The notes beneath the pieces were generated by a model that saw only the letters and a program-made list of their open reading frames with translations, was not told the DNA's origin and made no database searches. Below are positions 1-64,000 of a DNA stretch of 64,000 nt, piece by piece (position 1 is the first letter of the stretch; each line of letters starts with the position of its first letter). The stretch comes from Pomacea canaliculata. Lineage: Eukaryota > Mollusca > Gastropoda > Architaenioglossa > Ampullariidae. The stretch is from positions 13,265,950-13,329,949 of the forward strand of contig NC_037596.1 of NCBI RefSeq assembly GCF_003073045.1, given 5' to 3'. The position numbers were made by a program, and so were the translations under genes.

Positions 1-5
1 CTTAC

Positions 6-984
6 ACAACACCTCAACACGTATCAGTCGGGTAGGTATGGGAAGTTCGTCTCTGCCAGTGTAGATTATCATCGCACTCAGTGACCTGGTGACGACCTGA
101 GAGATGTAGATGTCTAAAGCCACCACAGAGCTGCTCACGTGTCGTTGTTCCCAGTAGCAGGTGACTCCTGTCTCTTCACTCACTTCCTTCTTAAACTCGG
201 TGATAAAGTGTTTTTCGTAAATAAATATACATGGAGTTCTCGCAGAGTTTCCTTCACAAACCGTATAATGAGCATACAACCTGTCTGGAACATCAGGACT
301 TGTCATAACATTGATGGTGTAGTTGATATTGATAGAACCATTTTCTTCTTTACTCAGGCTTTCAGTAAAGCTAGAAAACCCACCTGAAAAATAAGGGTTT
401 ATTCATGAGTAGGTCAAGACATATCAACGAGGAGAAATAAATCAAGAAGATTGCAGTGTCACACTAGGCTCGTTAATAGTCTTTTATGTCTTCAGATCAG
501 ATCGATCATGGGAAAAAAAGAATTTTTCCATAAAGCACTAGTTTCTGAAACTTAAATAAAGTTGTCAAACATTAGTAACAGCAAGAGATTTCAGTCAAGA
601 TGGTAACTGTATGAAACGGAGATCTCATGTCTGGGAAGTAGGTCTCTTAAAATTCGAACCTCGTTTAAAACAACAGTAAGATAGTCATCGTTCGTGTTAG
701 GTTTTTTTTAATCATTTCATGTATTTATATCATATTAAATAAATAATTTGTAAGCTTATATGTTCCTATATGCAGGCTTTGCGTTCAACATTTGTTGAAT
801 ATATCTGTAAAAATTAAAGACATTAACTAATGATTGTTAACACAGTTAGTATTTAAACTTGCGAAATTAATCTTTAAAGAAGACTAGGTTGTCGTATTCG
901 CTCCTTACACTCCAAGAGAAAAATTCCTTTCATCAGTGTAAGAAGTATCAAACACAGAGAACCAACTTTGGTTGATGTGTTCAT
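6..984 (-). CDS. Gene A': Ig-type membrane/secreted protein, 5' part (cut by window edge)
   Basis: Two exons are visible. The first (984-909) starts at an ATG and encodes a 25-residue hydrophobic leader (MNTSTKVGSLCLILL...) ending in phase 1 at a GTAAGG donor. The second (383-6) is bounded by TTCAG and a GTAAG donor, is 378 nt long and phase 1-1, and encodes an Ig-like domain with an N-terminal GFSSFTESLS motif, conserved Cys in VCEGNSARTPC, and the motif ISQVVTRSLS. It is the same length as the first-domain exon of gene A (4863-4486) and clearly paralogous to it and to 18416-18027 of gene B. By analogy, further Ig exons and a TM exon should lie left of the window. The protein should be exported; its ligand is unknown. 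A GTAAGT donor at 2302 on the same strand may end a non-coding first exon. No frame break is seen. Confidence 0.72.
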
Positions 985-2993
985 GATGAAGTACATGATG
1001 GGTCCAGCCGCTGTACACCAGTGTCCACAAAATTTTAACAGGAATATAATCGCAGGATTCCGACACTCGTATAAGCGACCTCTGAACTTTCAGTTTCCTT
1101 GTATAGTCTCTTTCAAAATAACCGCAGTCTGTCTGTATTTCCCTTTGTGGTCATTAGCTGTTTTCTTGAGTATAGGAAAATAAATTAGCCAGGTACGAAG
1201 TGTATATACATTTCTTTCAAGACACTAATTGGAAAATATTATTACAAAATATTGGAAAAGAAAGAGATGGCATCTCCTCTTTCTTTCTTTTCTTTGTTAG
1301 GTATTCTCTGGTGGTTTACTATCCATGAAACCTATAGCTTAAATACATATTCTCCCAAATGCTGATGCAATGAGTTTCCCTTTTATTCATGGATAATTTT
1401 TTTTATAGTAATGGGCTTTTTTTAATCTAAAAATTTTGAGCATTTTCATTATTTTTCCAAGCTTCATTACCAGGTTTGATTCTTTTAGATTCTTCAAGAC
1501 TTATTGCACACAACATTACAGAAACTATATGTTTGCAGCTACAATAAGTAGGCTTTTTCTCCCACAGAAAATGTTCTCACTTCGACTCCCTAAAGGGAAA
1601 TAACTCTGTCAGTCTTTGCGCTGTAACAAGAACTGTGGGTTGTGGCGCTTGCTCACAAGAATCACTATATGTACGAAAGCATTGTTGTGAGGACAGAATG
1701 GTTTTAGTAGACGCACATCCGGAACATACACGACATGCTACAATATTGTTGACATTCCCCATCTTTCTAATTATTGTCTTATTATCCATATTTATTCAAA
1801 TGTGCACATGCCACGCCTGCTAACACTGCATATATATATATAAAGATAGTTTGACACATGGTAATATTAACCACAATATATATATAGATATCACTACACA
1901 AATGTATAATGCGTGCAGGAACTGCTGAAATAAGACTAACATAAAATGAATGTTTGTGATACAGTAGCCAAGTGTAAACAATTTCCACGATCTATGTCAA
2001 AATCTGATATTTCCTCTGTGTACGTGCTTGATTTCATCTTTCAAATATTTTTGAGAACAGTGACAAACTTGTTTTTTTTAAGTATCGTATGTAATGTAAA
2101 AGTATGCTTACCTTTTAGACCTTATCTGAAACGCTCAGCGTTCTTGTCGTTAAAGTGTGTACCCGGCAATAATCCGGGTGGCGGAGGAAACGGCGGGTGT
2201 TGACTGAATGATGCACGGAACGACGAGTCAGCGAGAAAGGAAAGTTTTCACTCATACACGGTTGCCGTGAGTTGGTTTACTAAACATCACAACTTACTTA
2301 CCTGGTGAGCTACACAACTCAGAAAAGTTTGAATTCCTTCTTCTACATCTCACGGTTTAAATTTTATTTTTGTAGGTAGAGATACAGGTGGGTTAGCTTC
2401 TGAACCATAGGGAACACACACTATCTGGTTCGATACCCGTGTAACGAACTTATTTCTCCAGTTTACACAGCTGTGGACTAAGTCTCTTGCCCCTCGAGGG
2501 TTGGGAAAAATAAGATAGCAGGGAGAGGAGAGGGGTACCAATATCAAGAAAGCTGAACTTGAGAAAAGTTCGTCTTTACCACATAACTCCTCGATTATAT
2601 CATGGCAAATGTAGTTTCAAAACTAAAAATTAACTAACAGATTTTGTGCTTTCCGTGTTTATTTAGAACACCTAATGGTTTCTCTAAATAACGGAGGTAT
2701 AGTCGTTATATTCCTTTTGGTCTCGAGAATAAATATTAGTTTTCATGCATGTCTCTTCTCCAATCTTTCCTTTCATTAAACATAGTGGTCTATACCTCAA
2801 GAATACTTTCTTGTTCGACCTTTCTATAAGATCACATGCCCTGCTCTGGTTCTTCAAATATATTTGTTTTGACAGTCTTAGTCATTCGTTGGTTACTTAG
2901 TTTGTTCGTTAGTTTCTTGACTGTTCGTGTTTTCCTGCCTTTCTTACGCTATTGTCTGTTCCCATCTAGTAAAAGATAGCATAACATACTCAC
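985..2993. other. Spacer between genes A' and A
   Basis: No coding exon with good splice signals was found here on either strand. The stretch is AT-rich, with a TA-rich run near 1826-1885, a possible non-coding first exon of gene A' whose donor is at 2302, and a weak tRNA-like block near 2385-2500. If gene A once had TM and tail exons they should be here, but no valine/leucine-rich exon was recognised on the minus strand. Confidence 0.5.
2385..2500 (+). repeat. Possible tRNA-derived SINE remnant
   Basis: The block reads like a degraded tRNA head: a GGTGGGTTAGCTTCTGAACC segment resembling an A box, then CTGGTTCGATACCCG resembling a B box (consensus GGTTCRANNCC), with spacing near that of a pol III promoter. 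No 3' tail or target duplication was found, and only this copy was noticed, so a chance match is possible. Confidence 0.3.
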
Positions 2994-5718
2994 GTGTGTC
3001 GACGTTGAACAATAAAGTTGTACTTGTCGACCCCATTTCATTAGAGAAAGTTAATTGCCAGTTTTCTCCCTTAGCCCTGTCCTCTCTGTCGAGGTGAAGG
3101 GTCAGCAAAAGGTCAGGCGGTGCACCAGTCAAGGTGCAGTTCACTTCTCTCCTCACCTTCAACAACGACGAGGCCATGACACATCTCTTGAATGTTTTCG
3201 TGTGAGCCTTGAGGTTAAAGTGCCAGTGTTCACACGAGTTGTGGTGAGTTACATTTGGAATGTGTCAACAAACTGAGGAGGACCTGTCAGTTAAAAAAAA
3301 ATAACGATGATTAAAATATGTCTATAGCCTTTAATTAGTAGTCGTAAAAAATTGCATTAATCTATTAAATTAAATCTTATAAAAAAAGTGGAGTGTGGCG
3401 ATAATTGCTAATCTTTTTCTCATACATCTTGTTATTTATAGATCGTTCATTGTGTGTTGACAAATTTTTCCCATGCTTCCATTTTCACAACAACGGATGA
3501 AAATCTTTCAAATAACAGCTCGTTTGTTTACAACTAAAAAAAGAAAACTGATTGGAGTATTGAGTGTGAAATGAGTGCAACTCATTCTGTACACACTGCA
3601 AACTTACATCGGACGAGGAACAACACGGATCTGTTGTGTTTCGAACCGGCAGCTTCACATCTGACCACCGGCCAGTCATCTTCACACTGGACTTTGAGCG
3701 AATGATTGAGGTTCTCTTCCCTGTAGGCCAGCTTCAACTGCCTCCACTTTTATCCAGTAGACGGAAAATAGCAGGAGGGTTTCCTTTATCAAATGAGCAG
3801 AAAATGTTGACCACCTGGCGGTCATTGATGACATAGCCACCATCAACTTCCTGTCCATCCACAGTCAGACTTGTTACATGGGCGGGTCTACGTTAAAATA
3901 AAAATATAAAAACACATTCATGTATGTCATACATTCTTCCTTGTTTATCTACATACACGAACTGAGGACAAAGTGATATATTTCCTCCTTCAAACGCAGG
4001 CACACATCATCATGCTCCATTTTTTTTTTCGTTTTTTGGGGTTTTTTTTGTTGTTTTTGTTTTTGTTTTTGTTTTGTTTTTGTTTTGTTTTGTTTGTTTT
4101 GTAAGGAGATAATATGGATAACACAACTATCTGATAGGTAGAGAAAAAAGTGTCACGTATACCTATCTACTTGTGGAGCATATCTATAATGAAATGACTG
4201 ATGTTCTAGACAGCTTTAAAAATTTTACAAATCCTGTAAATAATCTCCGCCAAATTTTTATATCTAAGAAGAGAGCATTATTTATCCTATATTTTGTGAT
4301 AATTTCTGCAATATAGACTTCTTCGTCAAACATCACAAATTTTGTGTCTTGGGCTATGTTAAATAAAATAATCACAGAAAATATGTTTTCTATATATATA
4401 TATATCTCATAAGTGTCTGATAGAATAAATTGTAAGTAACTGTATGTGTAAAGAGATCATTTATCATTTATCAATTGCCACTCACATGAGACCTCGACAC
4501 CTATGTTCCTTGTGATCTTGAGTGAACCACTTCTACTGGTAGACAGTTTCATCACACTCAGTGACCGACTGACCAACTGAGATATCTGCAGTTCCAGAGT
4601 AACCACAGAGTTGCTAGATGTTTGTTGTTTTCCAGTACAGAGGACTCCTGTCTTCTGACTCACGTCCGTGCCCATCATGTTGTTGAAGCCTTTATTCCAA
4701 ATAAAGGTGCAGCAAGTTTTGATGGAATTCCTTTCACACACCTCATAAACAGCATTAAATTTGTCTGTGAACTCCAAGCCTTCAGTAACATTGACAGAAT
4801 AGCTGATGTTTATGATACTATGTTCTGTCTCTTTTAGAATTTCACTGAAGTCGGAAATTCCACCTGAAAAATAAATTGAGGTGAGATATGGGAATAAAAA
4901 CTTCACAGACTTCTAATGCTTAAAAAACAATAATAAGCAGCCCCATACTTATTTATGGAAAGTCTAATATTTATTAGATTATGTAACTGTTGTAGGATTT
5001 TTCCAACAAACTTTAATTGTCTGACATATCTGGTCTCTACTAACCCATCATACCCAAACTTCGTGCTTTTCACACTAAAGAAAAATGAACTTACTTAAAA
5101 AGCAAAAAGTGAAAGCTTAAAACTGGATCATTTAATTATTAAATAACCTAAATTAGAAGGCATTAATGTATGAAAATATTCATTCTATGCATAATCCGTG
5201 TGTAAAAAAAATTTATTAAGCTATAATTAACTATCTGGGAACAAAATCTCGACCTTTACTCCACATTGCTTTGAAAATGACAAATACATCTAAAAGGTAT
5301 GAATCGGAGAAAAGGGAAGATAAAAGAATCTACGTATCAGAAACAAATGTCAAACTAAATATTCCATATTTGTCTTATGTGAAAAATGCCTTCTGTAATA
5401 AGTGGATGTTGAAGATTTCATCATGTTCCTCTGTCTTGTTGTTGTATTGGTTTTGATGTGACCACATAAATCGTAATATTATTCATTTTTGCCATTTGAA
5501 TCAATATTTCAGAAGGCTTATAATTTTCATACAACCTCATAATTAATTTTCTTCGTGTTAATGTCACAATAATTACTTCCTTAAAAAGTAGTCAACAAAA
5601 TTATACTCGGGAAACATTGTTTGGGACAAAATGCTCGTCACGTTTACTTACAGGACAAGGAAAGTACTCCTTTCTGTAGAAGAAAAAAGATGTAGAAACC
5701 TGTACAAGATGCCTTCAT
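2994..5718 (-). pseudogene. Gene A: decayed three-Ig-domain membrane protein paralogue
   Basis: Exons in transcription order: leader 5718-5652 (22 codons, MKASCTGFYIFFLL..., GTAAGT donor, phase 1); Ig1 4863-4486 (378 nt, open, phase 1-1, ends EVS-T at GTGAGT); Ig2 3887-3608; Ig3 3283-2994. Order and sequence match gene B. Ig1 is intact, but Ig2 has lost one base just after its acceptor relative to gene B (ACCCGCCCATG against ACCCACCTAAAG) and changes frame again near GGCAGTTGAAG. Ig3 begins PPQFVDTFQM and then stops, while the rest (VNCTLTGAPPDLLLTL) is open in another frame. Ig2 is 280 nt and Ig3 290 nt, against 276 and 285 in gene B. No TM exon was found downstream. The simplest reading is a pseudogene that may still express a soluble first domain; assembly indels are the alternative. 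Confidence 0.65.
4021..4105. repeat. T/G-rich simple repeat (TTTTG-type)
   Basis: A T-run followed by repeated GTTTTTG and GTTTTGTTTT units. It lies in the intron between the Ig1 and Ig2 exons of gene A. Simple low-complexity sequence. Confidence 0.85.
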
Positions 5719-8205
5719 GTTGAAGCTCACATCTGTATCTCTGACCACCTGTTTCAGATAAAAGTCTAAAACTCAAGAAGAGCCAAGGATTTGAACTAGT
5801 ATCTCTGAGCCAGCTGGACTATCAACTTCCTTGTAAACGACAGTTGATAGGTTTTAGTTTTATTTAGTCTCCCACCCAGTCAAGGTCCTTTTCCGACTTT
5901 CTCGGAAAGACAGTTGTCCCCTGCCCATCACGAGTCTCCTTTGATGAATGTCACCTAGTAAACAAATGTAATTATTAGACTAGATTCTTAGTCTTCTCAT
6001 CAAGATCACTGGACTACAGCCTGCTACACCCTCCGATGTTCTTAGTGACCATTGTCATTCGGTTTACTACAGGTCTCACAACGAGTGACCCTCCCAGCAC
6101 GTATATAGTGTCTCTGGTATAATTAAATCAGAGATTAATTAATACACTGACTTCTTCCTTAACTACATGCGTCAATAGCGAAAGGCTGTGTCCGCAATGC
6201 ATGAGTTGCCTCAGGAAGTGAAAGTGTTGCAATGTCTTCTAAATTAGTGCTACAACCTGTAAGAAGACGAAAATCTGAATATTAGTGAATTAATTAATTA
6301 ATGCATGAAGTAAACAATCTTGAAATAAGAAGAAATAGAAAAAGTGTCAAAAAGTAAAATAAATGTGCAGTCTTCTCTAGCCAAAGACTGAGGTAGAGAT
6401 GTGACTGGAAGGTTTCTGTACCCACAGTCCATTGTCACATCCCCAGAGAGAACACTGGGCTCTAGACTTATCCTTTGACCTTTGGCCTTTAGGCCAGTTT
6501 AGAAGGAACGGTTCCATAGCTACTTCCGAGGCAGCAAGTAAGTAAGCAATGTTTTTAAATTTCTTCGTGCGAGACTAAGTGCACATTGTATCAAGAACTT
6601 ATCATCATCAGCAGCAAATTCGTCTTTTGTTGTCATCAGCTTTCGTAACTAAGAGCACCAACAAATGGAATTGGTTTGGGGGAGAAAGTCTAAGGGATCA
6701 CATTTGCTCGTGAATATGTTTTCCTAACGGAAGTGGTTGTCTTCCCAAATATTGAGATTTTATTGTCAACTCTGACATAAATCGCTTAACTTCACAAGGG
6801 TCTTCTTGTCCTTTGATTTGAGAATTTATTTGGCTAGGGTGATTATGGCCATCATACTTTTCCTTGGCACAATTTTTTAATGAAATAATGTGAACATGTT
6901 TGAATATTTTGCAAATATTTAGAAAACTTTCAGCCGTTAGCCCCCATCACTCCCCATGTCCAGTTCTCGTTCCTGAATCAATCATGGCTAATTAATGAAG
7001 CTGTTGTTTTTTTTAAACCACCTTCACAGATTTAGCTTGGGTAAGACATCATTTAAATGAACTTGAAAAAAATCAGTTTTAAAAACATATTCTTTATTTG
7101 TTCCAAACAGGCAAAAGAATACAATGGAAACTTCAATTTCTTACAAGATAATGTTATAGTTTCAGAAGCACTGATCGTGGCATTCGTGTTTGTTCTTTGG
7201 AGTCTCCTTTGAATTCCCGAAAAAAAATTTCTTTCCATTTTTTTTCTGTCTGACTACAAATGGTGCCTAATAATTGACTCATTCAACTCAATCCAAATTA
7301 AATGCAACTTAATGGACTTTTGTTCCAATCAACAAACCTCTAAGCTATTTTTACTCATTTTAATGAAAATTGCATCATCACAGATGAATCACACAAAATG
7401 GTATTTACAATGCTACACACAAGGCATTTATCGTATCTTGAGCTGTTTACACTTCATCATGCAGAGCTTTCTGTACACAAATATTTCGTGATTAAGTTCG
7501 ACACAAACCACTGATGCCTGGTTGCAGCAGTACTCAAAGTTCAATGTGCTCAATTGTATTCATAATCAAACAATAAACCTTAGCACAAAGTAAGAAAGTG
7601 AAAAACAAGGTTAAAGTTCTGAAGCAATGTTTAGTAGAAGCAATTTAATCTTGCAGAAAACTGTTCAATGAAAATTCTAATAAAAGGTATAATATTAAAA
7701 TGGCAATAACAACTGTTCTGGGAATGACATCAAGGTTAAACACTAATTTGTTTCAAAATTTCTTATAAACTGGGTAAAGCAGCAAACTGTTTAAGCATAT
7801 TGGTTATAAAAGCATTTGGATATACCATTATTATACAATACTGGACGGATATAATGTTGAATGGTGGTAATCATCTGTGTATGGAGGGGAGAAAAGTGTA
7901 AGTGCTTGAAAGTGTTTTGTGAGTTTAACACATATTTCAGTTAAGGATGTGGTGGGCCAATAACTTCTCAGTTTGGAACACAACAAACCTTTTAACAGAA
8001 GCATATGCTTTGTTTTGTGAAGGTCATGTAGATGTTTGTGATCATGTGGGTACCTAACAGGTAAAGCAATGACACAAACTCAGGGTTAAGGAGAAAAAAT
8101 CTTAAAATAATCGCATTGTATATATTCTACAGGCGCTCATCTGTCTATTCATGTTTTCCAAGTCCACTTTTTCATGACAAAATAATTTTAGCAGCAGCAA
8201 AGTTC
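5719..8205. other. Spacer between gene A leader and gene C stop; gene C 3' UTR
   Basis: No exon could be supported. The right part (roughly 7090-8205) probably holds the 3' untranslated region of gene C, which ends at 8206 on the minus strand; an AATAAA signal in that orientation is at about 7093-7098 (TTTATT on the plus strand). A short tRNA-like block near 5775-5825, minus strand, is too degraded to call. The rest is AT-rich and unremarkable. Confidence 0.45.
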
Positions 8206-11200
8206 CTATGTGCGAAGATTTTCCCCTTCGGTGCTTGAAATGAGAGGAATATTTGATCCTCCTTTGCCTGAGGGGGATGAGCCACTTTTTTCTTCGAGTC
8301 CAGAATTGCTTTCAGCATATTTGACCCCAGTGCCGCCATTCTTCTGGGGTTTATTGAGGGTTGAGCCTTGTCCATTACTGTAAATGACACAAATTGTCTA
8401 AAACAGCATTGCTTCACTGACTTGTTAATGATTTGTTTACAGCTTTTTTTCCTTCGTTATTTTTAATACTTTAATTGTGTAGAATTTCCTTCGATACTTA
8501 AATTGAGAATTATCATATCAGATTGTTTAAGTATTATGTCCTTACCAGATGATCTTAGCATCTGTTTCCTTGGCCGTGCTGCAGCTTATGAGCTTTTTCA
8601 GTTGATCCAGTTGCTTTTTTGGTTTGCTGCCTTCATTGACGAACTTGATGGATTGAGAACTTGTGTTCCTGCAAAGAATATGACTTAATTTTAAAAGGGA
8701 TGCTGAATTTTGAAAGATATACTGTAAAGCTGAATATTTTTGTATCCCACAACTTTTTTCTCTGTCATAATGAGGCAGTTTTCAAAACTCTGTTTCCGAT
8801 TTCTTTATTTTTCAAACTTTTGTACAGAAGCAGGAAATCTTCCAAGCATATAGATGTATGCATTGTGTGTGTGTGTGTGTGTGTAAAGTTACATAAATTC
8901 AAGTTCATGCACCTAAGAATCTGATTTCTTATGCAAAGTGCCAAATGCAACTATCTAAAATTTTATAAAGTAGAAAAAAATGGAAATAGAACAAATATGC
9001 AAGCGTTTGCAAATTTACTCAGTCACGTGACTATTTTGTGTGTTTATGAAACCCCACAGTTTTGGGGGCATGCTGTTATATTTTCGTTTGACTAAATGCT
9101 GTCGTGTAAAACCAGCGTACCAATCCAGACTAATTAGTTTCTATGGTTTGACAGGGGAAAATAAGGTGTGAGGGTGAAGGAAGGAATGGTGCTAACTGCC
9201 AGGCACACCGTCTGGAAGCATTCATGATATTGGATTAAATATCAGCTCATCGAATGTGTAATTATTTTCTCCTATTTTTATGTTTCTATAAATACTTATT
9301 TGCTTGTTTACATGGAGATATTGCTGAGTTTCCTGAACAAACGGATTGGCTTGTCTTGACTCACGACTAGTCACACTTCACTAAATTGACTGAGTTGCCT
9401 GATTCATGACTGACACACGGCTGTACATTACCAGTAAATCTCATTGTTTATATGGTACTGTCTCAACATCCAACTTTCACAATCATTTCACTTACGTTTT
9501 AAGATTCTTGGTACTTTCACAACCTGCAACAAATATATTTCAGCATGACATTTGTATTTAAACAACAATCTGTGTCACATATTTGTTAGTCCTTGACTTG
9601 AAAACTGCAATGAGCACTTTGATCTCAATTATCTGAATTTATAAATCATATGATAGACATCATAACTATGCTTTTTTATTTCTTTTTATAACTCTGTGAA
9701 TTTTCAGTAAATTAGATAGCAAAATGATTTTACATTTCTTGAACTTGTATTTCCTATACAGTAGAAGACCAATGACAACGATAAGAATGAGTAGAGCAGC
9801 AACACCAACAGCCAATCCGATAACTACTGCAGTACTGTCATCTACATTAAAAATATGTTTTTTATCAACACCATCAAGAAAGATAACAGTAAGAGTACAT
9901 CACATGAAATAAACGAGAAAGAGGCACTATGATCGACAGAAATTTTTTTTTTTATAAATGTAGATCATGGACATTTTGTATTGCTGTTGTGTTATCCCCT
10001 TGGCTGATTATGGTTTGTAAAAACAGCTGCATCAGAAACTCAATTAAATTTTAGTTTTCTTGCAAAATCTGTCACAATAAGATGTATCGCTGTTTTTGTT
10101 TATCTACTGGACAGTTGTAATCGAGGCATACATGTTATTTCAAGAAAGTAAAATAAAACTCTTATGATTACACTAGATTTGTTTTTATTTTTATTATTTG
10201 TTATCAAACATAAGGAAACTGAATTTAGGCAAATTATCTGTACTAGTTCTTCCACGTATCAAAGTGAATAAATTGTGGTTTTATGTTTTCTACTGTTTGT
10301 CCTGCTCGTTGTTATTCAGGCTTGTCATTTACAAAAGACATCTTGGAATAACAGAAACAAGAAAAAAATTATTATCACTAATTGTTAAATTTACAGTGCA
10401 TTACTTACCTCCCTCTTCGAATTGTTCTGGTTTTAAAGTGCTTACTCCTGGAAACAAGCAAATGTCAATAAATAAATTTTAAATGTTTCGAGTGTAAGGA
10501 GTAGAAAAATATTCATATGTTTAGATGGGCTCCGAAGATCATAAAGTGTAAATGGACCGTTTCTTAGAAGTTTAAAGCATTAATCATCTTTTCGTACTAG
10601 TCTATCAGAAATGAGAAAAATTAATAGTCTTCTGCTGGCTTTCATCTTCTGCTTTTGCTAATCTTCACCTCCCGTTAAGTTTAAGGAACTTTCTGGAGGT
10701 TAGCTGCCCTACATATCGTCACATTGTCAGGCACATTTGAATGACAAATACAGATGCTAAACATTTTTCTTAGACCTCCATTTTACATTAAAATTCAAAA
10801 TAAGCTCTACACGATAGACAAACATCCCAGTAGTATTCAACTATGAAGTGTATACCTGTGTGTTTTCACAAACACCTGACACTTTTAAACTCTCTTACCA
10901 AAGAGTGTCATCGCAAAAGGGTCGACTTTAGCAGAATTGAAGCTGCTGATGGGACGGCCTATTTTCTTAAAATCGCCCATACTCCGAGAAGATCAAGTAA
11001 GTAGTTGTTCTCAAACCAAAAGAAACTCATTAGCGCCCACTTGAGCTTTCCTGAATAATCAAATATAATTTTTATTACACTGTCAAGTCGTATAATAAAG
11101 TTTTAACACTGTAAAACAAACTAAAACTGAAGTAAATTTTTTTTAAAAAAAAGAAGTCTGAGAAAATCTTACCCGAAAATGGAAACTGGCATTGCTTGGT

Positions 11201-12400
11201 CACAGGAAGGTCTCCTCTCTGACAAGAAAATGTTCCTTTCTTTTTAGCAAATGTTTCAGTCACAGTGATGGTCGCAGTGTTGAGATTTTCCTGTGTGACG
11301 ACGACCTCATCTGAGGTACACGCGTATCTTCTTTCAATGCGCGTGCAGCTAACCATGAGTTGTGCTGGAAAATGAAAATAAGCTTGATTTATTCAGTGAT
11401 AGGAGTTACGAGTTTATGCTTTTGTAAATATTTAAATTGTTGTTTTGCTTATCACTACCAGAGTTTTTAATGAGTTAAACAAAATCACATCTAGTCACGG
11501 TAATCTGATGATGTGGTATGATGGACTGCCTGAGATTTTATCCTGGTTTTGAAATTACTGTTGCATAAATCGTGATATAACCGCGAAATATAAAGTAGTA
11601 CTAAACACAAAGAAAATCATGTAGTTAGAAAATATCTCACAGTGATAGAGAAACAACATTAGTGTTGAGATATCCATTTGTGTAATGAATGACAGGTTGA
11701 GCAGTCCCGTCGGTCTCATCGACCTGTCCAGTAATTTGTCTTGAGATGCGTGAATGGATAACAGGGTGTTCTGAAGGAAGGAGAAGAATAAAACACAATC
11801 ACGCGCTGTCATCAAGCAACATGGGCAACAAGAAAGAGTTCTTCAATTAAATACCTGCAGGTCCATTGAAAGGATTAAAGTAGACTGAAAAATCGCCTTT
11901 CCCGTCACCGACATCAGGAAATGAGCACTGGATTTCAAATGGACTTTTTGTGTTCTTCAGCTGACAACTCATTTTGGATTGCCTGGAATAAACAAAGACT
12001 CAGATTTACTTATTGAAGAAAGGTTTCATTTTACAAATCTGTCGATGTGGTATCATTTAAAAACCCAACATAGTTGTTTCTGATAAAATTTTACAATGAT
12101 GAATTCTTTTAAATGTCAAAACAGATATTGCCAGTTAATCAAACATTACTGAGCTGCTCGAAACAAATTAATTGCTAATGATCTGTTTCTGTCGTATGGG
12201 TTAAAACAAAATTGACCAAATGCCCTGATAGCAATTTTGAAAATAAACAAACTATGATTTGTTTTTTTTAATAAAACATCGTGCTGCCCTTTATAGTCTA
12301 TTTTAGCTTCTTTAATTTTATGTGAGTCTCGTAACTTACCTGTCAGTATCACAGCTTTTTGTTTGAAATCACTGAATGTCGCTATCAAACCATGTTACTT
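8206..12400 (-). CDS. Gene C: single-ectodomain type I membrane protein with long cytoplasmic tail
   Basis: Exons, all with GT/AG ends and matching phases: 12400-12340, 11982-11855, 11364-11173, 10447-10409, 9841-9734, 9523-9496, 8668-8546, 8377-8206. The first three encode a Cys-rich Ig-like ectodomain (motifs KMSCQLKNTKSPFEIQC and GTFSCQRGDLPVTKQC). The 39-nt fourth exon is an acidic linker (VSTLKPEQFEEG). Exon 9841-9734 encodes the TM helix (VVIGLAVGVAALLILIVVIG, then basic KYKFKK). The last three encode a tail of about 105 residues rich in Lys, Ser and Gly with one KYAESN tyrosine site, ending LRT-stop at 8206. The exon at 12340-12400 contains an in-frame TGA (12369-12371), and the start is unresolved: an exon at 13349-13289 (MTTMLFLDTIEG...) fits in phase but is a poor leader. 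It may be a functional receptor with an unseen start, or recently disabled. Confidence 0.68.
8864..8884. repeat. (TG)n microsatellite
   Basis: An uninterrupted run of about ten TG units, between two tail exons of gene C. Confidence 0.95.
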
Positions 12401-14548
12401 CTGAAAAAAAAAATCAAACAATTCTTCGTTAAATAAATCACACTAAATAAATCATTAAATAAATTGTAATTGCATTGTGTGAAACTAAACTCAGCTACAA
12501 TGAGATTATTGTATGCTTTATAAGTAAGTCTGAAAAACTCTAAACCAAAAGCGATCTTTTTCCAAATATTTTTTTAAATTAAAGCATGCGCGTGTTTATG
12601 TTTAATCTTCAGAATATTTCAGTGTTTCGGAATGTCCAAATATGTCTCAAAGATGGCACAGGATTTACCGCTAAAATACTTTCATCTGTATAGACATGTA
12701 TTAAATCTTAATAAATATGTGTCCATAAGGTTATAATTCCGCACAGGTTTATAAGATAAGGACTGATATTAACTAACCAAGTAAAGAATTAATTGAGGTT
12801 AAAATTTATCATTTAACATTAATAAATAGAAGAGTTTTTCTCCAGTAAAATTTGAAAGTTCTTATCACTTACCTATTTTATATCTAGCTATGACTTATCT
12901 ATCAATCCTTCGTATATCGGCCTGAGCCTTCTTTTATTTACTGACTTGTATAGAACCGTCGTTATTAATAGTTCGCAAAAAAAATACGAACATGTTTTAC
13001 AGAGATATTACAAATAAAAAAACTGCTTTCTAACATCAGAAGTTCCAAAATATTTGGAATGTTTAAGCCACTGTAAGGCTGTTGTCATCGTTTGCCTAGT
13101 TTGATTCTCAGAGGGTTTGTGTATTTTCACTTACTACAAACACTGAGTGAACGTCACATCAATATAAGTTCATCCAGCACGTCACTAATTCATTTTCCTA
13201 CTTGTTAAAATGTGAACTGACAAATATCTTGAGAATAAATAAGATAAAACAATTTTCTGGGGTGGAACATTTTCCAATCACTCCTTACCTTCGACTCCCT
13301 TCAATAGGCGCAAGCCCTCGATTGTGTCTAAAAATAGCATCGTCGTCATATGATTCATCTATCTACATCTAACGACAACTTCGTTGGCTTATCGTGGAAA
13401 TTTTTTTTATTATTTAACAATATTATTTATATTATTTTATTTAAGACCTCGGTTATTTTCTCTGTAAACGTTACCAAGATTTTGTTTAAAAAAAAACAAC
13501 ACGAAAAACAAAAACAAAAAACTAATATGTCTAACATCAATTGCAATCAAGTTGAACGTCAGCTATAAGAATTAATATAAAGAAGTTAATAATATAGTTT
13601 AATGGTGTATGCATTATTCAGTAAGGTATAAAGTAATGTTCTGCGTGGTACAATTCTTTTTCTCCTGTATATTTATCTGTATAGCGCGCACCAGGGTCGG
13701 GAAGCTAAGTGACAAACCACACCAGAAACTATGACATTTTTTGAGTACTTTACTGCACTTGAGTACGAAGTTTACATACACTCGCCTTATTTAGGTACAT
13801 GTCGGTGTTCCGTATAAGATGCTTCTTTCTTTATTTGCTTGTTTTCTTTTTTCCTACATTCTTGCTTCTGCAGAATGCATATTTTGAGGGGAAAAAAGAA
13901 ACTACGCATTTCAACTTTTCTTGGCCAGAATGGTGAACAGCTAAAGAGTTTAACAAAGAAAGATTTAACGGCAGTCATAACCAAAAATGCTGACAAACAC
14001 TGATGATTAATAGTGTAAGACTAGAAAACGATATTAAGAATATGAAATTACCTTCTCAGTAATATTTTAGGCAGAGCGAGGTCCTGTGACTGAACACCTC
14101 GCAGCCCCAATGATGATCTCGTTAAACAAGCTTAAGCTTCTTTTCCGTAGAGTTTGCGATGGTCATATGGGGTATTTCCGTTGACTAGAAAACTGTTGAA
14201 CAATGATAACAAAAATAATAATAGCAATGATAATAACATCAGAAGAACGAAGGTATAGCTTTTCATTACCATCGATCCATTATCGAGGATGAAAGACTTT
14301 CGGATTAGCAAAAATGTGTCTCTATTCCCGTCTACCTCCCTACTCCGTTCTGTTTATCCTAACTCTTGTATTTATTCTTACTTGCATAAACCAAACATGG
14401 GTAAATGTACGCTAACAGTTTATCATATGAAAGCTCATTATGGTCGCTGCAATGGAGGCAGCATCATTGGAAATTAGAACCTATGGTATGTGAATGTGTA
14501 TACGTCTTAGTAATATTCATCACTGCAACGTTTCATTCAGATGCTGTG

Positions 14549-14762
14549 ACTAAGGGAAGGTGATAGAAAAAGAAGGGAGGAAGGAGGAAGAAGCAAGGAT
14601 GGAGAAAAAAGACGGACGAGGAAGAAAACAGAAAGATAGAAAGACAAAAAGGAGAAAGGAAGAATAAGGCGGAAAGAAAGAAAGAATAAAGAAGGAATAA
14701 AGGAAGAAAGAAGTCAAACTGAAAGAACTGAGAAAGATAAAAGGAAGGAGGAAAGGAAAAAC
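14549..14762 (+). repeat. Polypurine (GA-rich) tract
   Basis: About 210 bases almost wholly A and G on the plus strand, made of irregular GAAAG, GGAAGG and GAAGAAA units. The open frame on the opposite strand (runs of Phe, Ser, Leu) is a by-product of this composition. Confidence 0.85.
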
Positions 14763-15426
14763 GATTATGTTCATTTCCAATCGGTTATTTGTGCTCTGTT
14801 CCATGCTGTGCACAGCGAAATGACATGCACGTGCGGGCTTACACTCTCTTCCGGCTTATCTTTATCTTTCCTGTGCACGCCAAGGAAAAGGCGCACATCA
14901 CGTGATACACAGGGTGGAAAAGCATCATGCAATACGCATCTTTGGCCGAGGTCTTGTGCATCTCCAAGCCGCTTACAGACCGGCAAAGGCCGCCGGAGTC
15001 TCTAAGTGCGATAAAGGGCGGGTCTTGTAACGATGGGCCACTTCCGCCTCCCGATCCGTCCTCCAGGCTAGAGACGGCTGTGTGTGCCTCGCATATTTTA
15101 TATGAATTCTAATGGTACCTAGAAACAAAGATATCCAGTACCAATATTGTCATTTTACCTAATGACTACGCACTTCTATATTTATGAGCTTTTCTCTCAA
15201 ACTCTGGTTGTTTTCAGCCAGTTTGAGACGCTTGCTAGTCACTCTCATCGACACTGATGTTTCTGCCTTGTCAGATGCTATTTGCCAAACAACAAAAATC
15301 ATGTAAACATAGTAAATACTTTACTTACCAAACAAAATGCAGCTTATCTCGGCAGGAGAAAAGATGATAAACAATTAAATGTCCTCTGATTGTTGAAAAC
15401 CCGCGCTTGCTATCACTGTTTCTGGT

Positions 15427-15443
15427 TTGCGCATGCGCACGCG
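15427..15443. promoter_or_regulatory. NRF1-like palindrome in GC-rich putative promoter
   Basis: The sequence TTGCGCATGCGCACGCG contains the palindrome TGCGCATGCGCA, the classic NRF1 binding pattern (established for animals). It lies about 90 bases upstream of a GTAAGT donor at 15336 on the minus strand, so it could serve a non-coding first exon of gene C. The surrounding 15400-15650 is richer in CG than its neighbours. No TATA box was noticed. Confidence 0.4.
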
Positions 15444-15770
15444 AGGATTTCTCAAGGCATTCCCCCACGATGTGAGTGTCAAGGATGCGTATGCAGATGT
15501 AGACGGTCCTCTAGCTGTGCTGCAGTTAAAGGGGTGACATGACCCGCACGCCACTTACCTGACGGCCGGCCAGTTCACGAGAGGTCAGAGGTTAGCGATG
15601 CCTAAATTGCCCGCGGGACAAGACCTCTGGCCAAGCTTACCTTTGTTGTGCTTGTTTTCTTCGTCTTCCTCTGTCCACGTTCCGCGATCAACTTTTCTTC
15701 AAGGAACTTGAATGAACTCGCGATATTGAAATATCTCCGTTATCAGTCAAACGTCTCCGCCAAAAGGGAA

Positions 15771-15993
15771 GTGGATGGTCGAGTGGTTCGAGCGGTGGCA
15801 TCCGAACTGAAAGCGCTCTGCTTCAATGCCCGATTAGCGCAGCAAACTTCCCCCAGTCGATCCAGCGGGCTGAAATGGGAACCTGACTCTATAAAGGGTT
15901 GGGGAAGGTAAAGCATCGAGGGAGACGAGAATGGCACCACCGTCGTGCATAGCTGGCCCCGAGGAAAGTGAGGTCACTAAGACTCCACCCTCC
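15771..15993 (+). repeat. tRNA-Ser/Leu-derived SINE
   Basis: The 5' part GGATGGTCGAGTGGTTCGAG resembles the A-box region of tRNA-Ser/Leu (consensus GTGGCCGAGTGGTT), followed by a GAACTGAAAGCG segment like an anticodon arm. A body follows with GGGTTGGGGAAGGTAAAGC and GAGGGAGACGAGAATGGCAC. It differs from the poly(C)-tailed SINE elsewhere in the window. Ends are approximate and no target duplication was identified. Confidence 0.6.
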
Positions 15994-16054
15994 TATATAA
16001 TATATAACATAAGATGCTAAACATTTTTATCATATGTATGTATAGGTCACTTAC

Positions 16055-19000
16055 CACGTTTGCATTTTTTTACCATTTTAACGGCGATGATAACAGCAGC
16101 GACAACGATAACACCAGCGACAGTAACGACAACAACGGTGGGCAGAGAAACTTTAAACACCGATCTGAGACCTTCTGATGCTGAAAAAAAGTCACATTTT
16201 GTTTACTTCTACTTTACACATCTCCGGTTGAAGTGTTTTCAGACATTATCATGCTGGATCGGGCAGTTTACATTTTGTAGTAAAAGGTGAGAAGGAGAGA
16301 CAACATAAATTCGTTGAATTGCTATCCACATTCACCAAGAAATGTCATCAATCAGAGATTAAGTCTCAATTACATTTATGACAGTGCTTTTCTAAAATCA
16401 CACTTATGCTTATAAAAATGTAATAGTGCATTCACAGCAGTAGTCATGTGTATTCATTTCAATACCTTCCTGTATGTATTAATCTGATGATGACGCATGT
16501 ACCCATTCGTTCTTAGCAACCCTCAGTCCCAGCTAGGCATTTCTTAACAGTTCCCATGTATATTCCGTATACCTTCAATGAAGCTTAGTGCTGTATTCGA
16601 AAAGCCTCCTTCGTTGTGAAGAGTTAAGGTCCAGTTTCCTTGTAGATGGATGTCTTCCTTGTCAAAGAGAAGACCTAAGATCAGATCGGGTGGATCACCA
16701 CTGAGGCTACAGTTTACTTTCTTTACGAAGTCCAGAGACAGGGATGTCAAGATACATTCTTTGACTGATGTCGTGTGAGCCTTGACACGAAATGTTGCAG
16801 CATCAACAAGTTGAGGACGAACAAACTTTACAGACTCGCCAACAAACTGCGGAGGACCTGCAACAAGATAACCTAAGCGTAATGATTAAATTAAACAGGT
16901 TAACAAATACATCACACACACACAATATCATTTTCATTTCTTGCTTGCTTGTTTGATGTCACACATTAAAACGCCTATTATCCTGCATTAATACACATTA
17001 GAAACTCGTAAGAAGTAGTATAACTGTTCCTTTTCTACTCACATCTGACCAGAAACGACAGCGATCTATTGAGTTCTGACCCGTTTCCTTGACAATGAAC
17101 TGTCGGCCAGTCATCTTCACACTGAGCTGTCAGTAACATGTTTAGAGGACCTTCACTTTTAGTAAGATTATTTCCATTGCTGTTGAACAAATGAAAGACG
17201 ACAGGCGGGTTTCCTTTGTTAAAGTTGCATGAGATGGTGACCTTCTGACCCTCGTTGATGAGATGAGTGTCGTTCACCTGTTGTCCATCTACAGTCAGAC
17301 TTGTGACTTTAGGTGGGTCTGCCACATACACATACCCTTCCCCGATTATTTTCGCCTGAACACTTTATACATGAACGTACAAATGCAAACGGTTATTTAT
17401 TCTGCTGTACATACAATAATTGATTTGCTATACTCATAAAACAGTCAGTCATAATATGAACCCTTTTTAAAAGCTCTGTAATAAGCAATATATGGCAACA
17501 GAAATTTTTTTTTTTTACTTTTAAGGCTATATTCATGAGACTTCAACTTTGTGTTGTATTCTAAAGAGACACGAAAAAATGAAAAGAGAATTTCTACTTC
17601 TGCAAGATTATATTTGATTATTCTTCTTACGACATTACACTGTACACCCCATGCTTGCTAAATCATAGGCAACAGTTTGGGGCGATATTCACAGAGCAAC
17701 GGGTCTTGTCTCCCTAGTTATAAGTCTAGCAATTATGTTATATACTTAGGACCTTTGTTATAAATCAATGTCAGTGATACCCTTGGGTAAAAGTAACTTA
17801 AAGCAACACCCGCGGGTCGTGGACAATCAACCGTAACTTCGGAGAGAAGACAGTTTTCTTCGATGTTCTCATCCTGCATACAGGTAATGACTTTCTTCAC
17901 TTCATGAATACGATGCCGAACTGCCAAGTGAACACACGGTCGCATTATTCACTTAAGTATTCGAGAAAAGGTCACAATATAATTGCCCCCTGCTATGTGG
18001 TGATTGTAGTGTCTCTCGTTACTTACCAAAAATATCAAGGCGTATCATGCGTATTATATGGAAGGTGCTTTCTTTGAGAGTGTTGTTCTCCAGGTAAAGT
18101 TTAATGACAGTTGATGACCGGGTGACCAGCTGCGAAATTTGAATCTCCCAGGTCAGGGTGGAGCTGCTGAGTTCACGACTCTTCACCGAGCAGACTGCAT
18201 CGTCCTCCGAACCCCAGTAGTCGGAAGTCATTTCCTTACTTTGCTCATTCCATTCAAATACGCACTGACGTGTAAGTATGTTACTTTTGCACACATCAAA
18301 AGCAAATATTATTTTGTCCGAAAAATACGATGACTCGGTGCTATTGAGAAGATAGGAAATATTTGTAAAGTTGCCTTCTCTTTCAATCAAAGTCTCACTG
18401 AACCTTGTTATTCCACCTGAAACACAATCAAGTTTACAAAACGTAAATTATTTGACCCTTCGTCCTCTTTATTCATGAAACCAATGGAATTAACCGCCGC
18501 AAGCTTTGTTTTAGTCTTTTCTCTTATCAGAAATTACAGCACTATAATCCAGTCACAATTATCAGAATAAAACAACCAAACAAGTCGAAACTTTGGCGAA
18601 ATTCGTGTCTTGTCTCAGTACTTTATCACAAATTTTTTTTTATTTCAATGTAAGTATACTTTACCTTTTTAACCTCTTTCTTCCGAACACAAATCGTTGT
18701 TTTATATGTAGCACTGAGCTTACGTGGCATTTATAATGTTTCATACCAAATTGTGGCGATTTCTCAATCGTCAAATAAAAATGCATTTATACGTTTAAAG
18801 AAAACATGGATCTGTACTCTTTCAGTATGCTTTCCGGGCGCTACTCCTTAAAAAAAGACAAACAGAAACCGGATAGATAGATTTGGAGAAGCTTGAAGGC
18901 CCAAACGTTGCAGGTCTTAAAGTCGCTAGGCACTGATAATGTTCCAGCTGAGCTACTCAAGAAGGGTGGGGAAGAAACTACGAAGGCCCTGACTGTCCTG

Positions 19001-20503
19001 TGCCAAAGAGTCTGGGAGCGCAAGGAATGGCCCAAAGAATGGACGCAGTCACTAATCATACCCCTCCCCAAAAAGGAAACAGCAAACAGTCTAAGAACTA
19101 CAGAGCCATAAGCTTTATCAGCCATCAAAGCAAAGTCATGCTAAAAATCATACAGAACCACACCACAACCACCGCAGAAGAGCTGCTAGCAGAAGAACAG
19201 GCTGGATTCAAACCACGTAGAAGCACAGATGGGCGGATCTTCAACTGTCGCATTCTCATAGAAAAGCGTTTTCAGCATCAACGAAACCTCTATCATAACT
19301 TAATTGACTTTAAAAAGGCATTTGACATAGTCTGGCATGAGGGGCTATGGCATGTGATGCGAAAATTCAACATCGAAGAAGTCCTCGTTCAAGTCGTCGA
19401 AGCTATGTACAATAGCTCAGTGATGCTGAACAACCAAATAAGATGTTGCTTTCACACCACTATCACAGGTGCTATCACAGGTGCTGTTTAATATCTTCTG
19501 GGAGAGCATCATGCTCGAAGCTCTCCACGACCACCATACTTCTATCTCAATTAGTGAAAGACTAATCTGCATCCTATAACATACAACATAGGTCTGTTAG
19601 TGGGCGCTAACAATAAACTGCATGACCTCATCAACAGACATAAATATGGAAAATGGAGACCAGCACTGTAAAAAGCAACGTTATAATCAATGGCAGACGC
19701 AAATCAGAGATCTACATAAACAGGGTACAGCTGGAAGAGGTCAGCAGCTTCAAATACTTGGGAGCCACCCTCTCCAAGGACGGCATCTTCACGTCAGCTA
19801 TCTGCATCAGGATCGCAGCAGCGATAGTAGCAATAGCTAGACTAAACAGAATCTGGCATAGCCATAGGATAAGGTTCACTACCAAGTATAAGTTGTACAA
19901 ATCCCTGGTAATACCGGTCCTGCTCTACTGATGTGAACTTTGCACGCCGAGACGGAAAGTAGAATCCAGGTATTCGAGAATAAGTGCATGAGGAGGTTGC
20001 TCCAAATCTTCGACAAAGAACATAGAACTAATGACTTTGTACGAAGCAGTTAAGATGGCTACACTCGTAGGATACCAGGAACCTCTCCTCTCAACAGTCA
20101 AGCGACGTAAGCTAGTCTTCTTTGGTCATTTGACCAGGCACGACACCCGATCTAAGATTGTCCTTCAAAGCACTTTGGAGGGTAATGAACGCCTCGGTTT
20201 CCAGAGGAAAAACTGGCTTACGAAGATGAAAGACTGGAGGCCGTCCTGTACAGGACCTGCTGACTATCGCCCACAATAAGCAAGAGTGGCGGCCATGTCA
20301 GCTACCACGTCTGTCCATTGGATCCTTCTCTGCAGGTCAATGAACGACTGACTGGCAGAGATAAACTACCATACACGTAAAGCAGTCAAAACTTTAGTAC
20401 ATCGTAATCAACAGTAATACTCACACGTAGAAGAAATTGTTTGATTTTGTGTTGTAAACACAATCAGTAACACAACAGCTATAAGGTTAAAAGTATCCAT
20501 CAT
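16055..20503 (-). CDS. Gene B: three-Ig-domain type I membrane protein
   Basis: Exons with consistent phase 1 joins: leader 20503-20425 (26 codons, MMDTFNLIAVVLLIVF...); Ig1 18416-18027 (390 nt; GITRFSETL, VCKSNILTRQC, ISQLVTRSS); Ig2 17318-17043 (276 nt; PPKVTSLTVDGQ, VTISCNFNKGNPPVVFHL, AQCEDDWPTVHC); Ig3 16857-16573 (285 nt; PPQFVGESVKF, KVNCSLSGDPPDL, WTLTLHNEG); TM 16180-16055 (SEGLRSVFKVSLP, then VVVVTVAGVIVVAAVI, then KMVKKCKR). All five are open. NxT/S sites suggest glycosylation. The TM exon ends in phase 1 at GTAAGT, so tail exons must follow below 16055 but were not found. Intron 1 holds an RTE-like LINE. It is the intact counterpart of gene A, so a surface receptor or adhesion molecule is likely; the ligand is unknown. 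Confidence 0.8.
18870..20375 (+). mobile_element. RTE-like LINE fragment (reverse transcriptase)
   Basis: Degraded non-LTR reverse transcriptase sequence in several frames: DNVPAELLKKGGEE, WTQSLIIPLPKK, NYRAISFISHQSKVMLKI, LLAEEQAGFKPRRST, NLIDFKKAFDIVWHEGLW, VSSFKYLGATLSKDG, LYKSLVIPVLLY, and LVFFGHLTRHDTRSKIVLQ. The order fits RT domains 1-7 plus the usual C-terminal segment of RTE/BovB-like LINEs. It is 5' truncated, since no endonuclease is present. The catalytic F/YADD block is missing from the visible frames, and at least three frame changes or stops occur. It lies in intron 1 of gene B, antisense to it. Ends are approximate and no target duplication was found. Confidence 0.8.
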
Positions 20504-21633
20504 CAGATCGCCCCTCTCTTGTGGTAAGCCAAAACTTAATCATAAACTTGACGGAAACATTGAGCACATCCGGCACAGACTGTTTCGTTTTCCTCGTACA
20601 GCGTTTTGCAAGTTTGGTCTAGCTGTGTTTTAAAGGAACCCGATTTATTTAAATTACTTTCGACTTAGTTGTATGTGTCTAGCGCATGTTTCCCAATGAA
20701 AGAGTTTGACATTAAAGTGTTAAAAAAACAAATGAAAAGAGGAAAGTATTCATTAAGTTTTTACATCAAGTTGGTGTTATCAGTGATTCAAAGAATAGTC
20801 CTTCTCTTGCTATAGTATAGTGCATGTAAAGGTTGATGTGGGCTCTGTCGCTCAATGGATTGATTATTTGACAAGCATTGGCCCACACCTAATTACAACA
20901 CAATCACTGCATGTCCATTCACAAAATCATAGAAATAGATCACTATATATATATATGAATGAAAAGAATGCAATAAAAACAGTATATACATATACATAAA
21001 TGGTTTACAGTTAGGTCCAAACGTTATCATAAAAACTTATCTCGCGTCGATGTCGCTCGCCTCATAAATGTTCACACAGTAATCCAATGTTCACAGTTTA
21101 TTAACAGAAACAGGTTGCACGATGAATCGACAGCTGTAGAAAAAAACACTAGACAAGAATAAAAACACTTTAGGCGCCATTCGTGAAAGTTGCTAAAGAG
21201 AACGCGAAATTGTGAAACAAACAGTGCTGTTATGGAACATGTAAGAGCGATTCGAGGCGAAAAGATAGAGATCACATGCAATGGGTGGATTTAATATGCT
21301 TTCCTCTACCAAACATTGATTATTTTAAGAGTAAACGATTTCAAAATTTTGGGTACTGAGTGAGGCCTTCTGTAGTTAATTCTTTTTATGTTTTCTTTTT
21401 CAATGAATTAGAGCTAGGAAACGGGACCATCTCGCTCCTCTCTTTCGTTTTCTGCACTGGCTACCCATCCGTTCTCGTATTCAGTCCTTGCTGGTTTTAT
21501 TTTTATTTTATTATTTTTTTTATCATTAATAATTTTTTTTTCTTTGCTGCCTCCTGCCCTGAATATTTCTATGAACATCCCTACGTTCCATCCAGACATC
21601 TCTGATGATCGTCTACTTACGCTCCCTCTCACC
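20504..21633. other. Upstream flank of gene B, no gene seen
   Basis: Probably contains the promoter and any 5' UTR of gene B (transcribed leftward). No clear TATA box or coding exon was found. A short TA run is at 20942-20955, and T-rich low-complexity sequence at 21490-21540 precedes the Harbinger copy. Confidence 0.4.
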
Positions 21634-24340
21634 CGGTTGCACTGCTCGGGCGTAAGGCCTTAGTCGGGACGTAGCAAGGGTATAGTACCCGACTAAATTT
21701 ACGACCGTTGCATTGCACCCGACTAGGCGAAGTTTAGTCCGCAGCTCGGGCGTAATTTTAGTCAAAAAAGGGGGTTGGCGTAGCTGCCGACTAGCAAGTG
21801 ACTAACTTATGAGCGTCCACAGCAACTCGGTTTTCGTTTAGAAATTTTACAGAAGAAACGTAGGACGACGATGCGAAACTTGTTTTTGGTAGATGAAAGT
21901 TATATACTTTTACAAAATGGACCTTAAACTTGTTAATCATTATCGTGAACTTTAACAAAATACGGCGAAAGTGAGCCTTCGGAGCAGAGGCGGCGTTAGG
22001 ACCACGCGGGGCCTGGGGCCGACCATCCGCGCGGGGCCGGTTACATTGAGTACGTGTATCAAATATCCCTATGGATATGATGCCGGAAGCACTGATTTAT
22101 ATACAGTTAGATAGGCTGGATGTATTTCGCGAAATAACGCACAAATTTAGTGTTTTAATTGTTCGTAACCGTTTGCGACAGTAGTGGTTTTTTCTTAAAG
22201 CGAAATAATATGGTGACGGTAACTTAGTAAACTGCTTGTTACTATTGTCGGTTTAACGTGAAGACATGGGTTCAATAATTTGCTTAATTAGAACTTAGAA
22301 GTGTTTTCTGAACGTCATTTTTTGTCACAACTTGTTTACCACAGCTAGCAATAAGTCATAAAGATGACCTCGGGTTAGGTGACCAGACGTTTCGGGGGCG
22401 AAAGCAGGAGACGTGCCGATGATGGTGACGTCACTGACAAAGAACGCTGAAAAAATTAAGGGGGGGGGACTTTCCTCTGACTTTGCCGAGTAGTGATGCT
22501 TTCAACGGCAGATCTGTCCACGCCACTACATATTCCATTTAAAATAGAAAACCGGTATTTAACATTTAAATTAAAATATTCCTACCTTATCTCCCGCTCA
22601 GCCAACTTTGCGGACGTGAGGTGAGGCGCTGTAACAAATTATGGTACTTCGCCATCTTGGGAGGCTGTTACCGCGTTCATAGACCGTGAATCTCCTTGTA
22701 AAGTCTCAGTCATTGCAAGATAGTGTCATAAATTTTTTCACAAGGATTTCGTGAATTTTCCCTGTCAAAGTTGCACCGCACAATTAAAAGTCCTTTCAAT
22801 GTTTCCACCTTTAACTGTCTTTTCACTGGCGTCTGGCGATGTCCGTATCGTCCCCGACATTAGTTTAGTCACGGATCCGTACTCACAGAAAACGATTACT
22901 GGAAGTGAATAAAATGCCGGGCAGCGGAAAACACGCGGGAGGACGAAATGCCGAGAGGTGAGGGGAAACGTGCTGACGTAGGCTTGATGAGATGGCAGGG
23001 TATCTGATGTACCCGGGCCAGCGGTTGTGAAGGGGGCCCGGCCTTGGTCAGTGGATTGTTTTCCCTCTTTTTCTTTTCTCTTAAAGGAAGGTCTGAAGAA
23101 GGAACACCCAAGCAGTCTGCAGTATACAATTTCCAGACCTAAGGTAGGCGGGGTAGTCGGGGTACGGGCCAGATGTCAGAGGGCCGCTGGACACAATGAT
23201 TTATGGCGCATGAACTGTTTAGAAGAACGTTCGTGCATTGAGGTCGCTGGATTAATGTGCCACTTGGGGGACCTGCAAGCAAGTTGGAATCGACAATAAA
23301 AAGGTGGATATGTTACTGATGTATGGCCACTCTGTGAATGGAAAGGATGGGCCACGCCGCTGGCACTACAACCTCTAAGCCCGAAGTGAGAGATGTCAAA
23401 GGAACTTGTTTCCTGTAGTTACTTCACGACACCGTGAAACTTTCTCTTCCCGTCTCTCCATCACCAAGCAAACTACATTAGTCTACAACTCTATACCCGG
23501 GGTGGCCTGTGGATGCCTTTGGATCGGCATCGTCTGCCAAAATCTAAAATGCACCTGTTTTCATTTTTTTTAAATTTAGCCTAGCTTACTTTTCTAAAAA
23601 TTTATTATATCAAGTATAACAGAGTTAGAAATCGGCATTCTGTAGCATTCCAACACAAAGTTAAAAGATAAAAAATAATAACAGGCTGACATGACTGTTA
23701 GAGGATGCCTTCAAAGGAAAGTGAGCGACTACAAAAAGCTTCACTTTACGCAATAAAGTCGGCAGGTGAAAGCCATTATGTACTCATTGGTTGTCCATTT
23801 CCATATATCACTAGGTTTGGGGTGTAGTCAGCTGCTGGCGTGGGTTGCCACTGGGAAGTGGGGGAACTCGGACAACCGTAACCAAAGAAGCTGACACCTT
23901 AAGAGGGACGACCACCGGCGATGTACCAGCGGCGCGTGCAATAAGATATCGGCCGGCAGGTCATTGTCGTCACGGGTCAAACCCTGGAGCCCGCACAGCG
24001 ATGAAAAATAAAGCAGGATCAAGAAAACACCGCCAAAACCAAAGTCGCGGATGAGAATCAGTGTACGGTATTTTTAAAGACATGCGGGACATTGTGGACT
24101 TGCCAGAAAGCGAGACATTGGGCGTACCGTCCGGACATTTTATGAGCAGGCGGGACACGAGGTCAAAAGCGTTGGGTCACCTTACCTCGGGCTGAAGCGC
24201 GGGGCCCCTTCGAGAGCGGGGCCTGGGGCGGCCGCCCCATTTGCCACCCCCTAACGCCGGCCCTGCTTCGGAGTCACGTTTTCGATTCTATTCTTCGGGA
24301 TGTTTTCAAACAGTTTCAGGAGATACGATCAACACGCATA
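21634..24340 (+). mobile_element. Harbinger-type element, 5' end fragment (split by a hAT)
   Basis: The left part (about 21634-21984) and right part (24266-24340) together match 26228-26650 nearly base for base: CCGGTTGCACTGCTCGGG..., GGCGTAGCTGCCGACTAGC, GAAACTTGTTTTTGGTAGAT, TTCGATTCTATTCTTCGGG. The 2281-bp hAT interrupts them. The second copy goes on into PIF/Harbinger transposase, which identifies the family. This copy diverges after 24340, so only the 5' subterminal region remains. The subterminal sequence carries repeats of CTCGGGCGTAA and CGACTA, typical of transposase-binding regions (inference). Confidence 0.7.
21985..24265. mobile_element. hAT-type DNA transposon, 2281 bp, with 8-bp target duplication
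   Basis: The ends are CAGAGGCGGCGTTAGG at 21985 and, reverse-complemented, CAGGGCCGGCGTTAGG at 24265: imperfect terminal inverted repeats of hAT form. It is flanked by the perfect 8-bp duplication CTTCGGAG (21977-21984 and 24266-24273), the hAT signature. The related Harbinger copy has a single CTTTGGAG at this point, which serves as the empty site. The motif GCGGGGCCTGGGGC occurs near both ends. The interior is GC-richer than the surroundings and has only short open frames, none recognisable as hAT transposase, so it is probably non-autonomous. Confidence 0.85.
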
Positions 24341-26225
24341 AGTTTGGGGCCGCGGTGTTGGTCTTAGCGAGGGACGTCGTCAGTCCGTTTTGCTGCTTTT
24401 TTGTTTCTCTTTTGTAGTCATATCCAGCTCTAATCGTGCATGCTTTGGAATCCGGGTTGTTACAGGATTATACACGACACCTAACTTCAAAAAATTTCAT
24501 GTCCCTTCATGCGGCAGCTGGAGTTAAACCATTCATGGTTTAGTTTTAGGCTTTTGGCTAGAGACAATATTTCTTTGAGTTTCTGGTATGAGAGAATAGA
24601 CCACAACTGCTAGCACTATACAGCATAATATTACATACCTCTTGGGATAGTGCATCAATCTTGTCTTAGTCTACTTCCTTTTTTTTTTTTTAACAACTCA
24701 TTAATTTTATTTCTTAGCTGGCTAATCTTGTTAGAATCTAGAGAACTAACAAAATCATCTTTTATTTAACTTTTCTATTCGGTATTGTAACCCTTCTTTA
24801 CATTTTCCTCACTGAGCATTAGAAGTACTTTGGGCTGAACATTTTGTTTGGATAATAGTTATGCTACATGCTTTATGTTTTTAGTGCATCCTAGTTTTCT
24901 TTGTGTCTCTGCTTGAAAATATTGGCTGTGTTTTTTGTTTTGGTCAAGTTATCAAATTAGGGCAAATCATGCAAAACAAACTGTAAAATGGCACACCTAA
25001 AAAGCCAACATCATCGTACACAATAGTAGTGTATCAACTGATAAACTGGCCATCTTTTTTTGTGTTTTAGAAGTAGCAGCAGTAGTAAGATCCTTACTGA
25101 GTAATTTATTTCTGTCATATTAGTTTCAATTCAGTGTATAAACAAATTTTTTGGGCGATAAAATCATAAATCTAGGTTTTGGTAAAACTTTTCCATACAT
25201 ACAAGTGCCAAGCAAACAAAGTATATAACAAGCATGGGTGTTTTTAATTTACACATGAAAGGTTATTCAATGTCAAAGATAATGGACCTTTTCAAATGTC
25301 TAACACTTCATCTTAAATCAAGCCATGTGGCTTCCCAATAACAAATAGGCTGATATAATATCTGCATAATTTGTTAGCAAAATCTATAAACAAAAACCAT
25401 CGCACCAGACTTCCGCTGCCAGTGTATATAAAATCCCAACATTTTAAATTAAATTGCACAAATGTTGCAGATTTTTTTAAAAAATAGCTTATTGACAGTA
25501 CATTAGGCAGTATTCTAGTAGTAAAGTATATGAAGCCAATATATATAACTGAACATTTTGTACGCTCATGTTTCTTTAAATAATATATGTATATGTGTGT
25601 GTTTTCTTTACACTTAATATACAGACCCATGCAAACTTAATTTTTCTTTTTGTGTCCGATGCAGGGTTTCTCAGATAATAATACTCAGATGAAGTTCACA
25701 ACCCTTAAGAGCATTGCCACCAACAGTCTTCATTTGTAGAGCACGTTGCGTCTGATTAGAGTCCCTACTTTTATGTGACATGCTACTCAAATGAAATTCT
25801 TTGCATGCATTTTTTTAATGATGGTCAAAATAGTTCGTCAGAAATTTTAAAAAGTCTTCCAAACTGACATGAAAACAACGGAAAATAAAACTATAAAAAA
25901 GGAAGACATTTAAATGACAAAAAAAGAGATATAGTAAGAATAAAGAGAACGACGAAAAAACTGGGTGATCGGCCCCTCGTGTTTTCACAGATAATAACCT
26001 ATCGCAATATCGTCACAGACCTTTTCTAAAAGAATTCATGTCTCTTTGTTGGTTGAATAGACTTTCCTGGGTGACAGGCCGACGTTGAATTTTATTTTGT
26101 TTTTCTATTCCTCAAATTTTCTCATGGTCATACAGGAAATAGCAGACTACCGCACTGTTCTTTCCACATAATCTTTAATTCTTGTGGACTTTTTCCTCTT
26201 AAGTTCACAAATGAATGTCACTAGG
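24341..26225. other. AT-rich intergenic stretch
   Basis: No exon or recognisable repeat could be supported. There are T-rich runs (24676-24692) and short AT-rich open frames without splice context. It separates the two Harbinger copies. Confidence 0.4.
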
Positions 26226-27830
26226 GCCCGGTTGCACTGCTCGGGTGTAAGTAAGGCCTTAGTCGGGACGTAGCAGGGGTATAGTACCCGACTAAATTTA
26301 CGACCATTGCATTGCTCGCGACTAGGCGAATTTTAGTCCGCAGCTCGGGCGTAACTTTAGTCCAACCAGGGGGTTGGCGTAGCTGCCGACTAGCAAGTGA
26401 CTAACTTCTGAGCGTCCACAGCAACTCGGTTTTCGTTTAGAAATTTTACAGAAGAAACGTAGGACGACGATGCGAAACTTGTTTTTGGTAGATGAAAGTT
26501 ATATACTTTTACAAAATGGACCTTAAACTTGTTAATCGTTATCGTGAACTATAACAAAATACGGCGAAAGTGAGCCTTTGGAGTCACGTTTTCGATTCTA
26601 TTCTTCGGGATGTTTTCAAACAGTTTCAGGAGATACAATCAACACGCATAGGTCAACAGTTTCTCAAACAATTCACTGTGTTTCTAAGGCTCTTTACAAA
26701 TCGTCTAAATGAATCAAATACCTTGCCAGAGGGATGAAAAAAAGCAGAAATCATAATTTTACGCAATCGCTGGATTTCCAAGGGTGTTTGGGTGCATAAA
26801 TGACACCCATGTAAAAATACAGGGACCATCTGAGCACAAAAGTGAATTTGTAAATAAAAAAGGTTATCATTCAATAAATGTACAGCTAGTTTGTGATAGT
26901 GGCATAAATATAATTAACTGTGTTGTTAAGTATTCTGGAAATAGTCATGACACCAGGATTTTGACCGAGTCAAAGTCAAAGTAATGAGCTTATGAAGTAC
27001 ATCCTTGATTAGTCAGGGGATAAACTCAAGAAAGAATTGAAGATGCAACGGTGTGCTGAAAACACGCCTTCCTTGCCTTTTAAAGAAACATCAAGGTATG
27101 TCATACTAAATTATATTGGAGTCATAAGTTTTGGAAACAATATTTTTACATTATATTTGAATATTATGTCCACATGAAGGAAGAGAAAATTATAATAACT
27201 GCCTTATGTTTTTTTTTCAAGTAAGTGTCTTATGTGTTAATAAATTAATATATTATATTTTGCACAAATAACAAAGAGCAGAAAATAATGTGCATCTTTG
27301 AATGTGTTCACATGTGTCTCTTCAGTAAAACTTTTGCATGTATAACACATGCACACCTTTCAAGCCATGTTTCCCCTAAAGAAATAAATTAACATATATT
27401 TATGCACTTACATCTAAGCTTTTTCTCATGTATACTGTTCAGTTTTGTTATTAATTTGGTTACTATCATTTTCTAGGTTTAGCAGTTGTTGTGTGCCCAT
27501 GTCATTTGTATAAAGATGCAGAATATATGATTCCTTTTTGCCTATTTGCAGGTACAGTCCAAAGAGAGCTATAGTTATCATCATGGCATGCATAGTATTG
27601 CACAAGTATAGTATGCATTCTGTATGATGAGCATGATGATAATCATGATGTTGAACTTTATGGAGATCAACAAGCCGTAAGTGCAAGAACAAAGCAAGAA
27701 TCCCTTCTCCTAGAGCTTTAATATTTGATGGTAAAGTACAATTTATTTTTACGCAGAATTTCAAAGTTAAAATTAAGACATGTCTTTTTCATCAGATTAA
27801 GCAAAACTTGTGATCAGCATAAGTCCTCCT
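26226..27830 (+). mobile_element. PIF/Harbinger transposon copy with decayed transposase
   Basis: Begins GGGCCCGGTTGCACTGCTCGG. Transposase remnants follow in order: FYAIAGFPRVFGCINDTHVK and SEFVNKKGYHSINVQLVCD and YSGNSHDTRIL (26745-26970), then RIEDATVC and about 27047-27094 in shifted frames, an intron-like gap bounded by GTATGT and TTTGCAG, and YSPKRAIVIIMACIVLHK (about 27550-27610). These are the blocks of the Harbinger DDE nuclease, where the first block is normally GCIDGTH; here the Asp is Asn. Several frame breaks show it is inactive. The 3' terminal inverted repeat was not found, so the right end is approximate. Confidence 0.75.
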
Positions 27831-29835
27831 AGAGGTTTAAGATGAAGGCTGGATGCATAACAGCCTCAAACATGCACAGTGTTTGTCATATATGTAGAAC
27901 AGCCAGCCTTGTCGGTAATTTTAGAAGCTTTTGTATAAAGATGTCCTGGTGAAAGTTCATAAAGAGTTTCAAATATGCGACACAGGAATAGTTTTAAATA
28001 ATGATTACCCTGTATTTGGTTAATAGTATAGTAAGGTGTGGTTACTGTGGGAAGGGATGTGTGGAGGTCAAATGTCCCATCACCATGAAAGGTAGAAACA
28101 AAAGTGCTGATGATTTTGGATGGTGAACATCTTCAAACAGTGGGAGCTTTAAACTAAGCACAACACCTAGTTATTTTACCCAGGTACAGCTTCAAATGTT
28201 CCTTACTGGAACTTATGATTTTCTTGTACAAGTGTTGCAGCAGGGACCAGATGATGGAAGTCGTATGATTCTTTGTGACACTCTCCCTATCAGGGCTTAC
28301 AATGAAGAGGGTGCCGACTGGGGAAAAGATGTGCTTCTAGAAAGTGGTTTAAATTTGTATGAAGCCAGATAATTCAAGCAATTTTCTCTTTGTATACATG
28401 TAATATTTTTTTTACAGTAAAAGAGCTTTTTTCAATGAAAATAGTTTTGTCTTAGTTTTAAATATCTGTGTGGCTCAATAAGCACACATTGTAGGTTTTC
28501 GAGCCTTCATGTAAATACTGTAGTTCTTGGCATTTACAGGTGTATATTACAGATTTTAGTGTGCACATGTTTTTTTTCCCTCTGTTGGACCACCCCTTTG
28601 CCATGGTGAAGTGGCATGCTTGTCACAATGACCCTCAGAAATATGCCGACAGGAGCACTAGCTCCTGGCATTGTCACCCATTTTGGAGAGATCAAAAGTG
28701 GTTCACTGGTCCTCTAGGTTAAAGGGGATGGCCAATGGACTAACAATTCATTCATATAAAAGCATATGGTTACTGAAACTGGCGACATCCCAACAAACTG
28801 TGGGACATGTCTGAGACGGCAATTACAAGATTGCGTACTGAAAAATATTTCATTTATAATACATGATATGCAAAAAACAGATGTACATGAATTACAATTA
28901 TGTTTGTACCTTGATTCACCTTTTCAACTGAACAATTTTCATTATCACCTGAATAAAGTAGAGAGGGAGCACTTGAACTGTTATTGAATAGTCCTGAGCT
29001 CATTTCAATAGGGGGAGAGATCAGTAACATTACATTCTCGCTTGCTGCTGACTAGAATGAAAACCAATACATAGTGTACAGCAGAATTTACTTTTAATGA
29101 TTGCAAAAAAAAAAATTTTATAGATATCCCGTTCGTCAACTCCTTTTTCAAGACAAGAATTTAGGATTCTTGCACTTTCTTTTTTTATTCCCTCAAAAAA
29201 TATGTGCATTTTAACATGTTAGAATGTTGGTACCATGCAGCATAACAGACATACAGGTTGCACTCAATTCATCAACCGATACATGAATGCTGACTAATAG
29301 TGACATGATCTAATACACATTCAGCTATGAGGACTTAAGACTGAAAAGTTTAATGAATCAACACAAAAAAGAACTACAGCTAGTAAGTTCCAACTAATTA
29401 CAATAATATATAAAGTAAAATAAAAATTACATAAATATTTAAGAACTATTAATGTTGTTTAAAAACTGCCATGATTCATGATACTGCTATAAATAGAGAA
29501 GAATGATCAATTAACAGGGCGTTTAAATATTTTTTAGTAACTGATGTGTTCAACGCCATTGAAACTTGGATTAATAATGATAAATGCAAAATTTGTAAAG
29601 CACATACCCTCCTAAGGAGCTTGCTCTTAGCTCTTAAGAACAAGAACCAAACATGGACAAAATGCGAGGAACAGGAAAACAAATAACATATGAACTATAA
29701 AAGAATACACAACAGTACTAACAAAGAATAAATTCAAATACAGAAAACAAAGAGGAACTAAATAACAAGAGCGGAGAGTAACATGTTATTGAAACATATC
29801 ATGATTATGCAACCCAAACATAATTTAGGATTGCA
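27831..29835. other. Intergenic stretch, no gene supported
   Basis: May include the rest of the Harbinger copy at its left. A 60-codon frame at 28540-28722 (HACHNDPQKYADRS) is not recognised and has no splice partners. The remainder is AT-rich. The right end likely carries the 3' UTR of gene G (transcribed leftward). Confidence 0.35.
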
Positions 29836-30262
29836 TCAATCCACTCTGCAATCTGAGGTTGTGGACTTCATTTTGTACAGGGCCGCTTTATATTGTGGAC
29901 ATTGTTTATCACACGCGGAGCATTTCTTCATTGCCTGAAAATAACAAATTGCAACCTGTGTCAGCCAGAACGATACTTTATTTTCCAAATTGATTCCACC
30001 TATCCAAAAAAACTATTTTTATGCATTACTTTTGTGGTTGTTTACATGCAAAAAAACTTAAAACAGTTTATTTACCTCATGCATTGATCGTTCTGCCGAC
30101 GATTGGGCACACACCGTCCTCACCACACCTTTCCGCTGCTTCTTTAGTTGCAGTCCGTTGTTCGAAATTTTGACAAGAGCAACGTCTGATTTGCAGCGAC
30201 TGTCACTATTAATCCATAGACGTTTTATTTTTCAATTTGGCTTTCACTTTAGAGTCTGACAT
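29836..30262 (-). CDS. Gene G: small basic two-exon protein, function unknown
   Basis: Exon 1 runs from an ATG at 30262 to a GTAAAT donor (ends 30076). Exon 2 starts after TTTTCAG at 29934 and ends at TGA (29836) in phase 0. Exon 2 reads AMKKCSACDKQCPQYKAALY...; most of exon 1 reads LWINSDSRCKSDVALVKISN, then LKKQRKGVVRTVCAQSS. The opening MSDSKVKAKLKNK is in another frame: exon 1 is 187 nt, one more than a multiple of three, and the shift falls in the A-rich GAAAAATAAAACG. That could be a sequencing indel, a real break, or a wrong start. The composition (basic, CxxC pairs, no low complexity) and the good intron argue for a real gene of about 95 residues. I do not recognise the family. It is head-to-head with gene F. 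Confidence 0.45.
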
Positions 30263-30904
30263 TTTCGAGATTAGAGTGATCTCCCGCCCTTGAAAAATTT
30301 GTTTCGCGGTGGAAGCCCGTGAATGTTTTTGTAAAACCCTTGGCCACTTCCTGTTATGCTGTTTGCATCACTCGCACTCGCTTTGGCCCATGCTGCATGT
30401 GCAGAGGTATGGTTGGTTTAGTTCACTCAACGACATAATTTTTCAGGCTTTTACTAAACTAATCTCCACACAAAGAAATTTATACTTCGCATTATGTGTA
30501 ATGAAAGTTTATTGTTGTTGCGTTTTGCATTTGCAATCGTCTCTAAGTGTATTAAAACGAACTGACAAGCACAACTCTATCACAGACTACATTTCTAACT
30601 AGAATTTTACGCACAAATACAAGTTAAAATAACTGGTATATAATTGCCATGATCAAGCCTTTCTTAACTAAAGCTATTACCTCAGCAGTCATCAAGTTGT
30701 CCGATAACTCTCGAATCTTATGATTTATTAAATAAGGAAAACATCTACTTCGAACCATTTTCATCCTTAGTGAACCTGTTCCAGTAGTCACCTTCGCCCG
30801 TTCTCGAAATACTTTTAAAATCTTTAAGGCTTTTTTTTTTACGACTATTTGCTAATTTTTTTTTATACTCCTTTCAGGATTTTCAGAGTAAAAAAGCAAA
30901 GAAG

Positions 30905-33900
30905 ATGATTTTGTACCAGGCGAAAAGGATGAGACTGTTGCTGCTGACATGTGTACTTCTCTTTATTCTATGTCAAACTACTTCTTGGATTGTCTCTGCT
31001 GGGAGTAAGGAACACCTTATAATTACTTATCCTAAGATCCACACTGTCTGCCAGCAATTTTCTACATCTGGCTGCTTAAATCCACTCCACCAGCAGCTTG
31101 TTTAGGGCTTTGCCATCACATTTAATGTTTTGGTTTATTTACAGCCTTTGGTTTATAGGGATCTTTTATAGGACATCACATTTTTAAACACATTACTTAT
31201 CCTTTTATTTTGCCTTTTTTATCCTTTTTATTGCTGCTGTTCTTATCTGCAGATCGTTTAGATCTGAACATATAACACCCATCATTCTCTGTCTTCGCTG
31301 GGTGGCAGTCACTGATCATACTTTTATTTACCTTCCATACATAATGGTTTTATGCAATATGGAGGCTTCTCAAAATTGCTACTGCCACACTACAACATTA
31401 TGTTGTATAGTAATAAACTAAATTTTAGTGTAAAATCGCAATTTTAGCCCCCATGGGCCCTGCTTTTCACGCTAGGGGTGAACACCCAGCCTTTCTCTGG
31501 CTGGGTGACTAAGCTGGCCCACCCCTTTTTTTCTTATGTTTTTCTTTGTTCTCCTTTACCTGGCTGTTTCATCTGTGTTGTTGTTCTAATCAAACATCTC
31601 CCTGTCGTTCTACAGTTTTATCCTTCCTATGTTCTGTCTAAGCTGGTTTTTCTCCTGTCTTCTTGTTTCCCATCATATCTTCTTTTGATGTCATTTGTTT
31701 TCTCTGTGGCCTACTCTAGGCCCCCTGCATTTTTCCATGAAGGGCAACCCATATCAACCAAGCAAGGGATCCTGGAGGTTGAAGTTCCTGATAGATTGCG
31801 GCCCATCATATCAACACACCTCTTTGGCCCAGACTTCTCCTAGACAGGAGGTTGGTGTGGCCCACACCAATCAACTGGCTGGTCGTGTATTGCCCTAGTT
31901 TTGCTAGAAGGCTGCGACGGAAGTTAATCTGGTCTTCGTACTTGGAAGGCCAGAGTATATTCCTTATGTATCCCTGGTGCGACCCTACTGGAAATGCCTG
32001 AAGTGGTACCACTCGGTCACATCCCCTTGTTGGACTCCACGGTGGGTGGGGAGCATAAGGAATGAATCATATTCATTCCATTATGGCAAAAAGAAAAAAA
32101 AAGAAAAAACAGACCTGGGAAAACGTGGAAGAGAGGAGGAATCTTTGGATAGTGAAGATGAGGTTAGAGATTGCATGAGGAAAAATGTTGAAGGGCCCTG
32201 GCCCATTTTCTTGTGGTGGAGGGTGCAGAACCAGCCCAACCGCTCTCATCCGTCTCCCCTATTGCAATAGTAAAAGGTTTTAAAATATATCCACAAACTT
32301 CTCTGCCCAACCGCTCTCGTCCCTCTCCCCTTTTGCAACAGCTGCCAAACTTCTGCGCTCTAGACAATTTCTCATCCAGTGGGCAAATCAGAAAGCTTCT
32401 GAGGCCCTGCGCCAATGGGACAGAAAACATCTTTCCGACCGACCCATAAAAGTAACCCAACATTGATCTGTGAACTCTTTGAGGAGGTCATTCATTGGCC
32501 TGACCTTGCCAGGAGCGGTCCGGTTACCCAACCGTTAACGCCTGTCACCAATACAGTGAAGTTTGGCTGCCCAGAGTTCATTTCTCGTCTCGGGCACGTT
32601 GTTCTTTCTCTGCACATGGCATCTGTTTACAGGGCTGGCTGCTTGCCGTAATATAGCCTCAGTTGCTGGCACGGCGTAAAACACCAATCCCCCCCCCCCC
32701 CCTGACCTTGCCAGGATGTCGGAGCTTGACATCAAGCTTTACATGAACTGGCACCCCAGGGGATCACAGAGCGGTCCTTTGGAGCATCGGTTAGTGCCTG
32801 TCACCAATACAGTGAAGGTTGGCTGCCCAGAGTTCATTTCTTGTCTCGGGCACGCTGTTCTTTCTCTGAGCTCACTACTCTCCAAATTTCCAGCGCTTGA
32901 AGTCTGTTCAGGAATCTTCTGGCTGAATTTTTTTCCAATAACTCAAAAAACACAATCTACACCTCTCTCAACTGCAGCAGGCCCTTCAGAAGTGCAAAGA
33001 CTCTGCACTGGGCACAAACGACATTTCTTATCAACTGGTGACTTATCGTCCTTTTAGAAATCTTTAACTTTATTTGGGTGTCCGGCTGTTTCACTCTTGT
33101 GCTGCCCATCCCAAAGCCTGGTAAGGATCCTTCTGATCCCAACTCTTACCATCCTATCGCTCTTACTAGTTATCTGTGCAAAATTCTAGAACACATGGTG
33201 AATGCCCGGCTCATCTTGAGTCTCAATGTCTCCTCTCCAACCTGCAGCGTGGCTTCAGAAAATGCTGCAGCACCATTTGGTCTGTTTTGAAACTTTTGTC
33301 AGGGATGCGTTTGTCGGCAAAGAGCATGTTTTAGAGGTGTCCTTTTGATTTGAAGAAGGTGTATAACTCTACCTGGAAGCAAGGTGGACCTTCATTCCCT
33401 TGGCTTCCTGGTCGTATGCCACTTTTCATCAAGAATTTTCTTTCTCATCACCTCTTCCAAGTTCGAGTGGGGTCTATCCTGTCTGATTCTCAGGAACAGG
33501 AAATGGGCATCCCTCAAGGCCGCATTCTTTCTCCAACTTTTTTCAAAATAGATTTAATCTTGAAATCTGTCTGTCCAGGTTTGGAGGCCTCATTATATGT
33601 AGATGACTTTGGTTTCTGTACATTCGAGGTCAATCCCTTCCATGCCTCGAATGCTGGCTTCACCTGTGCGTAAAAGCTGTACAAAGGTGGGTGACAGAAA
33701 ATGGCTTCAAATTTTCTCGAAGTCAGTATGCATCCACTTTTGCAAACTGTGAGGTATTTTCTAAACCCATCCATTTCTGTTAATGGCATGGTACTCAAAG
33801 TGGTCCAGGAAGTAAAGTTCCTTGGGATCATCTTTGACCATAAACTGTCTTTTTTTCTTCCGTATCAAATCTTTAGGCCTTTCTCGTCAGAAAGCCTTGG

Positions 33901-36900
33901 ACAGGGCTTCTGCTTACGCAAAAAATTGCGTACAGTACGCATTAAAAGTTCGGAGGACCCCTTCAATTTTCGTCAATGGGGTCCCATTCAAATTTGGCCG
34001 AAGAACAGGGACCCCTTAAAAATCTGAAGAAGTGGTCCCTGGGACCCTAAAGAGTTTATCCTTAGCAGAAGCCCTGCTTGGACATTCTTAGAATAAGTGG
34101 TCATGTCAGCTGGGGGGCGGACTGCACAGTCCTGCTTCGTCGGTATCGTGCCCTGGACCACTCCAAGCTAGACTATGGATCCATCATCTATGGCTCTGCT
34201 CAAGAGTCCTACCTAAAAATTCTTGATCCTATTCACCATCAAACCTTGACATCTGCACAGACCCGCCAAGCCTGGAAGAAGTGACAGAAGCAAATAAGGC
34301 AATGAAGAGCGGCAAAGCATCAGGGGCAGATGGAATAACAGCAGAGATGTTGAAAGCAGATGTAAATGTGACAGCTCCCATGCTGACTGAAAACTTCAGG
34401 CAAGTTTGTGAATCAGGACAGCTCCCGGCTGCGTGGAAGACAGGGCTCATCTTCAAATTACCCAAGAAAGGAGATCTTGGAGACTGCAATAATTGGAGGG
34501 GCATAACACTTCTCTCCCTCAACAGCAAGGTCTTCAGCAAGATTGTTTTGTCAAGACTGACAGCAACCCTTGAGAAAGACCTCCGACCACAGCAAGCAGG
34601 ATTTTGCTCTGAACATATTTTCATTCTGCAACAGATCGTGGAGCAGAGCAACGAGTGGAACAGACTGCTGCACATCAATTTCGTCGACCTGGAGAAGGCT
34701 TTTTACAGCATTCACCTAGAGTCCTTATGGAAGATCCTGAGACATTACGGAGTCCCTGCAAAACTTGTTCAGATAGTTGCAATGCTGTACAGCGATTTCA
34801 AATCCCAGGTTGTCTGTGACTTGGAGCTCACAGACCCCTTCAACGTCAGTACTGGGGTTTAGCAGGGCTGCATTCTGTCGCCATTCCTCTTCATCCTGGT
34901 CATGGACTGGAGCATGAAGACTTCCACCGACAGTGAGAGGAGAGGGATCAGATGGACCATGACTATGACAGCAACAACAACGCTGGAAGACTTGGACTTT
35001 GCTAATGACATTGCCTTGTTGTCGCATCGCCACCAAGACATGCAGGAAAAAACAAATGCCTTCTCAGAAACAGCTGGAAACCTTGGCTTGAAGGTCAGTG
35101 CAAAGAAAACAAAAAGTATGAGAGTGAACGCGAGACAGCATCAAACTAAATGGAGAAGAGATTGAGGAAGTTGACAGATTCACCTATCTTGTGTCCAAAA
35201 TGTCAAACACCGGGGATGCGGAGGTGGAGATTTGAGCCCGACTGGCGAAAGCCAGCGAGGCCCTCGCATCACTCAGGAGCACATGGAAGGCAAAAAACGT
35301 CAGTCAGAAGATCAAGCTGATCAACATCGGTGGCGGACTCTGGTTGAGGCCTTATGTGCAACCTGATGCACGAAGAGTATTAGATAGATTTACCATCAAT
35401 GGCTCCGCATCTGTTTTGGTGCCATCCGCACCACTCCTGTACAAAGTTTGTATGCAGAAGCTGGTGAGCCTCCGCTTTCTCTTCATTGTCTGAAACTCTG
35501 TCGTTTAAAAGCTCACACAGGAAATCCTGCGTACTGTGCTGTTTTTGGACCTCAGCACGCTTCCCTGTATGGCATTTGTACCAAGGAGCAAAAGCCATTG
35601 TCACTCCATGTTGCACCTCACCCACAAGCTGCCGGAGTAGATATTCAACAGGTAGAGCCTCTCCCTCTACTACCAGCCCTCTTGGACCTTCCTGTTCCAG
35701 AGATTTGTCTCAATCTTAAAGCCTTTAAAAAAAGGGGACACCAGCAACCTCATTTTTCTTCAACGTTTTCAGGAAGTTCTTTCCGACTATCCTGGATTCT
35801 GTCTTATTTTTACAGATGGCGCCAAAGTCCCAAATGGTGGCCCTGTTGCTGCGGGGAGGGGGGGGTATTGTCCCTAAACTTTTAAAGTTAAGATTACTTT
35901 TTTGTTGCTGTGACATACCCTTAGTTGCTGGCACAGTGTTAAAAACAAACAAACCAAGCTGAATTTTACAGTGGGTAAGATTTGAGGTTTTAAAACAAAT
36001 CAAAACCAAGGGAGACGACCATAAAGAGTTAATTAAGATTAACAAGCAGTGGTCAGGCTAAAGTACTGTAATACTTTCACTTTAATTTTAAGTTAAGTGC
36101 GGTTTTTGGGAGATGTGGATAGGCTGGCAAGGACAGCCAGTCTACTTACCATCTAAATCAGATAAAAATCACATAAACTGCAATTTATTAACTGTTTTAA
36201 AAGTTGCCTTGTGCTACATAAAATGCTTAAACGTTTTGGTCTTTTTTCAGGTACTGCAGAAATGTGTTTTCAGTATAGTTCACATCAAATACAAATATTG
36301 ATTCCTGAAATTGCATACCAGCAGAGTTTTAGGATCTTCTTCATTCCTACAAATAAATCACAAGGTAACTACAAATTGCAGTAAATGCCTGTTTGTGTGT
36401 CTGCAAGCTTGAAGTGATATGTCTCTTTGGCTGTGATTTTAACATGGATGATGGAGGATTCAGTTTGTTGTGAAAGAAAAGTATTAATGAATAAGCGTCT
36501 TCTCTCTAGTGCATTCCAATTTTTGATGTTTTTGTTGCAAAATACCAAAAACACAAAAGCAAATGCTTTAAAATACACCTTATACGTAAAGCCAGGGCTC
36601 TAGTTATGAGTACACATATATCTTTGTAAGTTTTTCTTGTAGTTATACACCGAAACAGGAATTGAATCATAATCTGATGTGCAGACTCTAGTTTTCATAT
36701 CAGACTGTGTTTATTTTAGTAATAATTTAGCTAGACATAAAATAAAAATAATGATGATAATTCTCAGAATGCCTATAGATTAGTCCAATGACTACTCATC
36801 ATTTTTTTTTCCTACTGCTTTGTAAAGCATCAGATATTTTTAGTGGACAGGTAAGGCTGTAATCTGCAACTTTCCTTGGGTTTGAAACCTCTTGAATTTT

Positions 36901-39900
36901 ACTGATGAGAAAACTTGCTCAGTACATAATCTAGTCATCTCCCAGAAGCTTGGAAAAGGTCTGTCCAAAGCTGAACCTTGGCCCTAAGCTCCACTTGGGG
37001 TGAACAAGAAGAAACATGTAACAAGAAGAAAGCTAAACCTACAACCTGATTATCACCAAGGTTCAATGAACCATTGGAAAGATGCCTGCCAAGGAGTGCG
37101 ATTAGATCTGCATTTTCTGTGATGGACGAGATGCTCAATGACAATGACAGGTGTGAGATCACTGGCAAATGCACCCTCAAGTCTGCATGTAGGCAACTTG
37201 CACGGATGTTTTGTTGGACTGTTGATCTTGACAAAACAACTGTTGCTGGATGTTAAATTGGCTTAAGAGCCTTCTTGAGGGATAGTCACGCCTTATGAAG
37301 ATGATATCATCACTCCTAACAATAGCATGTTAAACCTTGTTGATATGGACAAACGTCAAAGGTGATCAGCACTCATAGTTAGGAACTGGCCAGGCTAAAC
37401 ATTAATGCTGGTGCACTTAATGGTCCATCTCTCAGACCAAGAGCCTCTGGTGGCCCGTGGTGCAGGATATGCCCTGGACTGGTCTGGAGAGAGAAGTGAA
37501 GTGGGCTTGGGCTTTATTCAAATCTTCCATCACCAGCAAACTTCAAAGCCTCACAGTGGGTCATTTAGACTACATTATGTCCCTGAGACCCCTGTGGGAC
37601 CCCGGGGTATGCTTGCCTAGTGAGCATTGTAAGAATTGGGTCCTGCCATCCAGCCAGGCATGTCGTAAGAGGCGACTAAGGTGGACACCTCACCTAGAAG
37701 TAACTTAGGCTGTGGTAGGGCTAACAACAAAGAACTCCACCTAAGAACTGAAACCGAGTCCATCACCACGCAGGTTCAACGAAGGCGTTGGCGATGAATT
37801 GGACATGTGCTCTGCCAGCAGACAGCAGACCTCTCCAGAGTCGCCCTACGATGGCCGAAGAAAACAAGGCCGCCCAAAGGAAACTTTGAGAAGAACAGTG
37901 GAAAGGGAGATGAAAGGGCTGGTCATGGGGTCACCTAGAGCAAGTTTCAGCCGACCGACATCGGTGGCGGACTCTGGTTGAGGCCTTATGTGCAACCTGA
38001 TGCTCGAAGAGGTTTAGATAGATAGATGTCCCTGAGACCTTCTGTAAAACATCCGGTGCATTCCACCGGCAATGTTTGTGATCCATCATGAGCATCAGAT
38101 AGCAGGACTACTATTCCTCTGAGGCTTCTTGGAGAGCAGCAATAGCTAAGAAGCAGAGGCAAGGAAAAGTGATAATCACACAACCCCAAAATTTGTCTTT
38201 CAGCAGCACATCTGCCAGAAAGTCAGCACAAGAAACTTCACATTTGAAGACATAACCCCACCCCCTGCAAATAACAGATTTCACTTTCCTTGTTGAGAAT
38301 GAGACTTAATGAATAAGATAAGACACAACAGAAGTATTTCCCCTTGTTGTAATGCTCAACAATATCAAATTGCATAATGCCATATTATAATAATGACAGT
38401 CACTTGCAAGTTTAGGTTTGGTTGTTTTTTTTTTTCTTTAACCGATTCTGCCTGTTCTATCTTAGCTACTGTGGTAATGCTTATTTGTTTCATGTTAACA
38501 TGTGAAAGTGTACACAAGACATACATTTGTTTGCATATACCCTTAGTTAAATAATCGAAAGATTGAAGAATGGAAACTTTCTTTCAACCAAAATAAATAT
38601 TTTTTTGATTCAGTCATGATACCTCGTAAGAAATAAATTTCAAAGCACGGAGCTATCAAGAATTTATTCCAGTTCTGAAAGCAGCAGTTCTTTTTCCATA
38701 ATAGTCAATAATTCTAGTTAAAACTTTAAAATAACTGCTGGTCAGCAGCAAACACGCCTTCCTGTAATAACCGGTCTTTCGCCACATTGAGGTTGAGCTC
38801 ATCTTTTCATTTTAAAAGTCTGCCATATGCTTACAAATTGCTATTCTATGTATCAGCAGAGCTATTGTATGCTTTTGTTAAATATGTGTGTTGGACAGAA
38901 ACTGTTACTGGATGTAAATGGTCAGACAAGACAAACAACTACATCTGCAACGCGGCTAGAGGGTACATCTGTGAAATTCTTGAAAATAAGGGCATTTTGA
39001 TTTTGATACCAGAATTGCAGCCTGGAAATTTTTGCCTTCAGATCCGCAAAGCAGGTGTTCATTGCATTTGTTCATGGACTGCAAAAGGTAAGATTTCAAT
39101 GTGCATGTTAGATCCTAAGCATCCTATTGATTTTCAGTCAACAACCTTGAGCTATTCAATTGCCACCCTTGAGAAAGTTCTGTTTATTTTAATAGTAGCT
39201 GGGGTAACTTGTCCCACTGTGATTACAGCTGTGATTTTGTTGTCCACCATCAAACTGCCACTTCATTTGAGTCAAGGCTTATAATCAACATGTGTGGCCT
39301 CAGTGTAGGCAAAAGTAAAGCAGTTACACTCATTCCCTTGCTGCACTCTGTCTCCTTCCTTTTGCTGGGGCTAACTCATTTTTATGGCACCAGAAGAGGA
39401 TGTAAGTCTGACATGAGTCAAGGGGAAATAATGTGATGACAGATGAGCCTTGATGTGTGCCAGCATGAAAGAATGAGTGAAAGGGGGAGGAGAACGCTGC
39501 TCACAGTTTGTAAAGGGAAAGATAGGGTTGTCCCCTTTCAATTGCTAGCTACAACCTCCCTTTCTCTCATTGTTAATCTCATTTTAGGATATGAAAATTT
39601 GCTTTGCATAGTAGGCATATTCAAATATTTTTTGCATAGAATTATTTCATTAGGAGGTTTGGCAACCAGTCCTTTCACTGAAATTCTGCCTTTGGAAAAA
39701 AAATTTCTTCATGACATGTTTTCGTAAGCTTATTTTTCAGCAATGGTGTTATCTGGAAAATGCAGGAAAGAAATCATTCTCTGTGTTAAAATTGGTGGGA
39801 GGGAAAATTGTTAAGTTTTCTGATAAATTCGCCTGATCCTTGCTGATTGAATTTCGCTTTTTTGATTTTTTTAAACCCTTTCAGTCTTTGGGAAACATCA

Positions 39901-42900
39901 TGCCATGGAAAAAATAAGAATGCTTCTGAACAATGTATTTTAATGGAACACAAAATTGATGTTCCCAGAAATAGAATATTCCTATCAGCTTTTGATGAAA
40001 AGGGGTGTGGTTTTGCGTGGGATTTTAATCAGAACTGCAAACTCATTCCTAACCATGCTCTACTTTTAAGATTTCTGTCTCTTTATTTCTTTTTTGTGCA
40101 AATATTCATTTTCTGCTAAAATCTCACCATTTCTTTCTTTCAAGATTACAAATACTACAAGAATATATTTGTGAAATCCAAAAGGCCTGTCTTCTGAGAC
40201 CAAACATAAATAGAATAGACAGGTTGTGCCCCAGTCTGTTGGTTATCATTGGCTTCTCTCTAAGCATTCAACTTGAACACTGTGAGCAAGTTGACAAGAC
40301 TGTGAATAGCCAGCATGTGAAAACTGGAGAAACTGATGCGATTTTTTTTTTTTTTTTTAAAGTGTTTGAAGGTGGCAGTTGCTAATTTTGTGCCATAGTT
40401 GAACTTTGTGTAAATGTGGGAGGATGGTTAAACAGGCAATGAAAGTTCTGTGTCTGATTAACCATTGGTCACACCTGAAATTTAGATAAGATAAAACTTT
40501 ATTTATCCCAAATGGACAATCTATTTTAGTGTCCTCAGTATTTAAAGATATATTTCAAAACTTCTCATCACTTTAAAAAATGATAACTGACTTATTTGCA
40601 CAAAAGATCGCAGATATCATAAGATATAAACAGGCGTTAGGTTTTAAAGTCTTTTGTTTGTTTTGTGTGCTAGCCAGAACATACATCACTCCTCAACTGC
40701 CTACCTTTTCGCCCAACTCCCTCTGAATGTTTGTCTTTGCAGTTAATGCTTTCTCCTTATTTTCTTTTCTTCAGAGTTAAATAGACTTGGAAGGACTTCC
40801 AATCCTGATATGGCTTCAACTGGCTCCAGTATGCCGTCACCAGGTTAGTATTGCAATATAGGGCACACAGGTAGTGCTAGTACCTCTGTTGTGCGAGCTG
40901 TTAATCTATTTGGTCTCCATCTCCCACCTGCCCAGCTTGCACCAGTTTCTTCAAGAATCTGTTCATATACAACATCTCTCATCCTGACACTGTCAGAATG
41001 TCAGAAATGCTGTGTACTTTCCATTTCATCCAATCTGTATTGCAGCCAACTCACTGTAAACCTTTCTTCTCGACCTGCATTCAGACCCTATGGCAATTCC
41101 ACTGGAACACTGGGCCAAAAAAAGTTATATGCCACTCTTCCCTGTCTTTCTGACCGCCTACCTTCTTGCCATCCTGTGAGGTGGGAGGAGATGGTCCTTG
41201 CTAGATTAAAGTTAGGACACACCTATGCCATGCAAGGACACCTCTTACGAGATGAACCACCACCCATTTGTCCATGGTGTAGGGGACGTTTTAGTGTGGT
41301 ACATATTATGATTGTTTGTCCTGAGCTCCAGACTATCCGTCAGCAGTTTTTTGACAGAAAATTGTTTTCTTTGTTCAGGTCCGTCCCATTGGCAGCCGTC
41401 TTTACATTTTTAAGGAGGATAGGACTTTACCATCAAATTTAAGAAATTTTATTTCCTGATAATTGTTTTCTTTTGATTTTTGGTTTGTTGGTGGCCTTTT
41501 TAGGCTTCACCACTCCTTTTTATGCTTTACCCACTCTTTTATATTTTGTTTACTTCTTGTGTTGACTTTTTAAAGAATGTTATGGTTATATCACTAGGGA
41601 GGTTTTGTTCCTAAACTTTTAAAGTTAAGATTACTTTTGTTGTTGTGATATAGCCCTAGTTGTTGGCACAGCATTAAACACAAACAAACAAAGGTAAATG
41701 GACCTACTGCCTTTATTGTGGCAAATTTAAATAATAGTAATAAAGACAACTGCATGCACACAGAATAAATCCTGAGAATACAGTAGATGTAGAATCTACT
41801 AATACTGTAGCTTGCTCTAGTTATTTCATAAAATCTTTTAAGAAATCCATTACATCCAGGAAAAAGAAGTTTGTATCATTTTAGTCACCCTATGTACTGT
41901 TATGATTTTTATATTTTTCTGTTTTCTTGACCTCTAGTATTCTTGAAGACTAATTTTATTTTATCCCCACAGAAAGTGGTCATATTTTGATTTTTGTTGA
42001 TTCTTTAGGTGGATTCTTCTTGCTGCTTTGGATCCTTGGCATCAGCATTCATTTTTGGAAGAATTTTGGTAAAATTTTGTCCCCTGTCAAACACTTATAG
42101 ACCACTAAGAAAGAGACAAGATTTATACTCTCTAATACATGTGAACAACTCGAAACCCAAAAAGAGCTTCCAAATCTATAAGAATGTCATCTTTGTGTAA
42201 AGGAAATGGGTTGCCTGTATGAATGACTAGGGCAGTTTTGATTGAGTTACTGAATTTAGAGAAATATAAAACATTTCTGTGACAAGAAAAAACTTGGCTA
42301 ATAATGATAATGATCGTTACATTTTTAAAGGTAGTTTTCACATATAGGTTATATTCAGATTATTTGTTTCAGGTCATCTGTGTCTTAAAACACCTAACAA
42401 GTAAGTTCAAATTTTAAAACAAGCTGTTCTAAAAATTATTTTTAATTATTTTCAGATGACTGGACAGGTACGCAAATTGTTATAGCAAAAAAACCTTGTC
42501 CACAAATCTGAATAACTAATTCTTTCCATTCCTGTGATACACACAACAAACCTTTGAATATAAGAATTCCTGTCTAAAATCTTGGAAGAGATCATGACCT
42601 CACTTCCTAAAATTTTATTTCTTGCAAATGTTATGGCAATACCTGGTTGGTGCCTTTAGTGATTTCATAAATTTTAGGTCAATCTACTTACACTTTTCTA
42701 CTGAAATTTTCTTTTTTAAACCATTAATTTGTCACAAGCTAATGCCAGTGCTACTTTTGTTAAATATATCAGCAGTTTAATCTCACGCTTGGTAACGCTA
42801 CTCTCAAAGCCTATGGGATCGAGGTGTGGTAAACATACAGAGATAAACCATGTCTAGCTTATGTTACCTCCAACATGGAACCCAATTCTCCATCTAGGGT

Positions 42901-45900
42901 ATGGTACATTTAACATGCAGTTGAATCTTCTCTCTAATAAATGTTACCAAAACCCAGTTTTGTTTGGTGGTTTGGGCTTGTGTAGGTACTGTACCACTGA
43001 CTTTCTCCAGTTAAGCATTTTGATAGAACATTTAGCCATTAGGCTATTTAGCCTTTTCTTTTTTTTTTCTTTTTTTTTTCACTTCTGCTTTTAGTGCCTT
43101 GAGGGGAATAATTTGCTTAACACGCTTGATGCACCTGGTGCAAAAATGAATGTTACTATGCTTATTCCTAATTTTAAGTGTCTTACTGCTTAAATTCTAA
43201 ACTTTTGCTTGTGGCAAGAAAGAATGGTTTGATCCTAGGGAGGGAGGTGGGGAGCACCCGCAGTGCTAGTGACCTTAGCGGTCATTTCTTCACTAAACAC
43301 TTCCATCTGGCTGGACTAGTACCCTCAACTCCCTCTGCCTGATGAAATCTGTTCTCTCCTAGACAGTGAAAGTTTGGGTCTTTAATCTTGGTTTCGCTAA
43401 GAATATAGACACAAACACTCAGGTGTGTGCAGCTGTTAGCGAAAGGGAGAAAAAAAAAGAAGAAAAGATTTCTAACTTCTCAGATTTAGAACGCAATAGA
43501 TTACAAGTCAACCAACAGTCTGTACAGCAGAAAACAGATGACACCATGAACTAGGTGCACAAATAAAAAAAAGCTCAGAAATGAGCAGAGCAGTACTCTT
43601 GATTTTGTGAGATATTTCTTAAGCACTTTAATGATGTCCATGCTTATCTAACTCCTAGATTGTCTGCCCAGTCAAAATAACTTTTTTCCGTGAACAAGTG
43701 GAAGGCACAGTTTGTCTGCAGTTTTCTTTGAGGCCAGTGAATCAAGCTTGCCTCATTTCAAACCAACTCTCATTTACCTTTATGTATCTAAACTTTCATA
43801 AGCCTGGCTTGAGTTTTGATTGAGTTTCTTATTTTATTTTCATTTTACTGTTTTATTTTGTTCTGATAGTCCTGACAGCAGTAAGGACTATACAGAACAG
43901 CCATTAAATACAGAGCTGGATGAAAGGGAAGGAGAAAATAACAGCCTAAACATGCTTTCAGCTCAGCTCGTCTCAGAAACCAGCAAGAACAGGTAGGTAT
44001 ATAATGCCCTTATATAAATAGAGGCCAGCGGAGAACATTTCTTTCATATTATCTCAACGTCTGCATGTACATTTAACAAGAATGTCAAAACTAAAGAATA
44101 ATAATGAGAAAGGCTTTTTAGAAAAAGATGGTTTATGACTAAACAGTGTTTATGCGACATTGTGAGATTGTAACCAACCGCCTGCAGATACATTTAATAG
44201 AAACCTTCAAACCGAAGAATGATGATAAAAGTTTTTTTTTTAACCCAAAACCGAAACCAAAAAAAAGGATTTAAAGGAAAATTACATTATGTGCTATGAC
44301 ATTGTATATCTGAGCAGCCATTTTTGCTTAGGACAATGGTAGCTGAACTTCGAACAACTCGTAGCTCTGTTGATGGTATATGATGTTATTGGTTAATAGC
44401 AACTCCTGTGATGGGTTATTGTTTCATCTTTTCAATTTGGATGGGTTTAACTTTTGGTGCTGTGACAGTATGTTATCTATCACTGGAGCAATATGGTTTG
44501 GGTCAAAATGACAGATGATAAGGAGTCTCTTTCAAAATGTACTCATTTTATGTTCTGCTAGTCCTGAAAGCAGTGAGGACTGTACAGAACAGCCATTAAA
44601 TATAGAGCTGCATGAAAGGGAAGGAGAAAATAACAGCCCAAACAACAGGTAGGTATATAATTCAGTAAACTGATTTCTGTCAGCATTTTTGCTCTAGGGG
44701 CATAAACATTTATATATTTTTATTTTATTAGCCAAAGCTATATAGCAAACATGAGTATTGCAGCATGGTAAATTTGTATTGATTTATATCTGCATGAAAA
44801 TGCAAATAGTTTGGTGTTGGTGTCAGTGATTTCTGCAGAAAATCATATCATAGGATAAGCAGCTGAACAGAAGTAGTCTATTTTAAAATGTACTTAAATT
44901 TGCAAAAGATTATTAATAGAGCATTAGCTGTCAGTCATAAGTTGGGTTGAGGAGGAATAATCTATCTATTCCTCTTCGTGCATCAGGTTGCACATAAGGC
45001 CTCAACAAGAGTCTCCACCGATGTCAATCAGCTGAAACCCGCTTTAGGTGACCCCATGTCCAGCCCTTTCATTTCATCTCTCTTTCCACTGTTCTTCTCC
45101 AAGTTTCCTTTGGGCGGCCTCGTTTTCTTCGGCCGTCTGGAGTCCATCGTAGGGCGACTCTGGAGAGGTCTGCTGTCTGCTGGCGGAGCACATGTCCAAT
45201 CCATCGCCAACTCCTTTGTTGATGGACTCGGTTTCAGTTCTTCAGTGGAGTTCTTCGTTGGTGATGGTGTTTGGCCAAAAGATGTTAAGTATGCGCCTGA
45301 GGCATCTGTTTTGGAAGACATCAAGCTTGTTACTGATGGTTTTGGTCATCTTCCTTGATTCTGATCCGTAAAGGAGGGTGCTGATCACATTTGACTTGAA
45401 GATTCTCAGCTTGATCTTCTGACTGATGTTTTTTGCCTTCCATGTGCTCCTGAGTGAGGCGAAGGCCTGGCTGGCTTTTGCCAGTCAGGCTCAAATCTCC
45501 ACCTCCGCATCCCCGGTGTTTGACATTTTGGACCCAAGCTGGGTAAAACTGTCAACTTCCTCAGTCTCTTCTCCATTTAGTTTGATGCTGTCTGGCGTTC
45601 ACTCTCATACTTTTTGTTTTCTTTGCGCTGACCTTCAAGCCAAGGTTTCCAGCTGTTTCTGAGAAGGCATTTGTTTTTTCCTGCATGTCTTGGTGGCGTT
45701 GTGACAGCAGGGCAATGTCATCAGCAAAGTCCAAGTCTTCCAGCATTGTTGTTGCTGTCATAGTTGTGGTTCATCTGATCCCTCTCCTCTCACTGTTGGT
45801 GGAAGTCTCCATGATTCAGTCCGTGGCCAGGATGAAGTTTAACGGCAACAGAATGCAGCCCTGCTTCACCCCAGTACTGATGAGCTCCGCGTCACAGACA

Positions 45901-48900
45901 ACCTGGATTTGAAATCACTGTACAGCATTGCAACGACCTGAACAAGTTTTGCATAAACTCCATAATGCCTCAGGATCTTCCATAAGGACTCTTGGTGAAT
46001 GCCATCAAAAGCCTTCTCCAGGTTGATGAAATCGATGTACAGCGGTGTGTTCCACTCATTGCTCTTCTCCAGAATCTGTTGCAGAATGAAGATGTGTTCA
46101 GAGCAGGATCACCCTGGGCAAAATCCTGCTTTCTGTGGTCAGAGGTCTTTCTCAAGGGTTGCTGTCAGTCTTGACAAAACAATCTTGCTGATGACCTTGC
46201 TGGTGAGGGAGAGAAGTGCTATATCCCTCCAATTATTGCAATCTCCAAGATCTCCTTTCTTGGGTAATTTGAAGATGACCCCTGTCTTCCATGCATCAGG
46301 GAGCTGTCCTGATTCCCAAACTTGCCTGAAAATTTCAGTCAGCTTTGGAGCTGTCACATTCACATCTGCTTTCAACATCTCTGCTGTTATTCCATCTGCC
46401 CCTGGTGCTTTGCCGCTCTTCATTGTCTTGACTGCTGCTGTCACTTCTTCCAGGCTTGGCGGGGAGCGGCCCGGTGGCGCAACGGTTAGTGCCTGTCACC
46501 AATACAGTGAAGGTTGGTTGCCCAGAGTTCATTTCTCGTCTCGGGCACGCTGTTCTTTCTGTGCCCGTGGCATCTGTTTACAGGGCTGGCTGCTTGCCGT
46601 AATATAGCCTTAGTTGCTGACACGGCGTAAAACACCAACCCCCCCCCCCCCCAGGCTTGGCGGGTCTGTGCAGATGTCAAGGACTGTAACTGCTGACTGG
46701 ATGTCTGCAAGCTGAGGGGGATCTGGTCTGTTCAAAACTGACTCAAAATGCTCCCTCCAGCGCTGTAGTTTTTGTGCCTCTCCTTCGACTACATTACCAT
46801 TCATGTCTTTCACTGGCACATCACTGTTTTTAAACCCGTTTAGCTGTTTTTTTGGGTTTTTTTAAATTTTGTACAGTGTCTTCAGGTCATTTTTTCTTGC
46901 TGCTATTTCAGTTTCATCTGCCAATTTCTCTATGTAATCTCTTTTGTCAGTTTTTGTCATCCTCTTTACCTCTTTGTTTAGTTTTGTATAACTTTGTCTG
47001 TGTTGTTCCTTCAGGTGTTCAGATCTAGTGCTGTTGATTTTTTTGTTTGGCTGACTTTCTCTCGTCTATCTTCTTCCATGTCTCTTCTCTGATCCACTTT
47101 TCTTTCTTTTTCTTGGAAGCCCAGTACTTTCTCTCCTGTTTCCCATAAGACTCGATTGAAGTCGTCTAAGGTCATCTCTTATTGGTCTCCTTGTGCCTGG
47201 AACCATGAACTTTACGTCCATAGAAAAGGCCTGTTTGGTGGCTGGACTTTTCAGTTTGCCAGAGTCCACTCTCTGCTGACATGCCTGTTTTCCTCGCTAT
47301 CGACGTAGCTTCAGAGAAACTGCGGCTATCACAAGAGTGTGGTCACAGGCAATGTCTGCTCCTCTGTAGGCTCTGACATCTTGAAGTGATCTCCATCTTC
47401 AGTTGATGATGACATGGTCTATCTGGTTCTTTGTGATCCCATCTGGTGATGTCCACGCTGCCTTGGGGATGTCTTTGTGTTGGAAGAGTGTGCCTCCAAT
47501 CAGTAGGTTGTTTTCTTCACAAAAGTCTGCCAGTCTCTCTCCTTTGTCATTGATGGTACCAATGCCATGCTTGCCCATGACATGCTCCCTGCAGGTGTTG
47601 TCACTTCCCACCTTGGCATTGAGGTCGCCGATGATGAGCAACATATCGTGGGCTCAAGCACTCTCCAAGGCTCCTGGAGCTGATTGTAAAAAGCATCATT
47701 GTCTTCTGCCTCGGAGGCTTCTGTTGGTGCATAGCAAACTAGCACTGTCAGCTTGGTGTACTTTGAATGGAATCTTGCTCTCATTCCAGCAGTGCCTTTT
47801 CTGTTTGTTTTTTTTTTTGTTGAGGAGTAGTGCTACTCCTTCTGAGTGCTGACCGTCTGATCTTCCTGATAACAAGATGGTATGTCCTGACGCTAGTCTC
47901 CTCTTTCCCGTGCCGGTCCATCTGACCTCACTGACTCCCAGGATGTCCAAGTTGTAGTTGTCAAACTCCTTGACTAGTTGGAGCATCCTGCCAGTCTGGT
48001 ACAAGGTCTTGACGTTCCAGCATCCCATCCTCAACTTTTGCCTTGGCTTCAGTAAATCCACTGTCGGGGCGCCAGCTCCCTTTCGGGTTTGGCTGTCGTC
48101 CGTCATAAGTCCAGTCGCCTGTTGTGCTTCATTACCTTCGCCATCTGTGACGAGTTCTGGTTTTAGTTTCTGTAACATGATTTTTTTTACATGGTGGGGT
48201 TGTTAGCCCTACCACAACCTATTTTACCTCTGGGTGAGGTGTCCACCTTACTCGCCTCTTACGACATGCCTGGCTGGATGGCAGGAGCCCTATTCTTACA
48301 ATGCTTGCTAGGCAAGCATACCCCAGGGTCCCACAGGGGCTTCGTTCCATGCAGTTACCATTTTTCATTTGAACTTGGTACAAAAACACAAAAGCTATAT
48401 TTCTTGCAAATTACATTACTTAAATGTCTTTTTATTTTTAAAAAATGCCCTATGATGCCGTGTGTCAATAATGGTTGTCTTTATTATAGGTTAATAGGTG
48501 TAAGTATTGAAACACATACTTCATGCCACCACTACATACTGTTCTAAGTGTTCAATGACATCACATTTTATCCTTATGGAATGAGTTAAAGGCATCAGAC
48601 CTCAAATTCCCTGACATCACATGTATATTCATAGTTGCATTTGTATCTTCATTTACAGGAGCACTGGAAATAGCAACTCCTATCGTCCAAGGAATTCTGC
48701 CATTCTACATCATAGGGGTGCATACATAAAAGACATTTCTTCCCCATCTCAGACCAACATACCAGATCGTGGCTGCGCCAGGTAAGAATATACTGTGATC
48801 ACCTACGAATATGAGCTGTCTCATAGTCATGTCTTTTCTGTACAGATGTATGGATGAAAATAAGATTTTCTTATGTTTGGTCTGACTCAGGCAATGTGTA

Positions 48901-49301
48901 GGAAACATGTTTGGTGTGCATTTTACACACTCCTATTGAGCTTTTTCATGTGACTCCATCAAAACATATATAGCTAACCTCTGAAGGTTGTTACTGAAAG
49001 GGCACTGATGCTATCACTACAGTCATAAGGATTACTTTAGTTGAGTTTTTATTCTTGGATACTGGAGCAACAAAGAAATGTGGCATTACCCCACTGTATC
49101 AAAATTTATACTTGTACACAGAAGCAAATAGATATTTGATTCTATTGTTATAGACAACCGAGTAAACAATTAAACACTTAAGTTGATGTTGCCATTTTGA
49201 TGATTAAAATAAAAGTTTAATGAAGAAAATAATGTTACTGACTGCTGAAATACTGTATTTTATCCTGGTTCAGGGGAGATGTTTCTGCTGCCTGCGACTG
49301 A
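30905..49301 (+). CDS. Gene F: Ig-type type I membrane protein with duplicated tail exons
   Basis: Eleven exons, every join in phase: 30905-31004 (leader, RMRLLLLTCVLLFILCQ), 36251-36364 and 38899-39087 (one Cys-rich Ig-like domain: EMCFQYSS, TGCKWSDKTNNYICN, GYICEILENKG, NFCLQIRKAGVHCICSW), 40775-40843 (Ser/Pro linker), 42009-42068 (TM, GGFFLLLWILGISIHFW), 42373-42400 (28 nt), 43870-43992, 44562-44648, 48659-48781 and 49274-49301 (tail; stop TGA). The product is about 306 residues. Tail exons at 43870 and 44562 are duplicates (PDSSKDYTEQPLN and PESSEDCTEQPLN). It should sit in the plasma membrane with the N-terminus outside. The 28-nt and 123-nt tail exons match gene C. The last 28-nt exon is the least certain. 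Introns carry most of the LINE/SINE load, but no exon is broken. Confidence 0.8.
32515..32702 (+). repeat. Poly(C)-tailed tRNA-derived SINE, copy 1
   Basis: Starts GCGGTCCGGT; a tRNA-like head leads to CAGAGTTCATTTCTCG (B-box position), a body with CAGGGCTGGCTGCTTGCCGT and an end CGGCGTAAAACACCAATC plus about 14 C. The perfect 14-bp duplication TGACCTTGCCAGGA flanks it (32501-32514, 32703-32716). It is inserted in the ORF1 region of the Nimb-like LINE, splitting the DLARMSELD coding segment, so it is younger than that LINE copy. Confidence 0.9.
32771..32878 (+). repeat. Poly(C)-tailed SINE, copy 2 (3' truncated)
   Basis: The first ~108 bases match copy 1 (GCGGTCC..., TTAGTGCCTGTCACCAATAC, AGAGTTCATTTCTTGTCTCG) and then stop at TTTCTCTG, where LINE sequence resumes. 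The 3' half and tail are missing, and no target duplication is seen, so it was probably cut by the same deletion that removed the LINE endonuclease. Confidence 0.85.
34242..35391 (+). mobile_element. RTE-like LINE, 5' truncated and internally deleted
   Basis: Flanked by the 7-bp duplication ACCATCA (34235-34241, 35392-35398) inside the Nimb-like LINE. RT runs from KAMKSGKASGADGITAEMLK through LPKKGDLGDCNNWRGITLLS, EKDLRPQQAGFCSE, NFVDLEKAFYSIH and the FANDIALL block (normally FADD), to RLAKASEALASLRSTWKA. Stops occur near VSTGV and elsewhere. Near 35315 the sequence jumps to the 3' terminal segment (CATCGGTGGCGGACTCTGG), a deletion between two AAGCTGA copies as seen in the related element at 44961-48339. 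The tail is TTAGATAGATT, a short simple-repeat tail of RTE type. Confidence 0.87.
36365..37576. other. Gene F intron 2, left part
   Basis: AT-rich to 36900. From about 36930 to 37576 the sequence is less AT-rich and looks like part of an old repeat or processed sequence (open frame ERCLPRSAIRSAFSVMDEML at 37077), but I do not recognise it. The small RTE-derived element follows at 37591. The right half of the intron (38040-38898) is AT-rich with nothing recognisable beyond similar sequence to about 38280. Confidence 0.35.
37591..38025 (+). mobile_element. 435-bp RTE-derived element joining 5' and 3' ends
   Basis: The left 137 bases (CCTGTGGGACCCCGGGGTAT... TAGGGCTAACAAC) match the 5' end of the minus-strand RTE at 48339-48200. 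The right part (AAAGAACTCCAC... TGATGCTCGAAGAGG, then TAGATAGATAG) matches its 3' end at about 45265-44961. The junction near 37728 falls at shared AAC bases. A perfect 14-bp duplication, ATGTCCCTGAGACC, flanks it (37577-37590, 38026-38039), so it inserted as a unit rather than being deleted in place. It has no coding capacity. Confidence 0.87.
40885..41693 (+). mobile_element. Nimb/I-like LINE, 3' end fragment
   Basis: An open frame (40891-41442) reads through the C-terminal part of a Nimb/I-type pol: VLARLKLGHTYAMQGHLLRD, EPPPICPWCRG and FLRRIGLYHQI, the usual Cys/His-containing end after RNase H. The 3' UTR ends TTGTTGGCACAGCATTAAACA plus (CAAA)n at 41693, closely like the tail of the copy at 35955. 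It is 5' truncated. It sits in the intron between the linker and TM exons of gene F, same strand. Confidence 0.82.
42456..43554 (+). other. Possible alternative tail exons of gene F
   Basis: A 12-nt microexon candidate (42456-42467, TTTTCAG before and GTACGC after, phase 1-1, codes DDWT) could be joined to 43433-43554 (after GTGTGCAG; AVSEREKKKEEKISNF ... DDTMN, stop). Together they would give a TM exon followed by a short charged tail in place of the long one. Both fit in phase, but the signals are average and no transcript is available. Confidence 0.3.
44961..48339 (-). mobile_element. RTE-like LINE, near full length, inactive
   Basis: The 5' end is at about 48339 (CCCCTGTGGGACCCTGGGG). 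AP endonuclease: LRMGCWNVKTLYQTGRMLQL, DILGVSEVRWTGTGKRR, GVALLLNKK, TVLVCYAPTE, LLIIGDLNAKVGSDNT, NQIDHVIIN (48080-47400), the form often mislabelled craniofacial development protein 2-like. RT: VEGEAQKLQRWREHFESVLN, KSGKAPGADGITAEMLKADV, LPKKGDLGDCNNWRDIALLS (46800-46190), a shifted segment to LDFADDIALLSQRHQDMQE (about 45740), and the C-terminal part to about 45020. The tail is TAGATAGATTA. Several frame breaks and a SINE insertion (46464-46650) disable it. No target duplication was found. It lies antisense in a gene F intron. Confidence 0.87.
46464..46650 (+). repeat. Poly(C)-tailed SINE, copy 3
   Basis: Full copy: GAGCGGCCCGGTGGCGCAAC head with a good A box (TGGCGCAACGG), body as in copy 1, end GGCGTAAAACACCAACC plus a C run. 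The 14-bp duplication CCAGGCTTGGCGGG flanks it (46450-46463, 46651-46664). It is inserted into the minus-strand RTE-like LINE. Confidence 0.92.
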
Positions 49302-49370
49302 CTATCACTCAGAGACTACGTCTCTGCTGGAACACGTGGGAAAAAGCCTCGACCATAATATTGTTCAAAA

Positions 49371-49566
49371 GGGGGGGGGGTGTTTGGTGTTTTACGCCGT
49401 GTCAGCAACTGAGGCTATATTACGGCAAGCAGCCAGCCCTGTAAACAGATGCCACGTGCAGAGAAAGAACAGCGTGCCCGAGACGAGAAATGAACTCTGG
49501 GCAGCCAACCTTCACTGTATTGGTGACAGGCGCTAACAGCGCTAACCGTTGCGCCACCGGACCGCT
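49371..49566 (-). repeat. Poly(C)-tailed SINE, copy 4
   Basis: Reverse-oriented full copy: a G run at 49371-49380, then the complement of the family sequence, ending at AACCGTTGCGCCACCGGACC. An 11-bp duplication AGCCTCGACCA (49345-49355, 49568-49578) brackets it, with about 15 extra bases (TAATATTGTTCAAAA) between the left duplicate and the C run. It lies just after the putative last exon of gene F. Confidence 0.87.
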
Positions 49567-49578
49567 TAGCCTCGACCA

Positions 49579-50040
49579 CACTTCGGTTCTAGCTTATATA
49601 CTACCGGGCCACGTGGCCCCTTCCAATTCCATCGAACTAGTTCTGACGCTATCGAACTCTGACTAGAGGGACTACACCCCATCGCGCTATACTCGGGATA
49701 CCCATCATCTATCCACCGCTCATCTTCCCACGGTCTGACACACCACCCTCCGACTGTCGCGACACTCCGTCTAGTTCTCCCTTTCGGCAGCGGTGTCCAG
49801 TCGGCGGTAAAGTAAACAAACTCTGTTCTCATGGCCAAGTGTACGGGCCTTTCCATTAGCACCCGCGAATTAACGTACCCGTGAAGTGATGCCTGCGGCC
49901 CCCATTTCGAAAGCGGCCTCGATTCCCAGGCTCAGCTACCCCAAAGGGAGATAACATCTTTACCCCCTATTGTTCCCCCACAGCCTGTATCGCCTCAGGG
50001 TACCAACTGCCCCTCTTTAATGTTTCTATTACTAGTCCGA
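49579..50040. other. GC-rich unidentified block
   Basis: A GC-richer block, unlike its AT-rich surroundings, with TTATATACTACCGGGCC near its left and ACCCCAAAGGGAGATAAC near its right. It existed before the SINE copy 4 insertion. No coding domain was recognised. It could be a repeat of unknown class; no family is claimed. Confidence 0.3.
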
Positions 50041-51349
50041 CACTGTTTTCTGGCCTTGAACTATTTATTGGTCATAAAATTGTGAAATTTCTGTGGGCAA
50101 GGTTCCATAAAGTGCCTTCCTGTCTACCACAGCAGGTCATCTCTTTCAGGTGCAGTTGTTCCTGTGTGATCATCATTAATGGGATACTGAATAAGGTCAT
50201 ATCAGGAATTCGCCCTAACACATTCCAGGCGTTCCTATTTGTTTCTTTTGATATAGACACTGAGTCTGTGTGTCATGAACATTTTTCATGAAGTGTTGGG
50301 CAGGCCAATGCTTTTTTCCACACTGTCCCCACCAGACTTGTGTTGCATGAAGTTAGATCTTGTGGTATTGTCCGGCAGCAGGAGTAATTATCATCATACA
50401 GAATCACATATCCCAAAGACTTAAAGGGCTGCATCAGGAGCTGAACCACATCATATGGCTTATTGCTGACTTGTGATTTTACATTACTTCTAGTTGCTTG
50501 AAGTACTTTTATACACCTGATTTAATTTAATTCTCCATTTGATGCTTATCCTTGATGTACACCCTTAAAGAATCTCTGCCTTTCCAGTGACACATGATTT
50601 CATCAATGGCAATTTCTTGGTGTGTGATGTAAAGTCTTGAAAAGCTGAAACATAAGAATCAGCTTGATAACAGATTGTAGCATTTCAATACACCATAGAA
50701 TCTAATAATTCAACAAAATTAAAAAAAAAACTGACCTTTTTCTTCTTTTTATATTTATAACCAAATACAAATGCAGTGAAAAGCGGGTTTGGTTCCAAGG
50801 TGGATATTATAGCTACTCAACTCTACCCTACCATTGTGCTTTCTTGCACATTTTATTGCAAAAAAAAAGCTCACTGAGATTGAAGCACTGAATAAATACT
50901 TCTCATTTTTGTATGACACAAAAAATATATGTGTAATTCTTAATCAGAAGTGGGGCATGTCACCACTTTGAGCCATTGTATCAATTTCTTACTAATTTTA
51001 TAGTATTCTGAAAAGTAAATAAGGATCATTATTTTCAAACAGTAAAAAGATTTTATTTAAAGTGAAAGAAACATAAAACTGACCTGGTTGAGATGGTCCA
51101 GAAGGGTCATAGACTAGCTGGCCCTTTGCAACTAACTTTAAATTGTCATTAAGATAGAAAATATAGAATGAGCCTAAATTGCTCCCTCTTTGATGCTTGG
51201 TCTGTGTGAATAAAAAATTGTATTGACCAATAATCTTGGATGTATAGTTTCTTCACAAGACCCATGTAAACAGGGATGTGATAAAATATTTTGTCTTGGA
51301 GAGTAACAGGTTCCCAATTACTGTCACAATTTTCAGGGAAATTTTACAC
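50041..51349. other. AT-rich stretch left of the hAT transposase remnant
   Basis: May be further degraded transposon sequence, but no motif is clear. There are short A- and T-runs and no supported exon. Confidence 0.3.
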
Positions 51350-52760
51350 CAGCTTCTTTTTTATTGTCAATGGTCTGCATAGCATATCTATTTGTTGTGG
51401 TTTTTATCAGTTTTATGATTTCTTTATCAACATTTTGCACATTCACCAGCATATTTGCATATTATAGGGGACTTTTGTCCTTCATGAGTGGGGCAATGGA
51501 CTGTGTTATTTTGATTTGCACTTTCCACAATTTTGATTTAGCTTCAAATGATTTTGCTGAGAATCTTGTTGGGTCCCTGCAGCTTGACATTCACCTCTGA
51601 GAAATACTTCTCAATGTCTACCATTAAGGCTGAATCTTACAGCCACTTGCATCCATTTCCCTAACAGGTCTTCCCTACTTCCACATGAACTTTGTCTCAC
51701 AGCTTGCATGTTTCCATGACTGGGTCACTTCACTTCACAGTGATAAACAAGATCAGTGTGCTGAAGTCAAAGATCATTCAGTAACTCCTTAAACTGGCAG
51801 CTGCTAAACCTTTTGCTTTTGATAAAATTTATGAATGATGCTACTGTTACTACATGATTTTATTGTTGATATCACAGTGGTGAGCTGCAACCACTGTGCA
51901 CGGAGACTTAGTTGCGGTAGGTTTCCTGTTGTTTTGTGTATGAATGGTGTCTTGTGTGCATCATTTGTTCCACATCACTTGAAGCAGAAAAAGACTGATA
52001 TAAGAAATCTGTTTGCTCTCAAAATGGCTTAGTGAGCAGGAAAACAATGGTCTTCGTCCACCATCTACTTTACAACTCTCTCAGTGAGATTCCTCTGAAC
52101 TTGTGCCTTTTCTATTTGATTTACCTACAAATCTTTTTATCCTCATTGTCATCTGCGGTGGCTCGATTATGTTTCATGTGTATGCAAGGTAAGTGAACGT
52201 TCATCTTATTCCAGTGTGTAATGAAGTGACATAAATCATTTGGAAAGACAGTATATTTCTTTGACACGTACATTTAACTTATTTTTTGTTTGCAAGCCAA
52301 CCATACCTGGAACTCATCTGTAGTAATTGAAGGCCACTTAACTTTTCAAATGTTACCTTAAGGTTTTTTTTCATTGAGAAAACAAGTCTTCACCTCTTCT
52401 AGTGCTCTGCATTTCCTCCAGCTACAGCATTTCCTTTCGCATGTCAAATGGCAAGTTGGGCAATATTATTGGGCATTTTGTCACAAACCACAGAGAAAAA
52501 TTGAAAATGTCCTGCAAAATCTGTTGGATGTTTTTTTCATCATCTTGTGCTAGGCATTTTATCTAATCTGAGACCATTCTCTAAAACAAACTAACGATGA
52601 AACAGTTTTACTTTATCTGGTGCTAACATCTTTGCAGCAACCATCTTGCATTCATGAACAATCTCTTCCCCTGCATGAGACTTCTTTGCAATAAGCACGC
52701 TTGTTACTTGACCCATAAGAATAATATTGTCTCTGTCACAATGAGGCCTACTGAAAATTG
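51350..52760 (-). pseudogene. Decayed hAT transposase (ZBED/GTF2IRD2-like)
   Basis: Reading leftward, broken frames give AKKSHAGEEIVHECKMVAAK and DKVKLFHR (52710-52590), AQLAI (about 52460), and at the other end VKLQGPNK-like sequence followed by SKLWKVQIKITQSIAPLMKD (51560-51480) and VNVQNVDKEI. This order fits the ZBED/GTF2IRD2-type hAT transposase family, whose members have SxLIAKxxKPFxxGEFVK..., then later a LNxxLQGxxK block. Many stops and frame changes make it inactive. No terminal repeats were located, so the ends are approximate. Confidence 0.55.
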
Positions 52761-53020
52761 CTTCTTGTGATTCTGAATACTGCTAAAGAACATTAATGTT
52801 ATCCATTTAGTTTCCCAGTTCATTGAGTTTAGCATGTTTCTATTTTTCTTTTTAAGTTGACACTCTACATCAACTTTTTTTCTTTTCTTTTTTTTTTTTT
52901 TTTTCCAGTACATATTTGTAAGATGTCACACAATCTGATAATATCTTGTTATCATCTGAATCCAAGCCAGACTTTTTAAATTTTTACACTTACCTATGAT
53001 CTTTCTTTGACCTATGATCT

Positions 53021-53190
53021 TGTCTGGTGGCCCAGTTAGTGCCAGTCACCAATACGGCGAGGGCTCATGGTCCTGACATAAGCTCTTGTCTCAGACACAT
53101 TGTTCTTTATTTGCGTGTGGCTCTGTTTACAGGCCTGGTTGCCTTGCCATAATATAGCCTTAGTTGCTGGCTACGTGTAAAACACCAATT
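53021..53190 (+). repeat. Diverged poly(C)-type SINE, copy 5
   Basis: About 75-80% like the others by eye: TGGTGGCCCAGTTAGTGCC, GTCACCAATACGGCGAGGG, TCTGTTTACAGGCCTGGTTG, CATAATATAGCCTTAGTTGC, and a tail GTAAAACACCAATTACTCC without a pure C run. It is older than the others. Direct repeats ACCTATGATCTT lie just upstream (about 52991-53025). Confidence 0.75.
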
Positions 53191-53559
53191 ACTCCCCTTC
53201 CTTCCTTGACCAGATAGATTAGATATCCCTTATGCAACTCTGTCATTCAGATTTAAATTTGTACATTTGCTTCTGTGCATTCCTTGACATTGGTAATGCT
53301 TTCATTGATTTCTAAAGTTGTTGGCTTTAACAGCAAGAAACAATATTACTGCAAATTAATGTGGTAGCCAGGACTTTGTCAAGTCTGGACTTAAAAATAG
53401 GGGTAAGCAGTCTTACACCCCATAGGTAGGAAGAGGAGACTCAGCCTCGGACTACTAGAAAATTATCACATTCCTAGTTTGCATGATAGAGACTTAAAGT
53501 CCGTCTCGAGCCAGCACGAAGTTAATCTTAGAGTATTGATGTAAGTAAAGAAATGTACT

Positions 53560-54003
53560 GTGAACATTGGATTACGAACTGTGGATATTGTTTAACGAAC
53601 TGAACATTGAATGTGAATATTGGATTACGAAATGTGAATATTGGATTATGAACTGTGAACATTGATTGTGATAATTGGATTATGAACTGTGAACATTGAA
53701 TGTGATAATTGGATTACAAACTGTGAACATTGAATGTGAATATTGGATTACGAACTGTGAACATTGAATGTGAATATTGGATTACGAACTGTGAACATTG
53801 ATTGTGATAATTGGATTACGAAATGTGAACATTGAATGTGAATATTGGATTACGAACTGTGGACATTGAATGTGATAATTGGATTACGAACTATGAACAT
53901 TGAATGTGATAATTGGATTATGAACTGTGGACATTGAATGCGATAACTGGATTACAAACTGTGGACATTGAATGTGATAATCGGATTACGAACTGTGAAC
54001 ATT
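53560..54003. repeat. Minisatellite, ~34-bp unit, about 13 copies
   Basis: Tandem units of the form GAACTGTGAACATTGAATG followed by TGATAATTGGATTAC. I counted 13 GGATTA-type motifs. Units at the left are shorter or irregular and those at the right are regular, with point differences (GTGAACATT/GTGGACATT, ATAATTGG/ATATTGG). It is non-coding, between the SINE and the spacer before the MITE. Confidence 0.95.
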
Positions 54004-55064
54004 TGTTACCCGCCACGATGAATTGAGATTTGCCAAATTTCACATTTTTAAAGCACGGGTTCTGAACTTTGTTTTGATACAAAAGTGGCTCTTCTAGTCC
54101 TAACACTGAGTAAGAAACATTTGAAGTGTAAAAGTACGGTGGCGGCCATTTTGAAAAAAGCGGGTTCAAAGATTAACGTCAAGATGGCCGACCGGGTTTG
54201 TTTACTCCTAAACTTTTGCAAACAAATGTTTTGATTTGTCAATATTTGAATCGTTCTTTGAAGAAGTTGAACAAACAGACTCTGGGCTTTCTGGCAAGGT
54301 ATAACATGATGGGTTATGACAGGGAAACAGTATCGAAACAGCGTTTGAATTTCGTCTGAAATCGGTACGGATCGCAGTAGGGTACCTCGATTAAAACGTA
54401 TTCAAAGTCGATTTTTAACTTTTATTTTAACATACCTGTGTATTTTCCTGATAGCTTAATAATCAAGGAATCCATTTTTAAAGAAAAGTCAAAGTGCACA
54501 AAATTGAACCTTATCACCCTTCGGGGCCTCGAGCACAAAACATTTCGTCGTGGAGGGTCACATTTGTGAGGCGAGCGAGAGAGATATGTTTTAAAATTAC
54601 AATCGGAGCCAGATGTAAACTATTTCAGTATTATGTACAGAGTATAATTTTAATACCTTTTTATTACACTCTTTTGTTTCATAAATATATATAGATTGAT
54701 ATATTTTACTGATTTGGTGAATGGACATGCAGTGAGTGTTGTAATTATGTGTGGTCGAATGCTTGTCAAGAGTTGTGCATTGCGCGACACAGCACTCAAC
54801 CGTTACAACTGCCCAGCACACACAACCTTTACAGATATGAATATGATTTAGTGGATAGTTTAATGGCATCAGAAACCGAACTCTTGATCGGCAGTACTGT
54901 CGATGAAAGGAGAACTATGTAACAAACGAAAGAGAGGGTTAAATATTACGAGTACTTGATATGGGGTTATTTTTATGATGATTATTATTATTCTCAATGT
55001 CCCTTTGGGGTGGTGTAGAAGTAACTGAATGTTGACTGACTAAAGTAGAAGCACTTTATTAATC
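54004..55064. other. Intergenic stretch, no gene supported
   Basis: Includes GGTGGCGGCCATTTTG and AAGATGGCCG at 54138-54187, pieces like YY1 sites often seen at promoters, but no exon or TATA box could be tied to them. The remainder is AT-rich. Confidence 0.3.
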
Positions 55065-55072
55065 TTGTAGAT

Positions 55073-55271
55073 CAGACCTGGGCAAACGCCGGCCCGCGGG
55101 CCGTATCCGGCCCGCCTCCTGTCTCTGACAGGCCCGCCCGCTGGCCGCCCACCAGTAAATATACTATATATACAGTATTGGGTAAAACTGAGTTAACTAT
55201 ATTAGTCCGGCCCTCTAGAACCATCCCAGTTTCTCATCCGGCCCCTTGGGAAAATTAATTGCCCACCCCTG
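55073..55271. mobile_element. 199-bp hAT-type MITE
   Basis: Ends CAGACCTGGGCAAAC at 55073 and, reverse-complemented, CAGGGGTGGGCAATTAATT at 55271: short imperfect terminal inverted repeats. The perfect 8-bp duplication TTGTAGAT flanks it (55065-55072, 55272-55279). The interior has CGGCCCGCGGGCC palindromes and no coding capacity. The ends are typical of hAT MITEs found in many animals. Confidence 0.92.
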
Positions 55272-56132
55272 TTGTAGATAGTCGGAGATAAACATTTCAG
55301 GGTTCACAAGACAGCAGCCTCAAGATGGACTTAAAGTCTGGGGAAGTAAACATTTCTAGAGAGTTCACTAGTTTTTATTTTGTGGATTAAAAGTAAACCA
55401 TCTCAGTAGTATAAGTCTTGTCATTTTACACAGATATTGTAGCTTTTATTTTTTACCTACGTCCCTGTCTGTCAGTCCCCTCTGTCTTGCTCACTCGCTC
55501 GTTGGTTTTGACACTGTCCCTCTGTAGTTTAACATAATTTCCCCTCTTCAGAACAAGCTAAATATACACAAGTACAATTTACTTATTGTCATACTAATTT
55601 CTTTCTTTGGTTATTGTTTATTTCGTTCTTTCCTTCTCTGTTCTTTTTTCTGTCCTCTCTTTACTACCTTTTTTCTTTCTTTCGTTATGATTACTTAATT
55701 GCTAAAGCAGACAAAGTCCATACATTAGTTTTATTTTTACAGATTTAGGCACAGCTAAAATATCGAAACGATAAGCACAAACCTTTGAATACAAGCTACT
55801 TGAACATTGCTACTGGATGGAAGTAAGGCCAAGAGAAACTGCTGTAATAAACAGTACACAAAGAAGGGTAAGATATATATTACTGTAGCGCCACATAAGA
55901 AAATCAGTTAGGATCGTGTTTGTTTGTCTCACAGAAATGAGATGATACTAGAAAACAATCTTATTTAAATATTCAAAACCTTTTCAATCGTATCTGATGA
56001 CATAAGCAGAAGTAACAGGGTAAGGATGGATATTCAAATTATACTGAAACACAAGTTAATCCAAAAGAAAACTCAAAAGGTTTAGTACTGAAATGTTCAC
56101 TGAAATCTGACTACTAGACTTGTTCCGATTTC

Positions 56133-59100
56133 TTATACACGGGCGAGCCAGGCTGCCAGGACTGGAACCACTGGACTCAGCAACATCCCCATCAGCTCAT
56201 GTCCGTGCATCAAGCTGTTTGCGCCACTTCCTGTCCAAAGAAAGACATCTCGTTAATAATTTAAGCTGTGGATGTGGTGATGGGGAGGTGTGAGAAGAGA
56301 AGTAGGTAGGACAAAAGAGGGTGTCTTTACAAGATGTCAGTGTCTTGATAGGTGCGGGGTTAAAAAAAAAAAACAATAAAAAACGTTTAAAGGGAAATTT
56401 TAAAGTTGTGCTTAAAAGATAGGTTCTGACATTGTGAATCATGTCCAGCTAGTCATCATTGTGCTCGACTTCAAAAGTTCACTGAACAATCTCCACATCC
56501 AGGATGCCGGCCTTTTGACGACGGTTTGGTGACGTCACTCAAGTACACAACATGGCGGTCTACCCGAGGCACTGGCACAACTTTCTTGTACAGTAACCGA
56601 TTATGTCATAAGTCAGTCGATGCTATTGAACAGAGGGTCGGCTCGGGTACCATCGTTTCCTTTATCACCCAATATCTGTCTTTTAGACGCCAGTGTAAGT
56701 AAATGGCTGCCTTGCATGCCAAAATTTTAACCCGAAATGATTTTGAATTTGTATTTTAGTTTGTTTCTCCTTTTAAATGTTGATGGAAAGTAGACAATAT
56801 GAATTTCATTAAACAGAAAGAAAGGAGCCTGGCTTGTCCATGGTTTATTTTTGAAAGATCTGCGAAGGAGGGTAAGAAGAAAATGTTGGACAAAAGAAAG
56901 ACAAGTAGACAAACATCAAATCAGAAGAGCGGACAAAAGTTCATCAGAAAGGTCATATTACTATCAGTCAGCGATAGTCCTGTTTATAATATCGAATGAA
57001 CAGCGCAGCTTTACTGTTTACTACATGTATGAAAACTCCTTCACGAAACGTTTTTTGAAGATATATAAAATGTCGGGATACGATATTAGGTATAAGCCCT
57101 GCATATTCATGTTAGTATCTCAAATAACCGCGTGTAAGCCAGGTAGATGTATGGAGAATAAAGGTAGAAGATCCTCTTCTTCGTAGAAAGAATTATGTTG
57201 CAAGACTGGTCTTAGAATTCATACAAAGCATCGCAAATCCTGATTACATATTGTACTGACAGTAAAGAGGAATAATATTTCCTACCCTGATTCATCTCCG
57301 GCACACAGGAACATTGCGACACGAAGTCGTTCACTTTACAATAGTAGGCTTCTGTAATAATAAAACGAAAAGATTATTGCGGCATGATTCATATATTATA
57401 CATACACAAGATGGGTGAGCCATTACAGTGAACTACAGTGCAGAAGAAAACTCGCCCTGTCCATACAATTTATTAATTGGTTACCTTAGTTACTGAGAAA
57501 AGTAAAACGAGAGAGATGCCTCACCTAGATATGGTGAACCACTTACACATCACAGTTTTTTAAAGTACGAGTCTAGCGCTTCTTTGACAAGTTTTCAAGC
57601 AATGGAGGATATCTAACATTCATAATATACCAAGTATAGTTGTATTATTTATAAATACATTACCAAACTGTAAATTCAGCAGCTGGATGGCGTAAGGTCG
57701 ACATGTGGATGAGCTGACATCAGCGTTGTTGAAGCAGTCGACAAAGGTCTCAAAATCACTGCAAGTAAACAGCAGCTCAAGACAGTCATCATCATCATTG
57801 CACCATAAAATGGCTGCTGACAGAAAAATCAGGTTATTATCTACAAAATGTTTTTCTTATAAAAGTAATTTTATTATTGATGCTCAAAATAAGAGCAACG
57901 ACAGGCAGACATACGAAGTTATTTTTCCATACAGTTCTGTTTTCATAAAATAATTTGCTGTTACTAATGTTACTGTTGTGTTCAAAATAGTAAAAGTTCA
58001 AAAGGTCGAACAGGGCTGTCTTTTTCAGTTTGAACCAGGCTGATTCAGTCGTCTCATATACAGGATTGAGTACAGGCTTTTTCTTCTTCTTGAAAACAGT
58101 AGTAAATTAGTTTTAAAATGCTCCAATAAGTTTATTTATTGTAAAGAAACAAGTAAGTGTGAAGTTCTATAAAACCTGAGAATTTAAAATGCTATTTAAA
58201 TCGACATTTAGTGGTTATAGACATTTTGCAAGTAATGCCCGACTTTGTAAAATATATATCTGTGCCTGAGTAAGAAGGTGCAAGATATTTTCAAAATATA
58301 TGTATGTTCTGTCACATATGGGACACACACTAATTTCAACACAGTTTTTTTTTCGAGATAATAAGAAATGGAGAATGAAATTTTACTCCTCTAAAAAGGA
58401 CAAAATCGTGTTTTCTGCTTCTGCTTCTCTCTCTCTCTCACGCACACACGGACATAAGAACAAAATTAATTTGTTTACTCGTATGTCAGAGACCAACAAG
58501 GAATCAAGCTCACTTACTCACAAAGTTGATTTTCTATGATAGTGAGGTTACACACCCCACCTGACCACGCAATGGCAAAGGTTCTCAGATTAGCCAAAGC
58601 ACACTTGTTCAAAGTAATGACTTCTGAGGCTGTACAAGTGCCTTCAATCTTGCCAACTGTGAAAACATTTTAATAACATTTCATGATCATGACTAATAAC
58701 ATAGGCAGACGAAATAAGCTCAGTGCCAGTATAAACAGGTATACATCAATTTGCAATACTGTTTCTTACAGTATCAGCTAGTTCTGTGGAAATAGTTATT
58801 TAAATGTTTTTTTTACATCGGCAAAAAGAGGGTTGGAAAAGAAAAAAGAAATATTTACGATACTTGTATGGACATTTGCACGATGTTAGCTGTATCATTA
58901 TGAAGATCAGCATGTAAAAGAATCTTACCACTTCTAATTTCTTTCACAAACACACGCGTAAACAAGCAAACAAACACACTCACACTAATGTTTAAGTGTT
59001 AAGTCGCAGTTATTCTTGGTGTGCGTAGAAGCGTGCAATGTGTTGCATGGTTGACGACCGTAGCAAACGGACTAAGGGAAGCCGTCTACACACAGTCTAT

Positions 59101-59233
59101 GCACAGTCTATACACAGACTACACACAATCTGTACTAACATAACGATGTTTTGCAGCAAATGGAATTTAAAATCACTTCACCTCTCAAGACGAGCACGAG
59201 GGCAAAGGTCGCGAGGCTGTATGAGCAGCTCAT
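56133..59233 (-). CDS. Gene E: small cysteine-rich, probably GPI-anchored protein
   Basis: Five exons with matching phases and GT/AG ends: 59233-59182 (leader MSCSYSLATFALVLVLR), 58656-58518, 57758-57664, 57351-57286, 56230-56133 (stop TAA). The product is 149 residues. After the leader come about 100 residues with nine Cys (GTCTASEV, LNKC, GGVCNLTI, QLCDDFETFVDC, SSTC, AYYCKV, SQCSCVPE) and an NLT glycosylation site. The last exon gives a small-residue stretch (GSGANS), then a spacer and a hydrophobic end MGMLLSPVVPVLAAWLARV, with no cytoplasmic tail, as in GPI-attachment signals. It is therefore expected on the outer face of the plasma membrane. No known family was recognised. A TATA box lies about 108 bases upstream of the ATG. 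No frame break is present. Confidence 0.75.
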
Positions 59234-59340
59234 GATGACCGACACTTGAGGACAGACTCAGTTTTCTCCTTCTGTTCCAGCAGGTGGATGATGACTCGAG
59301 CAGCGCTGCTTGGGAGTGAAGGTGTGGGTTGTATGAATAT

Positions 59341-59348
59341 TTTATATA
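59341..59348 (-). promoter_or_regulatory. TATA box of gene E
   Basis: TATATAAA on the minus strand at the end of a short TA run. It lies about 108 bases upstream of the gene E start codon, which would put the start of transcription near 59310 and leave a 5' UTR of roughly 75 bases. Confidence 0.5.
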
Positions 59349-60276
59349 TATATACACATACTGCGCAGGTCTGGACCCGTTTGTTTGCTAACCTGTACTT
59401 CAACTGTAATTATTTTTAAATAGTCTAGTCTCCTTATCAACATCACTGTTTACCACCAGGCGCACTCTGCCGGGATCTTCGCCTTTCAAAAAATATCTGT
59501 TTGAAGCCATTAAACTTGAATAAATTTACAGGTATAATGAAGTGACTTGTAAGTATTGGAGTCTACTGCATGTAGATAAGAGTCATGGATAATTTTAGAC
59601 ACATCTTTGTAAGCTAAGTAATCTACCTCCTGTGTGGAAGATAAAAACTATTTGTCATTTATAAAAAAAAAAAGACATCCTTTTCTTGAAATTCTATTGA
59701 AAACAACCCTCCCACGTTCAAATTAACAGAGGCTTAAAATCGTACACCGTGAGTTCTAAACACTATCCGTGTTAGTTAACTGATCTGCCTGTCGATAGAA
59801 CAGAAAAAAAGAGATCAGCCTAATCGCAAGAGCAAAAGAAGTTCAGACTTGAATATGTGTATTTGATATCCCTCAATATGGCTTTTAAAAAACAAAGATT
59901 GGTAGACAGGGTCAGAAAAAGTTCCCTGTCATGGATTTTATTGAAAAAAAATGCTGTGCCTTTATTACCACATTTTTAAAGGACTAATTTAAGAAATACT
60001 GGGTTATTTTATTTTCTCAAAAAGATCTCTTGAACTTCAAGAAACAAATATAATAAAGTGAACTTGCATAGAGTCATATTCCTGCCCTACAGCCAGGCGC
60101 ATGGCTCTTTACATAAAAAAAAAGACACACACAGAGAAGAAATATACGTAGCCAGAAATGTGTTTTGAAAAGGAGCTAAATAAGATTTAATCAAATAAAT
60201 ATCGGTATTACCTGAGCGTACTGCGGGCAAAGTACAAGCATCCTCGTTCAGTCTGTCTTTCTCTATTTGTTGTCGT
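59349..60276. other. Upstream flank of gene E, no gene seen
   Basis: AT-rich. Contains several A-runs and no supportable exon or recognised repeat. Presumably includes distal promoter sequence of gene E. Confidence 0.35.
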
Positions 60277-60339
60277 GTGCAACGGATTTCGTCAACTGAG
60301 GTTTATTTTGATCTTCGCAAAGCTCTTGATTCGTCCATT

Positions 60340-60560
60340 CCTAGCGAGCTGCTGACCAGAATTATACTGGAGAGACTGAAAAATACCCTAGACTTAGGCA
60401 AGAACAGACAGGCTTTCGGCAGGGAAAATCATGCACAGACCAAATCGCTACACTGCGAAATATTATCGAACATTCCATCGAATGGCAGTCGCCACTATAC
60501 ATAACTTTTGTGGACTTTGAGAAGGCTTTTGACTCCGTAGACAGGGAAGCCATCTGTGTG
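60340..60560 (+). mobile_element. RTE-like LINE fragment (RT)
   Basis: Pieces of reverse transcriptase across two frames: TRIILERLKNTLDL, QAF(G/R)... then the ITFVDFEKAFDSVDREA block ending at about 60553. They match the EKDLRPQQAGF ... FVDLEKAF part of the RTE copies at 34.3-35.4 kb and 45-48 kb. It is cut at both ends and has at least one frame shift. A separate 96-codon frame at 60776-61066 (GASAWNELEIESRELR) may be a LINE C-terminus of another kind, but this is uncertain. Confidence 0.65.
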
Positions 60561-61066
60561 TTTCATTTTAATTCAGTACTTTTACCATTTCTTCACCATC
60601 TAAAGGATATGTGTATATTTACACCCACCCACATACACATTTCATCAAGTTATCTACTTCACCATCCTTAGTAATATCTCCTCAAATCGACTCGCTGATC
60701 CAAATACCGATCTGAGTCCCAGCCAGCGAAGCATATCCACTTTAACAACAAAGATCAGAAGAAGGAAGGAGTCTTGTGGGAGGTACGAGATATACTGCAA
60801 GGGACCAAAAAAAAAAAAAAACTTGTAAACTTTATCAAAGGCCAAACACGATTGAAGCAAGCGGCGCGGAACGACGATACCAGGGAGGGTTAATCTCACA
60901 CACCAGGAACGCAATGGAGCATGGAGCCAGCGCGTGGAACGAGCTAGAAATTGAATCGAGAGAATTAAGAAAGCTTGATCCTATCTCGTTTTTTCTGCAC
61001 TTACAACACACAAAGGACTGGGTGGGACTATTTTGTCGTCTGCCGTCGCCAGGGCGCCGTTACTGA

Positions 61067-62140
61067 ACGTTGAACGCACATCAAGTCCGTCGCCACGACT
61101 GCAGCGAGTTTAAAATGGCGGCCGCACGAACACTGCATGTACGATGGATTACTTAGTAAGGAAATGTTGCACTGTATTCACACCTGATGATATTCATTTG
61201 TATTTATTTTGACTGCAACTATGTAAAACTTTATTTTCTCCACAAATTAAGAAAGAAAATTATTAAAGAAAATTAGGTAAAAGTTCACTGACCACCAAAA
61301 GTCAAGCAGTCAAGTCTGCCCGTAGAAAAGGAACCGAAGCCATCGACACGGAAGAGACAACACGTTTCAAACACACGACAGGCACATTAAAAATATTCAC
61401 AACCACAAGTCCAACATGAGGAAGATATCAGATAAGACATAAATACCACCGAGCTCTGCTTCCTACAGTCAGACGAAGGGACATCACTCTAAACTATAGG
61501 TTACTATCCAACGACTTTTTAAAGGTGGATTCAAAAGTTTGAAAATATAATTCTTATTATTGTTATTATTGTTATGCTGTCCAGTGCTGATACTCAGGTT
61601 TACATAAAAAGAATTACGATTTAAGTGATGAAAGTATTCTCCTTGCTGTGTAATCTGATTTGAAAGAAAATCTTTCTCTACACAGACAAAAGATCATCCC
61701 GAGTTTTGTTTCCTGCTCTCGTCTGAAACTTTGCTACGTTGTCTGAAAACAAGGGTGAAGATTCATTTTATTATCTTTCTTCTTCATGAAGAATTATTTT
61801 GCTGGCTTTCCCGAATAAACATCTTACCATGCAGCGCGTGTAGGCGAGCACGCTTACGGACTAACACGAAAGCATACGGAGGATTAAAACAACTGTGTAT
61901 CTCTGAGAGAGAGAGAGAGAGAGAGAGAAATTGAGACGAGAAAAAAAAGAAAAACAAAGGAGAGACGACAGACAAACAAATGATTCTCTCATCACTTTCT
62001 ATTAAAACAAGGAACAGCATTATAAGCAGTGTCCCACTTATTGCGGAAATAGAAAGTATATTAGTAAGTACATAAATTCTTGCTCGATAAACATCTACAG
62101 TTATCTTCTCCTATCATTTCAAGAAATAGATGAAGGCAGC
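61067..62140. other. Spacer left of gene D
   Basis: AT-rich intergenic sequence with a (GA)n run at 61905-61928. The promoter of gene D should lie in the right part, but no TATA box was recognised. Confidence 0.35.
61905..61928. repeat. (GA)n microsatellite
   Basis: About twelve uninterrupted GA units. Confidence 0.95.
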
Positions 62141-63479
62141 ATGAACACTAACAGTCTGTTGTGTGTGATTTCTGCTGCTCTGGTGGTGCTTTGTGACTAG
62201 TTCTCAGCAACTATGTGAGTAATATTTGAAATATTTAATTTTGTTCATTATCTTATCGTATACATCACTTTCAACCGATGGACTAATTAGGGGACAGTAC
62301 TATGTAGTATACACGGGAAATATTTTTTTCCTATGTTATGAACAGTCTATATCCAGTTTCGTGACTTTTTGAATAAAACATCGTGTACATTGAAAAGACG
62401 ATCGTGAATGGGGATATACCTGTAAAAAACACACAAAAACGACACATGATCCTCCAGTAAAGCTCCTCATACTCCCACATACAGTTAATCATCCAGAACT
62501 TTCCATAACAAATAATAAATACTGGCCTGTGGGGCTGTGTGGCAAATAAAGTGTTGACTGTTGTGGAGTCACCACGGTGACCTAACATTTTTTTGTGATA
62601 ATTTGATACACGAGGCTTTGTATGACGGCAATTCAAAGACATTATTTGAAGCCCAAGGTAGTAAAACATTTTAAATCGCTTACACATAATAAGAATTCAA
62701 TTCTGTTGTTCAGGTGCCAAAGTGAAGATTGAAAACATCAGTGATAACGTGTTTAGAGTCACTAACAATGGCGTCGTGAGTCTGACTTTCTACTTGGCAA
62801 CGGAAAACTGTCCTCGGAACCTTTCAAACACCATAAAGGTTTCTGTCGTCACATCCGTAGCCATGGAACAAGAAGATCTTGTGCAGAATACGATATGAAA
62901 ATGGTACCTACCAGACATCTGATACCAGTAGACATTGTCACCTGGACAAGTCCACGAACAAAATGAAGTTTTTGTTCAACGTCACCTCAATGGACATGAG
63001 AGTGAAGTTCACTCTTACTTCTTCCAGTCCCGGTTCTTCTCTTACCTTTGTTGACATCGTAGGTAAGCTTTCGATAAAAATCCGAACGAAATTCAATCAC
63101 TCTCTCGAAATGCAGTTAGCGGACTCCTCGTTAACTCAGTCTTATAATAATTGTCACATCAGTGAAAAGTTTGGACAAATCTTCATTTTAACTGTTATGA
63201 ATGAAAATCGTGGGCTTACAAAGCATTGCAATCTCGACTCATTCAATTCCTAAAAAGTGGTTTGCACTTTTGCCTACCTACATAAAGTAGAGTTATTTCG
63301 TGTGAAACAATTCTAATTGTTGTACACTCATATGAAGTACAACCTATAAATGTTATACAAGAATCTATATCATGTACAGAAAAGACATTTTATCCAAACT
63401 AAACTCTGGGGCTTTCTGATTTCCACAGATGAAGATTTGTCAACGCCATCCACGTTGTTATCTTCATCACCTGCATCAG
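62141..63479 (+). CDS. Gene D: Ig-type membrane/secreted protein, 5' part
   Basis: Exon 1 starts at ATG 62141 and encodes a leader (MNTNSLLCVISAALVVL). With a GTGACT donor after 62192 it ends in phase 1 and joins cleanly to exon 2; with the stronger GTGAGT donor at 62214 an in-frame TAG intervenes. Exon 2 (62714-63062) encodes an Ig-like domain (GAKVKIENISDNVFRVTNNG, then RYENGTYQTSDTSRHCHLDK, MKFLFNVTSMDMRVKFTL), but one extra base between about 62865 and 62880 changes the frame. Exon 3 (63429-63479) is a 51-nt phase 1-1 Ser/Thr/Pro stalk (DEDLSTPSTLLSSSP), like the linker exons of C and F. No TM exon is visible before 64000, so the gene probably continues. A long open frame to 63873 may be a tail exon, not proven. 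Either a recent pseudogene or an assembly indel explains the shift. Confidence 0.55.
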
Positions 63480-64000
63480 GTAAAAACACCTTTACTGTGT
63501 ATGTTTGTTAACAATCATTGGCTTGTGTATGACATGTCCTTATGTGACAAGAAAAAGTCCAGATGGAATCAGCATTTGTTATAGATTATATTTGCTTCTA
63601 TCGAAATATGTGTCACAGGGACACAAACAAAAGACTCCAAGTGGTAATGTATGGTTCAACGACAAAAGAAATTTGAGACTGCAATGTACATGTTGCTATC
63701 AAATCCGGCTCAAACAAAGGATGAGTGGCTCAGCAGTTCCATCAGCAGTCCAGAAAATTCATGGGACAATCGCAGACAAAACATCAGAGTTAGTTCTGTG
63801 CCACCGACACAGAGATTCAACTTCTAAGCAAGATGGCGCAGAAGAAACGGCTGGTCAACGAAGTTGTCCATAAAAGAAGTAACACTGTGCAGGCGGACAC
63901 ACAGAGAACAACAAGTGATTACAAGAACAGATAAGCAGAAGACATAAAACTTGACACCGATCTGCGGGTCGAAATATTTCTTTAGCTTTGATGCTCTTAT

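Follow-up and report, generated by a model that had tools for sequence, protein, structure and literature searches.

A 64-kb window of the Pomacea canaliculata genome is a small piece of a large immunoglobulin-fold receptor gene family on one chromosome

The stretch of Pomacea canaliculata DNA analysed here (64,000 nucleotides, hereafter the window) holds several receptor-like genes, some of them open and others broken, which raises the question of what family they form and what such a family could be for. A preliminary description had placed genes A', A, B and C (minus strand) and F and D (plus strand) in a single cluster of Ig-type receptors growing and decaying by duplication, with a possible immune role. 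The window does cover a small part of an extensive family of genes for Ig-fold cell-surface receptors, crowded together on a single chromosome (contig C7) and hereafter called the main family, but the membership supported within the window is narrower than was proposed. The features are collected in Table 1.

Table 1. Exons and candidate exons in the window (window coordinates).
Feature	Position	Strand	Basis or remark
Gene A' D1 exon, open	6..383	-	
Gene A' leader exon	909..996	-	four near-identical further copies to the left
Gene A D3 exon, broken	2994..3283	-	frame change near its start
Gene A D2 exon, broken	3608..3887	-	two frame changes
Gene A D1 exon, open	4486..4863	-	paralogue comparison
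Gene A leader, candidate	5652..5718	-	phase-1 donor; single-gene prediction
Gene C TM exon	9734..9841	-	read from sequence; relative at window -54.4 kb, E 0.002
Gene C C2 exon, Cys-containing	11173..11364	-	phase 1 at both ends
Gene C C1 exon	11855..11982	-	128 nt, against 129 nt in three paralogues
Gene B TM exon	16055..16180	-	hydropathy 3.04 over 20 residues; TTTTTTTCAG acceptor, GTAAGT donor
Gene B D3 exon, Ig-like domain	16573..16857	-	predicted fold
Gene B D2 exon, Ig domain	17043..17318	-	PDB profile match E 3.3e-8; Pfam Ig below curated cut-offs
Gene B D1 exon, V-like Ig domain	18027..18416	-	paralogues, AlphaFold2 model, PDB comparison
Gene B leader (signal peptide), predicted	20425..20503	-	hydrophobic ATG ORF, GTGAGT phase-1 donor; single-gene prediction
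Candidate F	38730..39281	+	member of no family here
Gene D ectodomain exon	62714..63062	+	frame change near 62880 relative to paralogues

A', A and B are tandem paralogues on the minus strand, as had been suggested: their D1 open reading frames match one another in BLASTP at E 9e-34 (A' to A), 2e-22 (A to B) and 1e-15 (A' to B). Gene B is an open chain of five exons between 16055 and 20503, with GT-AG introns that are all in phase 1 and a TM segment that looks plausible from its sequence. The D2 and D3 of A' lie outside the window, to the left, where about 5 kb of other sequence splits D3. A common leader, formerly extended to all the genes, is shown for this family only, with candidates followed by a phase-1 donor in A', A and B; that of A' recurs nearly unchanged in the copies m10, m18, m25 and m99, all left of the window.

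The ectodomains of these three genes have an Ig fold, by sequence profile in D2 and by predicted models in D1 and D3. Structure prediction, which the preliminary description had named as a check on the ectodomains, gave Ig-like folds of moderate confidence for D1 and D3. Among solved structures, a PDB profile search placed FcRL5 first for D2, with weak profile matches to SYG-2 (0.005) and Dscam (0.024), and the D3 model matches sDscam weakly. Against PDB sequences D1 had no match and D3 only three (best E 0.62), Pfam returned nothing for five raw ORFs at E up to 5 and no Ig family for D3 members, and a comparison of D2 with D3 for homology was insignificant. Since the D2 of gene B falls under the curated Pfam Ig cut-offs, the family may escape routine annotation. 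D1 has invariant cysteines at positions 44, 53 and 77; the canonical V-set pair in strands B and F is absent, there being no conserved cysteine in predicted strands 18-28 and 102-112, to which we ourselves assigned the labels B and F, and D1 is therefore classed as V-like by fold rather than as V-set.

Genes C and D are members of separate arrays on the same contig, TM exons included; D is the first copy of an array that continues to the right of the window, and TM exons were read or scored there too. The single family said to unite them with A and B found no support in profile comparison, which was insignificant for D1 with the D domain, D1 with C1 and C2 with F, while the D1 profile gave 12 weak non-family matches, including three D-array ORFs, at E 1.6-3.8. 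F may not be a gene: its one match in the genome is itself, its codon score is poor (rank 998 of 1439 ORFs), and its hydrophobic stretch sits behind a splice-donor sequence. Among the TM segments reported for B, C and F, those of B and C are plausible and that of F is doubtful. In the contrast drawn between intact genes (B and F) and broken ones (A, and perhaps C and D), B is open and A and D are frame-broken, but F is doubtful as a gene.

For A', A and B, then, the reading as an Ig-type receptor family that grows and decays by tandem duplication is supported by the D2 profile match, the Ig-like predicted folds of D1 and D3, broken copies lying beside intact ones, and an array on the scale of the chromosome; the inclusion of C, D and F lacks such support. 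A genome search found at least 150 D2 matches, every listed one on contig C7. From the listed matches we obtained 136 distinct one-to-one D2-D3 pairs spread across several Mb, this number being the 139 D2 matches with a D3 behind them after the merging of exons that appeared twice (three D2 and one D3). In-match stops, a count in which frame changes would not all show, are rare in the listed matches (4/150 for D2, 9/149 for D3 and 1/68 for D1). Main-family copies in and beside the window have leaders or candidate leaders of their own and are not cassettes of one gene. A second family (family C) is linked to these receptors, mostly head-to-head with them.

In gene B and in two further loci, L033 and L034, a TM exon lies directly after D3, which points to membrane receptors rather than secreted lectins; in the other main-family genes checked no convincing TM exon was found within 3.5 kb of D3. 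The distinction matters for comparison with FREPs and VIgLs, which the family resembles in its Ig domains, its gastropod host, its size and its sharing of a contig with a Fibrinogen_C cluster. Fibrinogen_C exons are many there, chiefly at 20.3-29.1 Mb among the matches listed, and distant relatives of D2 and D3 lie within that stretch, at 21.66-21.79 Mb. That the genes encode FREP-type lectins, joining Ig to fibrinogen domains, or are remnants of such genes is nonetheless extremely unlikely, and we disfavour it: in B, L033 and L034 the exon behind D3 encodes a TM segment instead of a fibrinogen domain, and 11-18.5 Mb of C7 holds no Fibrinogen_C among the matches listed (150 of 481 candidates scored). 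Mammalian KIR and LILR genes offer another parallel, being fast-evolving tandem Ig genes with phase-1 exons and pseudogenes among them. The main family shares these features with KIR, LILR and FcRL, the last of which includes the best D2 match, FcRL5; however, the phylum differs, the distal domain here is V-like, and nothing beyond the Ig fold points to a common origin.

Amino-acid change is in excess in D1, and specifically there, in the small sample of copies examined. D1 lies above neutrality in that sample, with bootstrap support for the whole domain of only 0.0295, and its predicted C-to-D strands reach a dN/dS of 2.09. D2 is under purifying selection, and for D3 the bootstrap support is no more than marginal. 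The outermost domain thus shows signs of driven change, as expected if the ligands are parasites, microbes or other individuals, and this lends indirect support to the immune role proposed earlier. Tandem duplication in a burst that was for the most part without function, with relaxed constraint on D1 mimicking selection, would fit the broken copies A, A' and D as well as the low bootstrap figure, and gene conversion can disturb dS; this reading is distinctly unlikely given the scarcity of in-match stops, the purifying selection on D2, and the expectation that relaxation alone would bring the C-to-D strands to about 1. We consider it very unlikely that the products are neuronal or epithelial adhesion molecules conferring cell identity in the manner of clustered Dscam or protocadherins, as the weak D2 matches and the sDscam-like D3 model might suggest. 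Purifying selection usually prevails in identity codes that consist of tandem cassettes, whereas D1 in our sample lies above neutrality, neighbouring copies are decaying, and there are copies with leaders of their own.

Copies may also exchange sequence. In a site-compatibility test on five copies, p was 0.0065 for the whole gene, 0.026 for D1-D2 and 0.42 within D1; without m99, the whole gene gave 0 of 2000 permutations and D1-D2 0.092. The introns of m99 are diverged (0.70-0.78 identity to the other copies), while its exons are as similar as in the rest (0.86-0.90), a pattern that fits either exon exchange or alignment trouble.

Selection on a V-like tip cannot by itself separate one class of ligand from another, and the same architecture and selection would be expected if the receptors served allorecognition or mating compatibility, with ligands on the cells or gametes of other snails. 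Some colonial invertebrates do use clustered polymorphic IgSF receptors for allorecognition, and a second family beside the receptors would suit a receptor-ligand pair. We regard this as unlikely, gastropods being solitary animals. The TM-gene clusters published for snails are moreover associated with parasite resistance (PMC7494358, PMC11426442). According to those accounts, the loci that make Biomphalaria resistant to Schistosoma mansoni are clusters whose single-pass TM genes change fast; in the PTC2 cluster these genes have no known domains (PMC7494358, PMC11426442). The reports on PTC2 and PTC1 (GRC) further describe single-pass TM genes clustered in one chromosome region with few recognisable domains, as in the present family, genes absent or truncated in some haplotypes, beta-rich PTC1 ectodomains and, in some clusters on B. 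sudanica LG16, Ig-only TM genes (PMC7494358, PMC4361660, PMC11426442, PMC10875847). Clustered single-pass TM genes with a large extracellular part are also what we find, with TM exons in B, L033, L034, gene C and the D array, a likeness of gene architecture in one assembly set beside published PTC descriptions. The differences are the 136 D2-D3 pairs over several Mb, the plan of leader, V-like, Ig, Ig-like and TM exons, and the mostly head-to-head second family. For P. canaliculata itself, balancing selection enriched in immune genes has been described, in a report on 173 resequenced genomes whose consulted portion does not name this region (PMC11417965). Among the titles and abstracts that full-text searches listed, none describes the main family in Pomacea, a result that does not prove absence.

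On balance, what the window shows is probably one section of a complex of recognition receptors, encoded in the germline of a gastropod and extending on the scale of a chromosome. A main-family gene would encode a signal peptide, a V-like D1, an Ig D2, an Ig-like D3 and, where found, one TM segment, giving a three-Ig type I receptor in which D2 and D3 would form a conserved stalk and D1 a variable tip. The predicted C-to-D strands of D1, which appear to change faster than neutral, would probably contact the ligand, and the likeliest ligands would be surface molecules of parasites or microbes, as proposed for the Biomphalaria PTC genes. We infer that the main family is expressed and signals, and that it has an immune function with ligands of that class. 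Diversity could arise through tandem duplication, selection for amino-acid change in D1, loss of copies and probably partial exchange between them. The main family would thus provide a structural model for what PTC-like genes may be and for diversification without rearrangement, and its profiles can be tested against PTC genes and population data. A more tentative, and doubtful, extension is a two-component complex, in which the V-like/Ig/Ig-like TM receptor and a divergently transcribed family C membrane protein were co-duplicated head-to-head as a matched pair at each locus (receptor with ligand, co-receptor or checkpoint), forming a caenogastropod counterpart of PTC2; if so, the two large groups of PTC2 paralogues would match the two partners.

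Some smaller points concern the gene models. Apparent GC-AG donors after D2 were rejected, the cysteine codon being TGT and the donor an ordinary T|GT. A tyrosine-motif tail (DDYLTV-like) in intron 1 was likewise rejected as coding, since indels differ among the paralogues at that stretch. In m25 and m99, a splice to a short tail followed by a stop is possible.

The find exceeds the window: a chromosome-scale receptor family with V-like, Ig and Ig-like domains (encoded by exons D1, D2 and D3, which follow a leader and, where one was found, precede a transmembrane (TM) exon) occupies contig NC_037596.1 (C7), together with a linked second family. ORFs of at least 45 aa in the window (C7:13265950-13329949) were compared all against all, ORFs in 304 kb around it were searched with profiles made from the window's exons, and the search for copies was extended to the whole genome (440,159,624 bases, 24 contigs). 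Single-protein searches (E up to 0.01) listed at least 150 rows for D2 (151 matches; 150/183 candidates scored), at least 149 for D3 (150/158 scored) and 68 for D1 (72/72 scored). Among the matches listed, all D1, D2 and D3 rows lie on C7, which accounts for 30.92 of 440.16 Mb; a general Ig profile gave 140 listed matches spread over 12 contigs, so the search itself was not confined to C7.

The listed D2 rows fall into four groups, at 11.19-13.28 Mb (91), 14.86-15.77 Mb (34), 17.08-18.45 Mb (23) and 21.67-21.79 Mb (2). Of the 150, 139 are followed on their own strand by D3 no more than 3 kb away (median 650 bp), and 67 are preceded by a recognised D1; the smaller number of genes with a detected D1 would be expected if D1 diverges fastest. 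Merging rows of the same exon leaves at least 147 D2, at least 148 D3 and at least 136 one-to-one D2-D3 pairs. Gene L033, at 14.92 Mb, has D2, D3 and a TM exon behind a D1-like exon to which the D1 profile gives only a weak score; the order is repeated at 21.79 Mb (L034). Stops interrupt 4/150 D2, 9/149 D3 and 1/68 D1 listed rows. Many Fibrinogen_C exons occupy C7:20.3-29.1 Mb, and interspersed with them, at 21.66-21.79 Mb, are distant relatives of D2 and D3, which gives C7 the look of an immune-gene chromosome.

Around the window, ten D1-bearing copies stand in tandem on the minus strand, from -99.9 to +18.4 kb. These include genes A', A and B, as their description as tandem paralogues had held. 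The clearest is B, which has GT-AG introns and a frame open across 385 aa; the phase-1 borders claimed for the whole cluster are seen at every border of B. In gene A the frame changes twice in D2 and once in D3, and D3 of A' is interrupted, left of the window, by other sequence about 5 kb long. Single indels could stem from assembly error. The A' leader has near-identical counterparts in m10, m18, m25 and m99 (the numbers give each copy's distance to the left of the window, in kb); the sequence flanking this leader is conserved across four aligned copies. In m25 (-26.6 kb) and m99 (-100.7 kb) a splice acceptor 3' of D3 would give a four-codon tail and then a stop, so that some copies may be secreted; the same acceptor is altered in D3 copies at -11.7 and -20.7 kb.

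Exon coordinates of genes B and C within the window
Feature	Position	Strand	Length (nt)
Gene B leader	20425-20503	minus	
Gene B D1	18027-18416	minus	390
Gene B D2	17043-17318	minus	276
Gene B D3	16573-16857	minus	285
Gene B TM exon	16055-16180	minus	126
Gene C TM exon	9734-9841	minus	

Across the five recent copies A', m10, m18, m25 and m99, D1 has a mean dN/dS of 1.62 (dN 0.148, dS 0.091), with dN not above dS in 0.0295 of 2000 codon bootstraps; the mean for D2 is 0.38. The D3 value, taken from three copies, is 0.51, which is marginal (dN not above dS in 0.9545 of bootstraps). Ratios above 1 occurred in 8/10 pairs for D1, 0/10 for D2 and 0/3 for D3. Within D1, in segments set after the variable columns had been seen, the predicted C-to-D strands gave 2.09 (0.002) and the remainder 0.83, 1.04 and 1.28; the other close pair, m32/m41, gave 0.27 for D1. 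A compatibility test points to sequence exchange among copies for the gene as a whole (p 0.0065) and not within D1 (0.42). The main family shows what germline-diversified recognition receptors would be expected to show: many copies, some of them decaying, a stalk domain (D2) under purifying selection, and a distal V-like domain with an excess of amino-acid change. The nearest published systems are the polymorphic transmembrane clusters (PTC) of Biomphalaria, which the complex described here strongly resembles in organisation. The published accounts describe PTC2 single-pass TM genes whose TM segment is the sole known domain (PMC7494358) and, in B. sudanica, Ig-only TM genes in some LG16 clusters (PMC10875847).

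The single Ig-type receptor cluster first proposed is a real array and of the right kind for A', A and B, but it lumped together no fewer than three families and an ORF that is unsupported. Gene C belongs to the second family; in the surrounding 304 kb, three relatives of its C1 and C2 exons were found. C2 has 15 matches genome-wide (32/32 candidates scored), every one on C7. The nearest receptor gene has the C2 match on its 5' side in 14/15 cases, and 11/15 are divergent from it and at most 10 kb away; random placement gave a mean of 2.5 such pairs and reached 11 in 0/20,000 trials. Because copies duplicated as one unit are not independent, this shows that a receptor gene and a family C gene form a duplicated two-gene unit, and does not imply a function for each pair. 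In the window, C lies on the same strand as A, on its 5' side. Its C1 exon has 128 nt vs 129 in three paralogues, and a search for a leader of gene C found none.

Gene D is the first of nine domain copies, all plus-strand, at 62.9-97.4 kb in window coordinates, in an array that extends right of the window; it is indeed broken, by a frameshift near 62880. Further partial copies lie at 65.6 and -86.5 kb, and two weak matches at C7:5.45-5.47 Mb. TM exons of the array stand at 78.1, 81.4, 85.3 and 99.8 kb; a stretch rich in Thr and Ser lies at 81.1 kb. Near the array and right of the window, at 104840-105540, a tandem set of three short exon-like ORFs carries DDYISI, DEYISL and DEYVSI, then a basic stretch; these are perhaps cytoplasmic-tail exons with YxxI/L motifs. 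The plus-strand ORF F is single in the genome, resembles nothing found and has a poor codon-use score. Intact and broken copies do lie side by side in B and A, and TM segments are plausible in B and C; F is unsupported as a gene.

Judged by its ORFs, much of the window's middle is putative LINE-type debris; 32500-38000 and 45000-49600 hold reverse-transcriptase-like and endonuclease-like ORFs, so labelled from ORF reading, in inverted copies 87-97% complementary. A 34-nt unit forms a tandem array of 11 copies (89% matches) at 53557-54003, and a 300-nt direct repeat, 96% identical (21652-21951 and 26251-26550), lies close to a pair of 78-nt repeats (24266 and 26576).
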